A model generated the notes under the pieces. The model had not been told where the DNA came from. It made no database searches and saw nothing but the letters and a program-made list of their open reading frames with translations. From positions 1 through 64,000 of the forward strand of contig JACQQD010000009.1 in NCBI GenBank assembly GCA_016207165.1: 64,000 nucleotides of DNA. Reading direction: 5' to 3'. This document shows positions 1 to 64,000 of this stretch, in pieces; the first letter of the stretch is position 1, and each line of letters opens with the position of its first letter. A program made the translations under genes and the position numbers. Origin of the DNA: Microcaldota archaeon. Its GTDB lineage: Archaea; Micrarchaeota; Micrarchaeia; Norongarragalinales; Norongarragalinaceae.

Positions 1-792
1 ACTGTGCCGGATGGTCGTTTGACGGGTACGTACAGTGGTGCGTTGTCGTTCTCGACAGTCGGTTACATTAATGCGACGACGAACTTTACTGGGCCTACGT
101 TGACGCGTGCCTTCATTGGTAACGGTTCGTCTTTGACGGCGCTCAATGCTGGGGAATTGGTTAACGGCACAGTTCCTGATGGTCGAATCAGCGGGACTTA
201 TTCGTCGAACTTGGTGCTCAGCGGACAGAACAACTACACGGGCAACTTCTTGGCCTTGGACCGCTCGTTGGCTGAAGGCGACACCGGCGACGCGGGTTTC
301 GCCTTGAACGTCACGCAGCGCGCGGACGACGCCGCGGTGCTGGTGGACATGTTCCGCAACGACTCTGCGGCGCGCATCCGCAAGCAGACGCCGGGCGGCG
401 AAGGCGGCGGACCGGTGTTGGAACTGGTTGACGGCGGCACAGGCGAGACGTTAAACCTGACCGCCCTTAATAACCAAAACATCACCATCCGCACAAGCAG
501 CGGCACGGGCCACTGGATCAGCGGCAATACGTTCCTGACGAACATTTACGGCAACGCAACGACGGATGCCACGCATGACACCAACGGCGTGACGGTGCTC
601 AACAACGCGGTGACGGCCAACTCCATCATCTTCATCACTCCGTACGGAGGCGCGGGCGCGTCGCTGGGTTGCGCGAACTGCACCTTCTTCGTGGGTGACA
701 AGTGGGCGGCAGTCGGGTTCGCCATCAACGTGACGAACACGTCGACGAACCGTGCGGCGATCGTGAACTTCTCGTACATCATCGTCAACTAA
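1..792 (+). CDS. repeat-containing secreted/surface protein, 5' end missing
   Basis: The reading frame is open from the first base, so the N-terminus lies outside the window; 263 residues are visible. A motif of the form NGTVPDGR(I/L)(S/T)GTYS occurs at the start and again 56 residues later. Similar Gly/Asn/Thr-rich repeats occur in tail-fibre-like and other extended beta-rich surface proteins. The C-terminal 100 residues are rich in Asn, Thr and small hydrophobic residues, contain a CANC pair, and have no membrane anchor. N-glycosylation sequons are frequent. It lies 14 nt before another surface-protein gene on the same strand, so the two are probably co-transcribed. Role inferred: extracellular structural or adhesive protein; the family is not identified. 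Confidence 0.75.
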   Translation, partial: TVPDGRLTGTYSGALSFSTVGYINATTNFTGPTLTRAFIGNGSSLTALNAGELVNGTVPDGRISGTYSSNLVLSGQNNYTGNFLALDRSLAEGDTGDAGFALNVTQRADDAAVLVDMFRNDSAARIRKQTPGGEGGGPVLELVDGGTGETLNLTALNNQNITIRTSSGTGHWISGNTFLTNIYGNATTDATHDTNGVTVLNNAVTANSIIFITPYGGAGASLGCANCTFFVGDKWAAVGFAINVTNTSTNRAAIVNFSYIIVN

Positions 793-806
793 GGGGGGAA
801 CTGGCG

Positions 807-1952
807 GTGAAGCGTTTCCTCTTTTGGTTGGTCTTGGCGGGGTTGGCGGCTGGCTACGTTGGCACGTCGGCCTCCTTCCAGGCGGAATTGGCGGTGGTGG
901 ACGGGTCCAATCCCATCAACGCCTCTTCAGCATCCTACAACGTCTACGGCACCTTGGGAACGCTTTCCCAGGATGCCAACGGCAGTGTTTTGTTCGTTGA
1001 CCCCGGCTTTGGCTTTACTCAAGCCACGAGGAGTCCGCCGCAATCCAGTACCCTGGTTGCGCCGGTGACCACGGCGTGTTGTGGCCCGTACACGTTCACC
1101 GTCCGCTGGACGGATTTGACGGGCTTGGGAGTGGATCGCGTCGTGTTTGAATCCAGTCTCGGCAACCAGACGGCGGCGCTGACTTCAGGTACTGCCAGCG
1201 ACGGCACGTGGAGCAACTCCTTCTCTGCTGGCGCTGGCGCGGTGACGTACCGGTGGTATGCCGTAAACAGGGACGGTCTTTGGAATTTCACGGGGCAGCA
1301 GACGTTCACCGTTACGCCGGCGGCCGCAGGCACGGGTTCCACGGCGACGCCGGCTCCGGCAACGGCTCCGGCGGCCACGTCGTCTCCGCCTTCCCTGCCT
1401 CCTTTCTCGGGCTCGTCTCAGACGCCGACTCCGGTTCCTCCGGAGGCGAAGAACTTCGGTGACTCGCGGTTCGGCTCTTCGCAGGTGTTCGTGGACTTCA
1501 AGCCGCAAAGCACGCAGTTTACGTACTCGTTTACGGCCAACGCCCAAGGTGTGTACTCGGTCCAGCAACACATTCCGGGAATTGATGTCAGCGATGTGGA
1601 TGCGGGCTTGGTTTCGTTCAGCCCCCAGCCTTCCAAAATCCAGCAGGGCAGCGTCATTGCCACGTGGGATGTTTCCCTGGCGGAAGGCCAAGAGTTTGAC
1701 GTGACGGTGACTGTTGCCAAGGCCTTGTCCAAATCGATTTTGGACCAGTTGGAGCCTCCGGTGGTCAAAAGCACGTCGGCCCCGGTTTCCGGGTCGCAAC
1801 CTGTTGAAGAGCAGACTCCGACCCCCGAAGAGCCGGCGGCGGCTCCGGCGGCGGCCGCGGACTACACGCTGTGGTACGTGGTGGGCGCCTTGATTTTGTT
1901 GGGCGTCGTGTACTTTGCTTTCATGGGGAAGAAGCCCAAGAAAGGGCTTTAA
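807..1952 (+). CDS. membrane-anchored surface protein with Pro/Thr stalk
   Basis: 381 aa from a GTG start preceded by a strong AAGGGGGG ribosome-binding site; earlier in-frame starts lie inside the upstream gene. Residues 1-24 form a signal peptide. A middle beta-rich region is followed by a stalk rich in Pro, Thr, Ala and Ser near residues 170-215. A second globular domain spans about 220-320, then a second Pro-rich linker, one transmembrane helix and a lysine-rich tail ending KKPKKGL. The second domain, linker, helix and tail align with the C-terminus of the protein at 12577-13932: both carry a GLV-F-P-PS core, an ATW-VSL segment and a VAKA-S-S-LD segment. Probably exported and anchored by the C-terminal helix. 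Function unknown. Confidence 0.8.
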   Translation: MKRFLFWLVLAGLAAGYVGTSASFQAELAVVDGSNPINASSASYNVYGTLGTLSQDANGSVLFVDPGFGFTQATRSPPQSSTLVAPVTTACCGPYTFTVRWTDLTGLGVDRVVFESSLGNQTAALTSGTASDGTWSNSFSAGAGAVTYRWYAVNRDGLWNFTGQQTFTVTPAAAGTGSTATPAPATAPAATSSPPSLPPFSGSSQTPTPVPPEAKNFGDSRFGSSQVFVDFKPQSTQFTYSFTANAQGVYSVQQHIPGIDVSDVDAGLVSFSPQPSKIQQGSVIATWDVSLAEGQEFDVTVTVAKALSKSILDQLEPPVVKSTSAPVSGSQPVEEQTPTPEEPAAAPAAAADYTLWYVVGALILLGVVYFAFMGKKPKKGL

Positions 1953-2005
1953 ACCCTCTTCTTCTTAATTTTTTTCTCGGTGTTATACCCTAGAGGTAAT
2001 TGGTC

Positions 2006-2530
2006 GTGGATTCGCGGTTTTTGTTTTTGGTTTTTGTAGTTGGAGCCTTGGTGGTTTCGGGGTGCGTGGGTTCTTCTCCTTCTGGGGTTTCCTCCAACGC
2101 ATCGACGGAAAACGAGTCGTCCAATGCTTCGTTGGCGCCCAATGCTTCAGCGGGTGTGCCGGCCAAGCAGGCCGCGTTGTGCGTGGTTTCTTCCGGAGAC
2201 CAAGTGGAATTGTTTTTGTTCGATGAATCCCGTTACGTGTACGAGTTGACGGTGGGTGGCCGCACCTCCGTGGAAATGGTGTATGTTCCGGATGGGTTGT
2301 ACGTGCATTTCCTTTCATCGATATCTCCGGGTTGTGATTGGGCGTTCTTGACGCAAACCGACTTGGAGTCCATCAACGAGTTTAGTGGCATCAAGTTTTT
2401 GACGCACGCCGAGTTGGCCAACCAAATTTCGGCGAACCAATGCCAGCGGGTTCCATTGGATGAATCCGTGTTTTCCCTTCCTCCGGCGGCGTGCTCTTTC
2501 CAGGAATTTCTGCTTCGAAGCGCGCGCTGA
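2006..2530 (+). CDS. lipoprotein of unknown function
   Basis: 174 aa from GTG with GAGGT 9 nt upstream; a TTG at 2000 is an alternative. The N-terminus is a short hydrophobic signal ending in a lipobox-like VVSGC, then a Ser/Asn-rich low-complexity linker of about 30 residues with several N-glycosylation sequons. The globular remainder contains four Cys. The signal suggests export and lipid attachment to the membrane. No family recognised. A T-rich tract before the gene (1960-1978) probably ends the preceding transcript, and a TATA-like TTATACC lies at 1983-1989. Confidence 0.7.
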   Translation: MDSRFLFLVFVVGALVVSGCVGSSPSGVSSNASTENESSNASLAPNASAGVPAKQAALCVVSSGDQVELFLFDESRYVYELTVGGRTSVEMVYVPDGLYVHFLSSISPGCDWAFLTQTDLESINEFSGIKFLTHAELANQISANQCQRVPLDESVFSLPPAACSFQEFLLRSAR

Positions 2531-2606
2531 CCGGCCTCACCGGCCAGGACCCCTCTTTTTGTTTTTAAAGACTCTTCTACTGGTTTTTGTTTCGAGGTGG
2601 AAGGCC

Positions 2607-2732
2607 ATGAAAGTGGATGTGACCCAGATGACGTATTCCGACTTGGAACGCGTTTTAAGCAACGTGCCGTTTGCCGTGCACCAACTGTCCCGGATTGGCG
2701 GCCGCGTGGTTTTGGAGTGTGCTCCGGCTTAA
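2607..2732 (+). CDS. small hypothetical protein (41 aa)
   Basis: The ATG is preceded by GAGGTGG with good spacing, and a TTTTTAAAG TATA-like box lies about 45 nt upstream. The product is 41 aa, mixed charged and hydrophobic (starts MKVDVTQMTYSDLE), with one Cys near the end and no membrane segment. A long T-rich tract follows the stop at once, as expected for a short independent archaeal transcript. Function unknown; a real gene is supported by start signals and terminator rather than by homology. Confidence 0.5.
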   Translation: MKVDVTQMTYSDLERVLSNVPFAVHQLSRIGGRVVLECAPA

Positions 2733-2733
2733 T

Positions 2734-2760
2734 CTTTTTTTCCTGTTTCTTTTTTTTTGG
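2734..2760 (+). terminator. T-rich terminator after the 41-aa gene
   Basis: Two T runs, separated by CCTG, follow the stop codon directly, with no strong hairpin. This is the usual appearance of archaeal termination sites. Confidence 0.55.
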
Positions 2761-2797
2761 GTCGGGTGGACGTAGGGCTTGCCGGCGTGCGTAAACG

Positions 2798-2805
2798 TAT
2801 AAAAG
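2798..2805 (+). promoter_or_regulatory. TATA box of the smc gene
   Basis: TATAAAAG lies 57 nt before the smc ATG in an otherwise G+C-rich context. It predicts a transcription start near 2826. Confidence 0.65.
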
Positions 2806-2861
2806 ACTTCCGCGCGTAGTTTGAGTGGTTTTCCGTCCGTTTTGGGGCCCAGGTTTTTTCC

Positions 2862-5800
2862 ATGTACGCGAAGCGCATTTTCCTTCGGAACTTCAAGTCG
2901 TTTCCCAAAACCACGGTGGAATTGGAGCGCACGTTTTCGGCGGTCGTGGGTCCGAATGGATCGGGCAAGTGCGTTCGCGGGGACACGCGGGTTTTGCTTT
3001 CGAATGGGCGCTTGATTCCCATTCGGGAATTGGTGGATGAAGCGCTTTCCAGGCAGTCGTCGGAATTGGATGACGGGTTTGTCTCTTTGTCCAGCGGCCA
3101 GTGGAGCGTTGTTTCGCTTAACCCGTCAACCCTGAAAATGGAGGGAAAGCCGGTCACGGCGTTGGTCAAGCGCAAGAGCCCGGAAACGCTTTTCGAAATC
3201 ACGACGCGGGCTGGGCGCACCGTGATTGCGACTTCGTATCACCCGGTCTTGACCGTTCAGGGTGGCGAGGTTCGCGCGGTGAATGCTGACCAGCTTCAAG
3301 AGGGTGCTTTTGTGGCGGTGCCAAGGACGTTGCGCCTGGGAGGCGAGACTTTTTCTCCGTTGATGGCCATGGCCCGCATGGACTTGGACGTCTATGCGGG
3401 TTATTCATCGAAGTTGAAGTCTGAACTGTATCGGGTCAAGCAATTGCGGGGCTGGACGTGGAAACAGGTCGCCGCCCAGTCGGGCGTGTCCTGGATGGCG
3501 TTTAAGGGTTTCCTGGATGGCCAAGCCCTTAGACTCAATGCGGCGTACCGGCTGACGGTTTTTGTGGGTTATTCGGATTTTGAGTTCTCCGAGTGGTTCC
3601 GTCTCGTCAAATCCAAGAATTACTCGATTTTTTCAAGTATTCCCACTGAATTGTCCCCGGATTTGGCGCGCTTTTTGGGTCTCGTTCTTTCGGAGGGCCG
3701 ACTTGTCAAGAACGAGGTTTTCTTCTACAACCATGATGAGGAATTGCTTCGCGATTTCTGTCGGCTTTCCGAATCGCTGTTTGGGATTGTGCCTACCGTT
3801 CGGAATTACCGTGGCAACCAAGTAGCCATTTTGCCGTCGAGGCCGGTTTCTTTGATGTTGGAACACGTTTTTGGAATGACTTTGTTCGGCGGTTCGCGAA
3901 GCAAAAAGGTTCCTGAACCCGTTTTGAATTCCAGCGACGAAGTTGTTCGAAGCTTTGTTTCTGGGTTGTTCGACGGCGACGGCTTCGTTTCAAGCCCAGA
4001 CCAGCCTAAGGCTTACCTGGAATATGTTTCGGCGAGTCCAGAACTGGTTGATGGGCTATGGTACTTGTTTTTGCGTCTGGGCATCGTGTCCCGTCTTTCC
4101 AAGACCATCAAAGCGGCAACCAATACCATAAAGAGAACACGTCGGTCATACGCTAGGCTTTCGGTGTTTGGCCAGGAGAACCTGCGCCGTTTTGCGGAAT
4201 TCGTGCCGTTGAGGCAAGCCATGCGTTTGGAGCGGCTTTCGGTTTGGTCTTCAAAACGGGTCAACGCCAATCCGAATGTCGATGTGGTTCCCGGTTTGAA
4301 CCCTGAAATTCGACGCGTGCTGCAAAAAGCCGGTTATTCTTCCCGCAAACTCAAGGGCGTAGCGCCGTCCAGGATTCGCTCTTACTACGAGAATCGGGCC
4401 CTTCCTTCTCGCGCCGGTCTGATGGCCGTCCAGCAACTTGTGCAAAGCGACGCGTTGGCTCGTTTTGCAGAATCTGACGTGTTCTGGGATCAAATTCGTT
4501 CCATTCGCCAGGTGCCTGGCGAAGAATGGGTGTACGACTTGTGCGTGGAGGGCAACCACAACTTCGTGGCGGAAGGCTTGTTCGTGCACAACAGCAACAT
4601 CGTTGACGGCCTCATGTTCGCGTTCGGCGAGATGCGGCTCAAATCGCTTCGCGTCAAAAGCACGAAAGACCTCATTTTCAAGAACGCCAACGTCGCGGAA
4701 GTGCGGGTGTTGTTGGCGGAGGATGACGCGAGGGACTTCACGGTCGGGGAAGTCGAGGAGCGCGGCAAGAAGCGGCGGATTTTTCCAAAAGGAGTGCATG
4801 AAGTGGCGCGGCTGATTCGAAAGGATGGAAAGACGAAGTACGTGTTGGATGGGAAAGCCGTGAAGAAGTACGTGATTGAGGACTTTTTGTCCAAGCACAG
4901 CCTTTCGCTTTACAACGTCATCAAGCAAGGCGAAGTCCAGCGCATCGTGGAAATGAATTCCAGGGACCGGCGGACCCTGATTGACTTCGTGGCGAACGTG
5001 TCGGAGTACGAGGACAAGAAAGGGGAGGCGTTGGGTGAATTGGCCACCGTGGACTCGCGGTTGAGGGAAGCCCAGACGGTGTTCGCGGAAAAGGAGGGGT
5101 ACCTCAAGGAATTGGCGGAGGACAAGAAAAACGCGGAAACCTATTTGAAGTTGGAGGAAGACGTCAAAACGCTTTCCGCGACCCTGCTTCACGTCGATGT
5201 GAAGTCCTTGGAACGGCAATTCGAGGCATTGGTTTCGTCGAACCTGGATTACCGAAACAAGGTGGAGGCGTTGCAGGCGAACATCAAGTCGTTGGAGGCC
5301 GGCATTGACGCGGCGCACCAGGAAAAAGACCGGCTCAACCAGACCATCATGGAGAAAAGCCATGGCCGTGAGCGGGAGCTTCAGAGAGCCATCGATGCGC
5401 TTGCGGCCGCGATTGACTCCGGGAAAGCGGTGATTTTGGACAAAAAGGAACAGCTCAAGCGCCTCCGCGAAAAGAGAAAGACGGTGGCGTTGGACCACCA
5501 AAAGGCCGGCAACGAAGTCAAGGGGTTTGACCAACAACGAAAGACGTTGGCCGAGGACGTCGAATCGGTGAAAAAAACGCTGGAGCGGGACCAGGGGGAA
5601 CTTAACGCGTTGCTGGGGAAGTCCGAGAAGCTTTCAAGCTCATTTTTCGACGCGCGCAAGCGCATGCAGAAATACGAACAGGACATGCAGGCGGCCAAGG
5701 ACGCGCTTAACGCCTTGCAGGCGGAAATGTCCAAGCAGGAGGAAATCCAGAAAGTCAAGGAACAGGAACTGGCGCGGCTGAAGAAGGGTCTTTTTGACGA

Positions 5801-7991
5801 TTTTTCGCCTCGAAAGAAAGAACTGTTGCATGCGTTGAAAAACGCGGAATCCGCTTTGCGGCCCTTTGACCGTGCACTCCGGGAGCACTTCGAACAGGAA
5901 AAGGCGCTCAACCAGCGCGTGCCGGCGTTGGAGGACTTGTGGCTGGACCTCAAGGAGAAAATCGCGGAAACCGAGGGAAGGCTGCGTTTGGCGTCGGATT
6001 TTTCTTCCGCGGGCCTTGAGGCCGTCATGCGGTTGCGCGAGAAAAACGAGGGCATTTACGGGACCCTCGGCGAATTGATTCGGTATTCCTCCAAGTACTC
6101 CGTTCCCGTAGGCGTGGCCTTGGGCAACCGCTTGCAATACGTCGTCGTGGACTCGGTGAAAACCGCTGGAACCGTCATTGATTACCTCAAGAAGAACAAT
6201 TTGGGAAGAGTTTCGTTCATCCCGTTGGACAAGATCCACTCGCCTCCGGCGGAAGAAAAGCTTGCGGACAAGCCGGGGGCCGCGGGTATGCTTTTGGATT
6301 TGCTTGAATTTGACTCCATGTACCGCAAAGCCGTCCAGTACGCGTGCGCGAACACCGTGGTCTTTGATTCCTTTGACGCCGCGTCAAAGCTGGCCGGGAA
6401 AGCCCGGATGGTGACTCTGGGCGGTGAGCTTTTCGAGCCGTCGGGCCTGGTTTCCGGCGGCAAGTCCAAGGAAAAAATCAATGCGTACGCGGAACAAGCC
6501 AAGCTGGCTGAATACCAGAAAAAATTCGAGAAAATCAAAGGCGAAAAAGAGTCCGTCGTCTCCGAGCTTTACGCGCTTCGGGAAGCCATGTCCGAAGAGC
6601 GGAAGAAGAAGGCGGAAGCCGAGTTGCAGTTTAAGCGCGTGGAACTGGAGTTGGAGCACGTCCAGCAGAGCGAAAAGGCGGTGGCGGAACAGCAGAAAGA
6701 CGTGCACGCCGCCATCCGGAGTCTGGAGTCGGAAATCGCTCAAAGCCGAAAAGTCGTGGAGCAGGCCGACGAGGACCGCGGTTCCTGGGTCAAGGCGTTG
6801 TCGGACTTGAACGTGGCGTACTTGGACGCCAAACAATTGGTGGACGTGGAAAAGGAGCAGCATTTCGGCAGTTTGGTCAAGGAAAAGGAGCACAAAGTCT
6901 CGGAACTCAAGATCACGTCGGCGAAACTGGAAAACGAGCTGCGCGCGTTGGACACCCAGAAAAACCTGTACGCCCGCCAGTACGCAGGAGTGGAAAAGGA
7001 ACTCTCGGAATTAAACCGGGAAGAGGACGCGGGCCAGGCGGCCATCCAGGAAGCGGAGGCCAAGGTGGCCCAAGCGCGGACCGAGTTGCAGGAAAAAACG
7101 CTGGAACAGAAAAGCTTGTCCAAGGAACTCTCGGAATTCATCGAAAAACGCGAGGCTTTGGAGAAAAAAGCCATGGCGTTGGGCAACGAAAAAGGTAAGT
7201 TGCAATTGACGTTGGAAAAGCTTTCCTTGGAAAAACAGGATTCGGAGTTAAAACGCGTGGCCGTGGAAACCAAGTTGCTTGATCTCAAGGCGCAGTTTGA
7301 ACAGTTCCAAGGCGTCCAAATCATCCAGAACAAGACGGACAAAGACAAAGGCGACTTGTTGCTGAGAAAGAAAGAGTCGGAAGAAAAGTTGCGTGCCATG
7401 GGGCAGATCAACCTGCGCGCGTTGGAGCTCTACGACCAGAAAGTCGAGGAACTTCAACGACAGAAAACGCGCGTGGTCCAGCTGGAAAACGAGAAGAACA
7501 CGGTGCTTTTGCTCATAGAGGAAATCGAGTCCAAAAAGAAGGCCACGTTCATGGAGGTCTTCCACGACATCAATTCCGCGTTCAAGAAACTCTTCAAAAC
7601 CATTTTCAAGGGCGACGGCACCCTGTTTTTGGAGAACCCCGACTTGCCGTTTGAAGGCGGCCTGACCATTCAAGTGCAGTTGGAGAACAAGGAAATCAAG
7701 TACCTGGAACTCATGTCCGGCGGCGAAAAATCCCTCATCGCGCTTTTGTTCCTCTTTGCCATCCAATCCAAGAACCCGTCCAGCATCTACATCCTCGACG
7801 AAGCGGATGCCGCCTTGGACCAGGAAAACTCGCGCAAGCTGGCCTTGCTTTTGAAACAACTCGCGACGCAGACGCAGTTCCTGGTGGTTTCTCACAACGA
7901 CACCCTGTACAAGCACGCCGATTGCCTGGTGGGGGTGTCCATGGGCCCCGAAGGATCCAATTTAGTGGAAGTCCGGCTTCACTCCTCTTAA
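2862..7991 (+). CDS. smc: chromosome segregation ATPase SMC, intein-containing precursor
   Basis: 1709 aa precursor; removal of the intein leaves a 1168-aa SMC, normal for the family. SMC is a dimeric ABC-type ATPase that organises and segregates chromosomes with ScpA/ScpB-type partners (none in the window). Visible parts in order: N-terminal P-loop GPNGSGK split by the intein immediately after its Lys, the family's YNVIKQGEV segment, a long coiled coil, a hinge (about nt 6050-6450), a returning coiled coil, the ABC signature LMSGGEKS (about nt 7710) and Walker B IYILDEADAALD. The gene has its own TATA box and a T-rich 3' end, so it is probably monocistronic. Confidence 0.96.
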   Translation: MYAKRIFLRNFKSFPKTTVELERTFSAVVGPNGSGKCVRGDTRVLLSNGRLIPIRELVDEALSRQSSELDDGFVSLSSGQWSVVSLNPSTLKMEGKPVTALVKRKSPETLFEITTRAGRTVIATSYHPVLTVQGGEVRAVNADQLQEGAFVAVPRTLRLGGETFSPLMAMARMDLDVYAGYSSKLKSELYRVKQLRGWTWKQVAAQSGVSWMAFKGFLDGQALRLNAAYRLTVFVGYSDFEFSEWFRLVKSKNYSIFSSIPTELSPDLARFLGLVLSEGRLVKNEVFFYNHDEELLRDFCRLSESLFGIVPTVRNYRGNQVAILPSRPVSLMLEHVFGMTLFGGSRSKKVPEPVLNSSDEVVRSFVSGLFDGDGFVSSPDQPKAYLEYVSASPELVDGLWYLFLRLGIVSRLSKTIKAATNTIKRTRRSYARLSVFGQENLRRFAEFVPLRQAMRLERLSVWSSKRVNANPNVDVVPGLNPEIRRVLQKAGYSSRKLKGVAPSRIRSYYENRALPSRAGLMAVQQLVQSDALARFAESDVFWDQIRSIRQVPGEEWVYDLCVEGNHNFVAEGLFVHNSNIVDGLMFAFGEMRLKSLRVKSTKDLIFKNANVAEVRVLLAEDDARDFTVGEVEERGKKRRIFPKGVHEVARLIRKDGKTKYVLDGKAVKKYVIEDFLSKHSLSLYNVIKQGEVQRIVEMNSRDRRTLIDFVANVSEYEDKKGEALGELATVDSRLREAQTVFAEKEGYLKELAEDKKNAETYLKLEEDVKTLSATLLHVDVKSLERQFEALVSSNLDYRNKVEALQANIKSLEAGIDAAHQEKDRLNQTIMEKSHGRERELQRAIDALAAAIDSGKAVILDKKEQLKRLREKRKTVALDHQKAGNEVKGFDQQRKTLAEDVESVKKTLERDQGELNALLGKSEKLSSSFFDARKRMQKYEQDMQAAKDALNALQAEMSKQEEIQKVKEQELARLKKGLFDDFSPRKKELLHALKNAESALRPFDRALREHFEQEKALNQRVPALEDLWLDLKEKIAETEGRLRLASDFSSAGLEAVMRLREKNEGIYGTLGELIRYSSKYSVPVGVALGNRLQYVVVDSVKTAGTVIDYLKKNNLGRVSFIPLDKIHSPPAEEKLADKPGAAGMLLDLLEFDSMYRKAVQYACANTVVFDSFDAASKLAGKARMVTLGGELFEPSGLVSGGKSKEKINAYAEQAKLAEYQKKFEKIKGEKESVVSELYALREAMSEERKKKAEAELQFKRVELELEHVQQSEKAVAEQQKDVHAAIRSLESEIAQSRKVVEQADEDRGSWVKALSDLNVAYLDAKQLVDVEKEQHFGSLVKEKEHKVSELKITSAKLENELRALDTQKNLYARQYAGVEKELSELNREEDAGQAAIQEAEAKVAQARTELQEKTLEQKSLSKELSEFIEKREALEKKAMALGNEKGKLQLTLEKLSLEKQDSELKRVAVETKLLDLKAQFEQFQGVQIIQNKTDKDKGDLLLRKKESEEKLRAMGQINLRALELYDQKVEELQRQKTRVVQLENEKNTVLLLIEEIESKKKATFMEVFHDINSAFKKLFKTIFKGDGTLFLENPDLPFEGGLTIQVQLENKEIKYLELMSGGEKSLIALLFLFAIQSKNPSSIYILDEADAALDQENSRKLALLLKQLATQTQFLVVSHNDTLYKHADCLVGVSMGPEGSNLVEVRLHSS
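2970..4592 (+). other. intein with LAGLIDADG homing endonuclease inside smc
   Basis: A 541-residue in-frame insertion begins with Cys directly after the P-loop Lys and ends VHN before Ser of the C-extein. Splicing features are visible: Cys1, block B TSYH, and the C-terminal His-Asn followed by Ser+1. Two dodecapeptide endonuclease motifs are present, LGLVLSEGR and GLFDGDGFV, with their acidic residues retained, so the homing endonuclease may be active. Inteins favour conserved ATP-binding sites, and this one interrupts the catalytic P-loop, so SMC should have no ATPase activity until splicing occurs. Confidence 0.95.
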
Positions 7992-8011
7992 AACCCCTGC
8001 TTCCATTTTTG

Positions 8012-8038
8012 TAAAAAAAGCTTTACTTTTTGTAAAGT
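8012..8038 (+). terminator. hairpin/T-rich terminator of smc
   Basis: An A-run is followed by CTTTAC-TTTTT-GTAAAG, a 6-bp stem with a T loop, shortly after the smc stop. Candidate terminator. Confidence 0.45.
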
Positions 8039-8088
8039 TCGTTTTACGTCGTTTGCTTGTTCGCTGTTCGACGAAAAATTGGCAAAAG

Positions 8089-8097
8089 TTTATAAAG
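8089..8097 (+). promoter_or_regulatory. TATA box of the 1455-aa surface protein gene
   Basis: TTTATAAAG predicts a transcription start near 8118, which rules out the TTG start at 8079 and favours a downstream ATG. Confidence 0.65.
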
Positions 8098-8159
8098 CCA
8101 TTTGGCGTTCGCATTCCAGTATTTCCACCATGGTTTTGATGAGGGGTGTCCAACACGTC

Positions 8160-11100
8160 ATGTCTGTCGAAGATTCAGTTCCGCTAAAATTTCCGCTAAA
8201 ATCGTTTTCTCTTCCGTGCGCCTTCTTGGCGATGCTTTTCATTTTGGTTTCCGTGCAAGCCGTTTCCATTGCACCGGGCGTCGGTTCCATCCCCGGAAAT
8301 CCAGACAGCATTCTCATCGCTGAAGTGTTTCCCGCTTACGCCACCACCCAGGCCAACGGCGTTCCCATCCAGACCGCCACCATCAATTTCACGGTCCAAG
8401 GCCGCGTGCTGAATGCCTCAAGCACGGCAAACGAGTTTCAAGCCGGTAGTGTCAACGTCACCGCCCGGGTGGAGTCAACCAACCGAAGTTTTTCCCAAGT
8501 GACTACGGCCACTGGCTTTAACTTCAACATCACGCTACCCCACCAGGAATCATCGAGCAACAACTCGCTTGGGTACCGCGTCTACGTCACCACCAACACC
8601 ACGAACCCCGCCCACAACAAGACGTTCAATTTGTTCCGCTCCAACGTCACCAACGTTACCCTTGCCTTCGTCAACTCCTTCCCCCCGTTTGCGACGGGCG
8701 TGAACTTCACCGTCAATGTGTCCTACTTCAACGGCACCACTCCTGTTGCCAACGGCAAACCCGAACTGCGCATCTTTAAAGTCAACGGCGTGCAGCAAGC
8801 CTGGACCCTGACGAACCTGTCGGACACCACCAACGCCCAAGGCGTCATCCAATACAACGTCACCATTCCCGCGGATGCTTCCGGACAGTATGGATTGGTG
8901 GTGGACCGCGGGGCCGGCTTCCTGGTGTTTGGAATCCGTTCCGCCTACACGATCGCCTTCCGAACCGAGAATCCCTCGGCATCGCGACGATCCGAATTCA
9001 CGACGACCCAACCCATCAACTTGGTGGTCGCCATCCGCTACTCCAACGGCACTCCCTACAACCTGGCTGCGGCCGACAACGCGTTTGCTCTGGTTACCTT
9101 GCCCAACGCCAGCCTCGTCAACGTTTCCCTCTCCGTGCTTAACGCCACGTCGCAACCGGGCGTGATGAATTCCACCTTCACTCAAACCGGGTTGACGGGA
9201 ACCTACAACGTCCGCGTCATGGTAACCGTTCAAGGCACGCTGTACGAAACGCAAGGATCATTTACAGTTAATCCCATGCGCGCCACCCTGCAGGCGGGTG
9301 CCGGCTTCTTCCGCGAATTCGGCGGTAAACGCATCATTCTGCCCAATTCCAGCGTGGACTTCACCATTTTGGCTTTGAACAATTCCGACGACACCCTGTT
9401 GCAAGGAAGCGTCAACGGCGGCATGAACGCCGTCAACTGCAGCCGAGGCAACTTGACGTTCGTCGGATTCACCAACGTGGTGACCGGCACCAACGCCACG
9501 AACTTCAGCCAGCTTCAGGCCGGCCAACCCCAGTTTGGCCAAGTCATCTTCACCCCAACTGTGAACGTGTGCAGTATGCGCATCAACGTTCCCAGCACCA
9601 CCGGCGTGTACCGGTTGGACGTCAACGTGACGGCTCCGGTGTCCATGGGTTCCCAGGTAGTGCCTGCATCGGCGTTGGTCCGCGTGGAAACCATCGTGTT
9701 GAACCTGCAACCCATCCAGGCCGCCGGAGGCTTTGACGGCGGCGAATTCTCTTTCCAGCTTCCGCCAGGCGAGAACGCCAGCTTCCAGTTGACGGCCTAC
9801 AACTTCAGTTCGGGAACTCAGTTCCCATCCGGCAACCTCCAAAACGTCACGGTCCTCAGCATTTCGCCAATGACGTTCACCGGCGGCATCGCGAATCCCT
9901 TCAACAACTTTTCCGCCAACGGAACCACGACGTGCCGGCCTTGCGGAGCAAAGCCCAACCCCGCGTTGCCCTTCTACGTGACGTACCCCGACGCCCAGAA
10001 TGGACGCGTGACCGTCACATTGCCCAACACCACGGGATTCTTCAAGGTCGCCGTGGAGTCCAACGTGTCCAACGAGTTCGTATCCGGTGAGACGTTCTTT
10101 GAAATGAAGACCGTCAACGGCTTCGCGCAACCCGGTTCCGGTGCTCCAGGCGGCGGACAGCAAGGCGGGCCCTCTTTCGGATTCGGGCAAGCCAGCTGTA
10201 GCCGTGGCAACGTCTCGTTCTCCGCAAACGTTTTTGACGTGAAAACGAACCAAGCCGCGCAAGGCGTCCGCATCAACTCCAACTTGTTGATGGCCATGGA
10301 GGAAAGCACTGGCCGCAACATCGCCAACGTGGTATCCGTGCCGATTGGAAACACGACGACTAGCACCGGCCAGGCCACGTTCAACCTGAGCATCAGCCAG
10401 AACCTCTCCGCCGGCTTTTACTTCATGTTGTTCAACGTTACGTACCAGGGCCGCGATGACAGCATCTTCGGCATGCTCAACTGCCAAGAGCAAGGCAGCC
10501 GCTTGGTCATAAGCCAGATGCCGTTCGGCCAATTCCGGCCCAACGTGCCCTTGGTTCTCAACTACAGCCAGATGTTCGCCATCGGGTCCAACGGGTCCTT
10601 CCAGCGCATTACCAACGGCACGCTGACGATCACCCGCATGCGGGGCTTCAACAACGATGTCGGCGGCGAATTCATTTTGGCTCCCAACGCCTCCCAGGGA
10701 CTCCAGCGCGTCAACATCACGGCTGGCACGGGCACCATCAGCCTGGTTCCCTCCAACTTCAGCTTGGCGGAGTGGCCGCAGGGTTTCCTCATGATGGAAG
10801 TCAACATCACCAACGGCTCCAACCCCGGACCAGCATTCAACCAGGGTCCATCTTGGATTGTCGGCGGAGGACATGACTCGTTTGCCGGCGGAGTCCAAAT
10901 CCGAGCCTACGAACTGTTTGTGTCCAGCCAACCGCCCCAAAACGGCATCGCCTTGGGCAGCAACATGTCGTTGTTGGTCAACGCCAGCACCAACGTGTCG
11001 GAAAGCGGCTCCAATTTCACCGTCGCATTCGCGCGGTTCGGCCGCGGCCCCAACACGCCGGCCGTCATCCGGAGCGCGACGCGCCTCATCGACGGCTGGA

Positions 11101-12527
11101 ACACGTCCGCGGACATCGGCTATGAGCAGTGGAACGTGACGTTTGCCGTTCCAGTGACTCTCAAGACGGGCGAAGCCATGGTGGAAATCACGTCGAACAA
11201 CTCGCAGGGCTTGCAGGCCAAGGCGCAGCTGTTCACCTTCATATCCGGTTTCACCGTGCAAAACCTGGCGCAAGACGACTTGTTCATGGAGGGCGTGCAA
11301 TGCCGGGCGTACGATGATGCGTCTGGCAATGACGTTTCCGGCAACGGCACTTTCCAGGGATGCGTGAACCCCTTCCAGGGCGGGACGTTTAACTACGTCA
11401 ACGGATCGCACATGAACCTGTCATTGCTGAACGCCACGTACAGCATCGCCAGCCGAAGCAACATCGTGTGCCTGAAACGTTCGTTTAACTTCACGCGCGG
11501 CGGCCAAGGCCCCATGGGCACCCCTGTCCTGTTCGAGCAAAACGGGACCATCATGGCCGTCATTGACAACACGACGCCGGGAGTCTACGACACGCTGGTG
11601 GTCAACACGTCCAACGGCACGCAGCAAATCATCTTCATCAACAACTTCACGTCGCAAAACCGCCGCATCCGCGGCAACACGACGTCGCCGTTCTCGGACT
11701 ACTACCTGTCCAATATTTTCCAGTGCGCGCACTTGGGCTTGGTCAACGGCAGCATTACTCCGGCGCAACCCGGACAACAGGGTTACGGTGGCCAAGGCGG
11801 TGAGCAGTCGTCGGGCGACAACTTCGTCAACGACGTGTTCTACGTGCCCTACCGCATCCAATACCAGAACAGTCCGGTGGTGGCCAACGTCACGCATGCC
11901 GGCTACGTCATCAAGACCGGCGACGGTCGGCCGGCTGGCGAATTGGCGGCCAACCTGCACACCACGACGGGCTCCCAGACGGATGTTAACGGCGTGGGCT
12001 TGGTGCGCGTGAACATCACGCAATCCAACCGGTACCAAGCGCTTTGGGACGTGAACACCACGGTGGGCGGCCAGAACGTGTCGGACCGCGCCAAGACCTT
12101 CGGCGACTCGTCGCAATTCGGTGGCGGCCAAGGCACCCGCATCGAGATTGTCGCCTTCCGCGCGTGCCGGACCTTCGCCAACGTGCCGGCGTTTGCCGTC
12201 GGCAACGAAAACGCTTCGTTCATGTGCACGGTGCGCGACAAGAGCTACAACCCCATTGTCGGCGCCAACCTGACGGTCAACCTGATCTCAGGTGGCTACT
12301 TCGGCCAGAGCGTGACTGTAGCCCGGTTGTACAACGCCACGACGGGCGTGATTGTGCCGCGCCTGAATTCCGACACCATGGATGTGAACGTCTTGTTCAC
12401 GCACCCCACCGGGTGGCCGTGCAACGAGGGATTCCGTTTGGAGGCCAACGTGACGAACGGAACCACGACCCAGTTGTTCGACGTCGGGTATGCGTACCGA
12501 AACTGCGGGTATGCGGGAGGGCCTTAA
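8160..12527 (+). CDS. giant secreted Asn/Thr-rich surface protein
   Basis: 1455 aa from ATG 8160, with GAGGGGTG upstream; in-frame ATGs at 8130 and 8139 are alternatives. A signal peptide of about 30 residues (core LPCAFLAMLFILVSV) begins the protein. The rest looks like repeated beta-sandwich domains, extremely rich in Asn, Thr, Gly and aromatic residues with dozens of N-x-S/T sequons, several Cys and two Gly/Gln linkers (GAPGGGQQGG and QPGQQGYGGQGG). There is no C-terminal anchor; it ends YRNCGYAGGP. Size, export signal and glycosylation potential suggest an S-layer-like or major envelope protein. It sits immediately before another surface-protein gene. No family assigned. Confidence 0.8.
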   Translation: MSVEDSVPLKFPLKSFSLPCAFLAMLFILVSVQAVSIAPGVGSIPGNPDSILIAEVFPAYATTQANGVPIQTATINFTVQGRVLNASSTANEFQAGSVNVTARVESTNRSFSQVTTATGFNFNITLPHQESSSNNSLGYRVYVTTNTTNPAHNKTFNLFRSNVTNVTLAFVNSFPPFATGVNFTVNVSYFNGTTPVANGKPELRIFKVNGVQQAWTLTNLSDTTNAQGVIQYNVTIPADASGQYGLVVDRGAGFLVFGIRSAYTIAFRTENPSASRRSEFTTTQPINLVVAIRYSNGTPYNLAAADNAFALVTLPNASLVNVSLSVLNATSQPGVMNSTFTQTGLTGTYNVRVMVTVQGTLYETQGSFTVNPMRATLQAGAGFFREFGGKRIILPNSSVDFTILALNNSDDTLLQGSVNGGMNAVNCSRGNLTFVGFTNVVTGTNATNFSQLQAGQPQFGQVIFTPTVNVCSMRINVPSTTGVYRLDVNVTAPVSMGSQVVPASALVRVETIVLNLQPIQAAGGFDGGEFSFQLPPGENASFQLTAYNFSSGTQFPSGNLQNVTVLSISPMTFTGGIANPFNNFSANGTTTCRPCGAKPNPALPFYVTYPDAQNGRVTVTLPNTTGFFKVAVESNVSNEFVSGETFFEMKTVNGFAQPGSGAPGGGQQGGPSFGFGQASCSRGNVSFSANVFDVKTNQAAQGVRINSNLLMAMEESTGRNIANVVSVPIGNTTTSTGQATFNLSISQNLSAGFYFMLFNVTYQGRDDSIFGMLNCQEQGSRLVISQMPFGQFRPNVPLVLNYSQMFAIGSNGSFQRITNGTLTITRMRGFNNDVGGEFILAPNASQGLQRVNITAGTGTISLVPSNFSLAEWPQGFLMMEVNITNGSNPGPAFNQGPSWIVGGGHDSFAGGVQIRAYELFVSSQPPQNGIALGSNMSLLVNASTNVSESGSNFTVAFARFGRGPNTPAVIRSATRLIDGWNTSADIGYEQWNVTFAVPVTLKTGEAMVEITSNNSQGLQAKAQLFTFISGFTVQNLAQDDLFMEGVQCRAYDDASGNDVSGNGTFQGCVNPFQGGTFNYVNGSHMNLSLLNATYSIASRSNIVCLKRSFNFTRGGQGPMGTPVLFEQNGTIMAVIDNTTPGVYDTLVVNTSNGTQQIIFINNFTSQNRRIRGNTTSPFSDYYLSNIFQCAHLGLVNGSITPAQPGQQGYGGQGGEQSSGDNFVNDVFYVPYRIQYQNSPVVANVTHAGYVIKTGDGRPAGELAANLHTTTGSQTDVNGVGLVRVNITQSNRYQALWDVNTTVGGQNVSDRAKTFGDSSQFGGGQGTRIEIVAFRACRTFANVPAFAVGNENASFMCTVRDKSYNPIVGANLTVNLISGGYFGQSVTVARLYNATTGVIVPRLNSDTMDVNVLFTHPTGWPCNEGFRLEANVTNGTTTQLFDVGYAYRNCGYAGGP

Positions 12528-12576
12528 TTTTTTTTTCGTTTGATTTTTCGTTCCTTGGGCAAAAAGGTGAGCACTC

Positions 12577-13932
12577 ATGATGATGGAAAAACGGCGCATG
12601 GCGCTTTGGATCGCGCTTTTGGTTTTGTTGACGCCTCTGGCGTTTGGCTTTACGGTCACGTCGGTGACCACGTCCGGCCCTAGCGCGTCGGTCACGACCG
12701 GCACGGATTCCACCATTCCCGCGGTGGTCACCGGCGACCAATCCGGCAACGTCAACCAAATCACGCTGACGGGCACCGGAAGAACCACGGGCACGGCGCT
12801 GACCATTACGGATCCGGCCAGCGGCTCGTTTACAGGCACGTCCATTACCACGTCGGGAACCACGGTCAACTTCGTGGTTTCGGCGGGTGTGGCCGACACG
12901 TACGACTACTCCGTCACGGCGACGTACGCCAGCGGCTCCACGTCGTCGACCACCGCGGCGTTGACTGTTGTCGCGCCCACGTCGTTGTCGGTGACGGGCA
13001 GCGTCAATTCCAGCAACAACGTGGTGGGTGATCGAGTCGCCTTGTCGGTGACGTTGTCCAATCCCTCTGCCACGCAGTCGGTGACTTCTTCGTATGCCTT
13101 GACTTTCCTGGACGCCAGCACGTTTACCGTGGTTTCAGGTGACTCCACTTCGGGAACCATTACCTTGGCGCCTTTAGGCACGTATACGTTCAATTACGTG
13201 TTGAGCGCCGCGACGGCGACTTCCGGCACCCAGATTCGCTTTGGCTTGGGTTCAAACACCGCCGCGTTCTCGCAGGCCATGACGACTTCGGCTCCCGCGT
13301 CCTCCGGCGCTCCGGCGCCAGCCGGTTCTGGAACTACGGCGACTCCCACTCCCAGCGCGTCGGCTTCCGCTGCCCCCACTTCGGCTCCTCCGTTATTGCC
13401 CGCGCCTGCCCCGAAAACCAAGACGGCGACAGGTGAGGAAGTCGTGGCCTCGGATTCCCGCTCCATTGGGTCATCCACGGCGGTGACGGGTAGCTTCGGC
13501 ACGTCGTCGGCGACTTTTGAAATCGTTTACCAGGCGCCGGAATCCGGTTTCGTCGGCGACTTGACGTACGCCATTCCCTTGGACTACGACGATTACCAGG
13601 CGGGTCTGGTGACGTTTGACCCTGAACCGTCTTTGGTGGTGCCCGGAAGCATCAAGGCCACGTGGCCGGTTTCGTTGGGTTCCAACCAGCAATTCACGGC
13701 GGTGGTTGACGTGGCCAAGGCGGTCTCCAACAGCGTGTTGGACGACTTCAAGGCGCCAAGCCTCGCGCCCAAATCCACGTCCACGCCGCGTCCGCTGGCG
13801 TCATCCGAGGCGCCCGCGTCCACTCCGGCTCCGGTTGCAACGGGAACGGATGCGACGTTGTGGTATGTTTTGGGTGCGTTGGTGCTTTTGGGTGCCGGGT
13901 ATTTCCTGCTGATGGGCGGCAAGAAGAAGTAG
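12577..13932 (+). CDS. membrane-anchored surface protein, paralogue of the 807-1952 product
   Basis: 451 aa. ATG 12577 or 12580 is preceded by AGGTGAG. A signal peptide (core MALWIALLVLLTPLAFG) leads into Thr/Ser-rich beta domains that read as tandem Ig-like units. A Pro/Ala/Thr stalk (about 245-275), a conserved C-terminal domain (about 295-405), a second stalk, one transmembrane helix and a GGKKK tail follow. The C-terminal domain, helix and tail are shared with the 807-1952 protein. The T-rich tract after the stop probably terminates transcription. Likely an envelope protein working with the giant protein encoded 49 nt upstream. Confidence 0.8.
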   Translation: MMMEKRRMALWIALLVLLTPLAFGFTVTSVTTSGPSASVTTGTDSTIPAVVTGDQSGNVNQITLTGTGRTTGTALTITDPASGSFTGTSITTSGTTVNFVVSAGVADTYDYSVTATYASGSTSSTTAALTVVAPTSLSVTGSVNSSNNVVGDRVALSVTLSNPSATQSVTSSYALTFLDASTFTVVSGDSTSGTITLAPLGTYTFNYVLSAATATSGTQIRFGLGSNTAAFSQAMTTSAPASSGAPAPAGSGTTATPTPSASASAAPTSAPPLLPAPAPKTKTATGEEVVASDSRSIGSSTAVTGSFGTSSATFEIVYQAPESGFVGDLTYAIPLDYDDYQAGLVTFDPEPSLVVPGSIKATWPVSLGSNQQFTAVVDVAKAVSNSVLDDFKAPSLAPKSTSTPRPLASSEAPASTPAPVATGTDATLWYVLGALVLLGAGYFLLMGGKKK

Positions 13933-13936
13933 TTTT

Positions 13937-14088
13937 CTTTCTGCCTTTCACTTTTTTTTCTCTTCCTTTTTTATTCTTCTTTCTTTCACCTCTTGTTTCG
14001 CGTCTGGGCGGTACGCCCTTTCGATGGGGGGGGTTCCCGCAACCCTCTTTAATGTCTGATTGTTCAACACCTTTTCGGGGTAAATGGC
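13937..14088 (+). promoter_or_regulatory. intergenic leader before thiE: T-rich terminator and two small hairpins
   Basis: A T/C-rich stretch (13937-13989) likely terminates the upstream gene. It is followed by two hairpins, GGGCG-GTA-CGCCC (14005-14017) and GGGTT-CCCGC-AACCC (14030-14044), about 45 nt before the thiE ATG. A TPP riboswitch was considered, but its conserved core elements are not visible. The hairpins could be part of a leader or a regulator-binding region. Confidence 0.35.
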
Positions 14089-14721
14089 ATGCGTGGGTGG
14101 GACGTGTACTTCATTACGGATTCCGTTTTGACGCGAAAGTCCGTGTTTGAGGATGCCGAGGCGGCGTTGGATGCCGGAGTCCGAGTCGTTCAGTACCGGG
14201 AAAAACAAAAGCCCGTGGATGTCATGGTGCGTGAAGCCCAACGGTTGCGGGAATTGTGCGAGGGACGGGCGGATTTCGTGGTGAACGACCACGTCGACGT
14301 GGCGGTGGCGGTTTTGGCGGATGGACTGCATTTGGGGCAGGAGGACTCCGCTTTGGAACACGCGCGACCGCGTTTTGACGGCTTCATTGGAGTCAGCACG
14401 CACAATGTAGCGCAAGCCTTGGCTGCCCAGGAGGCGGGTGCGGACTACATTGGAGTGGGGCCGGTGTACCCGACGACCACCAAACTCAGTTCGAATCCGC
14501 CTTTGGGTCTTGAGAATTTGGAACGCATCTGCAAAAACGAGCAAGTGCCCACCGTGGCCATTGGCGGCATCAATTTGGAGCGCATTTGGCAAGTGGCTCG
14601 CGCGGGCGCAACCAGCGTGGCCATGATTTCCGCGGTGGTCGGGTCAAATGACGTCAAAAAAACCCTGCTTGATGCCCGGAAATGCATGCAGGCCGTCCAA
14701 TCGGAGGTGCCGGTTCCATGA
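14089..14721 (+). CDS. thiE: thiamine phosphate synthase
   Basis: 210 aa TIM-barrel enzyme that joins HMP-pyrophosphate and the thiazole phosphate to give thiamine monophosphate. Family features visible: VQYREK near the N-terminus, a VNDHVDVA segment, [14 protein letters not shown], the GVGPVYPT phosphate-binding loop and AIGGI near the C-terminus. Length is typical. It is first of a three-gene thiamine operon, overlapping thiC by 4 nt. No ThiD, ThiN or thiazole-synthesis gene is in the window. Confidence 0.93.
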
Positions 14722-16103
14722 CTACGCAAATGCAGTACGCCAAGCAAGGTGACATCACGGCTGAAATGAAGGCCGTCGCTCAAAAGGAACCCTTGTCCGC
14801 CGAGGCGTTGCGCGGCGAGATGGCCCGCGGCCGCGTCATCATTCCCGCCAACGTCCACCATTTACAGGGAAAATTGGTGCCCATCGGCATTGGGAAGGGG
14901 TTGACGACCAAGATCAACGCGAACATCGGCGCGTCACGCACCCGCGCGTCGAAGGAAGACGAATTGGAGAAAATCCGCGCGTGCATGAAGTACGGCGCGG
15001 ACACGGCCATGGATTTAAGCACTGGCGGCAATTTGGACGAGATTCGCCAAGCCATCATCGACGCATCCAGTATCCCCATTGGGACGGTGCCGACGTACCA
15101 GGTGGTGGAAGAGCACAAAACCATTGACGATTTGCAGCCCAGCCACTTTCTGGACGTCATAAAACGCCAAGCCAAGCAGGGCGTGGATTACATGACCATT
15201 CACGCCGGCATTCTCCAGAAGCATTTGCCGCTGACTTCCGGCCGCATCACGGGCGTGGTGTCCCGCGGCGGCGCCATCATGATGCGGTGGATGGCCGTGA
15301 ACGAAGAAGAAAACCCGTTGTACCAGGTTTTTGACGAGGTTTTGGACGTCTTCGTTGAACACGACGTGACGATGAGTTTGGGTGACAGCCTGAGGCCGGG
15401 TTGTTTGCATGACGCCACGGATGCCGCGCAAATCGAGGAACTCAAGACTCTCGGCGATTTGACGAAGCGTTGCTGGGAAAAAGACGTGCAAGTCATGGTG
15501 GAGGGACCCGGCCACATTCCCATGCACCAAATCCAGGAAAACGTGGCTTTACAAAAAAAATACTGTCACGAGGCGCCGTTTTACGTGTTGGGGCCACTGG
15601 TGACGGATATTTCGCCGGGCTACGACCACATTTATTCGGCCATCGGCGCGGCCATGGCCGGCTATTTTGGGGCGGACTACTTGTGTTACGTGACCCCCAA
15701 GGAGCACCTTGGTTTGCCCAACGCGTCCGACGTTCGGGAGGGCATCATCGCGTACAAGATTGCGGCGCACGCCGCCGACATCGCCAAAGGCATTCCGCAT
15801 GCGCGCGACCGCGATGACGAGTTGTCCAAGGCCAGGTACGCCATGAATTGGGAGAAGCAATTCGAGTTGTCGCTGGATCCGGAGCGCGCGCGGGAGTACC
15901 GGACTTCGGGCTTGTCTTCCGGGGCGGATTTCTGCAGCATGTGCGGGCCGGATTTTTGTTCCATGCGATTGGACCAAAAGACGCGGGGCCGGGAAACGTT
16001 CAACGAAAAGAAGACTGGTTCCAAGCGCTCTCACCGGTATGCCAAGGACGAAAACGACGGCGCTTTTGCGGACATCGCCACTACCTTTTTGAAATCCAAG
16101 TGA
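14718..16103 (+). CDS. thiC: phosphomethylpyrimidine synthase
   Basis: 461 aa radical-SAM-type enzyme converting aminoimidazole ribotide to HMP phosphate. The start is the ATG in an ATGA overlap with thiE. The family's EGPGHIPMH segment, the YDHI substrate region and the C-terminal cluster motif (CSMCGPDFC, about residues 412-420) are present. Thus both HMP synthesis and thiamine phosphate synthesis are encoded here. The short C-terminal form is usual in archaea and many bacteria. Confidence 0.96.
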
Positions 16104-16113
16104 TTCCAAGGCA

Positions 16114-17064
16114 ATGGACGTCAAGGAATTGGGCGGCGAATTCGCGTTGATCGACCGCATTCGCCGCGCCCCCCAAAACAAGGACGTGGTGTGCGGCATC
16201 GGCGACGACGCGGCTGTTCTTTCTCTGGGCGGCGAGCGTTTCGTTGTCACTACCGACACCCTCGTGGAAAACGACCATTTTTCCATGGATTATTTTACGC
16301 CGAGGCAAGTGGGAGTCAAGGCCATGGAATCCAATTTGAGCGACGTGGCCGCCATGGGGGGAACGCCGTTGTACGCGTTGGTGGCGTTGGCGCTTCCCAA
16401 GAATATCTCCGTGGAGTGGGTGGATGGCTTTTACGAGGGCCTCTACGCGTCCGCATCACGAGCCGGGGTGGACGTGGTGGGCGGCGACACGACGCACTCC
16501 ACCAGCCAAATCATGGTGACGGTGACTTTGATTGGCAAAGCCGGGGACAACTTGTGCCTGCGTTCCAGCGCCAAAGCCGGCGACTTGGTTTTCGTCACCG
16601 GAAACCTGGGGGCGTCCACCGCCGGCTTGAAACTCTTCCAGAAAAAAGTGCCGGGATTTGATTTCGTCAAGCAAAAACACGCGGAACCCAAAAGCCGGTT
16701 GGACGTCTCCAGCCAAATCGCCCAATTCGCGCATGCGGTGGAGGACGTCTCGGATGGCTTGGCCTCGGAAATCCGAAACATCACTCGCGCGTCAGGCACC
16801 GGCGCCGTCATTGACGCGTCGGCGGTGCCCATTGACGTTCAAACCCGAAAAGCGGCCCAGGCGTTGGGTTCTGATGCATTGGAGTACGCGTTGTTTGGCG
16901 GCGAGGACTTCGAGTTGGTGTTCACCGTTTCGACCAGCGACCAAAAAAAGGCGGAGGCGTTGGGCACCTGCGTGGGCCGAATCATTCAAGGCGAAGGCGT
17001 TTCGCTTGAGAAAAACGGGGTCGCAACGCGTTTACAGCGGTTTGGTTACGACCACTTCGCCTGA
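16114..17064 (+). CDS. thiL: thiamine monophosphate kinase
   Basis: 316 aa, PurM/ThiL fold. It phosphorylates thiamine monophosphate to the cofactor thiamine pyrophosphate. Visible motifs: GIGDDAAV near residue 28, TDTLVENDHF, SNLSDVAAMGG, a GGDTTHS segment, and the C-terminal YALFGGEDFEL substrate loop. Ten nucleotides separate it from thiC. It is last in the thi operon and completes cofactor formation. Confidence 0.95.
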   Translation: MDVKELGGEFALIDRIRRAPQNKDVVCGIGDDAAVLSLGGERFVVTTDTLVENDHFSMDYFTPRQVGVKAMESNLSDVAAMGGTPLYALVALALPKNISVEWVDGFYEGLYASASRAGVDVVGGDTTHSTSQIMVTVTLIGKAGDNLCLRSSAKAGDLVFVTGNLGASTAGLKLFQKKVPGFDFVKQKHAEPKSRLDVSSQIAQFAHAVEDVSDGLASEIRNITRASGTGAVIDASAVPIDVQTRKAAQALGSDALEYALFGGEDFELVFTVSTSDQKKAEALGTCVGRIIQGEGVSLEKNGVATRLQRFGYDHFA

Positions 17065-17068
17065 AAAC

Positions 17069-17079
17069 CTTTTTAAGCC
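17069..17079 (+). promoter_or_regulatory. TATA-like box upstream of alba
   Basis: CTTTTTAAGCC just after the thiL stop matches an archaeal TATA/BRE-like box and would start transcription near 17100, leaving a leader of about 100 nt before the Alba ATG. Confidence 0.4.
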
Positions 17080-17203
17080 ACGGTTTTCCTTCTTTCATTC
17101 TCCATTGCACACCGAGCGTTGCCGTGTTTGCTTGTGGCAAACCCGGCTTCCAACCTGTGCCTTGCAATCTACGAAACCCAAACCAAGAGGTGCACGAAAA
17201 CAC

Positions 17204-17623
17204 ATGAACCCACACCCGCGACCCCAAGACGGAGTTGAAGAAATGCTTCCCGGCGAATCCGAGGAATCCGAATTGCTGGAGCCCGCCGGACAGAAAATCG
17301 AGGGCTTCGCCATCGAAGGCGCGCCCGCCCGAGAACAACGCAAGCCCCTGGAACTGCGGGACAACACGATTTTCGTCGGCAAGAAATCGGCGATGAGCTA
17401 CGTTCTTGCTGTAGTCGGCCAATTCAACAGCGGCAACAACGAAATCAAGCTCAAAGCCCGGGGCCGCGCCATTTCCAGGGCGGTTGACGTGTCGCAAATC
17501 ATCAAGACGCGGTTTGTGCCGAACTTGAAAATCGACTTGGTGGACATTTCCACCGAAGAGCTCATGTCCGAGGACGGCTCCAAGAGCCGGGTTTCAAGCC
17601 TAACGTTCAAGCTCTCCAAGTAA
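17204..17623 (+). CDS. alba: Alba chromatin protein with an acidic N-terminal extension
   Basis: 139 aa. ATG 17204 is preceded by AAGAGGTG. The C-terminal 90 residues are a standard Alba fold: IFVGKKSAMSYV with the Lys pair that contacts nucleic acid, an ARGRAISRAVD helix and a TFKLSK end. The first 50 residues form an acidic, Pro/Glu-rich, probably disordered extension (EEMLPGESEESELLEP) absent from typical 90-aa Alba proteins. Alba binds DNA and RNA as dimers and packages archaeal chromatin. The extension could tune DNA affinity or partner binding. Confidence 0.93.
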   Translation: MNPHPRPQDGVEEMLPGESEESELLEPAGQKIEGFAIEGAPAREQRKPLELRDNTIFVGKKSAMSYVLAVVGQFNSGNNEIKLKARGRAISRAVDVSQIIKTRFVPNLKIDLVDISTEELMSEDGSKSRVSSLTFKLSK

Positions 17624-17658
17624 TTGTTTGACGGCGGTTTTCCGCCTTTTTCCTTTTT

Positions 17659-17947
17659 TCAGATTTTTCCAAGGAGGTACAATAACGCCAGCGCCAGCCC
17701 CACGTATTTGGGTATTTTGTGCCAATCCGCCTGGGCGCCGAACCACTTGTCGTAACTTCTCGACTTGGGCTTGGAGTCAAACGGGTGAAACTCGCCGAAC
17801 TTGATTTTCAAGGCCAACCACGCATGCCGAATTTTTTTTACTCTTCACGCATTTCTGTTTTAAAACGCTTGCGCACGGGGTCCGTCAAGTCCACTAAAAC
17901 GAGTTTGACTCTGTGGTAGCCCGTGGGTTTTCCGCTGAATCGACCAG
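17659..17947 (-). pseudogene. possible frameshifted small gene or remnant next to tRNA-Val
   Basis: Two protein-like segments lie on the minus strand in different frames. The upstream one starts at the tRNA-Val 3' end without a start codon and ends EMREE-stop. The downstream one contains YDKWFGAQADWHKIP and ends in a hydrophobic helix (YVGLALALLYLLGKI). They meet at an eight-A run on the minus strand. This could be one small membrane protein broken by a frameshift or a homopolymer error, or chance. The stretch between alba and the tRNA holds no other gene. Confidence 0.3.
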
Positions 17948-18020
17948 TGGGCCCGCCCGGAATCGAACCGGGAATCCTCCGCACGTCAAGCGGATGTCTT
18001 GGCCATTCGACTACGAGCCC
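17948..18020 (-). tRNA. tRNA-Val (anticodon GAC)
   Basis: A full 73-nt cloverleaf on the minus strand: acceptor GGGCUCG paired with CGGGCCC, anticodon stem CCGC/GCGG with loop TTGACGT, T-arm CCGG-TTCGATT-CCGG, discriminator A. The anticodon GAC reads GUC valine codons. There is no intron, and CCA is not encoded. Confidence 0.93.
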
Positions 18021-18084
18021 AGAAAAACGAGAAGTATAACTGGTTAAAACCTATTTTTATAGGGTTTGCGGTGCATTCCATTTC

Positions 18085-18465
18085 GTGGCCACTCCCGCAT
18101 TTGAACTCCGCCAAGAACAACACCAGATTCGATTCGTGGTTCCGCATCCCCGCGGTCACGTGACATCGTGGCGCCGCGTTTTCGCGGAAGTGTTGGCTCA
18201 CGCGGTTTTGGCGACTCAGGAAGAAAGCATCACGGACGCTGAACGAGTCCTTTGGTCCCACACCTTGGACCACTATTTTAGTTCCATGACTGTTCGCGCC
18301 AAAGGACCCGCGTCCCACGAGATTCGCGTGCCCCGCGTCGTTTTCCGCCGAAGCTTTCGTTCTCCTGAGCGAATGCACGATCTCCTGCTGGATGCCGCCG
18401 AAGCCCTTCGCAACCATGGCTCCGTGCCGCGGGACGCGTCCATTCAAGTCGTCCATTCCTCTTGA
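18085..18465 (+). CDS. hypothetical protein, member of a tandem pair
   Basis: 126 aa from GTG, with a TTTTTATAG TATA-like box about 32 nt upstream, so the mRNA is nearly leaderless. The protein is basic and soluble, rich in His and Arg, and has no signal or membrane helix. It appears distantly related to the next gene: both open with an F-L-R-E/D segment, a VP-G-H-W segment and an Ala-rich helix (RRVFAEVLAHAVLA here, KSAFAQALAYADRL there), and both end in a short D--VEHVS/IQVVHSS-like strand. Function unknown. Confidence 0.6.
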   Translation: MATPAFELRQEQHQIRFVVPHPRGHVTSWRRVFAEVLAHAVLATQEESITDAERVLWSHTLDHYFSSMTVRAKGPASHEIRVPRVVFRRSFRSPERMHDLLLDAAEALRNHGSVPRDASIQVVHSS

Positions 18466-18473
18466 GATGGTTT

Positions 18474-18824
18474 ATGGCTCGATTTGTTCTGCGTGAGGAT
18501 TCCACCCGTCGCGTACTCCAGTTGCACGTGCCCAACGGCGAACGACATTCCCGGGAAGTCTGGAAAAGCGCGTTCGCGCAAGCCTTGGCGTACGCGGACC
18601 GCCTCATGGCCCAAAGCGGCGTGACGCCGCTAAGCGCCGGAACCTTTCTGAAAAGCCTTAGAACCCGCCGTGGGAACGGCCAGTACCTGTTCCACATCGG
18701 GTTTGAAGCGCTCTCCAGCCACACCGCCTTTGACCGCCTCGTTCTGCTGGATCACGTGTCCAACTATTTACGGGATAAGCACGTCATGTCCAGCGACCGG
18801 CTTGACGTGGAGCACGTATCATGA
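18474..18824 (+). CDS. hypothetical protein, second member of the tandem pair
   Basis: 116 aa from ATG 18474, 8 nt after the previous stop, with GAGATGG just upstream. Soluble and Arg-rich. Its overall pattern resembles the preceding 126-aa protein, suggesting an old tandem duplication. The pair lies between tRNA-Val and a candidate structured RNA. I recognise no family; a nucleic-acid-related role would be a guess from context and basic charge only. Confidence 0.6.
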   Translation: MARFVLREDSTRRVLQLHVPNGERHSREVWKSAFAQALAYADRLMAQSGVTPLSAGTFLKSLRTRRGNGQYLFHIGFEALSSHTAFDRLVLLDHVSNYLRDKHVMSSDRLDVEHVS

Positions 18825-18865
18825 ATTGCCGCCCAAGTTATTACGGAAGCGTGGTTCTGGATAGG

Positions 18866-18874
18866 TATTTAAAG
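18866..18874 (+). promoter_or_regulatory. TATA box of the candidate structured RNA
   Basis: TATTTAAAG, about 25 nt before the first paired element of the RNA candidate, where no protein gene starts for another 295 nt. Confidence 0.55.
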
Positions 18875-18892
18875 CCTAATTCCGTCGCATGT

Positions 18893-19131
18893 AATCCCGG
18901 AACTGGAATGCTTCGGGCAGGGAAGCGGCAAATCGGTTGCCCTGGAAAGGGTTCGAAGGCGTTCGGCCTCCGTTCTGCGTCGGCCATCAAGGCGATGACT
19001 GGGCTATAACTCATCGCTGGAAATCTACGCAAAACGAGCTTGGATTCCTCGAGAAGGAGATAACCTCTAAATCGACCCGGTAGATTAAGTCTGCACCGGC
19101 GTGTTCATTGAGGCACTCCATCACCGGGCCC
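18893..19131 (+). ncRNA. candidate structured RNA, possibly RNase P RNA
   Basis: About 240 nt without a convincing reading frame follow a TATA box. The 5' end (CCCGG) can pair with the 3' end (CCGGG), as in a P1 helix. Internal hairpins include GGGCA/TGCCC (18915-18942), GCGATGA/TCATCGC (18992-19017), and GGAAATC/GATTCC. In order, a GGAAAG, a CTATAAC, a GGAAAnCU...GAGCUUGG block and a UAGAUUAAGUCUGC block resemble conserved regions of RNase P RNA. I could not build the essential P4 pairing, and SRP RNA motifs are absent, so the family stays tentative. Confidence 0.45.
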
Positions 19132-19168
19132 ATTTTCCCTGTAAAAGACTTTTTTTCAAGTGAATACA

Positions 19169-19288
19169 ATGGCAAGCAAGAAATCGAAGAAGCACGTCGG
19201 CGGACGCCGACAAAGCGGCAAGTCCAAAGCCAGCAAAGTCAAGAAACTCAAGGCCTTGGCGAAGAAAGGCAAAAAGTCCCGAAAGTAA
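19169..19288 (+). CDS. tiny, very basic protein (39 aa)
   Basis: A 39-codon ORF begins with ATG 19169, 37 nt after the candidate RNA. About 17 of 39 residues are Lys or Arg (MASKKSKKHVGGRRQSG at the start, KKGKKSRK at the end); the rest are mainly Ser, Gly, Ala. Such composition fits an RNA- or DNA-binding peptide, a ribosome-associated protein, or a nucleoid protein. It does not match ribosomal proteins S30e or L39e that I can recall. Co-transcription with the RNA upstream is possible. A T-run follows the stop. Confidence 0.5.
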   Translation: MASKKSKKHVGGRRQSGKSKASKVKKLKALAKKGKKSRK

Positions 19289-19309
19289 CTCTGGATTTTT
19301 TTTAACGCC

Positions 19310-20029
19310 TTACTGTTGTTGCAGTGAATAATACACGCGCTTGTTTTTGGATCCTTTGTTCTCGATTTTTTCAAGCTTTATCTGCCCGATTTCCTTGACG
19401 TTTCGCACGTGGCAGCCTCCGTCGGCCTGGATGTCAATTCCTGGAATCTCGACGATGCGAAGCTCTTTGACTGCCGGAGGCAGGACGTTGGCTAACTTCA
19501 CGATTCCGGGAATCTTGAAGGCCTCGTCTCTTGGAAGCGTGTAAATTTTCAGTTCCACGTCTTTTTGCAGTTGCTGGTTTGCATAAGCGATGCCAGCTTC
19601 AATAGCTTCTTTTTCAGCTCCGGTCTCGCAGTTGAAATCCACGCGCGTCTGGTCCTCGCCGATTTGGTTGCCCGTCAACTGAAAGCCTTTTTCGTGCATG
19701 GCGGACGCCAACACGTGCGTGGCGGTGTGCATGCGGATGATCTTGTACCGGTAATCCCAATTGATTTCCGCGGTGACTTCGTCGCCCACGCTCAACCCGT
19801 CGGCGTTCTGAAGCGTGTGCCAGACTTTCCCGGTTTCGCGGTCTTTTTTGACGTCGGAAACCACGAACTCCGCGCCGCCTTTCTTTAAAACGCCTTGGTC
19901 GCATGGAACGCCCCCTCCGGTGGCGTAAAACACGGTTTGGTCCAGTTCCACTTGGTTGGGTTGGACAGAACTAATTTTGGCGGTGCAGGTTTTTTGGTAC
20001 GCGTCATCCAGGCACAAGAGTTTCGTCAA
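19310..20029 (-). CDS. alaX: alanyl-tRNA editing protein AlaX-type
   Basis: 239 aa. It hydrolyses Ser or Gly mischarged on tRNA-Ala. The start is TTG with GGTGA 6 nt upstream. An N-terminal domain carrying FYATGGGVPCDQG is typical of the AlaX-M/L and AlaRS editing region. The zinc site shows HTATH (residues 101-105) and GGCHV (204-208). The usual CGGTH order is altered to DGGCH, so the Cys ligand is shifted. The tRNA-Ala gene lies 107 nt upstream on the same strand, an apt functional pairing. Confidence 0.9.
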   Translation of the reverse strand: MTKLLCLDDAYQKTCTAKISSVQPNQVELDQTVFYATGGGVPCDQGVLKKGGAEFVVSDVKKDRETGKVWHTLQNADGLSVGDEVTAEINWDYRYKIIRMHTATHVLASAMHEKGFQLTGNQIGEDQTRVDFNCETGAEKEAIEAGIAYANQQLQKDVELKIYTLPRDEAFKIPGIVKLANVLPPAVKELRIVEIPGIDIQADGGCHVRNVKEIGQIKLEKIENKGSKNKRVYYSLQQQ

Positions 20030-20103
20030 TGCAATTCACCTTCAAGAAAAGTTTTTTTTGCCTTCACGTAGGAAGGGGGAATCCGGAGGACCGTGAAACT
20101 GAA

Positions 20104-20125
20104 GGGGGAAACCTGGGTTTCCCCC
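20104..20125 (-). terminator. perfect hairpin between tRNA-Ala and alaX
   Basis: GGGGGAAACC and GGTTTCCCCC form a perfect 10-bp inverted repeat with a 2-nt centre, 12 nt beyond the tRNA 3' end. No U-run follows directly, so it may be a processing, stability or attenuation structure rather than a plain terminator. Confidence 0.5.
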
Positions 20126-20136
20126 TGCGGTTCCGA

Positions 20137-20208
20137 TGGACTCGGCGGGAGTCGAACCCGCAACCTCCTCCATGCCATGGAGGCAGTCTACCATTGACCT
20201 ACGAGCCC
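20137..20208 (-). tRNA. tRNA-Ala (anticodon GGC)
   Basis: A 72-nt cloverleaf on the minus strand. The acceptor GGGCUCG pairs with CGAGUCC, giving the G3:U70 wobble that marks tRNA-Ala. The anticodon stem is CCTCC/GGAGG with loop ATGGCAT (anticodon GGC), the T-arm is GCGGG-TTCGACT-CCCGC, and the discriminator is A. CCA is not encoded, and there is no intron. Confidence 0.95.
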
Positions 20209-20257
20209 CTAAGAAGTTGGAAAACTCTTTTGTTTGGCCTGCTTTTAAAGCGACGGC

Positions 20258-20617
20258 TTACTGGCCCTTGAAGATGGCTTCAATGCCTCCCTTTGGGCCT
20301 TTTCCGGCGTAGCGGGGAATCAAGTGGAAATGAACGTGGTGGATGGTGCGGCCCGCGGCTTCGCCTTCGTTGACCGCAATGTTGTACGCGTCGGGGTGGT
20401 GTTTGGCGTCAAGGGTTTTCTTGACGTGTTCCAGCGCGTCCTTGGCGTCCGCGGCTTCGTGGTCCGTCAATTCAAAAAACGATACTTTGTGCGTCTTGAG
20501 GATGACGAGGCTGTGGCCTGGGGATGCGGGGTACTTGTCGGCGATTCCGTACCAGGAATCGTTTTCGTAGAGGTAGTTTTCCGTGTTGTTCTTGAGTTTG
20601 CAGAAGAGGCAGTTCAT
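20258..20617 (-). CDS. HIT family nucleotide hydrolase/transferase
   Basis: 119 aa. Starts at ATG 20617 (MNCLFCK), 2 nt after the stop of the upstream gene; ATG 20635 would overlap it. An N-terminal CxxC zinc pair, the KTH/ILKTHK strand and the C-terminal histidine triad HHVHFHLIPR place it in the HIT superfamily (Hint/FHIT-like), acting on nucleoside phosphoramidates or dinucleotides. It is last in a minus-strand run with LSm and MinD. Confidence 0.92.
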   Translation of the reverse strand: MNCLFCKLKNNTENYLYENDSWYGIADKYPASPGHSLVILKTHKVSFFELTDHEAADAKDALEHVKKTLDAKHHPDAYNIAVNEGEAAGRTIHHVHFHLIPRYAGKGPKGGIEAIFKGQ

Positions 20618-20619
20618 TC

Positions 20620-20886
20620 CTATTTTTCGCTCCATTCTCCTTTTGGGTGCCAGTACTGGTTTCCTTCCACTGCGTTTTTGATGTATTCGCGGACGAGGTC
20701 GCCCAATTGCTCTTCAAGGTATTCGGGTGGATACGTTAAATGGGGCTCGACCAACTGTTGCCGTCCCACGGTAGGGTACACGAAGTTCCGGATGCCGAGC
20801 TTGTGTCGTGTTAGTCTTTCACCAACTAGCCCGTGTTCTTCCAATTTCCTGTCAAGCCATTCCGCCGATTTAATGTATTCGTCCAT
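20620..20886 (-). CDS. hypothetical protein (88 aa)
   Basis: A small soluble protein, mostly helical by composition, with many Glu, Leu and aromatic residues (WLDRKLEEHG; YPPEYLEEQL; ending GEWSEK). It sits 11 nt after lsm and 2 nt before the HIT gene, so it belongs to the same transcript. No family recognised. Confidence 0.65.
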   Translation of the reverse strand: MDEYIKSAEWLDRKLEEHGLVGERLTRHKLGIRNFVYPTVGRQQLVEPHLTYPPEYLEEQLGDLVREYIKNAVEGNQYWHPKGEWSEK

Positions 20887-20897
20887 GGGGTGTTTTC

Positions 20898-21122
20898 CTA
20901 CGCCGGCGAGACGTAGATGATGGTGTCGCCTCGGACCAAGAGGGTGCCGACTTTTCGTTTGACGTCGCCGTCCACGAGTTCTTCCGCGTTTTCCAGCACC
21001 AAATTCATGTGCACGTCAAAGGATGACAGGGTTCCCCGGATTTCGAAGTTGCTTTTCATGCGGATGAGCACGCTGTTTCCCAAGGAATTGTTGAGCACGT
21101 CGAACGGTCTTTTTTCGGCCAA
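20898..21122 (-). CDS. lsm: LSm (archaeal Sm-like) RNA-binding protein
   Basis: 74 aa, the normal size for an archaeal Sm protein, which forms heptameric rings binding U-rich RNA. The Sm1 motif (SFDVHMNLVLENAEE) and Sm2 motif (LLVRGDTIIYV) are intact. It follows minD by 10 nt and precedes an 88-aa gene and the HIT gene. Confidence 0.95.
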   Translation of the reverse strand: MAEKRPFDVLNNSLGNSVLIRMKSNFEIRGTLSSFDVHMNLVLENAEELVDGDVKRKVGTLLVRGDTIIYVSPA

Positions 21123-21132
21123 AAAAAATCAC

Positions 21133-21924
21133 CTATTGTTTTTTCCGGAACAAGTTGCGGAAAGAGTCAAGGATACTGCGGATGAATCCTTTTTTAACGT
21201 TTGTTTCCGGCAAAACAATCTTGGCGCCGGAGAGTTGTTCCGCGAGTTTCCCCAAGCTCAGCATGAATGGCGTGTGCGGGGCAAGGAGGGCCACGGGTTT
21301 CTGCAACGCGGAGGCGCGTCGGACGTTTCGGTCTTCGGGAAGCATGGCGGCGATCTTGATTCCCAGCAGGGCTTCCATGTCTTGCTTCTTGATTTCCGCG
21401 GGGTCATTCAACACCATGTTGGCGATGGCGCCGTGGATTTTGACCCCCTTTCGCTCCAAGTAGTTTTTGACTTTCAATCCGTCGGCCAACGCCGGCGGTT
21501 CGGGGGTCAGAAGCACGTAGGCTTCCTGCGCGGCGTCCATGGCGGCTTTGGCGTCCTCCATCCATCCCGGCGCGGCGTCGATGAACACGTAATCGTATTC
21601 TTTTTCCAATGCGAGCACGGCCTTCTTGAGGCGGTGGTAGTCGGCTTTGGACAATTTTTCCGTGGAGAGCGCGGAGGGCACGTACCTTAAACCAAAGGGG
21701 CCTTCGTAGACGGCGTCCTGGACTTCGTTTTCACCGGACAAGACGTCGTTCAGGGTGATGGGGATGCGTTCCACGTTCATCATTAGGCCGAGGTTGGCCA
21801 TGGCCACGTCGGCGTCAATGATGACGACTTTCTTGCCGTTCTTGGCCAACAACAAGCCCAAGTTCAGCGACACCGAGCTTTTGCCGACGCCTCCTTTGCC
21901 GGAAGCAAACACGATGCTCTTCAT
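21133..21924 (-). CDS. minD: MinD/ParA-family ATPase
   Basis: 263 aa. The deviant Walker A KGGVGKSS at residues 10-17, the VIIDADVAMANLG strand and VFIDAAPG match MinD-type ATPases that position complexes on membranes. The C-terminus (FIRSILDSFRNLFRKKQ) is an amphipathic basic helix, as in the MinD membrane-targeting sequence. Its ATG overlaps the stop of the upstream 175-aa gene by 4 nt, so that protein is a likely partner. No MinE or MinC is visible. Confidence 0.9.
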   Translation of the reverse strand: MKSIVFASGKGGVGKSSVSLNLGLLLAKNGKKVVIIDADVAMANLGLMMNVERIPITLNDVLSGENEVQDAVYEGPFGLRYVPSALSTEKLSKADYHRLKKAVLALEKEYDYVFIDAAPGWMEDAKAAMDAAQEAYVLLTPEPPALADGLKVKNYLERKGVKIHGAIANMVLNDPAEIKKQDMEALLGIKIAAMLPEDRNVRRASALQKPVALLAPHTPFMLSLGKLAEQLSGAKIVLPETNVKKGFIRSILDSFRNLFRKKQ

Positions 21925-22448
21925 TGATTGGTCTCCTCGTGGGTGGGCAGCTTTGCGGCGGGCGCGGTTTTCGTCAACTCGTACATCTTGAATTTTTTGC
22001 TGACGTCTTGCGGGGACGCGGTTTCCGCGTCTTTTCTGACTTCGTCTTCAAAAAATGGCGAGAATTCTTTGACTTTGACGTTGCGAAGCGCTTGTTCCTG
22101 GGGCACGAACACGCTGTCCTCGTTGAACGCCAACGCCAGATGCACTTGCTCGGACGTCAATTCGAACACTTCCAGCGTGCCGTGCTTGGCCGCGGTGGCG
22201 TTGACGAACCGCTGGAACGCTTTTTCACCGGAAAACGTTTTGTTGTAGGCGTAGTACTCGTAGGCCGCGCCCACGATTTTACCTTCATCCAACAAAAGCG
22301 TGGCTTCCTCGACGCCTTTTTGGCCTTTCACGGCCAAAGCCAGGTAGCCGGAGAAGCGCTTGCGGCGGAGTTCCTCGATGACTTTGAACGCGTCGGTGGA
22401 CGCGTTGTCCAAGTTCGTCTTGAAGGCCTTGCCGTATGGTAGATTCAT
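21921..22448 (-). CDS. uncharacterised archaeal protein coupled to MinD
   Basis: 175 aa, soluble. The first 120 residues look like an alpha/beta domain with a LDEGKIVGAAYEYYAYNKT segment, reminiscent of DUF2226-type archaeal proteins that read 'low-complexity input' domains; this assignment is weak. The last 55 residues are charged and likely disordered. It is the promoter-proximal gene of the run and overlaps minD by 4 nt, so regulation or localisation of MinD is a reasonable inference. Confidence 0.65.
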   Translation of the reverse strand: MNLPYGKAFKTNLDNASTDAFKVIEELRRKRFSGYLALAVKGQKGVEEATLLLDEGKIVGAAYEYYAYNKTFSGEKAFQRFVNATAAKHGTLEVFELTSEQVHLALAFNEDSVFVPQEQALRNVKVKEFSPFFEDEVRKDAETASPQDVSKKFKMYELTKTAPAAKLPTHEETNQ

Positions 22449-22493
22449 GTCCTGAAACCTTTGGCGTCTTTCCGGTGCGTATTACGGTTTCCG

Positions 22494-22505
22494 CCTTTAA
22501 ATATT
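22494..22505 (-). promoter_or_regulatory. TATA box of the 175-aa/minD/lsm run
   Basis: On the minus strand the site reads AATATTTAAAGG, 46 nt before the ATG at 22448. It predicts a start near 22475. Confidence 0.6.
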
Positions 22506-22556
22506 GGGTTTTTGGGGTTCCGTCCCGTAAATCGGTTTTGTTAGGCTTTTCCGGCT

Positions 22557-23003
22557 TTAGTCGCGGAGGTTGACGACTTGGTCGGCGGTGTTCTGCATGG
22601 CGGTGGAGAAGTCCGGTTCCGTGCCGACCACGATGGTTTCCTTGCCGTGGGCCTTGGCCTTGGTTAGAAGCGGCTTGAAGTCGGAGTCCCTCGAAACGAT
22701 GGCCATGATTTCGATGTTGTCGTTGAAGATGTACTCCGTGGCCTCCACGGCCAACGCCACGTCGACGTCGCTTGGAACGATGACGACTTCAAATCCCTGG
22801 TTCGTCACGGCTTCAATGAGTTTGTCGGAGGCGTATTGGTCCAAAAACACTTTGGCGACTTTCAATTTTCCAAAGCGCTCCAGTTTTTTCTTGACTTGGC
22901 CCAAGTCGACGTTGAGCTCTTTTCTCAGCATGTTGGGGCCGTCGACGAAGCACGCCATGTGCTTTTCTTTTTTGGACAACGCTTCCCGTAGTTTTTTCAG
23001 CAT
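22557..23003 (-). CDS. NYN-domain (PIN-like) putative RNase
   Basis: 148 aa. The NYN/LabA-like fold is indicated by CFVDGPNM, KVFLDQYASD, VPSDVDVALAVEA and IVSRDSDFKPLL, with the conserved Asp residues expected to bind catalytic metal. An N-terminal Lys-rich helix precedes it. The family cleaves RNA. It lies 7 nt downstream of the degenerate-receiver gene, which overlaps tatD, forming a three-gene unit with two putative nucleases. Confidence 0.85.
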   Translation of the reverse strand: MLKKLREALSKKEKHMACFVDGPNMLRKELNVDLGQVKKKLERFGKLKVAKVFLDQYASDKLIEAVTNQGFEVVIVPSDVDVALAVEATEYIFNDNIEIMAIVSRDSDFKPLLTKAKAHGKETIVVGTEPDFSTAMQNTADQVVNLRD

Positions 23004-23010
23004 GGATTTT

Positions 23011-23406
23011 CTAACCCAGGTGTTTTTTCAATGCGGCTTGAAGATTCTTGACGAATGACCCTTCATCTGAGACGAATTCGTTTGCTCCAGATTGCATTGC
23101 CAATTCGGCTTGATTCGGGTTGCCGCTGGTCACCACGATCGGAATTTCTTTCCCTCGTTGTCGGATGCGTTTGATGAATTCGATGCCGCTGGGGGTCCGA
23201 ACGGTTCCCGCGTTGGTAATAACCAGTTCAACCATTCCTCGGTGCGCTTTCTCATTCAGGTGATTTTCTGCATCGGCATGGTCTGTGTACTCCGCAACTG
23301 GTTTTTCCGGATACTGGCGTTCTACAATGCCTGTAATGAGTTTCGCGTTCGACGAGCTCGTGTGCACGACGAGGACGTGCGGGCCTTCCATCCGTTTTAA
23401 TGCCAT
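23011..23406 (-). CDS. degenerate receiver (REC-like) domain protein
   Basis: 131 aa, a stand-alone CheY-like fold: HVLVVH strand, VELVITN strand 3, helix GIEFIKRIRQ, PIVVTSG strand 4 and GANEFVSDEG at strand 5. The acidic pocket is replaced (HTSSS), the phospho-acceptor position is Thr/Asn instead of Asp, and the conserved Lys is absent. It should therefore act without phosphorylation. ATG 23406 is used; ATG 23391 is possible. It overlaps the tatD end by 10 nt. Confidence 0.75.
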   Translation of the reverse strand: MALKRMEGPHVLVVHTSSSNAKLITGIVERQYPEKPVAEYTDHADAENHLNEKAHRGMVELVITNAGTVRTPSGIEFIKRIRQRGKEIPIVVTSGNPNQAELAMQSGANEFVSDEGSFVKNLQAALKKHLG

Positions 23407-24146
23407 GAAAACACCTTTTCCGCGTTTTTCAGTATTTGGGTTTGCACGTCCTTTAAGTCTTTGTTTCGGGTCTTGGCGATAAAGCCGTAGGCTTCCCGCA
23501 CGTTGGCGGGTTCGTTAGTGGCGGCTTTGCCGTTTTCGTTTTTCCAGCCGTACGGCGAATCGGTTTCGCACAACAGTTGTTCCAGGGGCGCGTTTTGGGC
23601 GATCCAGGTTCGGTCCTTGCTTTGGACGGTTGGAAGGCTCAGAAAGCACCCTTGGTCCAAGGCGTTGGGCGCGAACTTTTTCTCTAGAAAGAAGTGCAGG
23701 ACTTTGGTGCAACGGTACGACGGCAGGAGATCCAGGACTTCTTGGACGGCGGCGCGGGTGTGGATGACGGCCGCCAATTTGTTTTCCTCGGCGAATTTCA
23801 GTTGGGCTTGGAAGACTTCTTTTTGGCGGGGCAAGTCTTGGGGTTTGAAGTAGTGTTGGTCCAACCCGATTTCGCCTACGGCGGAAAGCTCGTTGACGTG
23901 TTTTTCCAGAAAGGCCAGGTGGGCGTCCAGGGATTCGTTGGCGGCGTGAAAGGCATCCAGGCCGCAGGCCGCGAAAACGACGTCGGGGTTTTGTTTTTTG
24001 AGTTCCAGGGTTTTGGCGTTGGTATCCATGTTGGTGCCGTGGGTGACGCAGGCGGTTTGCGTGGTGCGCATGCGGTCCAAGATTTCAGGCAGGGTTTCGG
24101 CGAGTTTGGGGTGCTCCAGGTGGGCGTGGGCGTCGAAAAACGGCAT
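23397..24146 (-). CDS. tatD: TatD family metal-dependent DNase
   Basis: 249 aa TIM-barrel hydrolase. Metal-binding motifs are in place: FDAHAHL at the N-terminus, GEIGLDQHY, HTR and ETDSPYGW. The family has 3'-5' DNA/RNA exonuclease activity. A minus-strand TTATTTAAAG box lies at 24166-24175. The gene is first of a unit with the degenerate receiver and NYN protein. Confidence 0.92.
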   Translation of the reverse strand: MPFFDAHAHLEHPKLAETLPEILDRMRTTQTACVTHGTNMDTNAKTLELKKQNPDVVFAACGLDAFHAANESLDAHLAFLEKHVNELSAVGEIGLDQHYFKPQDLPRQKEVFQAQLKFAEENKLAAVIHTRAAVQEVLDLLPSYRCTKVLHFFLEKKFAPNALDQGCFLSLPTVQSKDRTWIAQNAPLEQLLCETDSPYGWKNENGKAATNEPANVREAYGFIAKTRNKDLKDVQTQILKNAEKVFSWH

Positions 24147-24165
24147 AAACCGGGTTTTGGGCGAT

Positions 24166-24175
24166 GCTTTAAATA
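24166..24175 (-). promoter_or_regulatory. TATA box of tatD
   Basis: TTATTTAAAG on the minus strand about 20 nt before the ATG predicts a leaderless or near-leaderless transcript. The core is nearly palindromic, so it might also serve aIF5A on the other strand. Confidence 0.5.
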
Positions 24176-24250
24176 AGGGTTTTTACCCTCATTGGCTGGA
24201 GCATTACTAGATTGAGGTGTTTCTTTTTGTCGGAGAAAATCTTTGGTTCC

Positions 24251-24625
24251 ATGGGGGACTTGCGGATCGGAAAATACGTCATCATCGAGGACGAGCCGTG
24301 CCGTATTGTCAGCATGGACAAGTCCAAGCCCGGAAAGCACGGGGCGGCCAAGATTCGCGTGGAAGCCATGGGCCTGTTTACCGGCAACAAGCGGTCCCTG
24401 GCGAAGTCCTCGGATGCCGACGTGGAAATTCCAATCATCGAGCGAAAGCGCGCGCAGGTGGTCAGCCAGACGGGTACCATTGCGCAACTCATGGACTTGA
24501 CGTCGTACGAGACGTTTGATGTCGCGATTCCCGCGGATTTTGTGGGCGTGGAAGTCGGAAAGGAAATCCAGTACATGGAAGTCATGGGAAAGCGCTTGTT
24601 GTTGCGTGTCTACGACTCGGAGTAA
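24251..24625 (+). CDS. translation factor aIF5A
   Basis: 124 aa from ATG 24251; earlier in-frame starts add a non-conserved leader. The hypusine loop SKPGKHG is intact, with the modified Lys expected at residue 29. The N-terminal SH3-like and C-terminal OB domains have normal length. aIF5A relieves ribosome stalling. The gene lies 16 nt before serS. Confidence 0.95.
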   Translation: MGDLRIGKYVIIEDEPCRIVSMDKSKPGKHGAAKIRVEAMGLFTGNKRSLAKSSDADVEIPIIERKRAQVVSQTGTIAQLMDLTSYETFDVAIPADFVGVEVGKEIQYMEVMGKRLLLRVYDSE

Positions 24626-24641
24626 AGGGTCCTTTTTTGTT

Positions 24642-25919
24642 ATGCTTGAACTGCGCTTCATCCGGGAAAATTCAGAGCAAGTCAGGGCGAACCTGGAAAA
24701 GCGGGGTCAACCCGCCCTTTTGTCGGCTTTGGACGCCTTGCTTTCGGCGGACGCATGCCACCGCGACGTTTTGAAGTCCGTGGAAGCGCTTCGGCAACGC
24801 CGCAACTTGATTTCGCGGGACATCAACGCGTTAAAGAAGGCCGGAAAAGACGCGTCCAAACTCTTGCGGGAAGCCCAAGACTTGCCAAAGAAGTTGGCGC
24901 AAGCCGAACAACTTGAGCAGGCCCAGCGTGGCCAGGTTCTTGCCCTGCAACGCCAAATCCCGAACCTCTTGCACGACTCCGTGCCTTTTGGCGCCGATGA
25001 GTCCGGAAACGAGTTGGTGCGGGAGTGGGGCGGCAAAACGATTCCGGATTTCGCCGTGCAAAGCCACGTGGACCTCATTGAAAAGCTGGGCGTGGCGGAT
25101 TTGTCGCGCGCGTCCAAGACCAGCGGCGCCCGGTTTTACTTTTTGAAAAACCAGTTGGTGTTATTGGATTTGGCGCTCCAGCGCTTGGCCCTGGATTTCC
25201 TGGTGAAAAAGAAATTCACTCCCGTCTACCCCCCGTTCTTGATGCGGCGCGGGCCGTACGAAGGCGTCACGGATTTGGGCGCGTTTGAAGACGTGCTTTA
25301 CAAGATTGAAGGAGAAGACTTGTACCTCATTGCCACCTCCGAGCATCCCCTGGCCGCCATGCACCAAGACGAAGTGCTTTCGGAAGACGGCTTGCCGTTG
25401 AAGTATGCCGGCATTTCCACTTGTTTCAGGAAGGAAGCCGGAGCGCACGGGAAAGACACGAAAGGCATTTTCCGCGTGCACCAGTTCTCCAAAGTCGAAC
25501 AATTCGTTTTTTGCAAGCCCGAGGACTCGTGGGAAATCCACGAAGAACTGCTGGACAACGCCGAACAAATCGCCCGGAAACTCGAGGTTCCCTACCGCGT
25601 GGTCAACATCTGCACCGGCGACATTGGCGCCGTGGCGTCCAAGAAATACGACGTCGAGGCGTGGATGCCGGCGCAAAACGCGTACCGGGAAATCGTTTCA
25701 TGCAGCAATTGCACGGCGTACCAGTCCGTGGCGTTGAACGTGAAGTTCGGCAAGTACGGCGGCGACAAACAGTACGTGCACACGTTGAACGCGACGGCAT
25801 TGGCCAATCCCCGCATGATGGTGGCCATCCTTGAAAACTTTCAGCAGTCCGACGGCTCCGTGAAAATGCCGAAAGCATTGCACAAATACTTGCCGTTCAA
25901 GGAAATCGCGGTTTCATGA
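24642..25919 (+). CDS. serS: seryl-tRNA synthetase
   Basis: 425 aa, class II. The N-terminal coiled-coil arm (about residues 30-100) binds the tRNA-Ser long arm. The catalytic domain shows motif 2 (GISTCFRKEAG and FRVHQFSKVEQF) and motif 3 (NATALANPRMMVAILE, in which the usual GSG-L-V-R is altered). This is the common SerRS type rather than the rare methanogenic form. The 3' end overlaps the convergent gene by 23 nt. Confidence 0.95.
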   Translation: MLELRFIRENSEQVRANLEKRGQPALLSALDALLSADACHRDVLKSVEALRQRRNLISRDINALKKAGKDASKLLREAQDLPKKLAQAEQLEQAQRGQVLALQRQIPNLLHDSVPFGADESGNELVREWGGKTIPDFAVQSHVDLIEKLGVADLSRASKTSGARFYFLKNQLVLLDLALQRLALDFLVKKKFTPVYPPFLMRRGPYEGVTDLGAFEDVLYKIEGEDLYLIATSEHPLAAMHQDEVLSEDGLPLKYAGISTCFRKEAGAHGKDTKGIFRVHQFSKVEQFVFCKPEDSWEIHEELLDNAEQIARKLEVPYRVVNICTGDIGAVASKKYDVEAWMPAQNAYREIVSCSNCTAYQSVALNVKFGKYGGDKQYVHTLNATALANPRMMVAILENFQQSDGSVKMPKALHKYLPFKEIAVS

Positions 25920-27390
25920 AGTGGTTTTTGTTGGGGCGGCGCCTGCGGTTCTTTGCCTTTTTGCCGGGTTTGGGTATGTTTTTGGGCATGGGGATTTTGA
26001 GCGCGGCGCGTACGATGCGTTGTTGGTGTTCTTCGAGTTTTTTGGCGTTGGCGTTGAACTCAAGCACGGCGTTGCGGACCTCTCGGCTGGTTTTGGACTG
26101 GGGGTTCCCGGAGTGATTCTCTTCATAGATTTCCTCGTAATACGTTTTGAGTTGGTTTAGTTTGTCGATGACTTTTTTTTGTTCGGTTTGGACTTGCCTT
26201 AGAACGGGCAGTTTTTCTTGGTCGTCTCCTTCTTCTTGAATTTGGGCGATTTGTTGCGTTAATTCGTGATGCGCCTCTTGGAGTTCTTTCCATGGCGCTT
26301 CGGACAGTTCCGCGTAATTGATTTCGGCGAATTGTCGGATGTGTTTGCGGAGGGTTTGTTCGTCGGGCAGTACGCTTGGGTGGCTGAAGGTGGCAATCAT
26401 TTGGCTGAAAAAGTCGCTTTGGCTTTCTCCCAGGAGGTCACGTTGCGGATAGCGGTCATGGTACAGCAACCGTTTTGGCGCGTAGTGCAGGGCAGCTGGG
26501 TCTTCCGCAAACAGTTTGCGTGCGTGGAGGTGGTCTTCACCCCGAAAACGCGTGGGCGGCACGTAGCCGTAATGGGAGAGGCGGAACACCATGGCTCCTC
26601 CGGGTCGTCCGTCAAAGCGGGGACGCGTAAACGTGCGGGTGAAGTCCTCGACGGTTGGCGGGCGGGTCCAAGTCTCCGGCGTCTCCGTGGTCGTGGCCCC
26701 TTGGAGTCCCCGGTAAAATTCCAGTGCTCGCCTGGGGTCTTTCAGGATGTCGTGGAGGTCCAGTGGGTTGTAGTGCCGGCTTCTTTGGGCGTCTTGCAGG
26801 GCCAACCTTAACGCGCGGGGAATTTGGATGTCTTTTTGTCCCACGTAGTTTCCCAGAACCGCCCCGACGCGGGGGTTTGAGAACATGGCTTCGGCGGTGC
26901 CAAACACGGAGATTTCAGGGTGGAGGGGTTGCATCGACCTTGGATCGTCTTGGGTGCTGTAGTGGGGCAAGACGTCGTCATCGATTTGGTGTAGCAGCAC
27001 GTTCCGGGGGTTGACGCGCAACTCACGTGCTAGTCGGAGGCTGGCTAGGTAGCCCATGTTCCGGAGCTGGGAATAGTTGGCGTACTTAAAGAACCGGCGG
27101 AGGCTGGAGGGCACGCCTTCTTTTTTGAGTTCCCGCATGAATTCGTCTTTCCACTGGTTCTGGATAAAGTGGACTTGCCCTTGGAACTCGGGGTTTTCCT
27201 GGAGGAATTCCCGGAGCTCTTTCTTGAGTTGGCCGTAGCCGTGGCGCTGGCTGGCGTTCACGACGATGAACTGCACTCGGTTTTGGGGCGTCCCCGTCTG
27301 CGCAATGTGTTCCTTGTATGCGTGCAGGAATCGCTTCATGGCGTCGGGGCGTTTGGAGGGCACCATGACGAAGTGGTGGAATTCCGGCAT
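25897..27390 (-). CDS. glycosyltransferase-like (GT-A) protein with a basic helical tail
   Basis: 497 aa from ATG 27390 (MPEFHHFVMVPSKR). The first 330 residues resemble a GT-A fold: an opening beta-strand, a QIDDDVLPHY segment with a DxD-type metal motif, a GAMVFRLS strand and a GEDHLHARKL segment that could hold the catalytic acid. The last 170 residues are coiled-coil-like and end in a very basic tail (KKAKNRRRRPNKNH). The substrate is unknown. A single-hairpin copy of the dispersed element lies upstream. Its 3' end overlaps serS by 23 nt in convergent orientation. Confidence 0.65.
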   Translation of the reverse strand: MPEFHHFVMVPSKRPDAMKRFLHAYKEHIAQTGTPQNRVQFIVVNASQRHGYGQLKKELREFLQENPEFQGQVHFIQNQWKDEFMRELKKEGVPSSLRRFFKYANYSQLRNMGYLASLRLARELRVNPRNVLLHQIDDDVLPHYSTQDDPRSMQPLHPEISVFGTAEAMFSNPRVGAVLGNYVGQKDIQIPRALRLALQDAQRSRHYNPLDLHDILKDPRRALEFYRGLQGATTTETPETWTRPPTVEDFTRTFTRPRFDGRPGGAMVFRLSHYGYVPPTRFRGEDHLHARKLFAEDPAALHYAPKRLLYHDRYPQRDLLGESQSDFFSQMIATFSHPSVLPDEQTLRKHIRQFAEINYAELSEAPWKELQEAHHELTQQIAQIQEEGDDQEKLPVLRQVQTEQKKVIDKLNQLKTYYEEIYEENHSGNPQSKTSREVRNAVLEFNANAKKLEEHQQRIVRAALKIPMPKNIPKPGKKAKNRRRRPNKNHFMKPRFP

Positions 27391-27416
27391 GGTGGGGTTT
27401 GGTGGGTTTAGACTTT

Positions 27417-27465
27417 TATAGCAATCCCGGAAAGTAACCCGACAAAATAGTCCGGGATTGCTATA
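27417..27465 (-). repeat. dispersed hairpin element, copy 1 (hairpin A only)
   Basis: A perfect 15-bp inverted repeat (TATAGCAATCCCGGA / TCCGGGATTGCTATA) encloses a 19-nt loop reading AAGTAACCCGACAAAATAG on the plus strand. It begins 3 nt after the stop of the minus-strand gene 27468-27701 and ends 27 nt before the next minus-strand start. Stem bases differ from copies 3 and 4 by a compensatory pair (C-G replaced by G-C), while the loop is unchanged from copy 4. Confidence 0.85.
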
Positions 27466-27467
27466 AT

Positions 27468-27701
27468 TTACCCGATGCGGACGCCCAAGGCGTTTAGGAC
27501 CATGCCGAGCACCAGGGCCAGCAATACGGAGGCGATGACGAGGGTAATGTAGGAGATGGCCTTGATTTCGTAGACTTTTCTTTCGACGAGGCTTTCCGTG
27601 GTCTTCTCCCATTCCGAGAACGCGCTTTGGTCGATTTGCAGTTTTTCGAGGCGCTTTTCGATGCGTTCCAAGCGTTTTTGAGTACTGTCGCGTTGCAGCA
27701 T
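27468..27701 (-). CDS. small coiled-coil membrane protein (77 aa)
   Basis: An N-terminal amphipathic, heptad-like Lys/Glu/Arg helix (about residues 5-45) is followed by one long hydrophobic segment (ISYITLVIASVLLALVLGMVL) and a short tail. The topology suggests a membrane-anchored oligomer. Divergent from mcm. The dispersed hairpin element follows the stop codon. Function unknown. Confidence 0.65.
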   Translation of the reverse strand: MLQRDSTQKRLERIEKRLEKLQIDQSAFSEWEKTTESLVERKVYEIKAISYITLVIASVLLALVLGMVLNALGVRIG

Positions 27702-27854
27702 GCCGGTTTCTCCCGAAGGCTATTAAACGCTTTATGGCTATATTAATCGTCCTCTTCAGCGCGAAGCGGTGGGCGGCTCAGCGTTCCGATGGTCCAAAAG
27801 ACCATGGGTTCCGACTGTTCGCCCGTTGCGGCTAAGACAGGTGGGGAATTTTTC

Positions 27855-29900
27855 GTGGCAGAGGACTTCGTAAAGCTTTTTGAGGCTTTTTTTGACGCCA
27901 AAATGAGGGACGCCGTCACGGACACGTACAGCCAGTGGCCCAAGAAGCACAGCGTCAACGTCGATTACGGCGTATTGGACGCGTTTGATCCCGAACTCTG
28001 CGAAAAACTCTTGGAAAAGCCGGACGTCGTCGTCGACTGGGCGGAAACGGCCTTGAAGCATTTCACGCAATCCTTGTTCCAGGAGGAACGCGCGCTTCAC
28101 GTCCGCTTTTTCAATTTGCCGAGTCTTTTTGAGGTTCCGGTACAGGCCTTGGGTGCCGAGCACTTGGACCGACTGGTTCGGGTGGAAGGCGTGGTTTCCT
28201 GGGTCACGGAAATCAAGCCCCTCATGAAAGTCGCCTTGTGGCAGTGCATTCACTGCGGGCACACCATCAAAACAGCCACCGATAAGTCCGCGTTCAAGAA
28301 ACCGGGTTTGTGTCAGTGCGGCCGCCGGGATTTTGAGTTGCTGGAAAAGACGGGTGAATCCAACTTCATCAACATGCAGCGCGCCCAAGTGCAGGAACTC
28401 GTGGAAAAACTGCGGGGCAACGCGCCGACCGCGAACGTGGAGTTGTGGATGGAGGAAGACCTCGTCAACATCATGGTGCCCGGCGAAAAGTTCATTATGA
28501 CCGGCGTTTTGCGGTTGCGGCCCGTCAAGGAGGGGAAAACGAAAACGGCGGTGTACTCCAAGTTTTTGGACGTCCTGCATTTGCAGCGGATGGAGCGCGA
28601 GTTTGAAGCCATCGAGATTTCCAAGGAGGAAGAAGAGCAAATCCGGAAATTGGCCAAGGATCCCGGGTTGTTCGAGAAAATCGTCAAAAGCGTGGCGCCC
28701 TCCATTTACGGGTACAGTGAACTCAAGCAAGCCATTGCGTTGCAATTGTTCGGTGGCACGCCGGGGAAAGTCTTGCCGGACGGGAAACGCATCCGCAACG
28801 ACGCGCATATTTTGTTAATCGGTGACCCTGGTACCGCGAAAAGCTCGGTGTTGGGCTACGTGTCGCACATTGCGCCGAAAAGCGTGTTCGTGTCCGGCGA
28901 GTCGGCCACCGCCGTGGGCTTGACGGCTTCCGCTGAAAGGGACAAGGAAGGCGAGGGGTGGATCATCAAGGCGGGAGCCATGGTGTTGGCCAACGGGGGT
29001 TTGGCGATCATCGACGAATTCGACAAGATGGGTTTGGAGGACCGCGGGTCCATTCATCAAGCCATGGAACAGCAGAAAATTTCGGTGGCCAAAGCCGGCA
29101 TCGTCACCCAATTTCAGTCCAAGACCGCGGTTCTGGCGGCGGCCAACCCCAAGTTCGGGCGGTTTGACCCCAACGTTCCTCCGGCACAGCAATTCAACAT
29201 TTCCCCCGCGCTTTTGTCGCGGTTCGACTTGATTTTCACGATCAAGGATGTATTGGACGAGACGCGGGACCGCAAGATGGCCGACCACATTTTGCTGGGG
29301 CACAAGACGGGTCTTCAAAAAGAACCGGTTACCGACGAAGCCATTCTGCCGGCCATCAATTTGGATCTTTTGAGAAAGTACATCGCGTTCGCTCGCCGGA
29401 CGGTTCACCCCGTGCTGACGGAGGAGGCGTCCGAGAAAATCAAGGAATTCTACGTGGAATTGCGGCGGATGGGTGAAAAGGACAAGACGTTCGCCATTAC
29501 GGCAAGACAGATCGAGGGCGTGATCCGGTTGGCGGAGGCTTCCGCGAAACTGCGGCTTTCCGATCGCGTGGAATTGCAGGACGCGGAACGCTCCATTGCT
29601 TTGGTCAACTTTGTGCTCAACGACGTGTTCGTCGACAAGACCACTGGGCGAATCGACTCGGACATCATTTCCATTGGCCAGCCCAAAAGCCGCGTGGATC
29701 GGATGAGAACGATTTTGAACGTGATCCGGTCGCTTGAGAAGCAGTTTGACTTGGTGGCGGTGGATGACGTGGTCAAGGAAGCCGTGGCGTACGGGTTGGA
29801 TGACGTGTATGTGCGGCAATTGATTGACGAACTCAAGCGCCAAGGTGACCTGTACGAGCCGAAAGTGGGGCACATTAAATTGTCCAGGAAAGACTTGTAG
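27855..29900 (+). CDS. mcm: replicative helicase MCM
   Basis: 681 aa. GTG 27855 is chosen because GGTGGGG lies 9 nt upstream; ATG 27789 in frame would add 22 non-conserved residues. The N-terminal domain has a zinc-binding CIHC...CQC segment. The AAA+ core has Walker A GDPGTAKSS, Walker B LAIIDEFDKM, and arginine-finger segment LLSRFDLIF, then a winged-helix C-terminus. MCM hexamers unwind DNA at archaeal forks. No intein interrupts it. Confidence 0.96.
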   Translation: MAEDFVKLFEAFFDAKMRDAVTDTYSQWPKKHSVNVDYGVLDAFDPELCEKLLEKPDVVVDWAETALKHFTQSLFQEERALHVRFFNLPSLFEVPVQALGAEHLDRLVRVEGVVSWVTEIKPLMKVALWQCIHCGHTIKTATDKSAFKKPGLCQCGRRDFELLEKTGESNFINMQRAQVQELVEKLRGNAPTANVELWMEEDLVNIMVPGEKFIMTGVLRLRPVKEGKTKTAVYSKFLDVLHLQRMEREFEAIEISKEEEEQIRKLAKDPGLFEKIVKSVAPSIYGYSELKQAIALQLFGGTPGKVLPDGKRIRNDAHILLIGDPGTAKSSVLGYVSHIAPKSVFVSGESATAVGLTASAERDKEGEGWIIKAGAMVLANGGLAIIDEFDKMGLEDRGSIHQAMEQQKISVAKAGIVTQFQSKTAVLAAANPKFGRFDPNVPPAQQFNISPALLSRFDLIFTIKDVLDETRDRKMADHILLGHKTGLQKEPVTDEAILPAINLDLLRKYIAFARRTVHPVLTEEASEKIKEFYVELRRMGEKDKTFAITARQIEGVIRLAEASAKLRLSDRVELQDAERSIALVNFVLNDVFVDKTTGRIDSDIISIGQPKSRVDRMRTILNVIRSLEKQFDLVAVDDVVKEAVAYGLDDVYVRQLIDELKRQGDLYEPKVGHIKLSRKDL

Positions 29901-29915
29901 TTTTCAAAGCAATTG

Positions 29916-29922
29916 TATAAAA
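29916..29922 (+). promoter_or_regulatory. TATA box of the presenilin-like gene
   Basis: TATAAAA 29 nt before the ATG predicts an almost leaderless transcript starting near 29943. Confidence 0.6.
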
Positions 29923-29950
29923 TGCTGAATCCGCTTTCTACTTTGAAGAA

Positions 29951-30745
29951 ATGGTTTTTCGCATCCGCTTCGTGGCCCTGCAACTGTTGCTTGTGTTTGC
30001 CGTGGCGCAAGCCGCGGGACTGGTTGTCGGGTCTTTGTTTTTGGCGCAAGACATTCAAGTGATGGAGGACCCGTCGGATCCCGCCAACGCGTTGTATTTC
30101 CTGGGCGGCATCCTGGTGAGCACCGCCGTGCTCATGGCGGTGCTGTATTTCTACAAGGGCACCTGGTTTTTCAAGGCGGTCGAGGCGTTGCTGATGTTCG
30201 TGGCCGCGAACTTGTTTTTCTCGTTTTTCTTGGACGGTGTCGCGGCGTTGGGCGTGGCGGTGGGCTTGGTGGCGTTGCGGTTGCTCTTTGAGCCGTTCCG
30301 GCAGTACCTGCTCTTGTTTTCCACGGTCGTGGTCGGCGGACTTTTGGGCGCGTCGTTGGAATTTTTTCCCGTGTTGCTGTTTGTGGTGTTGTTGGCGGCG
30401 TACGATTTTGCCGCCGTTTTCCTTACGAAGCACATGGTGTTTTTGGCGAAGCGTTTGGATGAGCGGAAGGCGAGTTTTTCGGTGGGCTTCAAGCAGAAAA
30501 GACAGGAAGTGCAGTTGGGCACCGGCGACTTTGTGGTGCCCATCGTTTTGGCGGTATCTGTTTTGAATGGGTTCGGGCCGTTTTTGGCTTTGGCGGCCGG
30601 GTTGGGAGCGGTGCTGGGTTTGGGCGGGCTTTTGTGGCACATGGAGTCCAGGAAAGGCTATTTTCCGGGCTTGCCTCCGATTGTCGGCGGCCAATTGCTT
30701 TTGGTGGGCGTCGGGTTCTTGGTGAAAACGGTTTTGGGCGGTTGA
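29951..30745 (+). CDS. presenilin/signal-peptide-peptidase family intramembrane aspartyl protease
   Basis: 264 aa with about nine hydrophobic segments. The catalytic pair of the A22/GxGD family is visible: YD in helix 6 (Asp152, AAYDFAAVF) and GTGD in helix 7 (Asp193, LGTGDFVVP), with a PAL-like GLPPI turn at residues 240-244. Between the two Asp lies a hydrophilic loop of 25 residues. Archaeal homologues cleave transmembrane helices or leftover signal peptides. It is followed directly by a TauE-like transporter gene. Confidence 0.85.
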   Translation: MVFRIRFVALQLLLVFAVAQAAGLVVGSLFLAQDIQVMEDPSDPANALYFLGGILVSTAVLMAVLYFYKGTWFFKAVEALLMFVAANLFFSFFLDGVAALGVAVGLVALRLLFEPFRQYLLLFSTVVVGGLLGASLEFFPVLLFVVLLAAYDFAAVFLTKHMVFLAKRLDERKASFSVGFKQKRQEVQLGTGDFVVPIVLAVSVLNGFGPFLALAAGLGAVLGLGGLLWHMESRKGYFPGLPPIVGGQLLLVGVGFLVKTVLGG

Positions 30746-31507
30746 TTGACGTTGTCGGACGTTTTGTTTTACGTGTTGGTGTTCGGCATTTCCTTTGCTG
30801 GCGCCTTCGTGTCCATCGTGGGTGGAGGAGCCAGTTTGCTGGTGGTTCCCGTTTTGGTGATCTTGGGCGTGCCCATTCACGCGGTGGTGGCGACAAACCG
30901 CGTGTACGTGACGGTGTTCTTGCTGGCGGGCTTGCTGAATTACTTGCGGAAAAAGGTGCGTCTTGATTTTCGCGTTCTGTCCGCGTTTTTGGCGTTGCGC
31001 ATGGTGGGCGGCTTTGTCGGTTCTTCGCTGGTGCTGTCGTTGGACGAATCGTTTCTCAAGTCGTTGGCTGGCGCCGTGATCTTGGCGGCGGCCGTCGCCG
31101 TGGCGTTGGTGGAGCTTCTGCCTCCATTCAAGCGGCTGGGCCGTCCCAGTCGGCGCCGCTTTGCGGTGGTGGCTCTGGGCATGCTGATGCTGGGCATTTA
31201 CGCGGGGTTTGTCGGCGGTGGGGTCGCCGTGTTCGCTCGCGTGTTGTTGGTGTTGGCGTTCGGCTTTACGTTTTTGGAGGCGGCGGCGGCCGAGGCGGTG
31301 CTGGGACTTGGCGAAGGTTTGGCGGCATCCGCCGTTTTTTTGGCCGCCGGCGCCGTGGATTTCGTGTTGTTGTTGCCCATGGCCGCCGGGGGGATTCTGG
31401 GTGCCGTGGCCGGCTCCTCCATGGCGGTGCGCAAGGGTGATGGGTGGATTCGGCGCGTGGTAGTCCTGTTGGTCGTTGTTTTGGTCGCCAAAATGCTTTT
31501 TTTCTGA
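30746..31507 (+). CDS. TauE/SafE family membrane transporter
   Basis: 253 aa, about eight transmembrane helices in two similar halves. Each half opens with the family's Gly-rich motif: SIVGGGASLLVVPVL and GFVGGGVAVFARVLL. Family members export or import sulfur-containing or small organic anions; the substrate is not predictable. The only in-frame starts directly after the previous TGA are TTG 30746 and TTG 30752, implying translational coupling to the presenilin-like gene. Confidence 0.85.
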   Translation: MTLSDVLFYVLVFGISFAGAFVSIVGGGASLLVVPVLVILGVPIHAVVATNRVYVTVFLLAGLLNYLRKKVRLDFRVLSAFLALRMVGGFVGSSLVLSLDESFLKSLAGAVILAAAVAVALVELLPPFKRLGRPSRRRFAVVALGMLMLGIYAGFVGGGVAVFARVLLVLAFGFTFLEAAAAEAVLGLGEGLAASAVFLAAGAVDFVLLLPMAAGGILGAVAGSSMAVRKGDGWIRRVVVLLVVVLVAKMLFF

Positions 31508-31519
31508 ATGCGGCCCTGG

Positions 31520-31530
31520 GTTTAAATAGG
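31520..31530 (+). promoter_or_regulatory. TATA box of the aIF2-beta/aIF1A/rio1 operon
   Basis: GGTTTAAATAG lies about 85 nt before the aIF2-beta ATG. A short GGCCGGCC palindrome follows. Confidence 0.55.
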
Positions 31531-31611
31531 CCGGCCGTGAAATAAGGTACGTCGCGAGGGCAGTTCCTTCTTGAGAACTTGTCCGTTTACGATTTACCGA
31601 GGTTTAGTGTC

Positions 31612-32022
31612 ATGAGCGTATCCGATTACAATGCGTTGCTGGACAACGTTTTCGCGAAGTTGCCGGAGAAAAAGTCGAAAGGCGAGCGCTTCGAGCCGCC
31701 GGTGCCGGAGATTTTCCTGCAAGGAAACAAGACGGTGGTGCGCAACTTTGACGCCATGTGCCAGAAGCTCCGGAGAAAGCCGGAGGAGTTGGCCAAGTTC
31801 TTGTTCCGGGAACTGGCCGTTCCGGGAACCATTGCCGCGAAGACCCTGGTTTTGCAGACCAAGGTGCCCGCCCGCGTGTTGAACGAGAAATTCTCTTTTT
31901 ACGTGGACCAGTGCGTCATGTGCCGCGAGTGCGGCAAGCCGGACACGCACATTCGATACGGCGCGCCCGTCAACACCTTGATTTGCGAGGCGTGTGGCGC
32001 CACGAGGCCGATCCGCGTATGA
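31612..32022 (+). CDS. translation initiation factor aIF2 subunit beta
   Basis: 136 aa. ATG 31612 has GAGGT upstream, while a TTG 33 nt earlier lacks support. The core domain (EGN-like LQGNKTVVRNF) and the C-terminal zinc ribbon (CVMCRECGKPDT...CEACGA) are complete. With alpha and gamma it carries initiator tRNA to the ribosome. It overlaps aIF1A in an ATGA. Confidence 0.95.
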   Translation: MSVSDYNALLDNVFAKLPEKKSKGERFEPPVPEIFLQGNKTVVRNFDAMCQKLRRKPEELAKFLFRELAVPGTIAAKTLVLQTKVPARVLNEKFSFYVDQCVMCRECGKPDTHIRYGAPVNTLICEACGATRPIRV

Positions 32023-32324
32023 GCGCGTACCGTCCCCCGGAGCCGGCTGGCCCTGTCCGCGTGCGGTTGCCGCGTCCTGGCGAAATCGTGGGCGTCGTCA
32101 CGGAGCTGGTCGGCGGCGCGCGCATGCGGGTGCAGTGCGAGGACGGAAAGGACCGTTTGGCGCGGGTGCCTGGAAAGATCCGCCGGCGTATTTGGGTTCG
32201 GTCCGGTGATTACGTGTTGATCAAGCCGTGGTCGGTGGAAGGCGATGAGAAGTGCGACATCGTGTTCCGTTACACGAAAGTCCAGTCCGACGCGCTTCGG
32301 GCCAAAGGGCATTTGAAGATGTAG
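32019..32324 (+). CDS. translation initiation factor aIF1A
   Basis: 101 aa OB-fold factor binding the 30S A site. Recognised by GEIVGVVTELVGGARMRVQCEDG, the KIRRRIWVRSGD strand and the VEGDEKCDIVFRY strand. The start is the ATG in the ATGA overlap with aIF2-beta; rio1 follows 24 nt later. This grouping (aIF2-beta, aIF1A, Rio1) is a common archaeal translation operon. Confidence 0.94.
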   Translation: MSAYRPPEPAGPVRVRLPRPGEIVGVVTELVGGARMRVQCEDGKDRLARVPGKIRRRIWVRSGDYVLIKPWSVEGDEKCDIVFRYTKVQSDALRAKGHLKM

Positions 32325-32348
32325 GTTGGCGGGAGACGGCTTTTTTTC

Positions 32349-33101
32349 ATGGCGCGGCGGTTGTCCAAACGGAAGCGTCCAAGGCTGGAGGACAAACCCC
32401 AAAAAGAACGCAATCCCATCGCGCACCGCGTGTTTGATGACAAGACCATCGACGTCCTTCTGCACTTGTTGAACAACGGCGTGATTTCCTCGCTGGATTA
32501 CCCGGTTTCCTCTGGAAAGGAAAGCATCGTGTTTCGCGCCACGACGCCGGAGGGCTTTGCGGCGGTCAAGATCTTCAAGTACGAGACGTCGGCGTTCCGC
32601 CGATTCGCCGAGTACCTTGAAGGCGACCCGCGTTTTACCATGAAGCCGACGCTGCGCGCGCGGGTGCAGGTGTGGGCGAAAAAGGAGTTTCTCAACCTCA
32701 AGACGTGCCACGGCGTGGGGGTGCGCGTGCCGGAGCCTTTTGCGGTCCGCGAGAACGTGGTGGTCATGGAATTCATTGGAGAAAACGGCGTGGCCGCGCC
32801 TAGGCTTGAAGCAATCACTTTGGAGGATCCCCAAGCCGTGGCGGAGGATTTGGTGTTTCAGGCGTCGAAAGTGTACCGGGAGGCGCGCATCGTGCACGCG
32901 GATTTAAGTTCGTTCAACGTGCTTTTTGCGGAGAAGCCGGTTATCATTGACTGGGCGCAGGGCGTGTCGGTACGCCACCCGCGTGCCGAGGAGTTTTTGG
33001 AGCGGGACGCGCGCAACGTGGCGGCGTTTTTCAGTCGGCAGAAAGTGGATGTGGATTCAAACGCGGTTCTGTCCGCGATCCGCGACGGCCAGGGTTTATA
33101 A
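32349..33101 (+). CDS. rio1: RIO1-type atypical serine kinase
   Basis: 250 aa. RIO kinase features: SSGKESIVFRA (P-loop), AVKIFKYETSAFR, catalytic HADLSSFNVL near residue 182 and metal-binding IIDWAQGVS, where the usual IID-GQ is altered to IIDWAQ. The kinase acts in late small-subunit maturation. It is the third gene of the translation-factor operon. Confidence 0.94.
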   Translation: MARRLSKRKRPRLEDKPQKERNPIAHRVFDDKTIDVLLHLLNNGVISSLDYPVSSGKESIVFRATTPEGFAAVKIFKYETSAFRRFAEYLEGDPRFTMKPTLRARVQVWAKKEFLNLKTCHGVGVRVPEPFAVRENVVVMEFIGENGVAAPRLEAITLEDPQAVAEDLVFQASKVYREARIVHADLSSFNVLFAEKPVIIDWAQGVSVRHPRAEEFLERDARNVAAFFSRQKVDVDSNAVLSAIRDGQGL

Positions 33102-33102
33102 G
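33095..33102 (+). promoter_or_regulatory. TATA box inside the end of rio1
   Basis: TTTATAAG lies about 25-30 nt before ATG 33125, so transcription would start at or just before the start codon (leaderless mRNA). Confidence 0.55.
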
Positions 33103-33124
33103 TTTCGCATTCGTTAAGTCGCTT

Positions 33125-34150
33125 ATGCGCGCGGGACTGGCTTTGGTGTTGTTGGCGGCGTTTTCCGGGGTTTTCGTCCAGTCCGAGGCCCTGGAGTGCA
33201 CGGACTTTCTGACGTTTAACTTTCAGGGCGCCGCGAAGGTGCCCGAGAACGCGTTTGACTACAATTCGTCGGTGCTCGCGTTGCGCGTGAGCTCGGGCCG
33301 CGAGCAGGCGTTTAACTTTTCAAACGTCAGCCACAAGTATTTCTACGTGTCCTTGGAGGACTACGCGTTCCGAAGTTCCAAGTCCGGGGACGTGTATTAC
33401 CAGAACACGGCGGGCAACGACCCCCGGAACTACTATTTTTCGGTGTGGAACGCGTCGCGTGTCCCTTGGTTTTGTGGCGAGGAAAAATTGGCGGACTTGA
33501 CGGTGTCCACGGAAACGCTTTCCGGCCGGTTTTATTCCGCTGACGGCGCATTGCTTCCCATTGCCGACGTGTTGGTGGTGGGTTTGGAGACGCCGTTTGA
33601 CGGCGCTTTCCTGGTCACGGATTATGCGTCGACCGGCAAAATTTACGTGGTGGCCGATGCCGGCCAGGACGTGTTGCAGAAAGGCTACTTGCTGTATGAC
33701 GCCGGCAACAACCAGTTTTTCGCGTCGGCGTTCAAGTCGCTTCGGTTCCGCGTGCCTTCGGATCCGGCGACGTTCTGCCGCAACTACGCGGGGTATTGTT
33801 TGGACGCTTCAGGCGCGCACGCCGACGCGTGCCTGAACGCGAGGAATTTGGAGCAGTTCTTCTGCAACAAGGGCGCCTGCATTTCCAACGTGACGGCGTG
33901 CACGGGCGCGTGCGAAGTGGGGTTGTGCGTGGCGGCGACTCCGACGCCGTCGGTTCTGCCGTCCGTCACCGTGGCGCCGACGTTCGTGCCCACCTTTGAG
34001 CCCACGGCGTCCGTGGTGGCGCCCACGGCGGCTCCGGCTGCTTCGGCGCAAACCGATTCGGGTTTGCTGGTTCCCATCGTCGTTGTTTTGGCCATTGGCG
34101 GCATCGCGTACTACTTTTTGTTCATGAAGAAAGCCCCGAGAGGGTTGTAG
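33125..34150 (+). CDS. exported, C-terminally anchored Cys-containing protein
   Basis: 341 aa. Signal peptide (LALVLLAAFSGVFVQSEA), a domain of about 210 residues, then a Cys-rich stretch (about ten Cys between 215 and 265), a Pro/Thr stalk (about 270-310), one transmembrane helix and a short tail KKAPRGL. The anchor plan is that of the surface proteins at 807 and 12577, but the globular part is different. The predicted mRNA is leaderless. Four nt separate it from tpiA. Function unknown. Confidence 0.75.
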   Translation: MRAGLALVLLAAFSGVFVQSEALECTDFLTFNFQGAAKVPENAFDYNSSVLALRVSSGREQAFNFSNVSHKYFYVSLEDYAFRSSKSGDVYYQNTAGNDPRNYYFSVWNASRVPWFCGEEKLADLTVSTETLSGRFYSADGALLPIADVLVVGLETPFDGAFLVTDYASTGKIYVVADAGQDVLQKGYLLYDAGNNQFFASAFKSLRFRVPSDPATFCRNYAGYCLDASGAHADACLNARNLEQFFCNKGACISNVTACTGACEVGLCVAATPTPSVLPSVTVAPTFVPTFEPTASVVAPTAAPAASAQTDSGLLVPIVVVLAIGGIAYYFLFMKKAPRGL

Positions 34151-34154
34151 TTTC

Positions 34155-34814
34155 ATGGCGTTTGTGGTGTTGAACCTCAAAACCTACGTGGAAAGCACGG
34201 GACAAAACGCGCTTTTTTTGTTGGAGGCCGCGGCAACCGCTCGGACGAATCATTCCCTGGTTTTCTGCCCGTCGCCGTTGGATGCGTCCTTGGTGGCGCG
34301 GTCGCGGACCGGCGGCCAGCCGCTTTTGTTTGGGCAGTACGCCGACGCCAACTCGTCGGGCGCGTTCACCGGTTCCGCGCCGTTGGATCAATTCAAGAAA
34401 CTGGGTTTTGAGGGCACGTTGTTGAATCATTCGGAGAAGAAAATCCCCCATCCCCAGATCCAGAAAACCGTTGAGGCCGCCAAAAAGCTGGGTTTGAAGG
34501 CGTTGGTGTGCGCGGATTCAGTGGCCGAGGCGAAAAAAGTGGCGGCGTTTCGGCCTTGGGCGGTGGCCATCGAGCCGCCGGAACTCATTGGCTCCGGGGT
34601 CTCCGTGTCGTCGGTGCAACCCGAATTGGTTCGGGACGGCGTTTCGGCCGTCAAGGCCGTGGATGGATCCGTGAAGGCGTTCGTGGGCGCGGGAGTGTCG
34701 AATCGATCGGATTTCGTGACTTCCTTGCAGTTGGGAGCCGAAGGCGTTTTGCTTGCGTCCGCGTTTGCCAAGGCCAAGGACCCGGAGAAGTGGCTCAAGG
34801 ATTTCTTGGGTTAA
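34155..34814 (+). CDS. tpiA: triosephosphate isomerase, archaeal type
   Basis: 219 aa, the short tetrameric archaeal form. Catalytic residues are recognisable: Asn/Lys in LNLKTY, His in LLNHSEK, Glu in AIEPPELIG, and phosphate-binding GAGVSNRSD and GVLLASAF. It interconverts dihydroxyacetone phosphate and glyceraldehyde 3-phosphate. This is the only central-carbon gene seen here. It converges on argS over a 139-bp spacer. Confidence 0.95.
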   Translation: MAFVVLNLKTYVESTGQNALFLLEAAATARTNHSLVFCPSPLDASLVARSRTGGQPLLFGQYADANSSGAFTGSAPLDQFKKLGFEGTLLNHSEKKIPHPQIQKTVEAAKKLGLKALVCADSVAEAKKVAAFRPWAVAIEPPELIGSGVSVSSVQPELVRDGVSAVKAVDGSVKAFVGAGVSNRSDFVTSLQLGAEGVLLASAFAKAKDPEKWLKDFLG

Positions 34815-34953
34815 TCGTTGTGGTTTTCGAATCGTTGAATCATTTTTTGCTTTTCTTTTTCTGAACGCAAAGTGCCCCTGGCCGTTTTGTTTCCTCTCGT
34901 TTCAGGGGGCGTGGCTTTGGGATGCGTGGATTTTATGGGTCTACTTTTTTTCC
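34815..34953. terminator. convergent intergenic region between tpiA and argS
   Basis: The spacer holds T-rich tracts for the plus strand (34846-34860) and for the minus strand only weak A-rich patches. A CCCCTG/CAGGGG inverted repeat occurs near 34874 and 34904. A terminator for both genes is likely; no gene was seen. Confidence 0.35.
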
Positions 34954-36675
34954 TTACATTTTTTCCAGGGCTTCGATGCCCAATAGCTTGAGGCAAATGG
35001 AAAGCACGTTTTTCGTGTTGGAGGCGATGTGCAGGCGCTGGGTTTTCAGGGAGTCGCTTGCGCTCAATACGGGCGACGCGCCGTAGAATTGGGTGAATGC
35101 TTTGGCGACGCTTAACGCGTACTCGCACAAGGCGTGGGGTTGCAACGTTTCGGCGGTGTAGGTGACGGCTTCGGGGAACTCCGCCAGTTTTTTGAGTAGG
35201 TTTTTCTCGGACTGGTTCAAGTCCAGTTTCTTGGATGGTTTGGGAAGAAGGACGCCTGACTGTTTGTCTTTGGGGTTTTTGGTTTTCGTTTCTCTTGTTT
35301 TCGGGTTTGGCTTGTTTTGTTTGCCGGATTTTTCTCTGGCGTATTTTTCCAGGATGCTGGCGGCGCGCACGTGGGCGTATTGGATGTAGGCGGAGGTGTC
35401 GCCTTCGAATTGGACTTCGGCTTTGGGGTCAAAGGTGATGTCTTTTTCCAGGCGAACCTTCAAAACGCCGTATTTGAGGGCGGCGATGCCCACCGCTTTG
35501 GCGGTTTGTTTGGGGTTGCCGCTTTGCGATTTTTCCCGGACTTGGCGTTCGGCTTCCGCCACGACTTCTTGGATGACGTCTTCCAATAGGATGACTCGGC
35601 CTTGGCGCGTGGACATTTTTCCTTCGGCCAAGCGGATCAATCCGAATCCTTTGTGGTGGTAGTCTTCCGCGTATTTTCGCCCCATTTCTTTGAGCAGGGT
35701 TTGGAGTTGGCGGAAGTGGAGGTTTTGTTCGGAGGCGGTGATCACCCAGCTTTGCGCGAACGCGTATTTTTGCCATTTCCAGTCCGCCAACGCGAGGTCC
35801 GACGTGAGGTATACCGGCGTGTCGTTGCTGCGAAGCAGGACCGTGTTGGGCAAGCCGAATGGTTCAAGGACAGCGATGGTGGTGTCGTCCGGTTCTTTCT
35901 TGGCCAACCCCTTTTGGAGGGCTTCTTTGACGCATTTCCGCGCGTCGTTTTCCAAGGCGGTTTCCAGGGGGTATTCGTCGAAGGAGACGTCCAGCGCGTC
36001 GTAGTTTTTCTTGAAGGCCTTGAGGCTGAGTTCGCGGATTTCGGTGAGCTGTTTTTGGTGGTCTTGGATGTGTTCCAAGACGTTCCGGCTTTTTTCCTTG
36101 AGGGCGTCGTTGGAATCGATTTCCTTCTTGATTTTGACGTAGTATTCCAGGAGGTCTTTTTCGTCGCGGACTTTCGGCAAGTCCTTGAATTCTTCGATGG
36201 CCACGATGAGTTCGGCGATGTGGGCGCCCCGGTCGTTGAGGTAGTTCAATCGCACGACGTCTTTTCCAGTCCAGTCCAGGGCGTTGGCGCAGACGTCGCC
36301 GACGATGGTGGAGCGGATGTGCCCTAAATGCATGGGTTTGCCGGGGTTGGGTTGCGAGTACTCCAAGACCCATCGTCCTTTTTGCGGGGTTTGGGTACCG
36401 TAGTTTGGCGCCGCGGATTCCTCTAGCACGCGGGCGTAAAACGCGTCGGAAAAAAGCACGTTGGCGTACGGGCCGCTGGCCTTGACGGATTGAAATTCGG
36501 GGGGCAACGTCTTGGAGGCGATGTCTTGGGCGATGTCTTGGGGTGCCTTCTTCCGGGTTTTCGCGAGGGCGAAGCACGGAATGCTTAAGTCGGCTAGGTC
36601 CGGGTTCTTGGGCGTCTCCACCGGCGCGTCCACGGCCTTTTCCAGCTTGGTTTTGGCGTCTTTTAGGGCGTACAC
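34954..36675 (-). CDS. argS: arginyl-tRNA synthetase
   Basis: 573 aa, class I. Starts at GTG 36675 with GAGG upstream. An N-terminal Arg-tRNA-synthetase additional domain, HIGH-type HLGH at 116-119, KMSKS-type GKMSTRQG and a C-terminal DALR anticodon-binding domain ending LGIEALEKM are present. The insertion near residues 450-490 is Lys/Asn/Thr-rich and low-complexity. Divergent from the giant envelope gene with a 52-bp promoter region. Confidence 0.95.
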   Translation of the reverse strand: MYALKDAKTKLEKAVDAPVETPKNPDLADLSIPCFALAKTRKKAPQDIAQDIASKTLPPEFQSVKASGPYANVLFSDAFYARVLEESAAPNYGTQTPQKGRWVLEYSQPNPGKPMHLGHIRSTIVGDVCANALDWTGKDVVRLNYLNDRGAHIAELIVAIEEFKDLPKVRDEKDLLEYYVKIKKEIDSNDALKEKSRNVLEHIQDHQKQLTEIRELSLKAFKKNYDALDVSFDEYPLETALENDARKCVKEALQKGLAKKEPDDTTIAVLEPFGLPNTVLLRSNDTPVYLTSDLALADWKWQKYAFAQSWVITASEQNLHFRQLQTLLKEMGRKYAEDYHHKGFGLIRLAEGKMSTRQGRVILLEDVIQEVVAEAERQVREKSQSGNPKQTAKAVGIAALKYGVLKVRLEKDITFDPKAEVQFEGDTSAYIQYAHVRAASILEKYAREKSGKQNKPNPKTRETKTKNPKDKQSGVLLPKPSKKLDLNQSEKNLLKKLAEFPEAVTYTAETLQPHALCEYALSVAKAFTQFYGASPVLSASDSLKTQRLHIASNTKNVLSICLKLLGIEALEKM

Positions 36676-36727
36676 CTATGGTTTCCTCATAAGGGTTTTT
36701 ATTGCTTCAAGCGGTTAGGTTCTCACT

Positions 36728-39700
36728 ATGCTGTCGGACCTCTTAAAGCCTTTTCTGAGGTTTTACTTTCTTTTGGAGGAACACTACTACAAGGGTTTGG
36801 AGGCCATCGAAGAAAAATTCAGTGTGCCGGTGTTTGATTCGTTTGTCGACCCGTTGGAGTCCCGAGGCATTCCCTCGTTTTTCGTCGTGATCTTGCTCTT
36901 TTTGTTGTTGGCCGGTTCCGCGTTGGTGGTGTTAACCCAGTCGCAGCCCGCGGGCCTCCAAGTGCTGGTGTATGGAAAGACCAGCTCGATTTCCGGCCAG
37001 CCCCTGGATGGCGCTTTGGTGGAGTTGTCCGATGAAACCGGGGTTTTGGACTCGCAAAAAACGCGTCGGGGCCTGGTGTCCTTTGAAAACCTGAAAAGCA
37101 AGGCGTATACTGTTCGTGTGACGAAAGAAGGTTTTGAGTCTGGGCAACGCGCGGCCAACCCGGTGGAATCCAACGTGGTCCGCTTGGAATTGTCCTGCCA
37201 GAACGCGCAAACCTGCGCGGAACTGGAGGCGTTGGCTCGCAGCGGTGGCGGCGGCGGGTCGGTGGCTACGTCGACGCCCAGGCCGCCGGGTTCCGGTGGG
37301 GGTTTAACGCCGGGACTCACGTTTAGCAACCCCGAAAACGGAGTGGATCCCGAATCCCCGGTGGGCCGACTCTTGATTTTGGTGCGGGACGAGGACGGCA
37401 ACTTGCTGGAAGGCAACGCGAAAGTCTACGATTCCAAGAGCGGGGCACTCATTGAAGACGTGCCGGTGTCGCAGGGCTCCGGAGTTTTGCCGAGTCTTCG
37501 CGTCGGGCGCAAGGTGTTCGTCAACGTCTTTTCAACGGGTTTTTCGCCGTTCTTGGGCAAGTCCAAACCTATCGTCATTGCGCCGGCCACCAACAAAGTC
37601 ACCGTGGTTCTGGAAGCCGGTGGCCCCACCCTGTCTTCCGGCGTTCGGGTGGTGGACCCCGAAAACGCGCCGGTTTCCGGTGCGCAGGTGTCCGTCTATT
37701 TGGCGGACCACTCCGAAGTTTTGTACTCGGATTACTCGGATGCCGAGGGCTTTGTCGAACTGGAGTTGGGCGAGGGATCCTATTTTGCCGTGGCGCGCGC
37801 CGAGGGATACTTGATGAATTATTCGCCCCGCTTTGAAGGCGGGGACACGGCGACCATTGTCTTGCCGCTGCGTGGCGGGGGGCCTGGTGGAGGCGGTTGT
37901 GACGGGCCGTGCGAGAATGAAGCGCATTTGAACGTTCACGCCGTGGATGACCTAGGTGTTGATGCGTCGTATGCCGACGTGGTGCTGCAGCAGAAAACCG
38001 ATTTTGGTTCCTGGTTTGTCGTGGAACCCGCCGAGTATGCCGGCGCTTCGGGCCGCGTTCTTTTCACGGGCTTGGTGCCCCAATCCCAAGTGCAAGTCAT
38101 CGCCACTCTTTACGATTTGAACGGCTCGGCGCAGGCGACGCTGGTTCAGGGGCTCAACGAGTTGGAAGTCGTTTTGTCCAAGCCGCCTTTCCAGGTGCGG
38201 GCGTATGCCGTTGATGCCTTGGCCAATGCGTACGTTTCCGACGCGCGCTTTGACGCCTTGGTCAACGGTGAATTGGTGGGGCAATGCCAGGGCAACGGTT
38301 GTTTGTTGACCGTGATTTCCGCGGAGAATGTTTACGTCAACGCGTCCGCGGACGGCTTCGTGTCGTCCGGAAACGCGTTTTACTTGTACGAAGGACTTGA
38401 CTCCAACGTCACCTTGTATTTGGTCAACCAATCGGCTTTGGAGGACGTGCACGTCCAGTGGCAGGGGTTGTATGGCTCCAACGGCCGGGAAGTCTCCGAA
38501 CTTCGCCCCGGCCGCATGTACGAGGCGCGTTTGCAGGTTTTTTCCAAGAACGCGGACGCCACCGGAGTCGTCTTGGACACGCAGAACGACGATGCACCCG
38601 TTTCCGGCCTGACGCCGAACGGTTTTGAGCAGAAGGGTTCGTACGCGGGTAGTTGTTTTGCCCAAGACGCCGACTTTGAGTATCCCCGGCAAGCGTGGGT
38701 GGACGTCAGGTACGCGGGAACCGTCAACGGCCAAGTGCAATTCAATTTCACGTTGGACCCCGACATCACGCTGGATGCCGCCACGAAGACCAAGGTCTTG
38801 GAATTGGCTTACCGCGCCTACGTGGTTCGCGGAAGCGATTACTTGCGTAATCCTTTTGACGCCTCGTTGTCCACGCGCCCGCACGAGGACCACCCGTCGG
38901 GCTGTTCCGGCCAGACGGCGGTCTACGTCCAGAACGTGACGGTCAAAAGCGATTCGACGACGTGCAACGCGTTGGGTTGCGTGACCTTGAACTTTAGGCA
39001 GGGCCAACGTTTTGCGCCCACTTTGTTTGAGGCGGACAACCAAGTGCTCTTCAATTCAACGAAACTGGATCCATTGTACGTGTTCTACACCGTGGAGTTT
39101 TTCTCTGGCCCCACGACGTCCACGCGTCTTGTGGCAGATTGGCCTGACAATCGTCTGGTGTTTATCAACGCCACGCACCCCGTGGTTGGCGACTCGGTGT
39201 TGGGCAACTCCAAGCGTTGCGAGTTCTCCGACGCCAAAAAACAGCGTTCCATCTCGCTTTGGGCCTCGTCTTTGGAACTGGATTTGAGGGATTTGGCTTT
39301 GTGTAGCAATTATGCGCCGCCCACGCGTTCTCGGCCTTTGCGGTTTGACGGCGTGGCGTACGCCCGTGCCTTGGAGGCGGGTTCCTCCGACGTGGCGCTC
39401 ACGCTGTCCAATGGCACCGACTCGGTGTCCCAGCCAGCGTCGTTTTCCGTGTCGGGCTTTGGCGTGGCTGCCAATGAATTCGGCATCGTGGAAGCCAGGC
39501 TCTCGCAGGTCCAGAACGCGTTGCCGGATGCCGCCGTGTTTCCCGTGTTGTCCACTGGCGAGTGCACGGCGGCGCAGGTGGCTGGAGGTACGTGCGACGT
39601 GGGTTTCGTTCAAGCGGATTACCGTTTCACGGCGTTATCCAATTCCGGTTTTCAATCCGACGTTCGTGCTTCCGACGGGTTGCAAGTGCATCAAAACGCG

Positions 39701-42700
39701 GCGCCCCAGGCCGCTTCGGCGGGTGCGCCGGGCACGGCCGTTGAGGGCCACGCGCTGTTGTTGGTTCCGGCCAATGAGGGACTTCAGTGGTTGAACATCA
39801 CCAAGTCTTTGGGCAACCAGGCCACCGTTCTTTCCCGCGTCATCACGTTGGATGGCGGCGTATCGTTTAACGGTTCTTCGCCATTCCCGCCGGGTTGGGA
39901 CACGTGCAACGGCTTCGTGGGAATCCAGTACGACCCTTCCAAGAATCCCAAGTTGTCGCTGGGCCAAGGGTGCAGCGATTTGGGTTTCCGCGTCACGCCC
40001 GTGTTTCCGGCGGACGCCGTGTTTTTGAACATGTCGATTCCCGATTTCGGCCGCGTCGTTGCACGCGCGGCGGCCACGGACGGGTCCCATGCATGCTATG
40101 AAGTCTGTGAAATTGACCGCAACGGCTTTGTCTATGGTTGCGAGGGCTTTGGGAAAAGCTTGTTTAACAACGTGCAGTACCTCGTCCGGTACAACCCCGA
40201 GTTGTTGGACGTTTGCCCGTCGGCGTACAAAGTCAAGGGCAACCGGATTGCCGCGTCGCAAATCACGGTGGAGTTCGCGTACACCGGCGACCAGGAAGCG
40301 TCGCGAAACGTGACGTTGCACGTGTTGGCGGACAATTCCGACAAGAGCCTCTACATTTCGCCGGTGTACACCTTTTATGGCTCCAGTTCGGAAGTGCTTT
40401 ACCCTCAGTTGTGGTCGGTGACCAACTACAAGCAACTCGGCAAGCGCAGCATCGTGTTCACTCAGCCTGGCAACATCGCCGTGTCTTTTGACGGTCCGGG
40501 AGTCAAGGTGTTCGCCGTATCCCAGGCGGGAACCGTTCAAGCGTTTGAGGGTTCGGACCGCTCTGCGCCGATTTTCGATTCCGCAAACCCCCAAAGCCCC
40601 GTCAAAACGGTTTCCAAGTACGGAGAGGCGTTGGCGTCCAGCCAACAGCAATTTGACGTGTCCACGCCGTATGCCGAAGCGTTGTCTTCGGCGTTGACGG
40701 AGTCGTTGTCCCAGAACGCGTTTCTTCAAAGCGAAGTCGCCGAAAAATTGAGTGCGTCGGTGCCGAGGGTGGCGGAGCGCACGGCGTATTGGCGCAGCAG
40801 CCAAGTCATTCGCTACTGCCAGCAGTCCCAGGCGTGCGTGGACTCGTATTACACGTTGGACGGCTGTTGCAAGGAATCCGTGGAGGACTGGAAGAATTAC
40901 ACGGTGCGCATCGATTACAGGCAAGAATCCTGCACGTTCTGCAACAACACGTTCAACCCGTCCTGCACCGACACGTCTCTGGAACACCTTCGAGGATACC
41001 TTCAATGCTCCTACGAGGCCACTCCTTCGTCCTCCTTCCAATGCGACCAGCGGTGCACGGCCAAGTCGTTGTTCCCGTTGGACGTGCAGCAGGGCATCGA
41101 CAACCAGTTGGGGGTGGGCGGCACCGGCATCACGTACGACGTGCTTCAAGGCAAGTACCTTTCGTACGGCGACTCCTTGGGCGGGCGCACGTGCCGCGTC
41201 GAGTTCTCTTCGCTCAATGCCTTCGTCAAGCAGGGCACCACGTTTACGTATTACTTGCCTTCGCAGCCCAAAACCGAGGTGCTCAAGGAGGAGTTGGAGC
41301 GTTGCTTGGCCAATGGCGATTGTCCGTTGACGCTCAAACCGTCGGCGAATCCCTCCCCGCTTCCATTTTTAGGGGCCCAACCGGCTCAACTAGTTCAATG
41401 CGTTTCCGATGCCAACCAGGACGGGTTGCATCAATTCAGCGAAAGCGTGGTGGACGCGTCTTGGCAGGTTCAATACCGGCAATTCGGGGGACAAATCGAC
41501 AAGGAGTTCTACAAGTGTCCGGCGGGACGCATTGCGGCGGTGGCGGAAGTCTCGTTTTTCTTTGAGGCGCGCCAGAACGGCGTGATTGCTTCCCGGACGG
41601 TGGCTACGGCGGCGGACATAGAGCGGTGCCGGCAAGGCACTTGTCCTTTTGTGGTCACGCCGCCCAACACGCCGGTTGTAGGAGGAGGCGTGCCCATTTG
41701 TTTTGCGGATTCCAATGGCAACGGTTTTGTTGAAACCAACCGGCAAAGCGAACTGAGTTCTTTACAACCTGCTGTGGCCTCCGGTTTCCAGGGCGGTGTG
41801 TACCAGTGTCCGTCCGGCACGCGGTTGGCCGTGGCGAATTTCTGCGTGTCGTCGTGCGAGAATTATTGTTCGGCGCCCAACTGCGACGCGTCGTTGGCGT
41901 GCCTTTCCAGCGGGGTCAAGAACGTGCCGACGGGCGGGACGGAACGCCTCTTCAACGGGTGGCTCAACGAAAGCCCGGTGGTGCCCGTGAACTTGGATGC
42001 GTCGCATTTGTCGCGTGGCAAACCCAATGTGCCGGCGGCGTGGTTTCCCGACGCGTTTTTGGAATCCGACGGAAAGCCTCTGTTCACGCATTCGTATGTG
42101 GTGAACTCCAAGACTCAGCCCAATTCGGTGGCGTCGTTAACCAAGGTGCTTTCCGTTCAGGGATGCGGGCCGGCGGGGGATTACCCGTACGACCAGACGC
42201 TTCTGCCGGAGCAGGGCCTATATGAAATCAGGGACTACAACGTGTTGGACGTCTCCGGTTCCACGTGGGTGGCTCAAGCCAATGCCGTGACGCTTTTGCG
42301 GCAGAATTACTTGGGGGACAAGTCGGCGGTGTGCCGCAAGCCCCAGTGGGATACGCAGTTGTGTGAGGTGTCGTTTGTGGATTCCTCTTCGCAGTACGGC
42401 GGGTGCTTCAACTCGATTCTGCAGTATCAGGGCTCTTCCAAGAAGTTGGGTGCGGACGTGCCTTTGGTGGGGGGTTTGGGTTACGGCGTCAAGAATGGCG
42501 TAGGCTTTGGCGTGGCGCCCAACGGGCACGCGTTTGCGTTGTTTGAGCCGGGATACGGCGAGGACAAGTGCGAGGACAAGAATAAAGTGCATTATGACTA
42601 TCAGACGTTGAACCACTGGAATCCGGATGGAAAAAACACGGGCGACCGCAAGTTCACGTGGCGGCAGGACTTGGGTTGCCACAGTGATTGCGGGTGCAAG

Positions 42701-43072
42701 AAGGGCGGGTACGGTTTGCTGGCCATTATTTTGGGGATTTTGGTGGCGGCTTTGTTCATTTTCGCTCTGCCGGCTTTGACGGGCGGATACACGGCACTGA
42801 TCATTGGTGGCGCCTCCATCGAGTTTTCCACGATTGGTTTGCTGGCTGGCGCGGCGATAGCTGGCGTGGGTTCCGGTGTGGGAGAGGTGGCTGGGGCGGT
42901 GGCGTCAAGCGTGATTCAGACGGTCAGCCAGGGCGCCATTGGCGTGGATTGCCAGTCGTGGGGTTTCTCGGGAGCGGTGGCGTACGCGTGCAAGGGAACG
43001 ATTTGGCAGATTTCCGCGGGCTTCGTCGCGCTTTTGTCTTGGATTCCCCGAAAGAAAAGGAAAGCCAATTAG
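36728..43072 (+). CDS. giant Cys-containing envelope protein (2114 aa)
   Basis: An N-terminal amphipathic region of 50 residues precedes a transmembrane helix (FFVVILLFLLLAGSALVVL, about 55-75). Carboxypeptidase-regulatory-like beta domains (about 77-155, 220-300, 305-380) are separated by Gly-rich linkers, followed by a long region with many Cys (CVDSYYTLDGCCKES, CTFCNNTFNPSC). EF-hand-like Asp/Asn runs (SDANQDGLHQFSE, ADSNGNGFVETN) occur near 1560 and 1660. The C-terminal 170 residues contain several hydrophobic segments and end KKRKAN. Most of the chain is probably outside the cell, disulfide-bonded and anchored at both ends. It could mediate adhesion or host contact; no family is assigned. 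Confidence 0.8.
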   Translation: MLSDLLKPFLRFYFLLEEHYYKGLEAIEEKFSVPVFDSFVDPLESRGIPSFFVVILLFLLLAGSALVVLTQSQPAGLQVLVYGKTSSISGQPLDGALVELSDETGVLDSQKTRRGLVSFENLKSKAYTVRVTKEGFESGQRAANPVESNVVRLELSCQNAQTCAELEALARSGGGGGSVATSTPRPPGSGGGLTPGLTFSNPENGVDPESPVGRLLILVRDEDGNLLEGNAKVYDSKSGALIEDVPVSQGSGVLPSLRVGRKVFVNVFSTGFSPFLGKSKPIVIAPATNKVTVVLEAGGPTLSSGVRVVDPENAPVSGAQVSVYLADHSEVLYSDYSDAEGFVELELGEGSYFAVARAEGYLMNYSPRFEGGDTATIVLPLRGGGPGGGGCDGPCENEAHLNVHAVDDLGVDASYADVVLQQKTDFGSWFVVEPAEYAGASGRVLFTGLVPQSQVQVIATLYDLNGSAQATLVQGLNELEVVLSKPPFQVRAYAVDALANAYVSDARFDALVNGELVGQCQGNGCLLTVISAENVYVNASADGFVSSGNAFYLYEGLDSNVTLYLVNQSALEDVHVQWQGLYGSNGREVSELRPGRMYEARLQVFSKNADATGVVLDTQNDDAPVSGLTPNGFEQKGSYAGSCFAQDADFEYPRQAWVDVRYAGTVNGQVQFNFTLDPDITLDAATKTKVLELAYRAYVVRGSDYLRNPFDASLSTRPHEDHPSGCSGQTAVYVQNVTVKSDSTTCNALGCVTLNFRQGQRFAPTLFEADNQVLFNSTKLDPLYVFYTVEFFSGPTTSTRLVADWPDNRLVFINATHPVVGDSVLGNSKRCEFSDAKKQRSISLWASSLELDLRDLALCSNYAPPTRSRPLRFDGVAYARALEAGSSDVALTLSNGTDSVSQPASFSVSGFGVAANEFGIVEARLSQVQNALPDAAVFPVLSTGECTAAQVAGGTCDVGFVQADYRFTALSNSGFQSDVRASDGLQVHQNAAPQAASAGAPGTAVEGHALLLVPANEGLQWLNITKSLGNQATVLSRVITLDGGVSFNGSSPFPPGWDTCNGFVGIQYDPSKNPKLSLGQGCSDLGFRVTPVFPADAVFLNMSIPDFGRVVARAAATDGSHACYEVCEIDRNGFVYGCEGFGKSLFNNVQYLVRYNPELLDVCPSAYKVKGNRIAASQITVEFAYTGDQEASRNVTLHVLADNSDKSLYISPVYTFYGSSSEVLYPQLWSVTNYKQLGKRSIVFTQPGNIAVSFDGPGVKVFAVSQAGTVQAFEGSDRSAPIFDSANPQSPVKTVSKYGEALASSQQQFDVSTPYAEALSSALTESLSQNAFLQSEVAEKLSASVPRVAERTAYWRSSQVIRYCQQSQACVDSYYTLDGCCKESVEDWKNYTVRIDYRQESCTFCNNTFNPSCTDTSLEHLRGYLQCSYEATPSSSFQCDQRCTAKSLFPLDVQQGIDNQLGVGGTGITYDVLQGKYLSYGDSLGGRTCRVEFSSLNAFVKQGTTFTYYLPSQPKTEVLKEELERCLANGDCPLTLKPSANPSPLPFLGAQPAQLVQCVSDANQDGLHQFSESVVDASWQVQYRQFGGQIDKEFYKCPAGRIAAVAEVSFFFEARQNGVIASRTVATAADIERCRQGTCPFVVTPPNTPVVGGGVPICFADSNGNGFVETNRQSELSSLQPAVASGFQGGVYQCPSGTRLAVANFCVSSCENYCSAPNCDASLACLSSGVKNVPTGGTERLFNGWLNESPVVPVNLDASHLSRGKPNVPAAWFPDAFLESDGKPLFTHSYVVNSKTQPNSVASLTKVLSVQGCGPAGDYPYDQTLLPEQGLYEIRDYNVLDVSGSTWVAQANAVTLLRQNYLGDKSAVCRKPQWDTQLCEVSFVDSSSQYGGCFNSILQYQGSSKKLGADVPLVGGLGYGVKNGVGFGVAPNGHAFALFEPGYGEDKCEDKNKVHYDYQTLNHWNPDGKNTGDRKFTWRQDLGCHSDCGCKKGGYGLLAIILGILVAALFIFALPALTGGYTALIIGGASIEFSTIGLLAGAAIAGVGSGVGEVAGAVASSVIQTVSQGAIGVDCQSWGFSGAVAYACKGTIWQISAGFVALLSWIPRKKRKAN

Positions 43073-43109
43073 CCGGATTTTTGCGTTTTGGGGCGTTGCG
43101 GGTTTTTCC

Positions 43110-44600
43110 ATGGTTTTTTCCGTTTTTTCCCGGTTGGAGAAAAGCAAGGTGGGCGTGGCCCCGCTTTTTTTCGTTCTTTTGTCCGCGGTGCTGGCCCGCA
43201 TCGTCTTGGAGTGGGTTTTGGAGGCGGGCCACCAGTTGCAGTCTCCGGCGTCGTTGTTCTTGTTTTTGTCGTATTTTTCGGTGACGCTTTGCGGCGTCGT
43301 GCTTCTGCTTTGGCTTTTTTCCGGAAAGCCTTTGGTGGGGGTTGTCCGGGTGGTGGCGGGGTTTTCGTGGTTGCTTTGGGTGCCGCCGGTCTTTGACTTT
43401 TTGTGGTCAGGCGGGAAAGGGTATGCTTTGAGTTTCGTGTTTTCCGTCGCCGGCTTTTGGGAGGCTTTTTCCTCGTTTTGCGCGTCGTGCGTGGGGGTTT
43501 CGCCCGGACTTCAAGCCGAGGTTTTCTTGTTGTTGTTCGTCGCTTTCGCTTACGTTTTTTGGGCGTCAAAAAGTCTGTTTCGGGGGGTTTTAGCGGTTTT
43601 GGGGGTGTACGCGTGGGTGCTTTTCGGCGCCTTGTTTCCGGGTTTCTTGATGGGTTTTTTCGGGCATGCGTTCCAGGACGCGTTCTTGTTTAGGGAGACG
43701 TTGTCGGCGTATGCCGTGGCGTTGTCGGCTTTCTTTTTCGCGTTTTTGGCTTCAGACAAGAAAGTGGCGGCCGCGTTCTGGAGCCGGTTGCGGTTGGAGC
43801 GGTCCCTGCATTACGCGGGCGTGGCGTTGTTTGGGGCGGTGTTGGGTTTTTCGTTTTGGGAGCATTCGTTTCCAGGTGTTTTGCTGCCTTTGGCCGCTTT
43901 GCTTTTCAGCGTGTTTTTCGCGTTTGAGGCTGCGGTGTGGGTCAACGACGCCTTCGATGAACGCATTGACCGCATTTCAAGTCCGAAGCGCGTGAAACTG
44001 GCGTCGTTGCTTGAACCTTACCAGGGCTTTTTTCTGGCCGCCTTTTTGGTGTTAAGCTTGGTGGCCGGTTTGGCGGCAGGTTTTGGGGTCTGGTTGTGGG
44101 TGGGCTTTGCCTTGGCGTTGAGCGCCGCGTATTCGGTGCCGCCGCTTCGCCTGCGCTGGCATTTCCTGTCGTCAAGTCTGGTCATCGCCTTGTGTTCCAC
44201 CGTCGTTTTCGTGGCGGGTTTTTCTTTGGGGTTGCTGGAGCCGGAGACCGTGCTTGCGGTGGTGCCGGTGGAGTGGGTAGCCATGGTTTTTGGCTTCGTT
44301 TTCTTGGCGTCGCCTCTGGTCTGCCTCAAGGACGCGGACGGGGATAAAAAGGCGGGGGTATTGACGTTGGCGTCTTGGCTGGGTCTGAGGCGCGCCTGGT
44401 GGGCGGTGTTGGGGTTGACTGTGTCGGCCGTGGCGTGGGCGGCGTATTTCGCGGCGCTTTCCTGGGTTTGGGCGGCGTTGTTTGCCGTGGCGGTGGCGGT
44501 TTGCTTTGTTTGGACGCGGTTTGCCGCCGTCAAGTTGGAGCCGTTGGCGTTTTTGTTGGAGTACGCGTTTCTGGTTGTCGTGGCGTTGCACTTGGTATAG
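43110..44600 (+). CDS. UbiA-superfamily prenyltransferase with an N-terminal membrane extension
   Basis: 496 aa, very hydrophobic. The C-terminal 280 residues carry both Asp-rich motifs of UbiA enzymes: NDAFDERID (Asn279 on) and the second at LKDADGDKK (Asp408 on). The first 220 residues add about six more helices not usual in this family. UbiA enzymes attach isoprenoid chains to aromatic or polar acceptors, including archaeal lipid and quinone synthesis; the substrate is unknown. The stop codon TAG is the first three bases of a dispersed hairpin element. Confidence 0.75.
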   Translation: MVFSVFSRLEKSKVGVAPLFFVLLSAVLARIVLEWVLEAGHQLQSPASLFLFLSYFSVTLCGVVLLLWLFSGKPLVGVVRVVAGFSWLLWVPPVFDFLWSGGKGYALSFVFSVAGFWEAFSSFCASCVGVSPGLQAEVFLLLFVAFAYVFWASKSLFRGVLAVLGVYAWVLFGALFPGFLMGFFGHAFQDAFLFRETLSAYAVALSAFFFAFLASDKKVAAAFWSRLRLERSLHYAGVALFGAVLGFSFWEHSFPGVLLPLAALLFSVFFAFEAAVWVNDAFDERIDRISSPKRVKLASLLEPYQGFFLAAFLVLSLVAGLAAGFGVWLWVGFALALSAAYSVPPLRLRWHFLSSSLVIALCSTVVFVAGFSLGLLEPETVLAVVPVEWVAMVFGFVFLASPLVCLKDADGDKKAGVLTLASWLGLRRAWWAVLGLTVSAVAWAAYFAALSWVWAALFAVAVAVCFVWTRFAAVKLEPLAFLLEYAFLVVVALHLV

Positions 44601-44688
44601 CAAGCCAAGAAAGTTTCCCGACTACTTTCTTGGCTTGCTAGACAGCAAGACCGGCCTATTTCGTCGTCTTATTTGCCGGTCTTGCTGT
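44598..44688 (+). repeat. dispersed two-hairpin element, copy 2
   Basis: Hairpin B: a perfect 17-bp stem (TAGCAAGCCAAGAAAGT at 44598-44614 with 44624-44640), loop TTCCCGACT. Hairpin A: a perfect 14-bp stem (44642-44655 with 44675-44688), 19-nt loop 44656-44674. Read on the minus strand, the A loop is AAATAAGACGACGAAATAG, matching 15 of 19 positions of the copy-1 loop, while its stem sequence differs throughout. Relative to the flanking genes, orientation and B-then-A order equal copies 3 and 4. Confidence 0.85.
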
Positions 44689-44699
44689 AAGCTGACAAC

Positions 44700-44709
44700 T
44701 CTTTTAAAC
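44700..44709 (+). promoter_or_regulatory. TATA-like box of the 172-aa gene
   Basis: TCTTTTAAAC lies 31 nt before ATG 44740, giving a predicted start near 44728 and a very short leader. Confidence 0.45.
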
Positions 44710-44739
44710 GCGGGACTCGTCAAAGGCTTTGGAATCGAA

Positions 44740-45258
44740 ATGGACCTCAAGAAAATCATTCGGGAAATGCTCAAGAAGGGCATGTCCGAAGAGCAGGTCA
44801 AGGACAACCTCCGCGAATTGGGGGTGGAAAATCCCGATGAAGTCTTTGCCGAGGCCACCGAGCAAATGGCGGAGGTTCGGACTCCCGGGCGCTTGCCTCC
44901 GGATTCGCCTCCTGTAAAGCAAAGTGACGTCGGCATGCGGGAAGTCGGTTTATCCCAATCTGAAGAAGAAGGCGGGCACGACTTGTTTGAAGCGGAAGAA
45001 CAGCCCAAGGCCGACAAACCCGGGTTTTCGTTCACGCGCGTTTCCGGCGAAGGCGAACAAGAGGAGCACGTGGGCCGAAGCCGTCCGGCGGCGGAAAGTG
45101 TCGGCGACTTGATGCAGTCCGTCCCGGAAACGTCGCTTTCCGATTTGGATGCCGTGGAGCGGAAACTGGATCAAACCATTGCGTTGTTGGGGGCGCTTAA
45201 AGACGTCAACCAGAAGATTCTACAGGCCCAGCGGGATATATTGTTGCGGCTGAAATAA
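44740..45258 (+). CDS. soluble helical protein with a disordered middle and coiled-coil end
   Basis: 172 aa. Residues 1-45 are a compact helical, UBA-like stretch (KIIREMLKKGMSEEQVKDN; LRELGVENPDEVF). Residues 46-125 are acidic and low-complexity. Residues 130-172 form an amphipathic coiled coil (LDAVERKLDQTIALLGALKD). An adaptor or assembly role is plausible. It converges on the minus-strand membrane cluster with a 3-nt gap. No family recognised. Confidence 0.65.
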   Translation: MDLKKIIREMLKKGMSEEQVKDNLRELGVENPDEVFAEATEQMAEVRTPGRLPPDSPPVKQSDVGMREVGLSQSEEEGGHDLFEAEEQPKADKPGFSFTRVSGEGEQEEHVGRSRPAAESVGDLMQSVPETSLSDLDAVERKLDQTIALLGALKDVNQKILQAQRDILLRLK

Positions 45259-45261
45259 CGG

Positions 45262-45684
45262 TTAGTGGTGGTTGTGCCGGGCGTGTTTCTTGATGTGGTC
45301 CAGCTCGCGCTCGATTTTGCTGAATTTTTTGTCGAGGTGGCTTTGCAGTGAGTCGAATTTTGGGTTGATTTTCTTGTGGATGCCGACGTTGCTGTAGTCG
45401 CTGGACAGCATGCTTTGCTCCACCATGCTGTTGACCAGGTGCGTGTAGAAGTTGTGGGCGGGCGAGTGCGTCGAAGTTTGAATGACTACGGGTTGCTGTG
45501 GTGCTAGGTCGATGACGGCTTTGCCGTCGCCCGCGTCCAGAATCGACGGTCCCCGGGAAGCGAAGCGCTCGGAGAGCACCAAGCCCACGGCCAGCAAGAG
45601 AAACGTCAAGACGATCCATTCGATGCCCGACAGGATGCCGACCACGGCTCCACCCAACAAACCGGCCAGCCAGTTGCGTTCCAT
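45262..45684 (-). CDS. small membrane protein, cluster 1 (140 aa)
   Basis: Two hydrophobic segments in the first 45 residues, then APQQPVVIQTS, a likely beta-strand resembling the PIIV strand in the next two genes, and a C-terminal charged helical tail rich in Lys and His (HIKKHARHNHH). It abuts the stop of the upstream gene. Last gene of a five-gene minus-strand membrane cluster. Function unknown. Confidence 0.65.
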   Translation of the reverse strand: MERNWLAGLLGGAVVGILSGIEWIVLTFLLLAVGLVLSERFASRGPSILDAGDGKAVIDLAPQQPVVIQTSTHSPAHNFYTHLVNSMVEQSMLSSDYSNVGIHKKINPKFDSLQSHLDKKFSKIERELDHIKKHARHNHH

Positions 45685-46059
45685 TTAGTGTCCCCCGTCT
45701 TTTTTGGGCGGGCGCAAGCCGAAGATCCATTGGACCAAAAAGTTGCCGACGTTGTGCCAAGCGGAACCGAAGTTGAAAAACGAGTACTCGAATTGCCGGT
45801 AGTCATGCCAGTCGTTTTTCAATTTAAACTTGATGAGTTTGGGCACGTCCGGCATCTTGTTTTCCACGATGATGGGGCCTTCAGGGCCATAGGGCTCCGA
45901 AATCTTGAGGTTGGCGGGCCCCGCGTCCTTCTTGGAGAAGCTGGAACTCAACAGCGCCAAGACCATCAAGGCAAAAACCAGTACCGCCAGAAACGTCAAC
46001 CCGCTTTGAAGGAAGAAAAAGCCGAGGGCCGCCAACACCAAGATCAAGACGAGGTTCAT
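45685..46059 (-). CDS. small membrane protein, cluster 1 (124 aa)
   Basis: Two N-terminal transmembrane helices (LVLILVLAALGFFFLQSGL and a second), then PEGPIIVENKMPD and a C-terminal IKFKLKNDWHDY segment. Same architecture as the 119-aa gene upstream, suggesting tandem duplication. Three nt separate the two. Function unknown. Confidence 0.65.
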   Translation of the reverse strand: MNLVLILVLAALGFFFLQSGLTFLAVLVFALMVLALLSSSFSKKDAGPANLKISEPYGPEGPIIVENKMPDVPKLIKFKLKNDWHDYRQFEYSFFNFGSAWHNVGNFLVQWIFGLRPPKKDGGH

Positions 46060-46062
46060 GGC

Positions 46063-46422
46063 TTAGTGGTCACCTGCCTGTGTTTTTCCTGTTTTTCCGG
46101 TGATGATGCGGGCTACGATGCGAAAGGGCCAGGCCACCGCTCCACCCAAGTACGTCAAGAAGTCCGAGTAGCCGTCGGAGCCGTCCCAGGTGTGCTTGGC
46201 CGCAAGTTTGATGGTGTCGGGAATGGCGCCGCCGGAACTCGTCACGATGATGGGGCGCTGTTTTTGCGCGGCGGAAAGACCGGCGGCCCCCGATGGCGCG
46301 GTTTTGGACGTGAGGGCGCTGAGGATGCCGACGAGAAACACGACCAACGCGACGAACGGCAGGCCGACTTCCAACAAAACGTAGGCGATGCCGAACAACA
46401 AGGCGACGACGATTAAACTCAT
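46063..46422 (-). CDS. small membrane protein, cluster 1 (119 aa)
   Basis: Two N-terminal hydrophobic helices, then QRPIIVTSSGGAIPDTIKL and KHTWDG; these PIIV, PD, IK and K--W positions match the 124-aa neighbour. An additional hydrophobic patch near residues 90-105 ends in a Lys/Thr tail. Function unknown. Confidence 0.65.
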   Translation of the reverse strand: MSLIVVALLFGIAYVLLEVGLPFVALVVFLVGILSALTSKTAPSGAAGLSAAQKQRPIIVTSSGGAIPDTIKLAAKHTWDGSDGYSDFLTYLGGAVAWPFRIVARIITGKTGKTQAGDH

Positions 46423-46458
46423 GGGATAATGGTAAGGGGGTTTGCGGTTAAAAACCGT

Positions 46459-46770
46459 TTAGCCGTACATGCCGCCGCCGGGCATGTAGCCTTGGGGCGC
46501 CGGGTTGTCGCTGTCTTGGCGGGCCAAAAGCAGCATGATCAGAAACAGTCCGCCCAGGACCGCCAGGGTGACGGGGTTGTCCAGGGACGACGAAAACCCG
46601 CCCAAGCTGACGATGGCCACCAGTGCGCCGCCGATGACGGTGGCGATGAGCAGATACTTGCTTTTGGAGGTAAACACCAGGATCACTAAAAGGGCGATGG
46701 CGACGAGGTCCAAGCCGCTTTTGAGCGCCAAAAGCATGAGGATGATGATGAACAGGAACGTGAAATCCAT
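46459..46770 (-). CDS. small membrane protein, cluster 1 (103 aa)
   Basis: Three to four hydrophobic segments over almost the full length, then a short soluble tail ending PGGGMYG. The first helix opens MDFTFLFIIILMLLALKSG. It lies 26 nt after element copy 3 and 36 nt before the next gene. Function unknown. Confidence 0.65.
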   Translation of the reverse strand: MDFTFLFIIILMLLALKSGLDLVAIALLVILVFTSKSKYLLIATVIGGALVAIVSLGGFSSSLDNPVTLAVLGGLFLIMLLLARQDSDNPAPQGYMPGGGMYG

Positions 46771-46795
46771 GCCAGAACTACGCGGACCGCGTTTT

Positions 46796-46888
46796 TATAG
46801 CAATCCCCGAAAGCAACGCGACAAAATAGTCGGGGATTGCTATCTAGCAAACGGCGCGAAAGTTTCGGGAAACTTTCGCGGTTTGCTA
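46796..46888 (-). repeat. dispersed two-hairpin element, copy 3
   Basis: Hairpin A: TATAGCAATCCCCGA / TCGGGGATTGCTAT (46796-46843), 19-nt loop AAGCAACGCGACAAAATAG. Hairpin B (46845-46888): outer TAGCAAAC/GTTTGCTA and inner perfect 11-bp GCGAAAGTTTC/GAAACTTTCGC. It starts 12 nt after the stop of 46900-47217 (minus) and ends 26 nt before the next minus-strand ATG. It differs from copy 4 only by two loop bases. Confidence 0.88.
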
Positions 46889-46899
46889 TAATGGTCCCG

Positions 46900-47217
46900 C
46901 TAGAGGTCGTGGGTGTTGGCTTCATAGGGCTGGCCGAAGCCACCCTTGGACTCCGTGACGCTCAAGGGCTCGGTGAGGCCCCACTCCCAGGGGCGGAAGC
47001 CCCAGAAGAATCCGTAACTAAACAAGCCCAAGAACATGATCCACTTGACGATGGGGTACGGAATGACTAAAACGAACGTGATGACGATGGTTACAAGCAA
47101 CGCGACGACTTTGTTGTTGATGATTTCCGGGTAGAAAAGCCGCGAATACATCATGAAAAAAACGATGAGGGTAGCCACGAAGTCGAAGGCCTCCAAAAGG
47201 GCAAGCGGCGCCGCCAT
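46900..47217 (-). CDS. small membrane protein, cluster 1 (105 aa)
   Basis: ATG 47217 is used because the minus-strand TATTTAAAG at 47241-47250 puts the transcription start just upstream of it; an earlier ATG at 47265 would lie above the promoter. Three hydrophobic segments fill residues 8-75, followed by a soluble Gly/Glu-rich tail. First gene of the minus-strand membrane cluster. Function unknown. Confidence 0.65.
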   Translation of the reverse strand: MAAPLALLEAFDFVATLIVFFMMYSRLFYPEIINNKVVALLVTIVITFVLVIPYPIVKWIMFLGLFSYGFFWGFRPWEWGLTEPLSVTESKGGFGQPYEANTHDL

Positions 47218-47240
47218 GGATGATTTTAAAGGACAGCAAC

Positions 47241-47250
47241 CTTTAAATAT
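47241..47250 (-). promoter_or_regulatory. TATA box of membrane cluster 1
   Basis: ATATTTAAAG on the minus strand, about 25 nt before ATG 47217, in a 99-bp divergent spacer shared with the plus-strand gene at 47317. Confidence 0.6.
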
Positions 47251-47316
47251 AATGTTACCACCCATTAGTGTAAATAACTTTGTCGGGGCTCTTTTCGGGC
47301 CAAAAAGGATTGTTCC

Positions 47317-47610
47317 ATGGGTCTGGACACCACCACGGAAACCGCGTGGATGCTCATGACGTTCGCCCTGGTGCTGGGCTTTCTGTCAGCGGGGCCCATC
47401 AGCGATTCGCCGTTTGTGTGGGCGCCGGCCATGCTTATCACCGTTCCTTTTAACGCCTACATCGCGTTTGCCGACGGGTTTCCGCTCTTGGCGCCCCTGT
47501 TCTTTCTGGCCTTCATCTATTACTTCTTGAAGATCCTGGATCCAGCCGTGGGACAAGGCCTAGTCATGTTCATCGTGTTTGCCGTTCTGGCCGTATTGAC
47601 GGGCCTATAG
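47317..47610 (+). CDS. small membrane protein (97 aa)
   Basis: Three to four hydrophobic segments with little soluble part, starting MGLDTTTETAWMLMTF. Divergent from cluster 1 and followed 40 nt later by ribK. It resembles the neighbouring small membrane proteins in size and style, without clear sequence similarity. Function unknown. Confidence 0.6.
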   Translation: MGLDTTTETAWMLMTFALVLGFLSAGPISDSPFVWAPAMLITVPFNAYIAFADGFPLLAPLFFLAFIYYFLKILDPAVGQGLVMFIVFAVLAVLTGL

Positions 47611-47650
47611 CGGCAATAGGTTTTTCTTTTCCCTCCTTCTTTTGTTTTCC

Positions 47651-48265
47651 ATGAAGCCCAGTCCCCTTCACGCGCTTTGGGCCCTGTCCGCCCGCGCCAT
47701 GGCCTCTTCCGTCGAGCTTTCCGCCACCTTGGGCGTCTCCCAACAGACGGCATCTCGGTGGCTGTCCGAACTGGTTGACGAAGGATTCATTGAACGCGCC
47801 GCCGGCGCCTACCGCGTGACAAACGCCGGAAGGAAATACCTCCAGCAGTTGTCCCCGCAGGCGCCCAAGCAGATCACGGGCCGCGTCTTCACGGGTCTGG
47901 GAGAAGGCCGCTACTACCTGTCCCAAAAAGGCTACCAAGACCAGTTCGAGGCTTTGCTGGGTTTCAAGCCGTACCCGGGCACCTTGAACCTGCGCCTGGA
48001 TGACGCGGAAAACCGGCAGGCCAACGTGGCTCTGCGCGCCCAACCGGGCCGGTACCTGCGTGGCTTTTCCGTCAAGGAGCGGACCTTTGGCGGGGCCCGC
48101 TGCTATGCCTGCCGCATCAGTGGCCGCCACCTTGGCGCCGTGATCGTTCCGGAGCGCACGCACTACCCTGAGGACGTGGTCGAGCTTTTGTCGCCTTTCT
48201 TCCTTCGCAAAAAGCTGGGCCTCAAAGACGGCGACGCCATCCGCGTTGTACTCAAAAACGAGTAA
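47651..48265 (+). CDS. ribK: CTP-dependent riboflavin kinase with winged-helix domain
   Basis: 204 aa. Residues 1-70 are a winged helix-turn-helix (LGVSQQTASRWLSELVDEGF). Residues 75-204 are the archaeal riboflavin kinase domain: GRVFTGLGEGRYYLS, PYPGTLNLRL and the ARCYACRI / ERTHYPEDVVELLSP segments. The enzyme uses CTP to make FMN. The HTH suggests it may also regulate the riboflavin genes beside it. This archaeal family replaces bacterial RibF. Confidence 0.93.
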   Translation: MKPSPLHALWALSARAMASSVELSATLGVSQQTASRWLSELVDEGFIERAAGAYRVTNAGRKYLQQLSPQAPKQITGRVFTGLGEGRYYLSQKGYQDQFEALLGFKPYPGTLNLRLDDAENRQANVALRAQPGRYLRGFSVKERTFGGARCYACRISGRHLGAVIVPERTHYPEDVVELLSPFFLRKKLGLKDGDAIRVVLKNE

Positions 48266-48325
48266 CTACCTTTTTTTGGGTAACGCTTTTATTGGACCGC
48301 GGCCTAAATGCGTCGGGGACTTTTT

Positions 48326-48787
48326 GTGGCCAAACCAAGAATTGCCGTAGTCGACACCACGTTTTCCAGGGTGGACATGGGCGCCTTGGCGCTTTTGGCG
48401 TTGAAGGAGTTTGACGTGGACACCGTTCGCGTGACGGTTCCAGGAATCAAGGACTTGGCCGTCGAGTGCAAGCGCCAACTGGATGCGGGAGCCGACGTTG
48501 CTTTGGCTTTGGGCATGGTGGGCGGCGCGGACATTGACCGCCAATGCGCGCACGAGGCGTCCCTGGGAATCCAGTTTGCCAAGCTGTTGACCAACAAGCA
48601 CATCGTCGAGGTGTTCGTGCACGAAAAAGAGGCCCGAAACGAATCCGATTTGAAGTCTTTGTTTGTCGACCGCACCCAAAAACATGCCGAGAATGCGGCG
48701 CGCCTGGTCTTGCAGCCCGATTGGTTCACCCGACGCGCGGGAAAAGGACTGCGTCAGGGCCGCGACGACGTGGGGTCCATTTCATGA
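48326..48787 (+). CDS. ribC: archaeal riboflavin synthase
   Basis: 153 aa from GTG 48326, which has GGGGAC at good spacing; ATG 48308 in frame lacks a binding site and lies about where transcription should start. Features: RIAVVDTTFSRVDMG at the N-terminus, VPGIKDLAVECKR, LALGMVGGADID and the VEVFVHEKEA segment. This is the lumazine-synthase-like archaeal enzyme that dismutates dimethylribityllumazine to riboflavin, unlike bacterial RibE. It overlaps ribH in an ATGA. Confidence 0.93.
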   Translation: MAKPRIAVVDTTFSRVDMGALALLALKEFDVDTVRVTVPGIKDLAVECKRQLDAGADVALALGMVGGADIDRQCAHEASLGIQFAKLLTNKHIVEVFVHEKEARNESDLKSLFVDRTQKHAENAARLVLQPDWFTRRAGKGLRQGRDDVGSIS

Positions 48788-49248
48788 ACGAGTTTGAGCG
48801 CGTGGGTTTGGCCGTCAAGCAGAATGCCCAAAAGCCGGTTCGCGTGGCCATTGTCCGCTCGCTTTTCCGGGATGACTTGACGCAGGCCATGGAGGCCTTG
48901 GTGCGAACGCGTGCGCCGGAATTGAACGCGGAAATCACGGAAACTTTTTTGGCCCGGGGAGTCCTGGAAACGCCTTTTCTGGCTCGCCACGCCTTTCAGG
49001 ACGAAGCGGTGGACGCGGTGGTGGTCCTGGGCGTAGTCATTCGGGGGGAAACGGACCATGACCGCGTGGTGGTGGAACACGCCACCCGCGCCTTGGTGGA
49101 GTTGAGCTTGAAATCGGGAAAGCCGGTGGGCGTGGGAATCATCGGGCCCGGCGTAAGTCTGGGGGGCGCGGAAAAAAGAGTGACGGAGTATGCAACCGGC
49201 GCATTGGATGCCGTGGTGTGCTCCTGGAATTCGGTGCATGGACGATGA
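48784..49248 (+). CDS. ribH: 6,7-dimethyl-8-ribityllumazine synthase
   Basis: 154 aa. RVAIVRSLFRDDL at the N-terminus, the VVVLGVVIRGETDHDR catalytic loop and GVGIIGPGVSLGGAEKR match lumazine synthases. It condenses dihydroxybutanone phosphate with the pyrimidinedione to give the substrate of RibC. Start and stop both overlap neighbours (ribC, ribBA) by 4 nt, so translation is coupled. Confidence 0.94.
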   Translation: MNEFERVGLAVKQNAQKPVRVAIVRSLFRDDLTQAMEALVRTRAPELNAEITETFLARGVLETPFLARHAFQDEAVDAVVVLGVVIRGETDHDRVVVEHATRALVELSLKSGKPVGVGIIGPGVSLGGAEKRVTEYATGALDAVVCSWNSVHGR

Positions 49249-50453
49249 ACGAAGGGATGGCCAACGCGTTGCAGGATTTGCGGGAAGGCAACATGGTGGT
49301 GTTGGTGGACGCCCACCGGGAAGCCGAGGGAGACGTGATGATGGCCGCGCAGAAGGCTAGGCCCGAGGACTTGGCGTTCATGCTGCGGCACGCACGCGGA
49401 TTCATTTGCATGACCTTGCGCGAGTCGCGGAGAAAAGAGTTGCGCATTTCCCGGATGGTGCCGCACAACACGGACCGCTTCCAGACGCCGTTTCTGGTTT
49501 CCGTTGGCGCGAAAACAGGTGGATCCGGCACGTCGGTGCACGACCGCCTCCAAGCGGCCAAACACGTCATGGATCCGGCGACCCATCAGGACGACTTGAC
49601 GGTTCCAGGCCACTTGCACCTTCTTTCCGCGAAGGATGACGGCGTTTTGTCGCGTTTAGGGCATACCGAGGCGGCCACGGACTTGGTGGCATTGGCGGGT
49701 TTGTCGCCGTACGCGTTTGTGTGCGAAATCATGAACGACGACGGCTCCATGGCCGACGCTTCCCAACTGAGGGCTTTTGCTGAAACGCATGGCTTGTCCA
49801 CGGTGACTTTGGAGGACGTGGTGGCATTGCGCAAGACCCATGTCCTTCCTGTTCAAGCCGATGCGCCTTGCTGCGTGGCGCGCGTGTCCGAGGCCAAACT
49901 TCCAACTCCTTTTGGCGACTTCACCATCTACGCGTATCGCGACGATGTGGAGTCAAAGACGCACTTGGCGTTGGTCAAGAAACCGCTTGGAAAACCTGTT
50001 TTCGTGCGGATGCATTCCAAGTGCGTCACCGGCGACGCGCTTTTTTCGGCGCGCTGCGATTGCGGGCCTCAACTGGAAGCCGCGTACCGCGTCATTTCAA
50101 AAAAGGGCGGCGTGATTCTGTATTTGGACCAGGAGGGCCGCGGCATCGGCTTGGAAAACAAGATCAAGGCGTACGCCTTGCAGGATGGGGGTTTGGATAC
50201 AGTGGAGGCCAACCACCAACTGGGCTTGCCGGTGGATGCGCGAGAGTACGCGGCGGCCGCGTGCATGTTGTTGGACCTCGGCATTTCGTCGGTGACGTTG
50301 TTGACGAACAACCCGCTGAAAGTCCGGGGCCTGGAGAAAAACGGGGTGGCGGTGGCCCAACGCGTTGCGCTGGAGACGGCGCCCACGCCCCAGAACCGTT
50401 CGTATCTGTCCACGAAGAAATCCAAGTTGGATCACGCGTTGACCAAGTTATGA
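49245..50453 (+). CDS. ribBA: bifunctional DHBP synthase / GTP cyclohydrolase II
   Basis: 402 aa. Residues 1-205: dihydroxybutanone phosphate synthase with DAHREAEGDVMMAAQ, TGGSGTSVHDR, PGHLHLLSAKDDGV and GHTEAATDL. Residues 206-402: GTP cyclohydrolase II with zinc ligands KCVTGDALFSARCDCG and YLDQEGRGIGLENK. It makes both precursor branches of riboflavin. The fused bacterial-type RibBA is unusual in archaea, which mostly use cyclohydrolase III. The ATG overlaps ribH in an ATGA. Confidence 0.95.
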   Translation: MNEGMANALQDLREGNMVVLVDAHREAEGDVMMAAQKARPEDLAFMLRHARGFICMTLRESRRKELRISRMVPHNTDRFQTPFLVSVGAKTGGSGTSVHDRLQAAKHVMDPATHQDDLTVPGHLHLLSAKDDGVLSRLGHTEAATDLVALAGLSPYAFVCEIMNDDGSMADASQLRAFAETHGLSTVTLEDVVALRKTHVLPVQADAPCCVARVSEAKLPTPFGDFTIYAYRDDVESKTHLALVKKPLGKPVFVRMHSKCVTGDALFSARCDCGPQLEAAYRVISKKGGVILYLDQEGRGIGLENKIKAYALQDGGLDTVEANHQLGLPVDAREYAAAACMLLDLGISSVTLLTNNPLKVRGLEKNGVAVAQRVALETAPTPQNRSYLSTKKSKLDHALTKL

Positions 50454-51523
50454 ACGACGCGGACTTCATGCGCCACGCGATTTCTTTGGCTCAAAACGTG
50501 TACCGCGCGTCGCCCAATCCGCGGGTGGGCTGCGTCCTTGTAAAAGACGGAAACATCATTGGGAAGGGCTTTCACGCCAAGCATGGGGGTCCGCATGCTG
50601 AGGCGGTGGCTTTGGAAGAAGCCGGGGTCAACGCCGCTGGCTCCACGGCGTTTGTGTCGTTGGAGCCGTGCGCGCACGCCGACAAGAAGACGCCGCCGTG
50701 CGCGCAGGCGTTGGTCCGTGCCGGCGTGTCGCGCGTGGTGGTGGGGGTGTTGGACGCCAACCCCAAAGTCAACGGACGCGGCATCGCGTTTCTCAAGGAA
50801 AACGGCGTGGCCGTGACGGAAGGCGTTTTGGAGGCCGAGGCGCTGGAAGTCAACCGGTTTTTTTTCAAATCCGTTTCCCTTCAGCGTCCGTGGGTGACGT
50901 TGAAGATGGCCTCCACCCTGGATGGAAAAATTTCGTCGTCGTCTCCGTGGCTGTCCAATGCGTCCTCGCGGAGAATCGTGCAGCGCCTGCGGGCGGAGCA
51001 TGATGCGGTGCTGGTGGGCAAGAACACGGTGTTAAGCGATGACCCGATGCTTTCGTGTCGGCTTCCCGATGCACTTCAGCCTTTGAAAGTCGTGGTGGAC
51101 TCCACGCTTCAGTGCCCATTGGATGCCCGCGTGTTTGCATCGGGCAACGCCGTTGTGGCCTGCACGACTCAGGCTCCCCTGGATCGCGTGGAGGCTTTCC
51201 GAGAAAAGGGGGTGGCGGTTTGGGTGCTGCCGAAATGCCCGCAGGGAGTTGACTTGGAGGCGTTGGTGAAGCGGTTGGGCGAGCAAAACGTGTTGAGTGT
51301 CTTTGTGGAAGGCGGGGGAAGGCTGGCATCTGCTTTTTTGGACTTGGATTTGGTGGACGAAGCCTACTTTTTCGTGGCGCCGCTTTTGGCGGGATCCGAT
51401 GCGGTGCCGTTGTATTCTTGTAAAAAGGAGAAGCGATTTGCAGGTGCTTTGGTGGCGGTGGTGGACGACGACGCGTGTTTCCGCGTGCGTCTACCCGCTG
51501 TAAAACCAGGCCATGACCAATAG
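50450..51523 (+). CDS. ribD: bifunctional pyrimidine deaminase/reductase
   Basis: 357 aa. N-terminal CDA-type deaminase: PNPRVGCVLVKDG, zinc ligands in PHAEAVAL and PCAHADKKTPPC. C-terminal NADPH-dependent reductase: RPWVTLKMASTLDGKI, NTVLSDDP and FVEGGGRLASAF. The bacterial-type fused RibD fits the RibBA beside it and together they supply the pyrimidinedione. The 3' end overlaps a possible minus-strand mini-ORF. Confidence 0.95.
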   Translation: MNDADFMRHAISLAQNVYRASPNPRVGCVLVKDGNIIGKGFHAKHGGPHAEAVALEEAGVNAAGSTAFVSLEPCAHADKKTPPCAQALVRAGVSRVVVGVLDANPKVNGRGIAFLKENGVAVTEGVLEAEALEVNRFFFKSVSLQRPWVTLKMASTLDGKISSSSPWLSNASSRRIVQRLRAEHDAVLVGKNTVLSDDPMLSCRLPDALQPLKVVVDSTLQCPLDARVFASGNAVVACTTQAPLDRVEAFREKGVAVWVLPKCPQGVDLEALVKRLGEQNVLSVFVEGGGRLASAFLDLDLVDEAYFFVAPLLAGSDAVPLYSCKKEKRFAGALVAVVDDDACFRVRLPAVKPGHDQ

Positions 51524-51592
51524 GAAGGGAAACAGCCGCCAGAAGAAGGCTTCGGGCTTGTCTCCCAGGATGTGGACGGCGTGTTTCAGCAT
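51491..51592 (-). CDS. putative 33-aa membrane peptide at the end of cluster 2
   Basis: A minus-strand ORF starts at ATG 51592, 20 nt after the preceding stop, with AGGGAGA upstream. It encodes a short basic start and a hydrophobic helix (FFWRLFPFLLVMAWFYSG). It overlaps the 3' end of ribD by 33 nt in antisense. Support is limited to the binding site, position and composition. Confidence 0.35.
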   Translation of the reverse strand: MLKHAVHILGDKPEAFFWRLFPFLLVMAWFYSG

Positions 51593-51611
51593 CGGGTTTG
51601 GCGTCTCCCTG

Positions 51612-52007
51612 TCAGCGTCTGTTTTTCTTTGCCTCGGTTTTCCTGGTCTTGGTTTTTTTCTGGTGCATGCCTAAAAGGGCGGCGGCTTGTTGTTCGAAGT
51701 GCTTGGCCAGCCGGCGCACCCCCAACATGAATTCGCCTTCGTACAATCCAGCCAAGGCGATGACGCCGAAGGCCACGCCGATGCCGAACCACTCGAAGAT
51801 GCGGTCTGACAAGATCACGGGTTTTCCGCGCAGCTCGTCGAAAAACGTGACGGGATACCGCCACTGGAGGTACTCGTAGACGAGGAACATGGCGGCGGCG
51901 ACCACCAGGATGACCAGCAACCTCCATTTGAGGTTGAACAGCTGCACGCGCTGGTGGTGCGCGATCTTGTAGAAGGACGCGTACTTTTTCAGGCGTTTAA
52001 GGGGCAT
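51612..52007 (-). CDS. membrane protein, cluster 2 (131 aa)
   Basis: A basic N-terminus with KLKKYASFYK-like charge, two hydrophobic segments (about 29-47 and 72-92), and a Lys-rich C-terminal tail (KKTKTRKTEAKKNRR). It joins the previous gene end to start. Both the N-terminus and the tail are likely cytoplasmic. Function unknown. Confidence 0.65.
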   Translation of the reverse strand: MPLKRLKKYASFYKIAHHQRVQLFNLKWRLLVILVVAAAMFLVYEYLQWRYPVTFFDELRGKPVILSDRIFEWFGIGVAFGVIALAGLYEGEFMLGVRRLAKHFEQQAAALLGMHQKKTKTRKTEAKKNRR

Positions 52008-52313
52008 TTAGCGGATTCCTCCGGGTTGGGTTTGTTTGGGTTGTGGAGTCAGGGTGTTGAACAGCATGGTGAACGTCGGCAACATGAACAGAAGCCCGCT
52101 GGTTAATAAAATCCACCCGAACACGCCGAGGCTGCCGATGAGGGGGTGCTCGATGACCAAAAAGTAGACGACGATGCCGGACACCACCAGGGTGAGAAGC
52201 GGGGAGAAGGCCAGTTTTTCCCGGACCCAGGAGTACCACCACCATCCCACGAAAAACAGGATCAGCCACTTGCCGATTTCCAGCCAGAATCCGATGTCGT
52301 CCAAGAGTCCCAT
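52008..52313 (-). CDS. membrane protein, cluster 2 (101 aa)
   Basis: Three hydrophobic segments, Trp-rich at the first (WLILFFVGWWWYSWV), and a Pro/Gln-rich C-terminal tail. ATG 52313 is listed; GTG 52319 two codons earlier is equally possible. The upstream gene stops at 52321. Function unknown. Confidence 0.62.
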   Translation of the reverse strand: MGLLDDIGFWLEIGKWLILFFVGWWWYSWVREKLAFSPLLTLVVSGIVVYFLVIEHPLIGSLGVFGWILLTSGLLFMLPTFTMLFNTLTPQPKQTQPGGIR

Positions 52314-52320
52314 GTTCACG

Positions 52321-52797
52321 TCACGATTGCATCAGTTGCATGCGCTGCATTTGCTGGAGTTGCTGGTTGCCGCCGCCGGACACCTGGTTTTGCGCCATTT
52401 GTTGCTGGAACCACTCCATCTCTTGCTGGCTGGCGTGGCCCCGCTCGATTTGTTCTTGGACGCGCTGCATTTTGGCCTGCATCTTGCGGGGGTCCGTCTC
52501 TTCGGCGGACGCCAGCCGGTCGCCCATCACGTGGTATCCCAGCAACGGAAACAAGCCGAACCACATGACTTGCTGGATTTGCATGCCGAACAAGAACAAG
52601 AACACGAACGCGGCCGTCAAAAGCACCACGGAAACGCCGTGGATGAAGATCAGAAAGCCGGTGACGGTGGCCGTGATGCCGAACAAAAGGGGCAAGTCGC
52701 GAAACGTCATGTACAGCCAGAACAAAATGTAGGTAAACGACAGGATTTGAACGACGAAACCCAGTTCCGCCAAGGTCTCGAAAATGCCCAGGACCAT
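52321..52797 (-). CDS. membrane protein with Gln/Met-rich tail, cluster 2 (158 aa)
   Basis: Four hydrophobic helices in the first 95 residues, then a cytoplasmic-type tail with a charged helix (KMQAKMQRVQEQIERG) and a low-complexity Gln/Met end. Such tails can drive self-association. Function unknown. Confidence 0.65.
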   Translation of the reverse strand: MVLGIFETLAELGFVVQILSFTYILFWLYMTFRDLPLLFGITATVTGFLIFIHGVSVVLLTAAFVFLFLFGMQIQQVMWFGLFPLLGYHVMGDRLASAEETDPRKMQAKMQRVQEQIERGHASQQEMEWFQQQMAQNQVSGGGNQQLQQMQRMQLMQS

Positions 52798-52833
52798 GAA
52801 CGGTGTTACGCGTTTCCCACTTAAAAGAGTTGC

Positions 52834-53676
52834 TTACTTCTTTTTCCCCTTGCTTTTCGGCGGCGGCTTTTGGAGGGCTTCCTCGTATTGTGCAAGGGCG
52901 GCCAAGTCTTTTTTGTCCATGGTCTCGTCCCTCTTCATTTTTCCAAGCGCGTCTTTTTTTTCACGGTCCGTGACGGGGCGCATCAACCCCCTGCGGACCA
53001 TTTCGCTGGCGGGGTCCTTGGCGTTGCCCAAGGCCCTGGCTTTGGCGGGGTTGACGTGCCGGAATCCGTCCATGACTTCGTTGAACGCGGATGGATCGAT
53101 GCGGTCCTCTTCTTCCGAGGCCATGCCCAAGCGCCGGATGGCGTTTTGGATGTGCGCGTCAAGCGGGTCCTCTTCGCGTCCCATGGTGCGCAGGTCGTCT
53201 TTGGTGACGAAATTCAGGTTCGCCCTGGCGATACCCTCGCGCTGCTCGGCGTTGGGGTGGACTTGCGTCACCAATACCGGATAGGCGTTGCCGTGTTGCG
53301 CGTGGGCCAAAAAGGCCACGGCCATCTCACGCCCAAGCGCCTTGAATTCCTCCAATGTTTCGCGGTGTCTTTCCGCGTTGGCGTCGCCCTCCTCGGCATC
53401 CGGAATGTGGTAGTCGGACAAAACGATGTGCGCTGGCTGGTTCTTCAGGTGTTCCAAGGCGTCGGCAATGGTTCGTACCCCGTGAAGCTTGACAACCAGG
53501 TTGGCATGCCCGTGTTGCCTGCCCCATTGTTCAATTCTTTTTTTGCGGTTCCGAAACCATTCCCGTATCCGGTCCAATTCGTAGTCCTCGTTTTCCACGT
53601 GCAATACGTGAAGCACTTTAGGCGGTTCTTCCATTTCCCTCATTCGTCGCTGGAGTTCTTCCCGGCCTGGAGCCAT
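52834..53676 (-). CDS. receiver-like (REC) domain protein with a charged C-terminus
   Basis: 280 aa, soluble. Residues 20-165 read as a response-regulator receiver with insertions: VLHVENEDYELDRI (acidic pocket), HIVLSDYHIPD with phospho-acceptor Asp88, PVLVTQVHP and FVTKDDL with the conserved Lys. The C-terminal 115 residues are charged and Lys-rich without a DNA-binding motif I recognise. It follows element copy 4 by 27 nt. No histidine kinase is in the window. Contrast with the degenerate receiver at 23011. Confidence 0.7.
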   Translation of the reverse strand: MAPGREELQRRMREMEEPPKVLHVLHVENEDYELDRIREWFRNRKKRIEQWGRQHGHANLVVKLHGVRTIADALEHLKNQPAHIVLSDYHIPDAEEGDANAERHRETLEEFKALGREMAVAFLAHAQHGNAYPVLVTQVHPNAEQREGIARANLNFVTKDDLRTMGREEDPLDAHIQNAIRRLGMASEEEDRIDPSAFNEVMDGFRHVNPAKARALGNAKDPASEMVRRGLMRPVTDREKKDALGKMKRDETMDKKDLAALAQYEEALQKPPPKSKGKKK

Positions 53677-53702
53677 AACGGGTTACTGGATTGTTCGGGT
53701 TT

Positions 53703-53795
53703 TATAGCAATCCCCGAAAGTAACCCGACAAAATAGTCGGGGATTGCTATCTAGCAAACGGCGCGAAAGTTTCGGGAAACTTTCGCGGTTTGCTA
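53703..53795 (-). repeat. dispersed two-hairpin element, copy 4
   Basis: Same plan as copy 3. Hairpin A stem is TATAGCAATCCCCGA with its complement, and the 19-nt loop is AAGTAACCCGACAAAATAG, identical to copy 1. Hairpin B is at 53752-53795, identical to copy 3. It begins 17 nt after the stop of the gene at 53812-54258 and ends 27 nt before the receiver-like gene. Confidence 0.88.
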
Positions 53796-53811
53796 TAATG
53801 GGTTTCATGAT

Positions 53812-54258
53812 TCAAACCAATCGCCTTCCAAAGAACACGGCGACCCACACCACGAGCGCCAGAATCAAGAGCATGGCGCTTTTCTGGGCGTACTGTTTCC
53901 ATCGGCCGTCGCCCTGGTAGTCCTTGAGCAGGCCTTGGCCGAGGTACGTGGCAGACAACGCGACGATGACTTGCGGTAGCGCGAAAGCCAGGTACGTGGC
54001 GTCCACGGAGCCGGCGCTGTAAAGCGATGCGAACTTGGCCGCCTCGATTCCCAACGCCAACGGGGCGGAAAAACCGAAGAAAAGCGCGCTGAACACGAAG
54101 ACGAAGGTGAGGCTCAATAGTTCGCTTTGCACGTCGTTGGGGACAAACGCGTACGGCGGCTCCAATTGGATGGCTTGCGGCTGGCTCAAGTTGAATCCGT
54201 ACACCGCGAAAAAAACGCCGCAAAACACGATGACTGAAAACAACGCAATCCATTTCAC
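53812..54258 (-). CDS. membrane protein, cluster 2 (148 aa)
   Basis: Four hydrophobic segments with a short soluble stretch after the first (residues 25-45, Pro/Gln-rich). The third and fourth helices flank a DYQGDGRWKQYAQKS loop. The start overlaps the DUF424 stop in an ATGA. A SpoIIM-like fold was considered but is not supported by a clear motif. Confidence 0.65.
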   Translation of the reverse strand: MKWIALFSVIVFCGVFFAVYGFNLSQPQAIQLEPPYAFVPNDVQSELLSLTFVFVFSALFFGFSAPLALGIEAAKFASLYSAGSVDATYLAFALPQVIVALSATYLGQGLLKDYQGDGRWKQYAQKSAMLLILALVVWVAVFFGRRLV

Positions 54259-54572
54259 AGGTAGTACACCTGGACGTGCGGCACTCCGGCGATTTTCTTG
54301 ACCGCCGACTTGTTGATGGGTAACGCCGAGAGAGCCGCTTGAACCGCTTTTTCGCCGACCACGTTGATGTTGCGCGCCTGCCGAAGCATCTCTCCGGCTT
54401 CCGCCGCCGTCACCGCGGTTCCTTCGTAGAATCCCCGGTAGGTCTTCAAGTCAATCACGGCGTCGCCTTGACGCAACACCTTGCCTAAAAGTGTGCGGTC
54501 GCATACCGCGGTCACCGACTTCTTGACGCCGTGGCCGTCCCGGCGTTCATGGATTTTGGCGACGAGGCTCAC
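54255..54572 (-). CDS. DUF424 archaeal protein
   Basis: 105 aa from GTG 54572, in a GTGA overlap with the previous stop; a longer frame upstream lies inside the neighbouring gene. The pattern of the archaeal DUF424 family is visible: VAVCD-type TAVCDRTLLGKVLRQGDAV, YRGFYEGTAVT, the NINVVGEKAVQAAL helix and the C-terminal KIAGVPHVQVYYL. The family is conserved in archaea but uncharacterised; its coupling to membrane-protein genes is notable. Confidence 0.85.
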   Translation of the reverse strand: MSLVAKIHERRDGHGVKKSVTAVCDRTLLGKVLRQGDAVIDLKTYRGFYEGTAVTAAEAGEMLRQARNINVVGEKAVQAALSALPINKSAVKKIAGVPHVQVYYL

Positions 54573-55486
54573 CGTTTTTTCACCTTGGGTTTGGCCTTTC
54601 CGGACTTTCGCACCGGCTTTTTGGGTTTCTTGGCTGGAGCGACGGAAACGCTCCGGGTTTGAGGCGTTGCCGCGGCTTGGGGTTTTTCCAAGGCGAGAAA
54701 CGCGTGCGCCACGAAATGCAGTTGCACGATTTCCGCGGCAAACACGACCAGCAACGCGATGAACACGGCGGCCAAAATAGACGGGACCAAGAGCAGGCCT
54801 AACGCCGACGCGTTGAATCCCACCACCGCCAACGCCAAAATGGCTAGAACCAGTAATCCCAAAAGTCCGGCCAGCATGACTCCGACGGCCAACAGGGTGG
54901 AGACCAACATGACGAGCAGCACGTCGATGGGTTCCCGCAGAAACACGTGCACGCTTTTCTTGATGGCGGCCCAGGCGGAGACGTCGGAGAGCACGACGTA
55001 AAAGTCCACGAACAAAAACGTGAGGCCCAGCGCCAGGGAGACGAGCAACCCCAGCGCTCCGAAGAGTCCCTCCAACGCTGGCACGGCCAGTCCGCCGAGG
55101 TTCAGGGGAATGGCCAACAGCACGTTGACGGCGGTGACAAACAACGCGGCGCCCACCAGCGACCAGAACCGGGGCTTGAAGTCGTTTAAGCTCTGCGTAA
55201 GGGTTCCGCCATGCACGGCGTTCTGGATGACGGCGCCGTACACTGCCAACCCGCCCAACACCAGGAACGCCAGCCAAACGAAGCCGAAAAAAATCAGGAG
55301 GCCCAATGATGACGCACTGGATAAAATGGTGGCGGGGTTCAAGGCGCCCAAGGCGTACGCCAGCGCGCCGAGAGTCAATAACGAAAGTACGGCGGCCACG
55401 GCAAAACCCAGGTACGCCCAAACCGCTTGGGAATGGCGGGCGTAATTCAAGGCGCTTCTGGCCAACGCCCCGTATTGCAAGTCCAT
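54569..55486 (-). CDS. polytopic membrane protein with Lys-rich tail
   Basis: 305 aa. About six transmembrane helices in residues 20-250, in the style of the glycerophosphodiesterase-membrane/DUF7544-like domains. A tail of about 45 residues is rich in Lys, Pro and Ala (KKPKKPVRKSGKAKPKVKKR). First gene of a unit with DUF424 and a 148-aa membrane protein, with overlapping stops and starts. Function unknown. Confidence 0.7.
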   Translation of the reverse strand: MDLQYGALARSALNYARHSQAVWAYLGFAVAAVLSLLTLGALAYALGALNPATILSSASSLGLLIFFGFVWLAFLVLGGLAVYGAVIQNAVHGGTLTQSLNDFKPRFWSLVGAALFVTAVNVLLAIPLNLGGLAVPALEGLFGALGLLVSLALGLTFLFVDFYVVLSDVSAWAAIKKSVHVFLREPIDVLLVMLVSTLLAVGVMLAGLLGLLVLAILALAVVGFNASALGLLLVPSILAAVFIALLVVFAAEIVQLHFVAHAFLALEKPQAAATPQTRSVSVAPAKKPKKPVRKSGKAKPKVKKR

Positions 55487-55546
55487 GATGGTTGGGTAAC
55501 GCCGTTGAACTTTTTAAACGGATGCGGGGGGGAGTCGGGTAACGGT

Positions 55547-56212
55547 TCAAGCCGTCCTTCTTCGGGCTAGGACTTCGCGGGCTTTTCGGACGCGCTCGGC
55601 AGTCTCATTCCAACGCTGGGCGGTGGGGTGGAAAACGACGTTGTCACGGTCGGCGGTGTGCCGGACTACTCCGTGCATGCGTTCCAAGTCCGCGAGTTTT
55701 ACGCTGGCCGTTCTGCGCAGTCTGCTTAACGTTTGCCTCCTTTGCCGGAATTCGTCCAGCCGGGTTAGGTTGCCCGCGGTGGGCCCAACGGTTTGGCGTT
55801 GGCTGGGAATGGCTTTGGGTTGAAACTTCAGCGCGTGCGCCGTAATTTGGTTTCTGAATTCAGGGTTGTTCCTGATTTTCTCAACGAATTCTTCGGCGGT
55901 CTGCTTGTTTTGAGGCGTCATCACCAAATCGAATTCGGGGTTCATCGTCTTGCGAATGATGTTCCGCCACACCAGCGGGTCGTTAATCAATGGAATGGGA
56001 ATGAGGCGGGACGCGGTGTAGACGATCGATTCAATGGGGAATTGTTTGAACCGCTCCGCCGTGGCTTGCGCGCTTTCCTCTAGGGCCTCGCTGGCGGCGC
56101 GAACAAATCCTTTCTTGGCCGGGTACGCCTTGCTTTTGGCCATCATGGACGCGAGGTCGTCGGTGGACAACGCTTTTTTGGGTGCATTGCTCGTCATGGC
56201 GTTTGGGTCCAT
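55547..56212 (-). CDS. hypothetical helical protein (221 aa)
   Basis: Soluble, rich in Arg, Ala and Gln. Residues 1-60 look like a disordered and helical leader. IESIVYTASRLIPIPLINDP is a short hydrophobic stretch, too polar for a typical transmembrane helix. The C-terminal half is Arg-rich helical (RLDEFRQRRQTLSRLRRTA) and could bind nucleic acid. It is separated by 60 nt from the following cluster. No family recognised. Confidence 0.6.
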   Translation of the reverse strand: MDPNAMTSNAPKKALSTDDLASMMAKSKAYPAKKGFVRAASEALEESAQATAERFKQFPIESIVYTASRLIPIPLINDPLVWRNIIRKTMNPEFDLVMTPQNKQTAEEFVEKIRNNPEFRNQITAHALKFQPKAIPSQRQTVGPTAGNLTRLDEFRQRRQTLSRLRRTASVKLADLERMHGVVRHTADRDNVVFHPTAQRWNETAERVRKAREVLARRRTA

Positions 56213-56301
56213 GAATTGATGGCGTTTTTGGAATTAAAAGCCGCGTTTTCGGGTTTTCCAGGCCTGCGCCTTTTTAGTTCAAGCGCGTTCCAAATGTTTT
56301 C

Positions 56302-57051
56302 ATGAAGGAATTGGAAGATCTGTTGAAGGCGGCGGATGCCGCGGACGCCGTCTTGCTTAAGCACTTTCGAAAACCATTGAAAACGAAGCAGAAGCCGGAT
56401 GGGTCGTGGGTGACGCAGGCCGACGAGGAAGCCGAGAAAGCCGTACTGGCCGTGTTGCGGGACGCGTTCCCGGATTGCGGCGTTTTGGCCGAGGAATCCG
56501 GGGAATCCGGTTCCAACCTAAACCGGTGGGTCATCGACCCTTTGGACGGAACGCACTCGTACATGCGGGGCCTGCCGTTTTGCGGGCCGCTTTTGGCGTT
56601 CGAGAAAAACGGTGAAGTTCTTGCCGGCGTGATTTCCTTGCCCATGTTGAAAGAACGCGTGTGGGCGGAAAAAGGGAAAGGTTGTTTTTGGAACGGGAAA
56701 CAATGCAGGGTTTCAACGGTTTCAAATTTGACGGAGTCGTTTTTGACGTTTGAACTTAAACGCTCCACCGAGGAAGGATTCGGTCCCGCGTTGCTGGAGT
56801 TGTCGACCCAGGCCAAGAACGAGAAAGGGTATTCGGACGCCTACGCCTATTTCTTGGTGGCCACCGGCCAAGCGGAAGCCTTCATTGAAGGCTATCCGCA
56901 CCCGTGGGATGTGGCTGCTCCCCGCATTTGCCTCCAGGAAGCCGGAGGGAAAATGACGAAGCTGGCTGGAAAAAAGAACGGGTTGAACGTGGCCTCCAAC
57001 GCGGCGCTTCACAAAAATCTGTGTGATTTTCTTTCTTCTCGGCGGTCTTGA
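56302..57051 (+). CDS. inositol monophosphatase-family phosphatase
   Basis: 249 aa. Metal-binding motifs of the Li-sensitive phosphatase superfamily: EESG near residue 75, WVIDPLDGTHSY near residue 88 and PWDVAAPRI near residue 210. Members dephosphorylate inositol phosphate, fructose bisphosphate, histidinol phosphate or PAP. The archaeal inositol phosphates feed lipid synthesis, so that is a leading option; the exact substrate is not shown. Confidence 0.9.
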   Translation: MKELEDLLKAADAADAVLLKHFRKPLKTKQKPDGSWVTQADEEAEKAVLAVLRDAFPDCGVLAEESGESGSNLNRWVIDPLDGTHSYMRGLPFCGPLLAFEKNGEVLAGVISLPMLKERVWAEKGKGCFWNGKQCRVSTVSNLTESFLTFELKRSTEEGFGPALLELSTQAKNEKGYSDAYAYFLVATGQAEAFIEGYPHPWDVAAPRICLQEAGGKMTKLAGKKNGLNVASNAALHKNLCDFLSSRRS

Positions 57052-57092
57052 ATCGGTTTCTATTAATACGTTTGAATCGTTAATTGAGTCGT

Positions 57093-58832
57093 ATGGATTT
57101 CTCGGAACTCGTGGCGCTGTATGAGAAACTGGAGTCGACTCCCAAGCGCCTGGAAATGACGGATTATTTGGCCGCGTACTTCAAGGAAGTTCCGAAGACG
57201 AAGATCCGTCGCGTCGTGTACCTCATCCAAGGCATTTTAGTGCCGGAACACCAAGGCGTGGAACTGGGGGTGGCCGACAAGCTGTGCATGCGGGCCATCG
57301 CCAACGCATCGGGCCAGTCCATCAAAAACATTGAAGCCGCGTTCCGGAAAAAAGGCGACTTGGGGGTCGTGGCGCAGGACGCCATGTCCAAGAAGACGCA
57401 GACCACGCTGTCGTCAAGCGAGTTGTCGGTGGACAAGGTGTACGACAACTTGTTCAAGGTGGCTACGGCTTCTGGTGCGGGAAGCCAGGACCACAAGATC
57501 AAATTGTTATCCGAATTGTTTTCCAGCAGTGCGCCTTTGGAGGCCAAAGCCATTGCGCGGTTTGTCACCGGCTCACTTCGGTTGGGCGTTGCGGAGCCGA
57601 CCATCATTGACGCGCTGAGCGTTTGGAGCGTGGGGGATAAGTCAGCCAAAGAAGATTTGGAGCGCGCGTTCAACTTGACGTCGGATTTGGGTTGGGTGGC
57701 TGAGACCTTGTTTGAGAAGGGCATGGAATCGGTGAAAACGTTTTCGCCCACGCCGTTTCACCCCATTCGGCCCGCGTTGGCCGAGCGGTTGCCTTCCGCC
57801 GAGAAAATCATCGAGAAGCTGGGAACCGCCAGCGTGGAGGCCAAGTACGACGGGCTCCGGTTGCAAGTGCACAAAAAAGGCGATGAGGTCCGCATTTACT
57901 CGCGGCGGCAGGAAAACGTGACGCCCATGTTTCCGGATGTGGTGGCGGCCACGAAAAAGCAGTTTGCCGCCAAGGACGCCATTTTCGAGGGGGAAGCCAT
58001 TGGCGTGGATGCGGCCGGCAAATTCGTGGCGTTCCAGGAAACCGTGCAGCGAAAGCGCAAGCACGGCGTGGCCGAGGCCGCGCAACAAATTCCTCTGAAA
58101 TTGTTTTGCTTTGAGTTGTTGTACGCGGACGGCAGGGACTTGACGAACGAACCGTACCAATTGCGGAGAGAGGAGTTGGAAAAACGCGTCAGGAAGGGAA
58201 CTGTGTTGGATGTGGCGGCTACGCACCTGGTTTCGGATTCCAAGGAATTGGAAACGTTGTTCGACGCGTTCGTGGGCGAAGGCCTTGAAGGAGTGATGGC
58301 CAAAGACCTTGAAGCCCCGTACGTGGCGGGCGCCCGAAAGTTTGCGTGGATCAAACTCAAGCGCTCGTACGCGTCCAACTTGGCGGACTCGCTGGACGTC
58401 GTCGTCATCGGTTTTTACTACGGGAAAGGCAAGCGCACCAAATTCGGCTTTGGGGGACTGCTTACGGCGGTGTACGACGAATCGTCCAACCAATTCAAAA
58501 GCATTGCCAAAATCGGCACCGGATTTAACGAAGAGCAAATGAGTGCCTTTCGCGAACTCTTGGAAAAAGACGTGGTTCCGGAAAAGCCCAAGAACGTGGA
58601 TTGCCTCATCGTTCCCGACGAGTGGGTCAAGCCCAAGCACGTGGTGACCGTGGTGGCCGACGAATTGACGCGTTCCCCGACGCATACCGCGGGTTGGAAG
58701 GACCAGGAGGGCTTGGCGCTTCGTTTTCCAAGGCTCAAGGGCTTTGTCCGGGAGGACAAGGCGGCCAAACAAGCTACTACGGTCAAGGAAGTCCTGGATT
58801 TGTACGACTTGCAGCGGTCTCGGTCGGGTTGA
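57093..58832 (+). CDS. lig: ATP-dependent DNA ligase
   Basis: 579 aa, standard archaeal/eukaryotic ligase I-type. ATG 57093 is used; TTG 57084 is the only earlier option. Order: N-terminal DNA-binding domain; adenylation motif I KYDGLRLQ near residue 252; motif III FEGEAIGVD; motif IV EGVMAKDLEAPY; motif V WIKLKR; then the OB domain. It seals nicks in replication and repair. It lies upstream of the cell-division genes but is separated by a 179-bp spacer. Confidence 0.96.
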   Translation: MDFSELVALYEKLESTPKRLEMTDYLAAYFKEVPKTKIRRVVYLIQGILVPEHQGVELGVADKLCMRAIANASGQSIKNIEAAFRKKGDLGVVAQDAMSKKTQTTLSSSELSVDKVYDNLFKVATASGAGSQDHKIKLLSELFSSSAPLEAKAIARFVTGSLRLGVAEPTIIDALSVWSVGDKSAKEDLERAFNLTSDLGWVAETLFEKGMESVKTFSPTPFHPIRPALAERLPSAEKIIEKLGTASVEAKYDGLRLQVHKKGDEVRIYSRRQENVTPMFPDVVAATKKQFAAKDAIFEGEAIGVDAAGKFVAFQETVQRKRKHGVAEAAQQIPLKLFCFELLYADGRDLTNEPYQLRREELEKRVRKGTVLDVAATHLVSDSKELETLFDAFVGEGLEGVMAKDLEAPYVAGARKFAWIKLKRSYASNLADSLDVVVIGFYYGKGKRTKFGFGGLLTAVYDESSNQFKSIAKIGTGFNEEQMSAFRELLEKDVVPEKPKNVDCLIVPDEWVKPKHVVTVVADELTRSPTHTAGWKDQEGLALRFPRLKGFVREDKAAKQATTVKEVLDLYDLQRSRSG

Positions 58833-58945
58833 ATTGAACCAAACGTAAGACATTTCGTTGACTGTCGAACTTTCTTTGTTTTTGGTTTTCGGGGTGTTGG
58901 TCTCTAGGGTATTTCCCGCCCAAAAATTCCGTGGTTTCAGAAAGG

Positions 58946-58957
58946 TATTTATATATC
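58946..58957 (+). promoter_or_regulatory. TATA box of ftsZ1
   Basis: TATTTATATATC lies 55-66 nt before the ATG at 59012 and predicts a start near 58977. The 110 bp between the ligase stop and this box hold no gene that I can see. Confidence 0.6.
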
Positions 58958-59011
58958 TTTGCGATTTTTAAATGGAATTCGTTTCACAGACGTTTTCAGA
59001 GGGCGATTAGC

Positions 59012-60085
59012 ATGATGGAAGACCTGGTTAAAGATGCGATGCGGAACCAACCCGCGCAACGCAGCAACATGGATGACTCCGTTGAGGAAATCAAGATTGT
59101 CGTGATCGGCGTAGGTGGAGGGGGCAACAACACCGTCAACCGCCTCAAGCGCCTCAACGTCCGCGGCGCCGAACTCATGGCTTGCAACACGGATCGCCAG
59201 CACCTCAACTTGTTGGACGAAAGCATCACTAAACTGCTCATCGGCAAAAGCGTGACCAAGGGCTTGGGAGCCGGCGGCTTTCCTGAAGTCGGCATGAAGT
59301 GCGCGGAAGTGGACCGGCCGGCTTTGGAGAAGGCGTTCCAGGGTTGCCACCTCGTCTTCGTCTGCTCGGGCATGGGCGGCGGAACCGGCACCGGAGCAGC
59401 ACCGGTGGTTGCGCAAGTCGCCAAGGAGCAGGGCGCCATCGTCGTTTCCATGGTCACCTACCCGTTCGCATTGGAGCGCGCCCGGGTTCGGAAGGCGGAC
59501 GACGGCATCCAACGCCTGCGTGAAGTCTCCGACTCCGTCATTATCCTGGACAACAACCGCTTGGTGCAGTTGGTGCCTAACCTCCCCATGAACCAGGCGT
59601 TTTTGGTGGCCGACGAGATTTTGGCCAAAGCCATTGGCGGCTTGGTGTTCACCATCACGCAACCCAGCTTAGTCAACATCGACTTTGCGGACGTCCGTGC
59701 GGTCATGACTCAAGGCGACGTCGGCATGATTGCCGTTGGTTCAGGCAAGGGTGCCAACAAGGTCGAGGACGCCGTGGAAGGCGTTTTGCAGAACCGCTTG
59801 TTGGACGTGGACTTTGCGGGTGCGTCCGGTGCATTGATTCACATTGCCGGCGGCAACGACTTGACGTTGGGTGACGCCATTAAAGCGGGTGAAATGATTA
59901 CCGAGCAGATGGACCCCAACGCGTCCGTCAAGTGGGGCGCGCGCCTGGTTCCGGAATACGATGGCAAGCTGGAAATCACGGCCATTGTCACGGGCGTCAA
60001 GTCGCCGCACGTGATGGGAAGGAAGGCCGCTCAAGCGCAAGCCGTCACCCAGAAAGCGGGTTACGACATTGAAATCATTGGATGA
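59012..60085 (+). CDS. ftsZ1: cell-division GTPase FtsZ, copy 1
   Basis: 357 aa. ATG 59012 with GAGGGCG upstream; longer in-frame starts precede the predicted transcription start. Tubulin signature GGGTGTGAAP, NTVNRL near the N-terminus, and T7-loop residues NIDFADVRAVM. The short C-terminus ends YDIEIIG, consistent with the conserved tail peptide that binds partners such as SepF. Archaea with two FtsZ paralogues use them for different steps of division. It is followed by a separate transcription unit for copy 2. Confidence 0.96.
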   Translation: MMEDLVKDAMRNQPAQRSNMDDSVEEIKIVVIGVGGGGNNTVNRLKRLNVRGAELMACNTDRQHLNLLDESITKLLIGKSVTKGLGAGGFPEVGMKCAEVDRPALEKAFQGCHLVFVCSGMGGGTGTGAAPVVAQVAKEQGAIVVSMVTYPFALERARVRKADDGIQRLREVSDSVIILDNNRLVQLVPNLPMNQAFLVADEILAKAIGGLVFTITQPSLVNIDFADVRAVMTQGDVGMIAVGSGKGANKVEDAVEGVLQNRLLDVDFAGASGALIHIAGGNDLTLGDAIKAGEMITEQMDPNASVKWGARLVPEYDGKLEITAIVTGVKSPHVMGRKAAQAQAVTQKAGYDIEIIG

Positions 60086-60149
60086 GTAAGAGTATCACGT
60101 TTACGACATGAAGGGCCGTTTGGTTTTTTGCGGCCCGGATGAAAAAGTG

Positions 60150-60180
60150 ACTTGACGGATTTCGCCGTCAAGTTGCTTTT
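60150..60180 (+). terminator. hairpin terminator between ftsZ1 and ftsZ2
   Basis: CTTGACGG-ATTTCG-CCGTCAAG (perfect 8-bp, extendable to 9) followed by TTGCTTTT, plus a second GGGCCG/CGGCCC hairpin at 60113-60136. Together they probably terminate ftsZ1. A 146-nt leader with no other gene seen precedes ftsZ2. Confidence 0.55.
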
Positions 60181-60326
60181 AACCTTCCAGAAGCGTTGAC
60201 CAGCGTTTTGGGAGGCAAATGCAACCCACCGGAAAAACAGAAGCGCTTTTTCCGATGAGTGAGCGGTAGCCATTCCAGGGGTGGCTATGGCTTTGGTTTG
60301 AATCCCGTCGGAGATGGTGTGAAGGT

Positions 60327-61397
60327 ATGGCAATGGAAGGCATTTTGGCGGATGCGTTGAAGAGTTCGCCGACGCGTGAGGAAACGAAGAAAGAGTTTGA
60401 CTCGTCCCACATCAAGATCAGCGTGGTGGGCGTGGGCGGCGCGGGCACCAACACGGTGGCGCGTCTGCACAAGATGGGCATTCAAAGTGCCAGCACGATC
60501 GCGGTCAACACGGACCAGAATCACCTCAAGATGGTGGACTGTGATCGAAGGCTGTTGATTGGCGGCAAGATGACGCGCGGCTTGGGGGCCGGAGGCTTTC
60601 CTGAAGTCGGCATGAAGTGCGCGGAACAGGCGCGCGACCGATTCGCGGATTTGTTGAAGGATTCGGAACTCGTATTTATTTGCGCGGGCATGGGCGGCGG
60701 AACAGGCACCGGAGCGGCACCCGTCATTGCCGACGTGGCCAAGCAACACGGAGCCATGGTGGTTTCCATGGTCACCTACCCGTTCGCGTTGGAGCGCGCC
60801 CGCTTGGAAAAAGCGGACTGGGGTTTGGAGGCCTTGCGCAACGTTTCGGATACAACTGTAATCATCGACAACAACCGGTTGGTCTCGTACGTGCCGAATT
60901 TGCCGATGAACCAGGCGTTTGCTGTGGCGGACACCTTGGTGGCGCGGTCCGTCAAGGGCATTGCTGACACCATCATGCTTCCCAGCTTGATGAACATTGA
61001 CTTTGCGGACGTGCGCATGATCATGGGCAACGCCGGAGTGGCCATGATTTCAGTTGGCGAAGGCCAGGGCAACAACAAGGTGGAGGCCGCGGTGAAAAAC
61101 ACGCTGGAACACCCCTTGCTGGATGTCGACTACGCGGGCTCCAAAGGCGCTTTGGTGTTGGTCCAAGGCGGCAGCCAATTGACGTTGGGTGAAGCCATTG
61201 CCGTGGGCGAGGGCATCACCGAGAATTTCGACCCCAACGCCTACGTCAAGTGGGGTGCGCGCCTGGTTCCTGAAATGGGTGACCGCATTTCCGTGATGAG
61301 CATCGTGACGGGAGTCACCTCGCCGCACGTGGTCGGCAAGGAAAAGCGCGAGCCCAAGAACGAAAAAGCCTTCGGGTTGGACCTCGTCCAGTTCTAA
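60327..61397 (+). CDS. ftsZ2: cell-division GTPase FtsZ, copy 2
   Basis: 356 aa. GVGGAGTNTVAR, GGGTGTGAAP and NIDFADVRMIM are intact, so GTP binding and hydrolysis are expected. Closely parallel to copy 1 throughout the core, but with its own N-terminal extension of 27 residues and a tail ending GLDLVQF, a likely partner-binding peptide. A strong hairpin-and-T-tract terminator follows the stop. The upstream spacer has its own hairpins, so the two ftsZ genes may be expressed at different levels. Confidence 0.96.
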   Translation: MAMEGILADALKSSPTREETKKEFDSSHIKISVVGVGGAGTNTVARLHKMGIQSASTIAVNTDQNHLKMVDCDRRLLIGGKMTRGLGAGGFPEVGMKCAEQARDRFADLLKDSELVFICAGMGGGTGTGAAPVIADVAKQHGAMVVSMVTYPFALERARLEKADWGLEALRNVSDTTVIIDNNRLVSYVPNLPMNQAFAVADTLVARSVKGIADTIMLPSLMNIDFADVRMIMGNAGVAMISVGEGQGNNKVEAAVKNTLEHPLLDVDYAGSKGALVLVQGGSQLTLGEAIAVGEGITENFDPNAYVKWGARLVPEMGDRISVMSIVTGVTSPHVVGKEKREPKNEKAFGLDLVQF

Positions 61398-61470
61398 GCC
61401 CAACGGGTTGGAACCGTTGGTCCAGAGGACCAACGGATTTCTCCTGTGGGCTTGTTTTTTTTTCTTTTCA
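61396..61470 (+). terminator. strong terminator of ftsZ2
   Basis: A perfect 10-bp hairpin CCGTTGGTCC-AGA-GGACCAACGG (61414-61436) sits inside an outer AAGCCCA/TGGGCTT pairing and is followed by a run of nine T and a T/C tract. The first bases overlap the stop codon. Confidence 0.75.
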
Positions 61471-61523
61471 CGCTTTCGGAACCCACCTTCTCTGACGGGT
61501 CTCTGAAATACGGGAAAAGGGGA

Positions 61524-61600
61524 CTGGATCCGCTAACTGGCCGTCCAAGGTCTTTTGAACGCCTTCGGGTGTTCGCTCTCTGGGGACGCGTCGGGGATCC
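61524..61600 (-). ncRNA. candidate small structured RNA between ftsZ2 and serB
   Basis: On the minus strand a TATAAAAG (61618-61625) points to a start near 61597. The predicted RNA begins and ends with GGATCC, which can pair. Within it, CGTCC/GGACG and GAACACC/GGCGTTC helices nest. On the plus strand the inner hairpin is capped by a UUCG tetraloop, and outer AAAGGGG/CCCCTTT pairs extend the stem, so strand choice is open. No reading frame explains the conservation of pairing. Family unknown. Confidence 0.35.
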
Positions 61601-61617
61601 TTTTCCCCTTTCTCCCA

Positions 61618-61625
61618 CTTTTATA
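61618..61625 (-). promoter_or_regulatory. TATA box reading into the intergenic RNA candidate
   Basis: TATAAAAG on the minus strand lies downstream of serB with no protein gene to serve; it supports a small RNA or is a chance A+T patch. Confidence 0.35.
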
Positions 61626-61694
61626 TTGGGACCAGCAACGCGCAAAGATTCTTGCCCTGTCTGAAGCGCAAGTGTTTGGATACGTTTTAGGCAG

Positions 61695-62345
61695 TTAAGC
61701 GAAATGTTTGGAGCACACGTTTTGGACGTGTGGAACCAGTTCCATCAAGTCGTCGCCATCCAATGCCAAGCTCGCTTTCTGTTTCACGGCGGGTTTGGCG
61801 TTAAAGGCGATGGAGTGCGCCGAGTTTTCAAACATGGAGACGTCCGTCGCGCCGTCGCCAACCGAAATGGTGCGTTCCGGTGGAATGCCGGTCTGGTTTT
61901 GAATTTGCAAAAGCAAGTCGCCTTTGTTGTCCGTGACGCGGGCGATGCATTGTCCGGTCAGGACTTTGTTTTGGACTACGAGTTCGTTGGCGTGCACGTA
62001 GTCAAAGACGCGTCCGTGGGGCAAAATCGACAGCACGTTGGAAAACGAGCCGGTGATGACGGCGATTTTGAAGCTGTTTTTCTTGAGCCAGGAAACAAAG
62101 GGCAAAAAATTGTCACGGTACTGGATGCGGGAGGCCACGGCGTGCAAGTCGTTTTGGGTCAGGCCGGCCAATGCCCTGGTTTTCAGGTGGATGGTTTCGC
62201 TGAAACGGTGTTTTCCTTCCATGGTTTCCCGGGTGATTTTGGCGACGTAGGCACGCTTTCCGGCGAGGTCCGCAAGTTCGTCGATGATTTCCTGGCGGAT
62301 GAGCGTCGAATCGAAATCAAATGAGATGAGGCGTTCTTCAAGCAC
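61695..62345 (-). CDS. serB: phosphoserine phosphatase
   Basis: 216 aa from GTG 62345, which overlaps the serA stop by 8 nt. HAD-family signature FDFDSTLI at residues 9-16, the ITGSFSN loop, and GDGATDVSMFENS. It performs the last step of serine synthesis. Substitutions that would inactivate it are not seen. Third gene of the ser unit (aminotransferase, SerA, SerB). Confidence 0.92.
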   Translation of the reverse strand: MLEERLISFDFDSTLIRQEIIDELADLAGKRAYVAKITRETMEGKHRFSETIHLKTRALAGLTQNDLHAVASRIQYRDNFLPFVSWLKKNSFKIAVITGSFSNVLSILPHGRVFDYVHANELVVQNKVLTGQCIARVTDNKGDLLLQIQNQTGIPPERTISVGDGATDVSMFENSAHSIAFNAKPAVKQKASLALDGDDLMELVPHVQNVCSKHFA

Positions 62346-63303
62346 GCTGAACCACCGGGAGTTGGTTGACGGAGGCAACGGGCTGGCCGTTCAAGGCATC
62401 CAATAGAAGCTGTGCGGCCAGGACCGAAGCGTTGCGCTGGCTTTCCTGCGTTGAGGCGCCCAAGTGCGGCGTGGCGACCACGCGGGGGTGGGCCACGAGT
62501 TTTGCGGACGTGCTTTCAAGGGGGATGGGCTCCTTTTCAAAGACGTCCAGTCCCGCGGCCGCGACTTTTCCGGTGTTTAGCGCATTCAGGAGGGCTTGCT
62601 CGTTGATGATGCCGCCGCGGGCCGCGTTGACCAGCATTATGCCGTCCTTCATTTGGTTGAACGCGTGGACGTCAAGCAAGTTGCGGGTGGAGTCGTTCAG
62701 CGGTGCGTGGATGGAGAGGATGTCGCTTTGCGTGTACAGTTCCTCCAATGAAGCCATGGTCACGTGCATGGCGGCGGCTTTTTCTTCGGCCAGGAAGGGG
62801 TCGTACGCCAGGACGTGAGCACCGAAGGCGTTCAGGATTTTGGCCACGATTTTGCCGACGGCGCCCACGCCGATTAGTCCCACGGTTTTTCCGGCGATTT
62901 CCGTGCCCGTGAATTTCGTTCGCTCCCATTGGTTTTGCTTCATGGTTTCCAGGGCGGGTTTGAGTTGGCGGATGGCGGCCAGCAACAACGCCACGGCCAT
63001 TTCGGCGGCGGCTTGCGCGTTGGCTCCCGGCGCGTTGACCACCATTATTCCAAGGCGCGTGGCTTCTGGGACGTTGATGTTATCCACGCCGGTTCCCGCT
63101 CTGCCGACGGCTTTCAGGTTTTTTCCGGCGGAAAGAACGGCGGCGGTGACCTGGGTGCCGCTGCGTACCATGAGGGCGTCGTATCCTGGAATTTTTCCGG
63201 TGAGTTGGGCCTCGTCCATCCCGTAGGCTTCGTCCACGGCCGCCTGGCTTTTCAGTAGGGTCAGGGCGTCGGGGTGGATTTTGTCGGTGACGAGGACTTT
63301 CAT
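62338..63303 (-). CDS. serA: D-3-phosphoglycerate dehydrogenase (short form)
   Basis: 321 aa. The NAD-binding GLIGVGAVGKIVAK, RAGTGVDNINV, catalytic Arg in NAARGGIINE, Glu in LDVFEKEP and His in TPHLGAST are intact. No C-terminal ACT or intervening domain is present, so serine feedback inhibition through ACT is unlikely. The ATG overlaps the aminotransferase stop in an ATGA. Confidence 0.94.
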   Translation of the reverse strand: MKVLVTDKIHPDALTLLKSQAAVDEAYGMDEAQLTGKIPGYDALMVRSGTQVTAAVLSAGKNLKAVGRAGTGVDNINVPEATRLGIMVVNAPGANAQAAAEMAVALLLAAIRQLKPALETMKQNQWERTKFTGTEIAGKTVGLIGVGAVGKIVAKILNAFGAHVLAYDPFLAEEKAAAMHVTMASLEELYTQSDILSIHAPLNDSTRNLLDVHAFNQMKDGIMLVNAARGGIINEQALLNALNTGKVAAAGLDVFEKEPIPLESTSAKLVAHPRVVATPHLGASTQESQRNASVLAAQLLLDALNGQPVASVNQLPVVQRA

Positions 63304-64000
63304 TGCGCGGTCACCAATTCCGTTGGATGCATGACGCGCATCAGTGCTTCGGTGCAATGCGCCATGCTTCGGCATTCTTGGGGGCCGATGTGGGCGATGC
63401 GCAGCATTTTTTCTTTCCAGACGCCTTGGCCGCCGGCGATCTGGATGCCTTGTTTCGCCAAGGCGTTTTTGATTTCTTTGGCTTGGTCTGTGAGAAACGC
63501 GGTGATGGTGGCGGATTGGAAGCCTTGTTCGGCAAAGTTCTCAAATCCGGTGGCTTCCACGGCCTCTCGGGCCATGCGCGCCGCGTCCTCGTGCAGTTGA
63601 ATGCGGGCGTCCAGTCCCTCTTCAAACAATTCCTGCAACGCGTTCTGAAGGCCGTAAAACGTGGGCAAACTGGGGGTGTACGGCGTTTCGTTTCGCTCGT
63701 AGAATTTCTTGTAGCGTTTGAGGTCCAAGCCGTAGGTAGGAATGCGTTTTTTGGATTCGATTTCTTGCATGGCTTCGCTTGAAACCATCACAAACCCCAG
63801 TCCCGGCGGCGCCGCCAGGCTTTTCTGGGAGGCGGAGGTGCACGCGTCGATGCCCCACCCCTTGCAATCCAGTTCCATGCCGCCCAAGGAACTGACGGCG
63901 TCCACGAGGATGCGGGCGCCGTTTTTCTTTGCCACGCTCGCCACGCCTTTCACGTCGTTGGTCACTCCGGTGGCCGTCTCGTTTTGCACCATGCACACCC
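63300..64000 (-). CDS. class V aminotransferase, N-terminus beyond the window
   Basis: The C-terminal 232 residues are visible. VQNETATG, the LVDAVSSLGG strand and SQKSLAAPPG with the PLP-binding Lys identify the serine-pyruvate/alanine-glyoxylate branch of class V aminotransferases. Co-transcription with serA and serB argues that it is the phosphoserine aminotransferase of the pathway. The first part of the gene, including the substrate-binding N-terminus, lies outside. Confidence 0.88.
   Translation of the reverse strand, partial: VCMVQNETATGVTNDVKGVASVAKKNGARILVDAVSSLGGMELDCKGWGIDACTSASQKSLAAPPGLGFVMVSSEAMQEIESKKRIPTYGLDLKRYKKFYERNETPYTPSLPTFYGLQNALQELFEEGLDARIQLHEDAARMAREAVEATGFENFAEQGFQSATITAFLTDQAKEIKNALAKQGIQIAGGQGVWKEKMLRIAHIGPQECRSMAHCTEALMRVMHPTELVTAQ

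Follow-up and report, generated by a model that had tools for sequence, protein, structure and literature searches.

Small DNA elements composed of two hairpins are known from bacteria and from organelles. The CerM-associated intergenic repeats (CIR) of Caulobacter and Brucella are ~110 bp long and carry 5'-TA at both termini (PMC2229807). Mitochondrial genomes harbor comparable elements, namely the GC clusters of yeasts, with AG or ACT repeats (PMC4478555), and the double-hairpin elements of Allomyces, which are reported without flanking duplications (cited in PMC2800124). Searches of the openly accessible literature found no report of small palindromic mobile DNA in DPANN archaea, including Micrarchaeota and Woesearchaeota. 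The family analyzed here occurs in dozens of these tiny, gene-dense genomes, across two phyla and with clean target duplications, and it supplies markers for tracing how symbiotic archaea exchange DNA.

Hairpin elements in the window and their family

The window, i.e., the whole stretch of DNA analyzed (64,000 nt, positions 1-64000 of contig 9), belongs to a Candidatus Micrarchaeota MAG of 1.27 Mb in 12 contigs, ~90% complete, hereafter G000. A sequence-only reading had reported four hairpin elements with conserved loops and covarying stems. All four are present, and a scan of the window found no other inverted repeats with a stem of at least 12. They are listed here together with one adjoining gene:

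27416..27466, minus strand: copy 1, a single hairpin (hp2-type unit only) with a 16-bp perfect stem, a 19-nt loop and TA on both sides; covariance model 49.6 bits, E 1.4e-5; also found by folding
43110..44600, plus strand: UbiA-family gene, which now ends at the stop codon TAG (44598-44600) formed by the opening three bases of element 2
44596..44689, plus strand: element 2, double hairpin, both flanking TAs counted; hp1 44598-44640, spacer GA 44641-44642, hp2 44643-44687; 104.5 bits
46796..46890, minus strand: element 3, double hairpin including the TAs; hp2 46798-46842, spacer 46843-46844, hp1 46845-46888; 103.9 bits; also found by folding
53703..53797, minus strand: element 4, double hairpin including the TAs; hp2 53705-53749, spacer 53750-53751, hp1 53752-53795; 108.4 bits, the top score in G000; also found by folding

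Copy 1 sits between two minus-strand genes. The loop identities are as previously reported, AAGTAACCCGACAAAATAG being identical in copies 1 and 4 and matched at 17/19 positions in copy 3 and at 15/19 in copy 2. The hp1 of element 3 has a conserved 2-nt asymmetry (AACC-GCG / CGC-GCCGTT). When folded as single-stranded DNA, the tested strands give precisely the hairpins listed, with z-scores of -6.4 to -11.7 and none of 200 shuffles as good.

The plan of the double-hairpin elements is constant, TA-(hairpin 1, 42-45 nt)-GA-(hairpin 2, 44-46 nt)-TA, for a total of 93-95 bp. The stem base is mostly TAGCAA/TTGCTA, with the element ends inverted relative to each other, and it covaries as well (CAG..CTG, TAGTCG/CGACTA, TACC/GGTA); the consensus loops are YCGAC or TTGAAC, and the loop motif is opposed in orientation between the two hairpins. 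Identical stem cores in hp1 and hp2 occur in 0 of 75 elements, ~3.1 being expected by shuffling, an absence that is suggestive only and would fit a heterodimer obliged to avoid folding into a single long hairpin. In some copies, a loop harbors another type of double hairpin, bounded by an AT duplication; two such composites have hp1 in common and a different hp2, and the hairpins are therefore modular.

The covariance model located the family at 24 places of G000 and at 38 of the same-genus relative G001, and DPANN relatives were positive too (22 of the 295 genomes in the window genome's class, and 40 of 145 Woesearchaeota-type genomes, relatives of one Woesearchaeota genome), which removes the earlier reservation that the genome might hold no further copies. 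The named records with the family are chiefly Ca. Micrarchaeota and Woesearchaeota. The pattern TAGCAA-N-TTGCTA has 23 matches in G000 vs 2 for the reversed control pattern, and a structure-only scan blind to sequence (two adjacent 12-bp hairpins, 2-nt spacer), run on the loci around copies, gave dozens of copies in the loci examined and no match in three shuffled windows. The earlier statement that no named family is known to match the element agrees with the comparison to the Rfam covariance models, none of which matches at the gathering threshold; a mir-1255 match was dropped, its score being far under threshold. Matches in Thermoflexales (L109, L113) consist of a different TTTGCTATATAGCAAA array and are not family members. 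As for carriage by other replicons, none of 57 IMG/VR pattern matches has the double-hairpin structure, and BLAST gave no match in phage and plasmid records.

Stem covariation, empty sites and target repeats

In the covariation set (47 sequences, 25 stem pairs) 96.6% of the stem cells are paired. The earlier refuting condition, copies that differ by unpaired stem changes, fails. Double changes affect 23 of the 25 pairs, and 253 double-change cells stand against 7 one-sided ones, although shared ancestry inflates such cell counts. The family is real, its stems covary and its loops are conserved. The covariation score reaches 0.600, shuffles giving 0.165 +/- 0.010 and slid partners 0.05-0.10; this covariation is partly a product of selection by the scan, since paired stems were required there, while the slid-partner controls carry the same shared ancestry. 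Hairpins with identical loops differ by 3-4 fully matched stem changes (L004/L104, L015/L104), one hairpin pair combines two loop differences with eight matched stem changes, and among the closest copies the per-site loop differences are five times the one-sided stem differences. Wobble-type pairs are rare (G.T 17 and A.C 18 of 1536 stem cells, ~1% each) even where G.T and A.C were allowed on equal terms, and they have no strand bias. By these counts, the stem changes depart from those usual in RNA, where G.U intermediates occur, and, wobble pairs being equally scarce on both strands and transcriptional polarity being absent (see below), a DNA-level hairpin or an arm-to-arm correction is indicated.

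The presence/absence polymorphism typical of MITE-like elements is found at the orthologous sites of three of the window copies. Elements 2 and 4 are absent at the orthologous intergenic sites of G001, G002, and G008; element 3 is absent in G002 and G008, and G001 has another variant there, inverted. Element 2 gives the upstream UbiA-family gene of G000 a new stop codon, the reading frame continuing in the orthologues that lack the element (LHLSGF.. vs LHLV* in G000). Copies in G000 and in these three genomes are 88-94% identical at non-orthologous places, compared with 65-70% for most syntenic genes.

Exact 3-bp repeats (TTA, TAA, one TTG) flank 15 of the 19 copies from Woesearchaeota and one Micrarchaeota lineage (G042), and 4-bp repeats flank none of these 19. 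In the other Micrarchaeota, TA is present on both sides in 65/65 copies, in a scan that mildly favored TA, and the base outside it is T at the left in 33 and A at the right in 40, which suggests TTAA-like targets; the invariant palindromic flank of these lineages would correspond to a 2-bp duplication. The target site duplication, as in MITE-like elements, is of constant size (3 bp, and probably 2 bp in the TA lineages). In G001, two copies lie head to tail with one common TA. Because of the empty orthologous sites, the flanking target repeats and an inter-species identity far above that of the genes, the copies are mobile DNA insertions and the family, as judged from sequence, is a mobile DNA element.

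Gene context, candidate mobilizers and rival explanations

The strong covariation, together with the sense orientation of all four window copies between co-directional genes, would suit a selected RNA element, such as a small RNA, a riboregulatory or 3'-end structure, or a terminator in the transcript of the neighboring gene. Among the 58 copies of G000 and G001, placed with a simple codon-score gene finder, none is inside a predicted gene and 34 lie between co-directional genes (12 in sense and 22 in antisense orientation), with 12 more in convergent and 12 in divergent contexts. The sense orientation shared by the four window copies is due to chance, because the 58 copies have no such bias; the consistent orientation downstream of genes expected of an intrinsic terminator or a 3' UTR RNA element is lacking. 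The missing transcriptional polarity and the rarity of wobble pairs (G.T no more frequent than A.C) speak against a selected RNA or terminator as the general role, and since, in addition, orthologous genes manage without the element and Rfam holds no match, the RNA explanation is unlikely. The conserved loop and covarying stems had been read earlier as the hallmark of selected RNA (or ssDNA) structure rather than of plain duplication. As far as it implies a selected RNA and excludes duplicated DNA, that argument is not supported, the copies being mobile DNA insertions without polarity and with ~1% wobble pairs, and of the proposed "RNA (or ssDNA)" structure the ssDNA half fits better, the RNA half being left without support by the lack of polarity and by the rarity of wobble pairs on both strands. 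That one-sided stem changes are nearly absent is a warning that covariation alone is no proof of functional RNA.

As for the mobilizer, three transposase families were searched, in a genome ~90% complete. The Y1 HUH transposase (PF01797) is absent from nine element-rich genomes, G000 included, with positive control genomes and with incomplete MAGs; DDE_3/IS630 (PF13358) is absent in G000, G001, G002, and G008, and DDE_Tnp_1/IS4-IS5 from G000. Each family is either missing from G000 or does not track the element across genomes. IS630 and IS4/IS5 are rejected as resident mobilizers by their absence from the ~90% complete G000, and an IS adjoining an element in G008 by its unrelated ends. The loci around the copies contain no longer autonomous version with a gene between matched arms.

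A RAYT-like Y1 HUH transposase that works on hairpins in single-stranded DNA, as for REP/BIME dimers or IS200/IS605-type elements (PATE), would be in line with the conserved bulge of one hp1 class and with two inverted imperfect hairpins that are intergenic and form heterodimers, as REP dimers do (PMC3733652). The nine element-rich genomes tested have no Y1 domain, a GTAG tag directly adjoins the element in 0/75 cases, and the copies have target repeats of 2-3 bp, all of which makes this origin quite improbable. Y1 transposition is not known to make 2-3 bp target repeats. Integron attC sites, which are folded single-stranded recombination sites spread by a tyrosine recombinase, also join a conserved loop or base to variable stems, and archaeal genomes, Nanoarchaeota among them, have been reported to carry such sites (PMC9668308). 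Here, however, no element out of 75 has both boxes (GTTRRRY and RYYYAAC), the copies are dispersed instead of forming cassette arrays, they have target repeats, and every element consists of two hairpins, so that an attC identity is extremely unlikely. On the features tested, membership in REP, IS200/605, IS630-MITE, and attC fails.

We consider the elements to be non-autonomous, MITE-like double-hairpin transposable elements, intergenic in Micrarchaeota and Woesearchaeota and moved in trans, with a probability of about three in four. Staggered target repeats imply double-strand cuts 2-3 bases apart, as by DDE-type enzymes. A putative enzyme, supplied in trans, would cut TA/TWA-like sites with a stagger of 2-3 bases and, once the element is inserted, gap filling would yield the repeats. 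This enzyme would recognize the folded hairpins, in single-stranded or cruciform DNA, probably through the TAGCAA base and the conserved YCGAC/TTGAAC-type loop motif, and the stems would be free to turn over in matched pairs because the fold, not the stem sequence, is recognized. A counter-point is that a plain DDE transposon would not require paired stems.

The pairing of the stems could also be a product of mutation, if template switching in the replicating hairpin (quasi-palindrome correction, documented in E. coli and yeast; PMC7202029, PMC3820800) or inter-copy recombination rewrote one arm after the other's sequence, with both arms changing together; the element would still be mobile and the hairpin need not be recognized. 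Such correction is favored by block-wise matched changes without intermediates: wobble intermediates are nearly absent, double changes far outnumber one-sided ones (253 vs 7), and where two hairpins have the same or almost the same loop, their stems differ in whole blocks of 3-8 matched pairs. Hairpin recognition is favored by the one hp1 class that keeps its 2-nt asymmetry (CC vs GGC) in G000, G001, G002, and G008 despite varying neighbor pairs, an asymmetry that correction should erase, and correction leaves unexplained why, across phyla, the elements keep their total length, their 2-nt spacer and the opposition of their loop motifs. As the whole account of the pairing, arm correction is possible, though rather doubtful; the pairing may come from hairpin recognition or from template-switch arm-to-arm correction, and both could operate together. 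MITE-like movement in trans can be extended to a tentative scheme of structure-directed DPANN transposition, plausible but short of probable, in which a candidate enzyme reads the opposed hairpin pair by shape and loop motif and inserts it with a 2-3 bp stagger, and the enzyme or a copying step rebuilds one stem arm from the other; the sequence would then drift in matched pairs with the plan fixed across two archaeal phyla, and one or more other compact families of double hairpins (GCATGC linker, AT duplication) would coexist with this one and nest in it.

Comparison with described elements

Among bacterial and archaeal MITEs, Correia, ERIC, and RUP are, like the elements of the present family, small, non-autonomous and intergenic, with TA termini and a target duplication (PMC2229807), but each of them forms a single stem-loop over its whole length, whereas the archaeal elements have two distinct hairpins whose stems turn over in matched pairs. 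The ends of RUP are in common with a known IS630, while no partner IS was found for the archaeal elements. The REP/BIME dimers (GTAG and CGTC families) resemble the archaeal elements as intergenic pairs of inverted imperfect palindromes, often heterodimers with different stems (PMC3733652); the archaeal elements differ by having neither the GTAG tag nor a RAYT (Y1), and by a spacer fixed at 2 nt, a length of 95 bp and target repeats of 2-3 bp.

The CIR elements share with the archaeal ones the intergenic location, the two independent stem-loops, joined in CIR by a linker, the conserved motif at a loop (PMC2229807) and the TA at both ends. They differ in belonging to Alphaproteobacteria, in having no established target duplication and in having a linker in place of the fixed 2-nt spacer; the CIR loop motif is GANTC, compared with YCGAC or TTGAAC in the archaeal consensus loops, and no sequence link between the two was found. 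The mitochondrial GC clusters and Allomyces elements are from organelle genomes and no sequence similarity with them is claimed, but adjacent hairpins, conserved structure, variable sequence and sporadic distribution are found in the archaeal elements too, a likeness of plan alone and not of common descent. The archaeal family offers a tractable case for the old question of how enzyme-less double-hairpin elements, such as mitochondrial GC clusters, CIR, and REP dimers, move.

A compact double hairpin nested in the main element

A second, compact double-hairpin family, with the plan GA-[hairpin]-GCATGC-[hairpin]-TC, lies within the mobile double-hairpin (main) element in two composites of G000, the genome of the window (L-numbers denote stretches around pattern matches):
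G000:C7:5928-6079 (L100 2929-3080), composite 1
G000:C7:33179-33330 (L190 2680-2831), composite 2
The compact element sits in the hairpin 1 loop of the main element, an insertion bordered by an AT duplication (CAA-AT-[..]-AT-TTCACG vs CAAATTTCACG); hairpin 1 with its insert is common to both composites, and hairpin 2 differs.

Further paired hairpins and fused element halves

Loci of Micrarchaeota and Woesearchaeota hold other compact hairpin pairs, linked by GGGCCC, GTGCCC or GCATGC, which are probably additional families of the same kind:
L074 1320-1366
L174 335-384
L202 4173-4221
L201 4377-4424
L108 2768-2814
The matches to the search pattern in L109 and L113 (Thermoflexales MAG) are TTTGCTATATAGCAAA palindrome arrays, an unrelated repeat.

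Elsewhere, main-element halves are joined to clusters of different hairpins, with the repeats CTTGCAA.. and CACAAGT.., as if by repeated rearrangement:
L199 2596-2798
L206 2924-3083
L191 2523-2684

Genes and gaps in the window and in G001

Three very long ORFs on the plus strand of the window possibly encode large surface proteins:
36728-43072 (+), 2114 aa
2862-7991 (+), 1709 aa
8079-12527 (+), 1482 aa
A UbiA-family gene, whose orthologues have a longer C-terminus, ends in a stop codon (window 44598-44600) formed by the opening three bases of element 2.

In the same-genus relative G001, the counterpart of the intergenic gap holding element 3 carries another variant, to be explained by either a separate insertion into a hot spot or a replacement:
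G001:C13:53857-53951 (L087 7858-7952), different main-element variant, inverted
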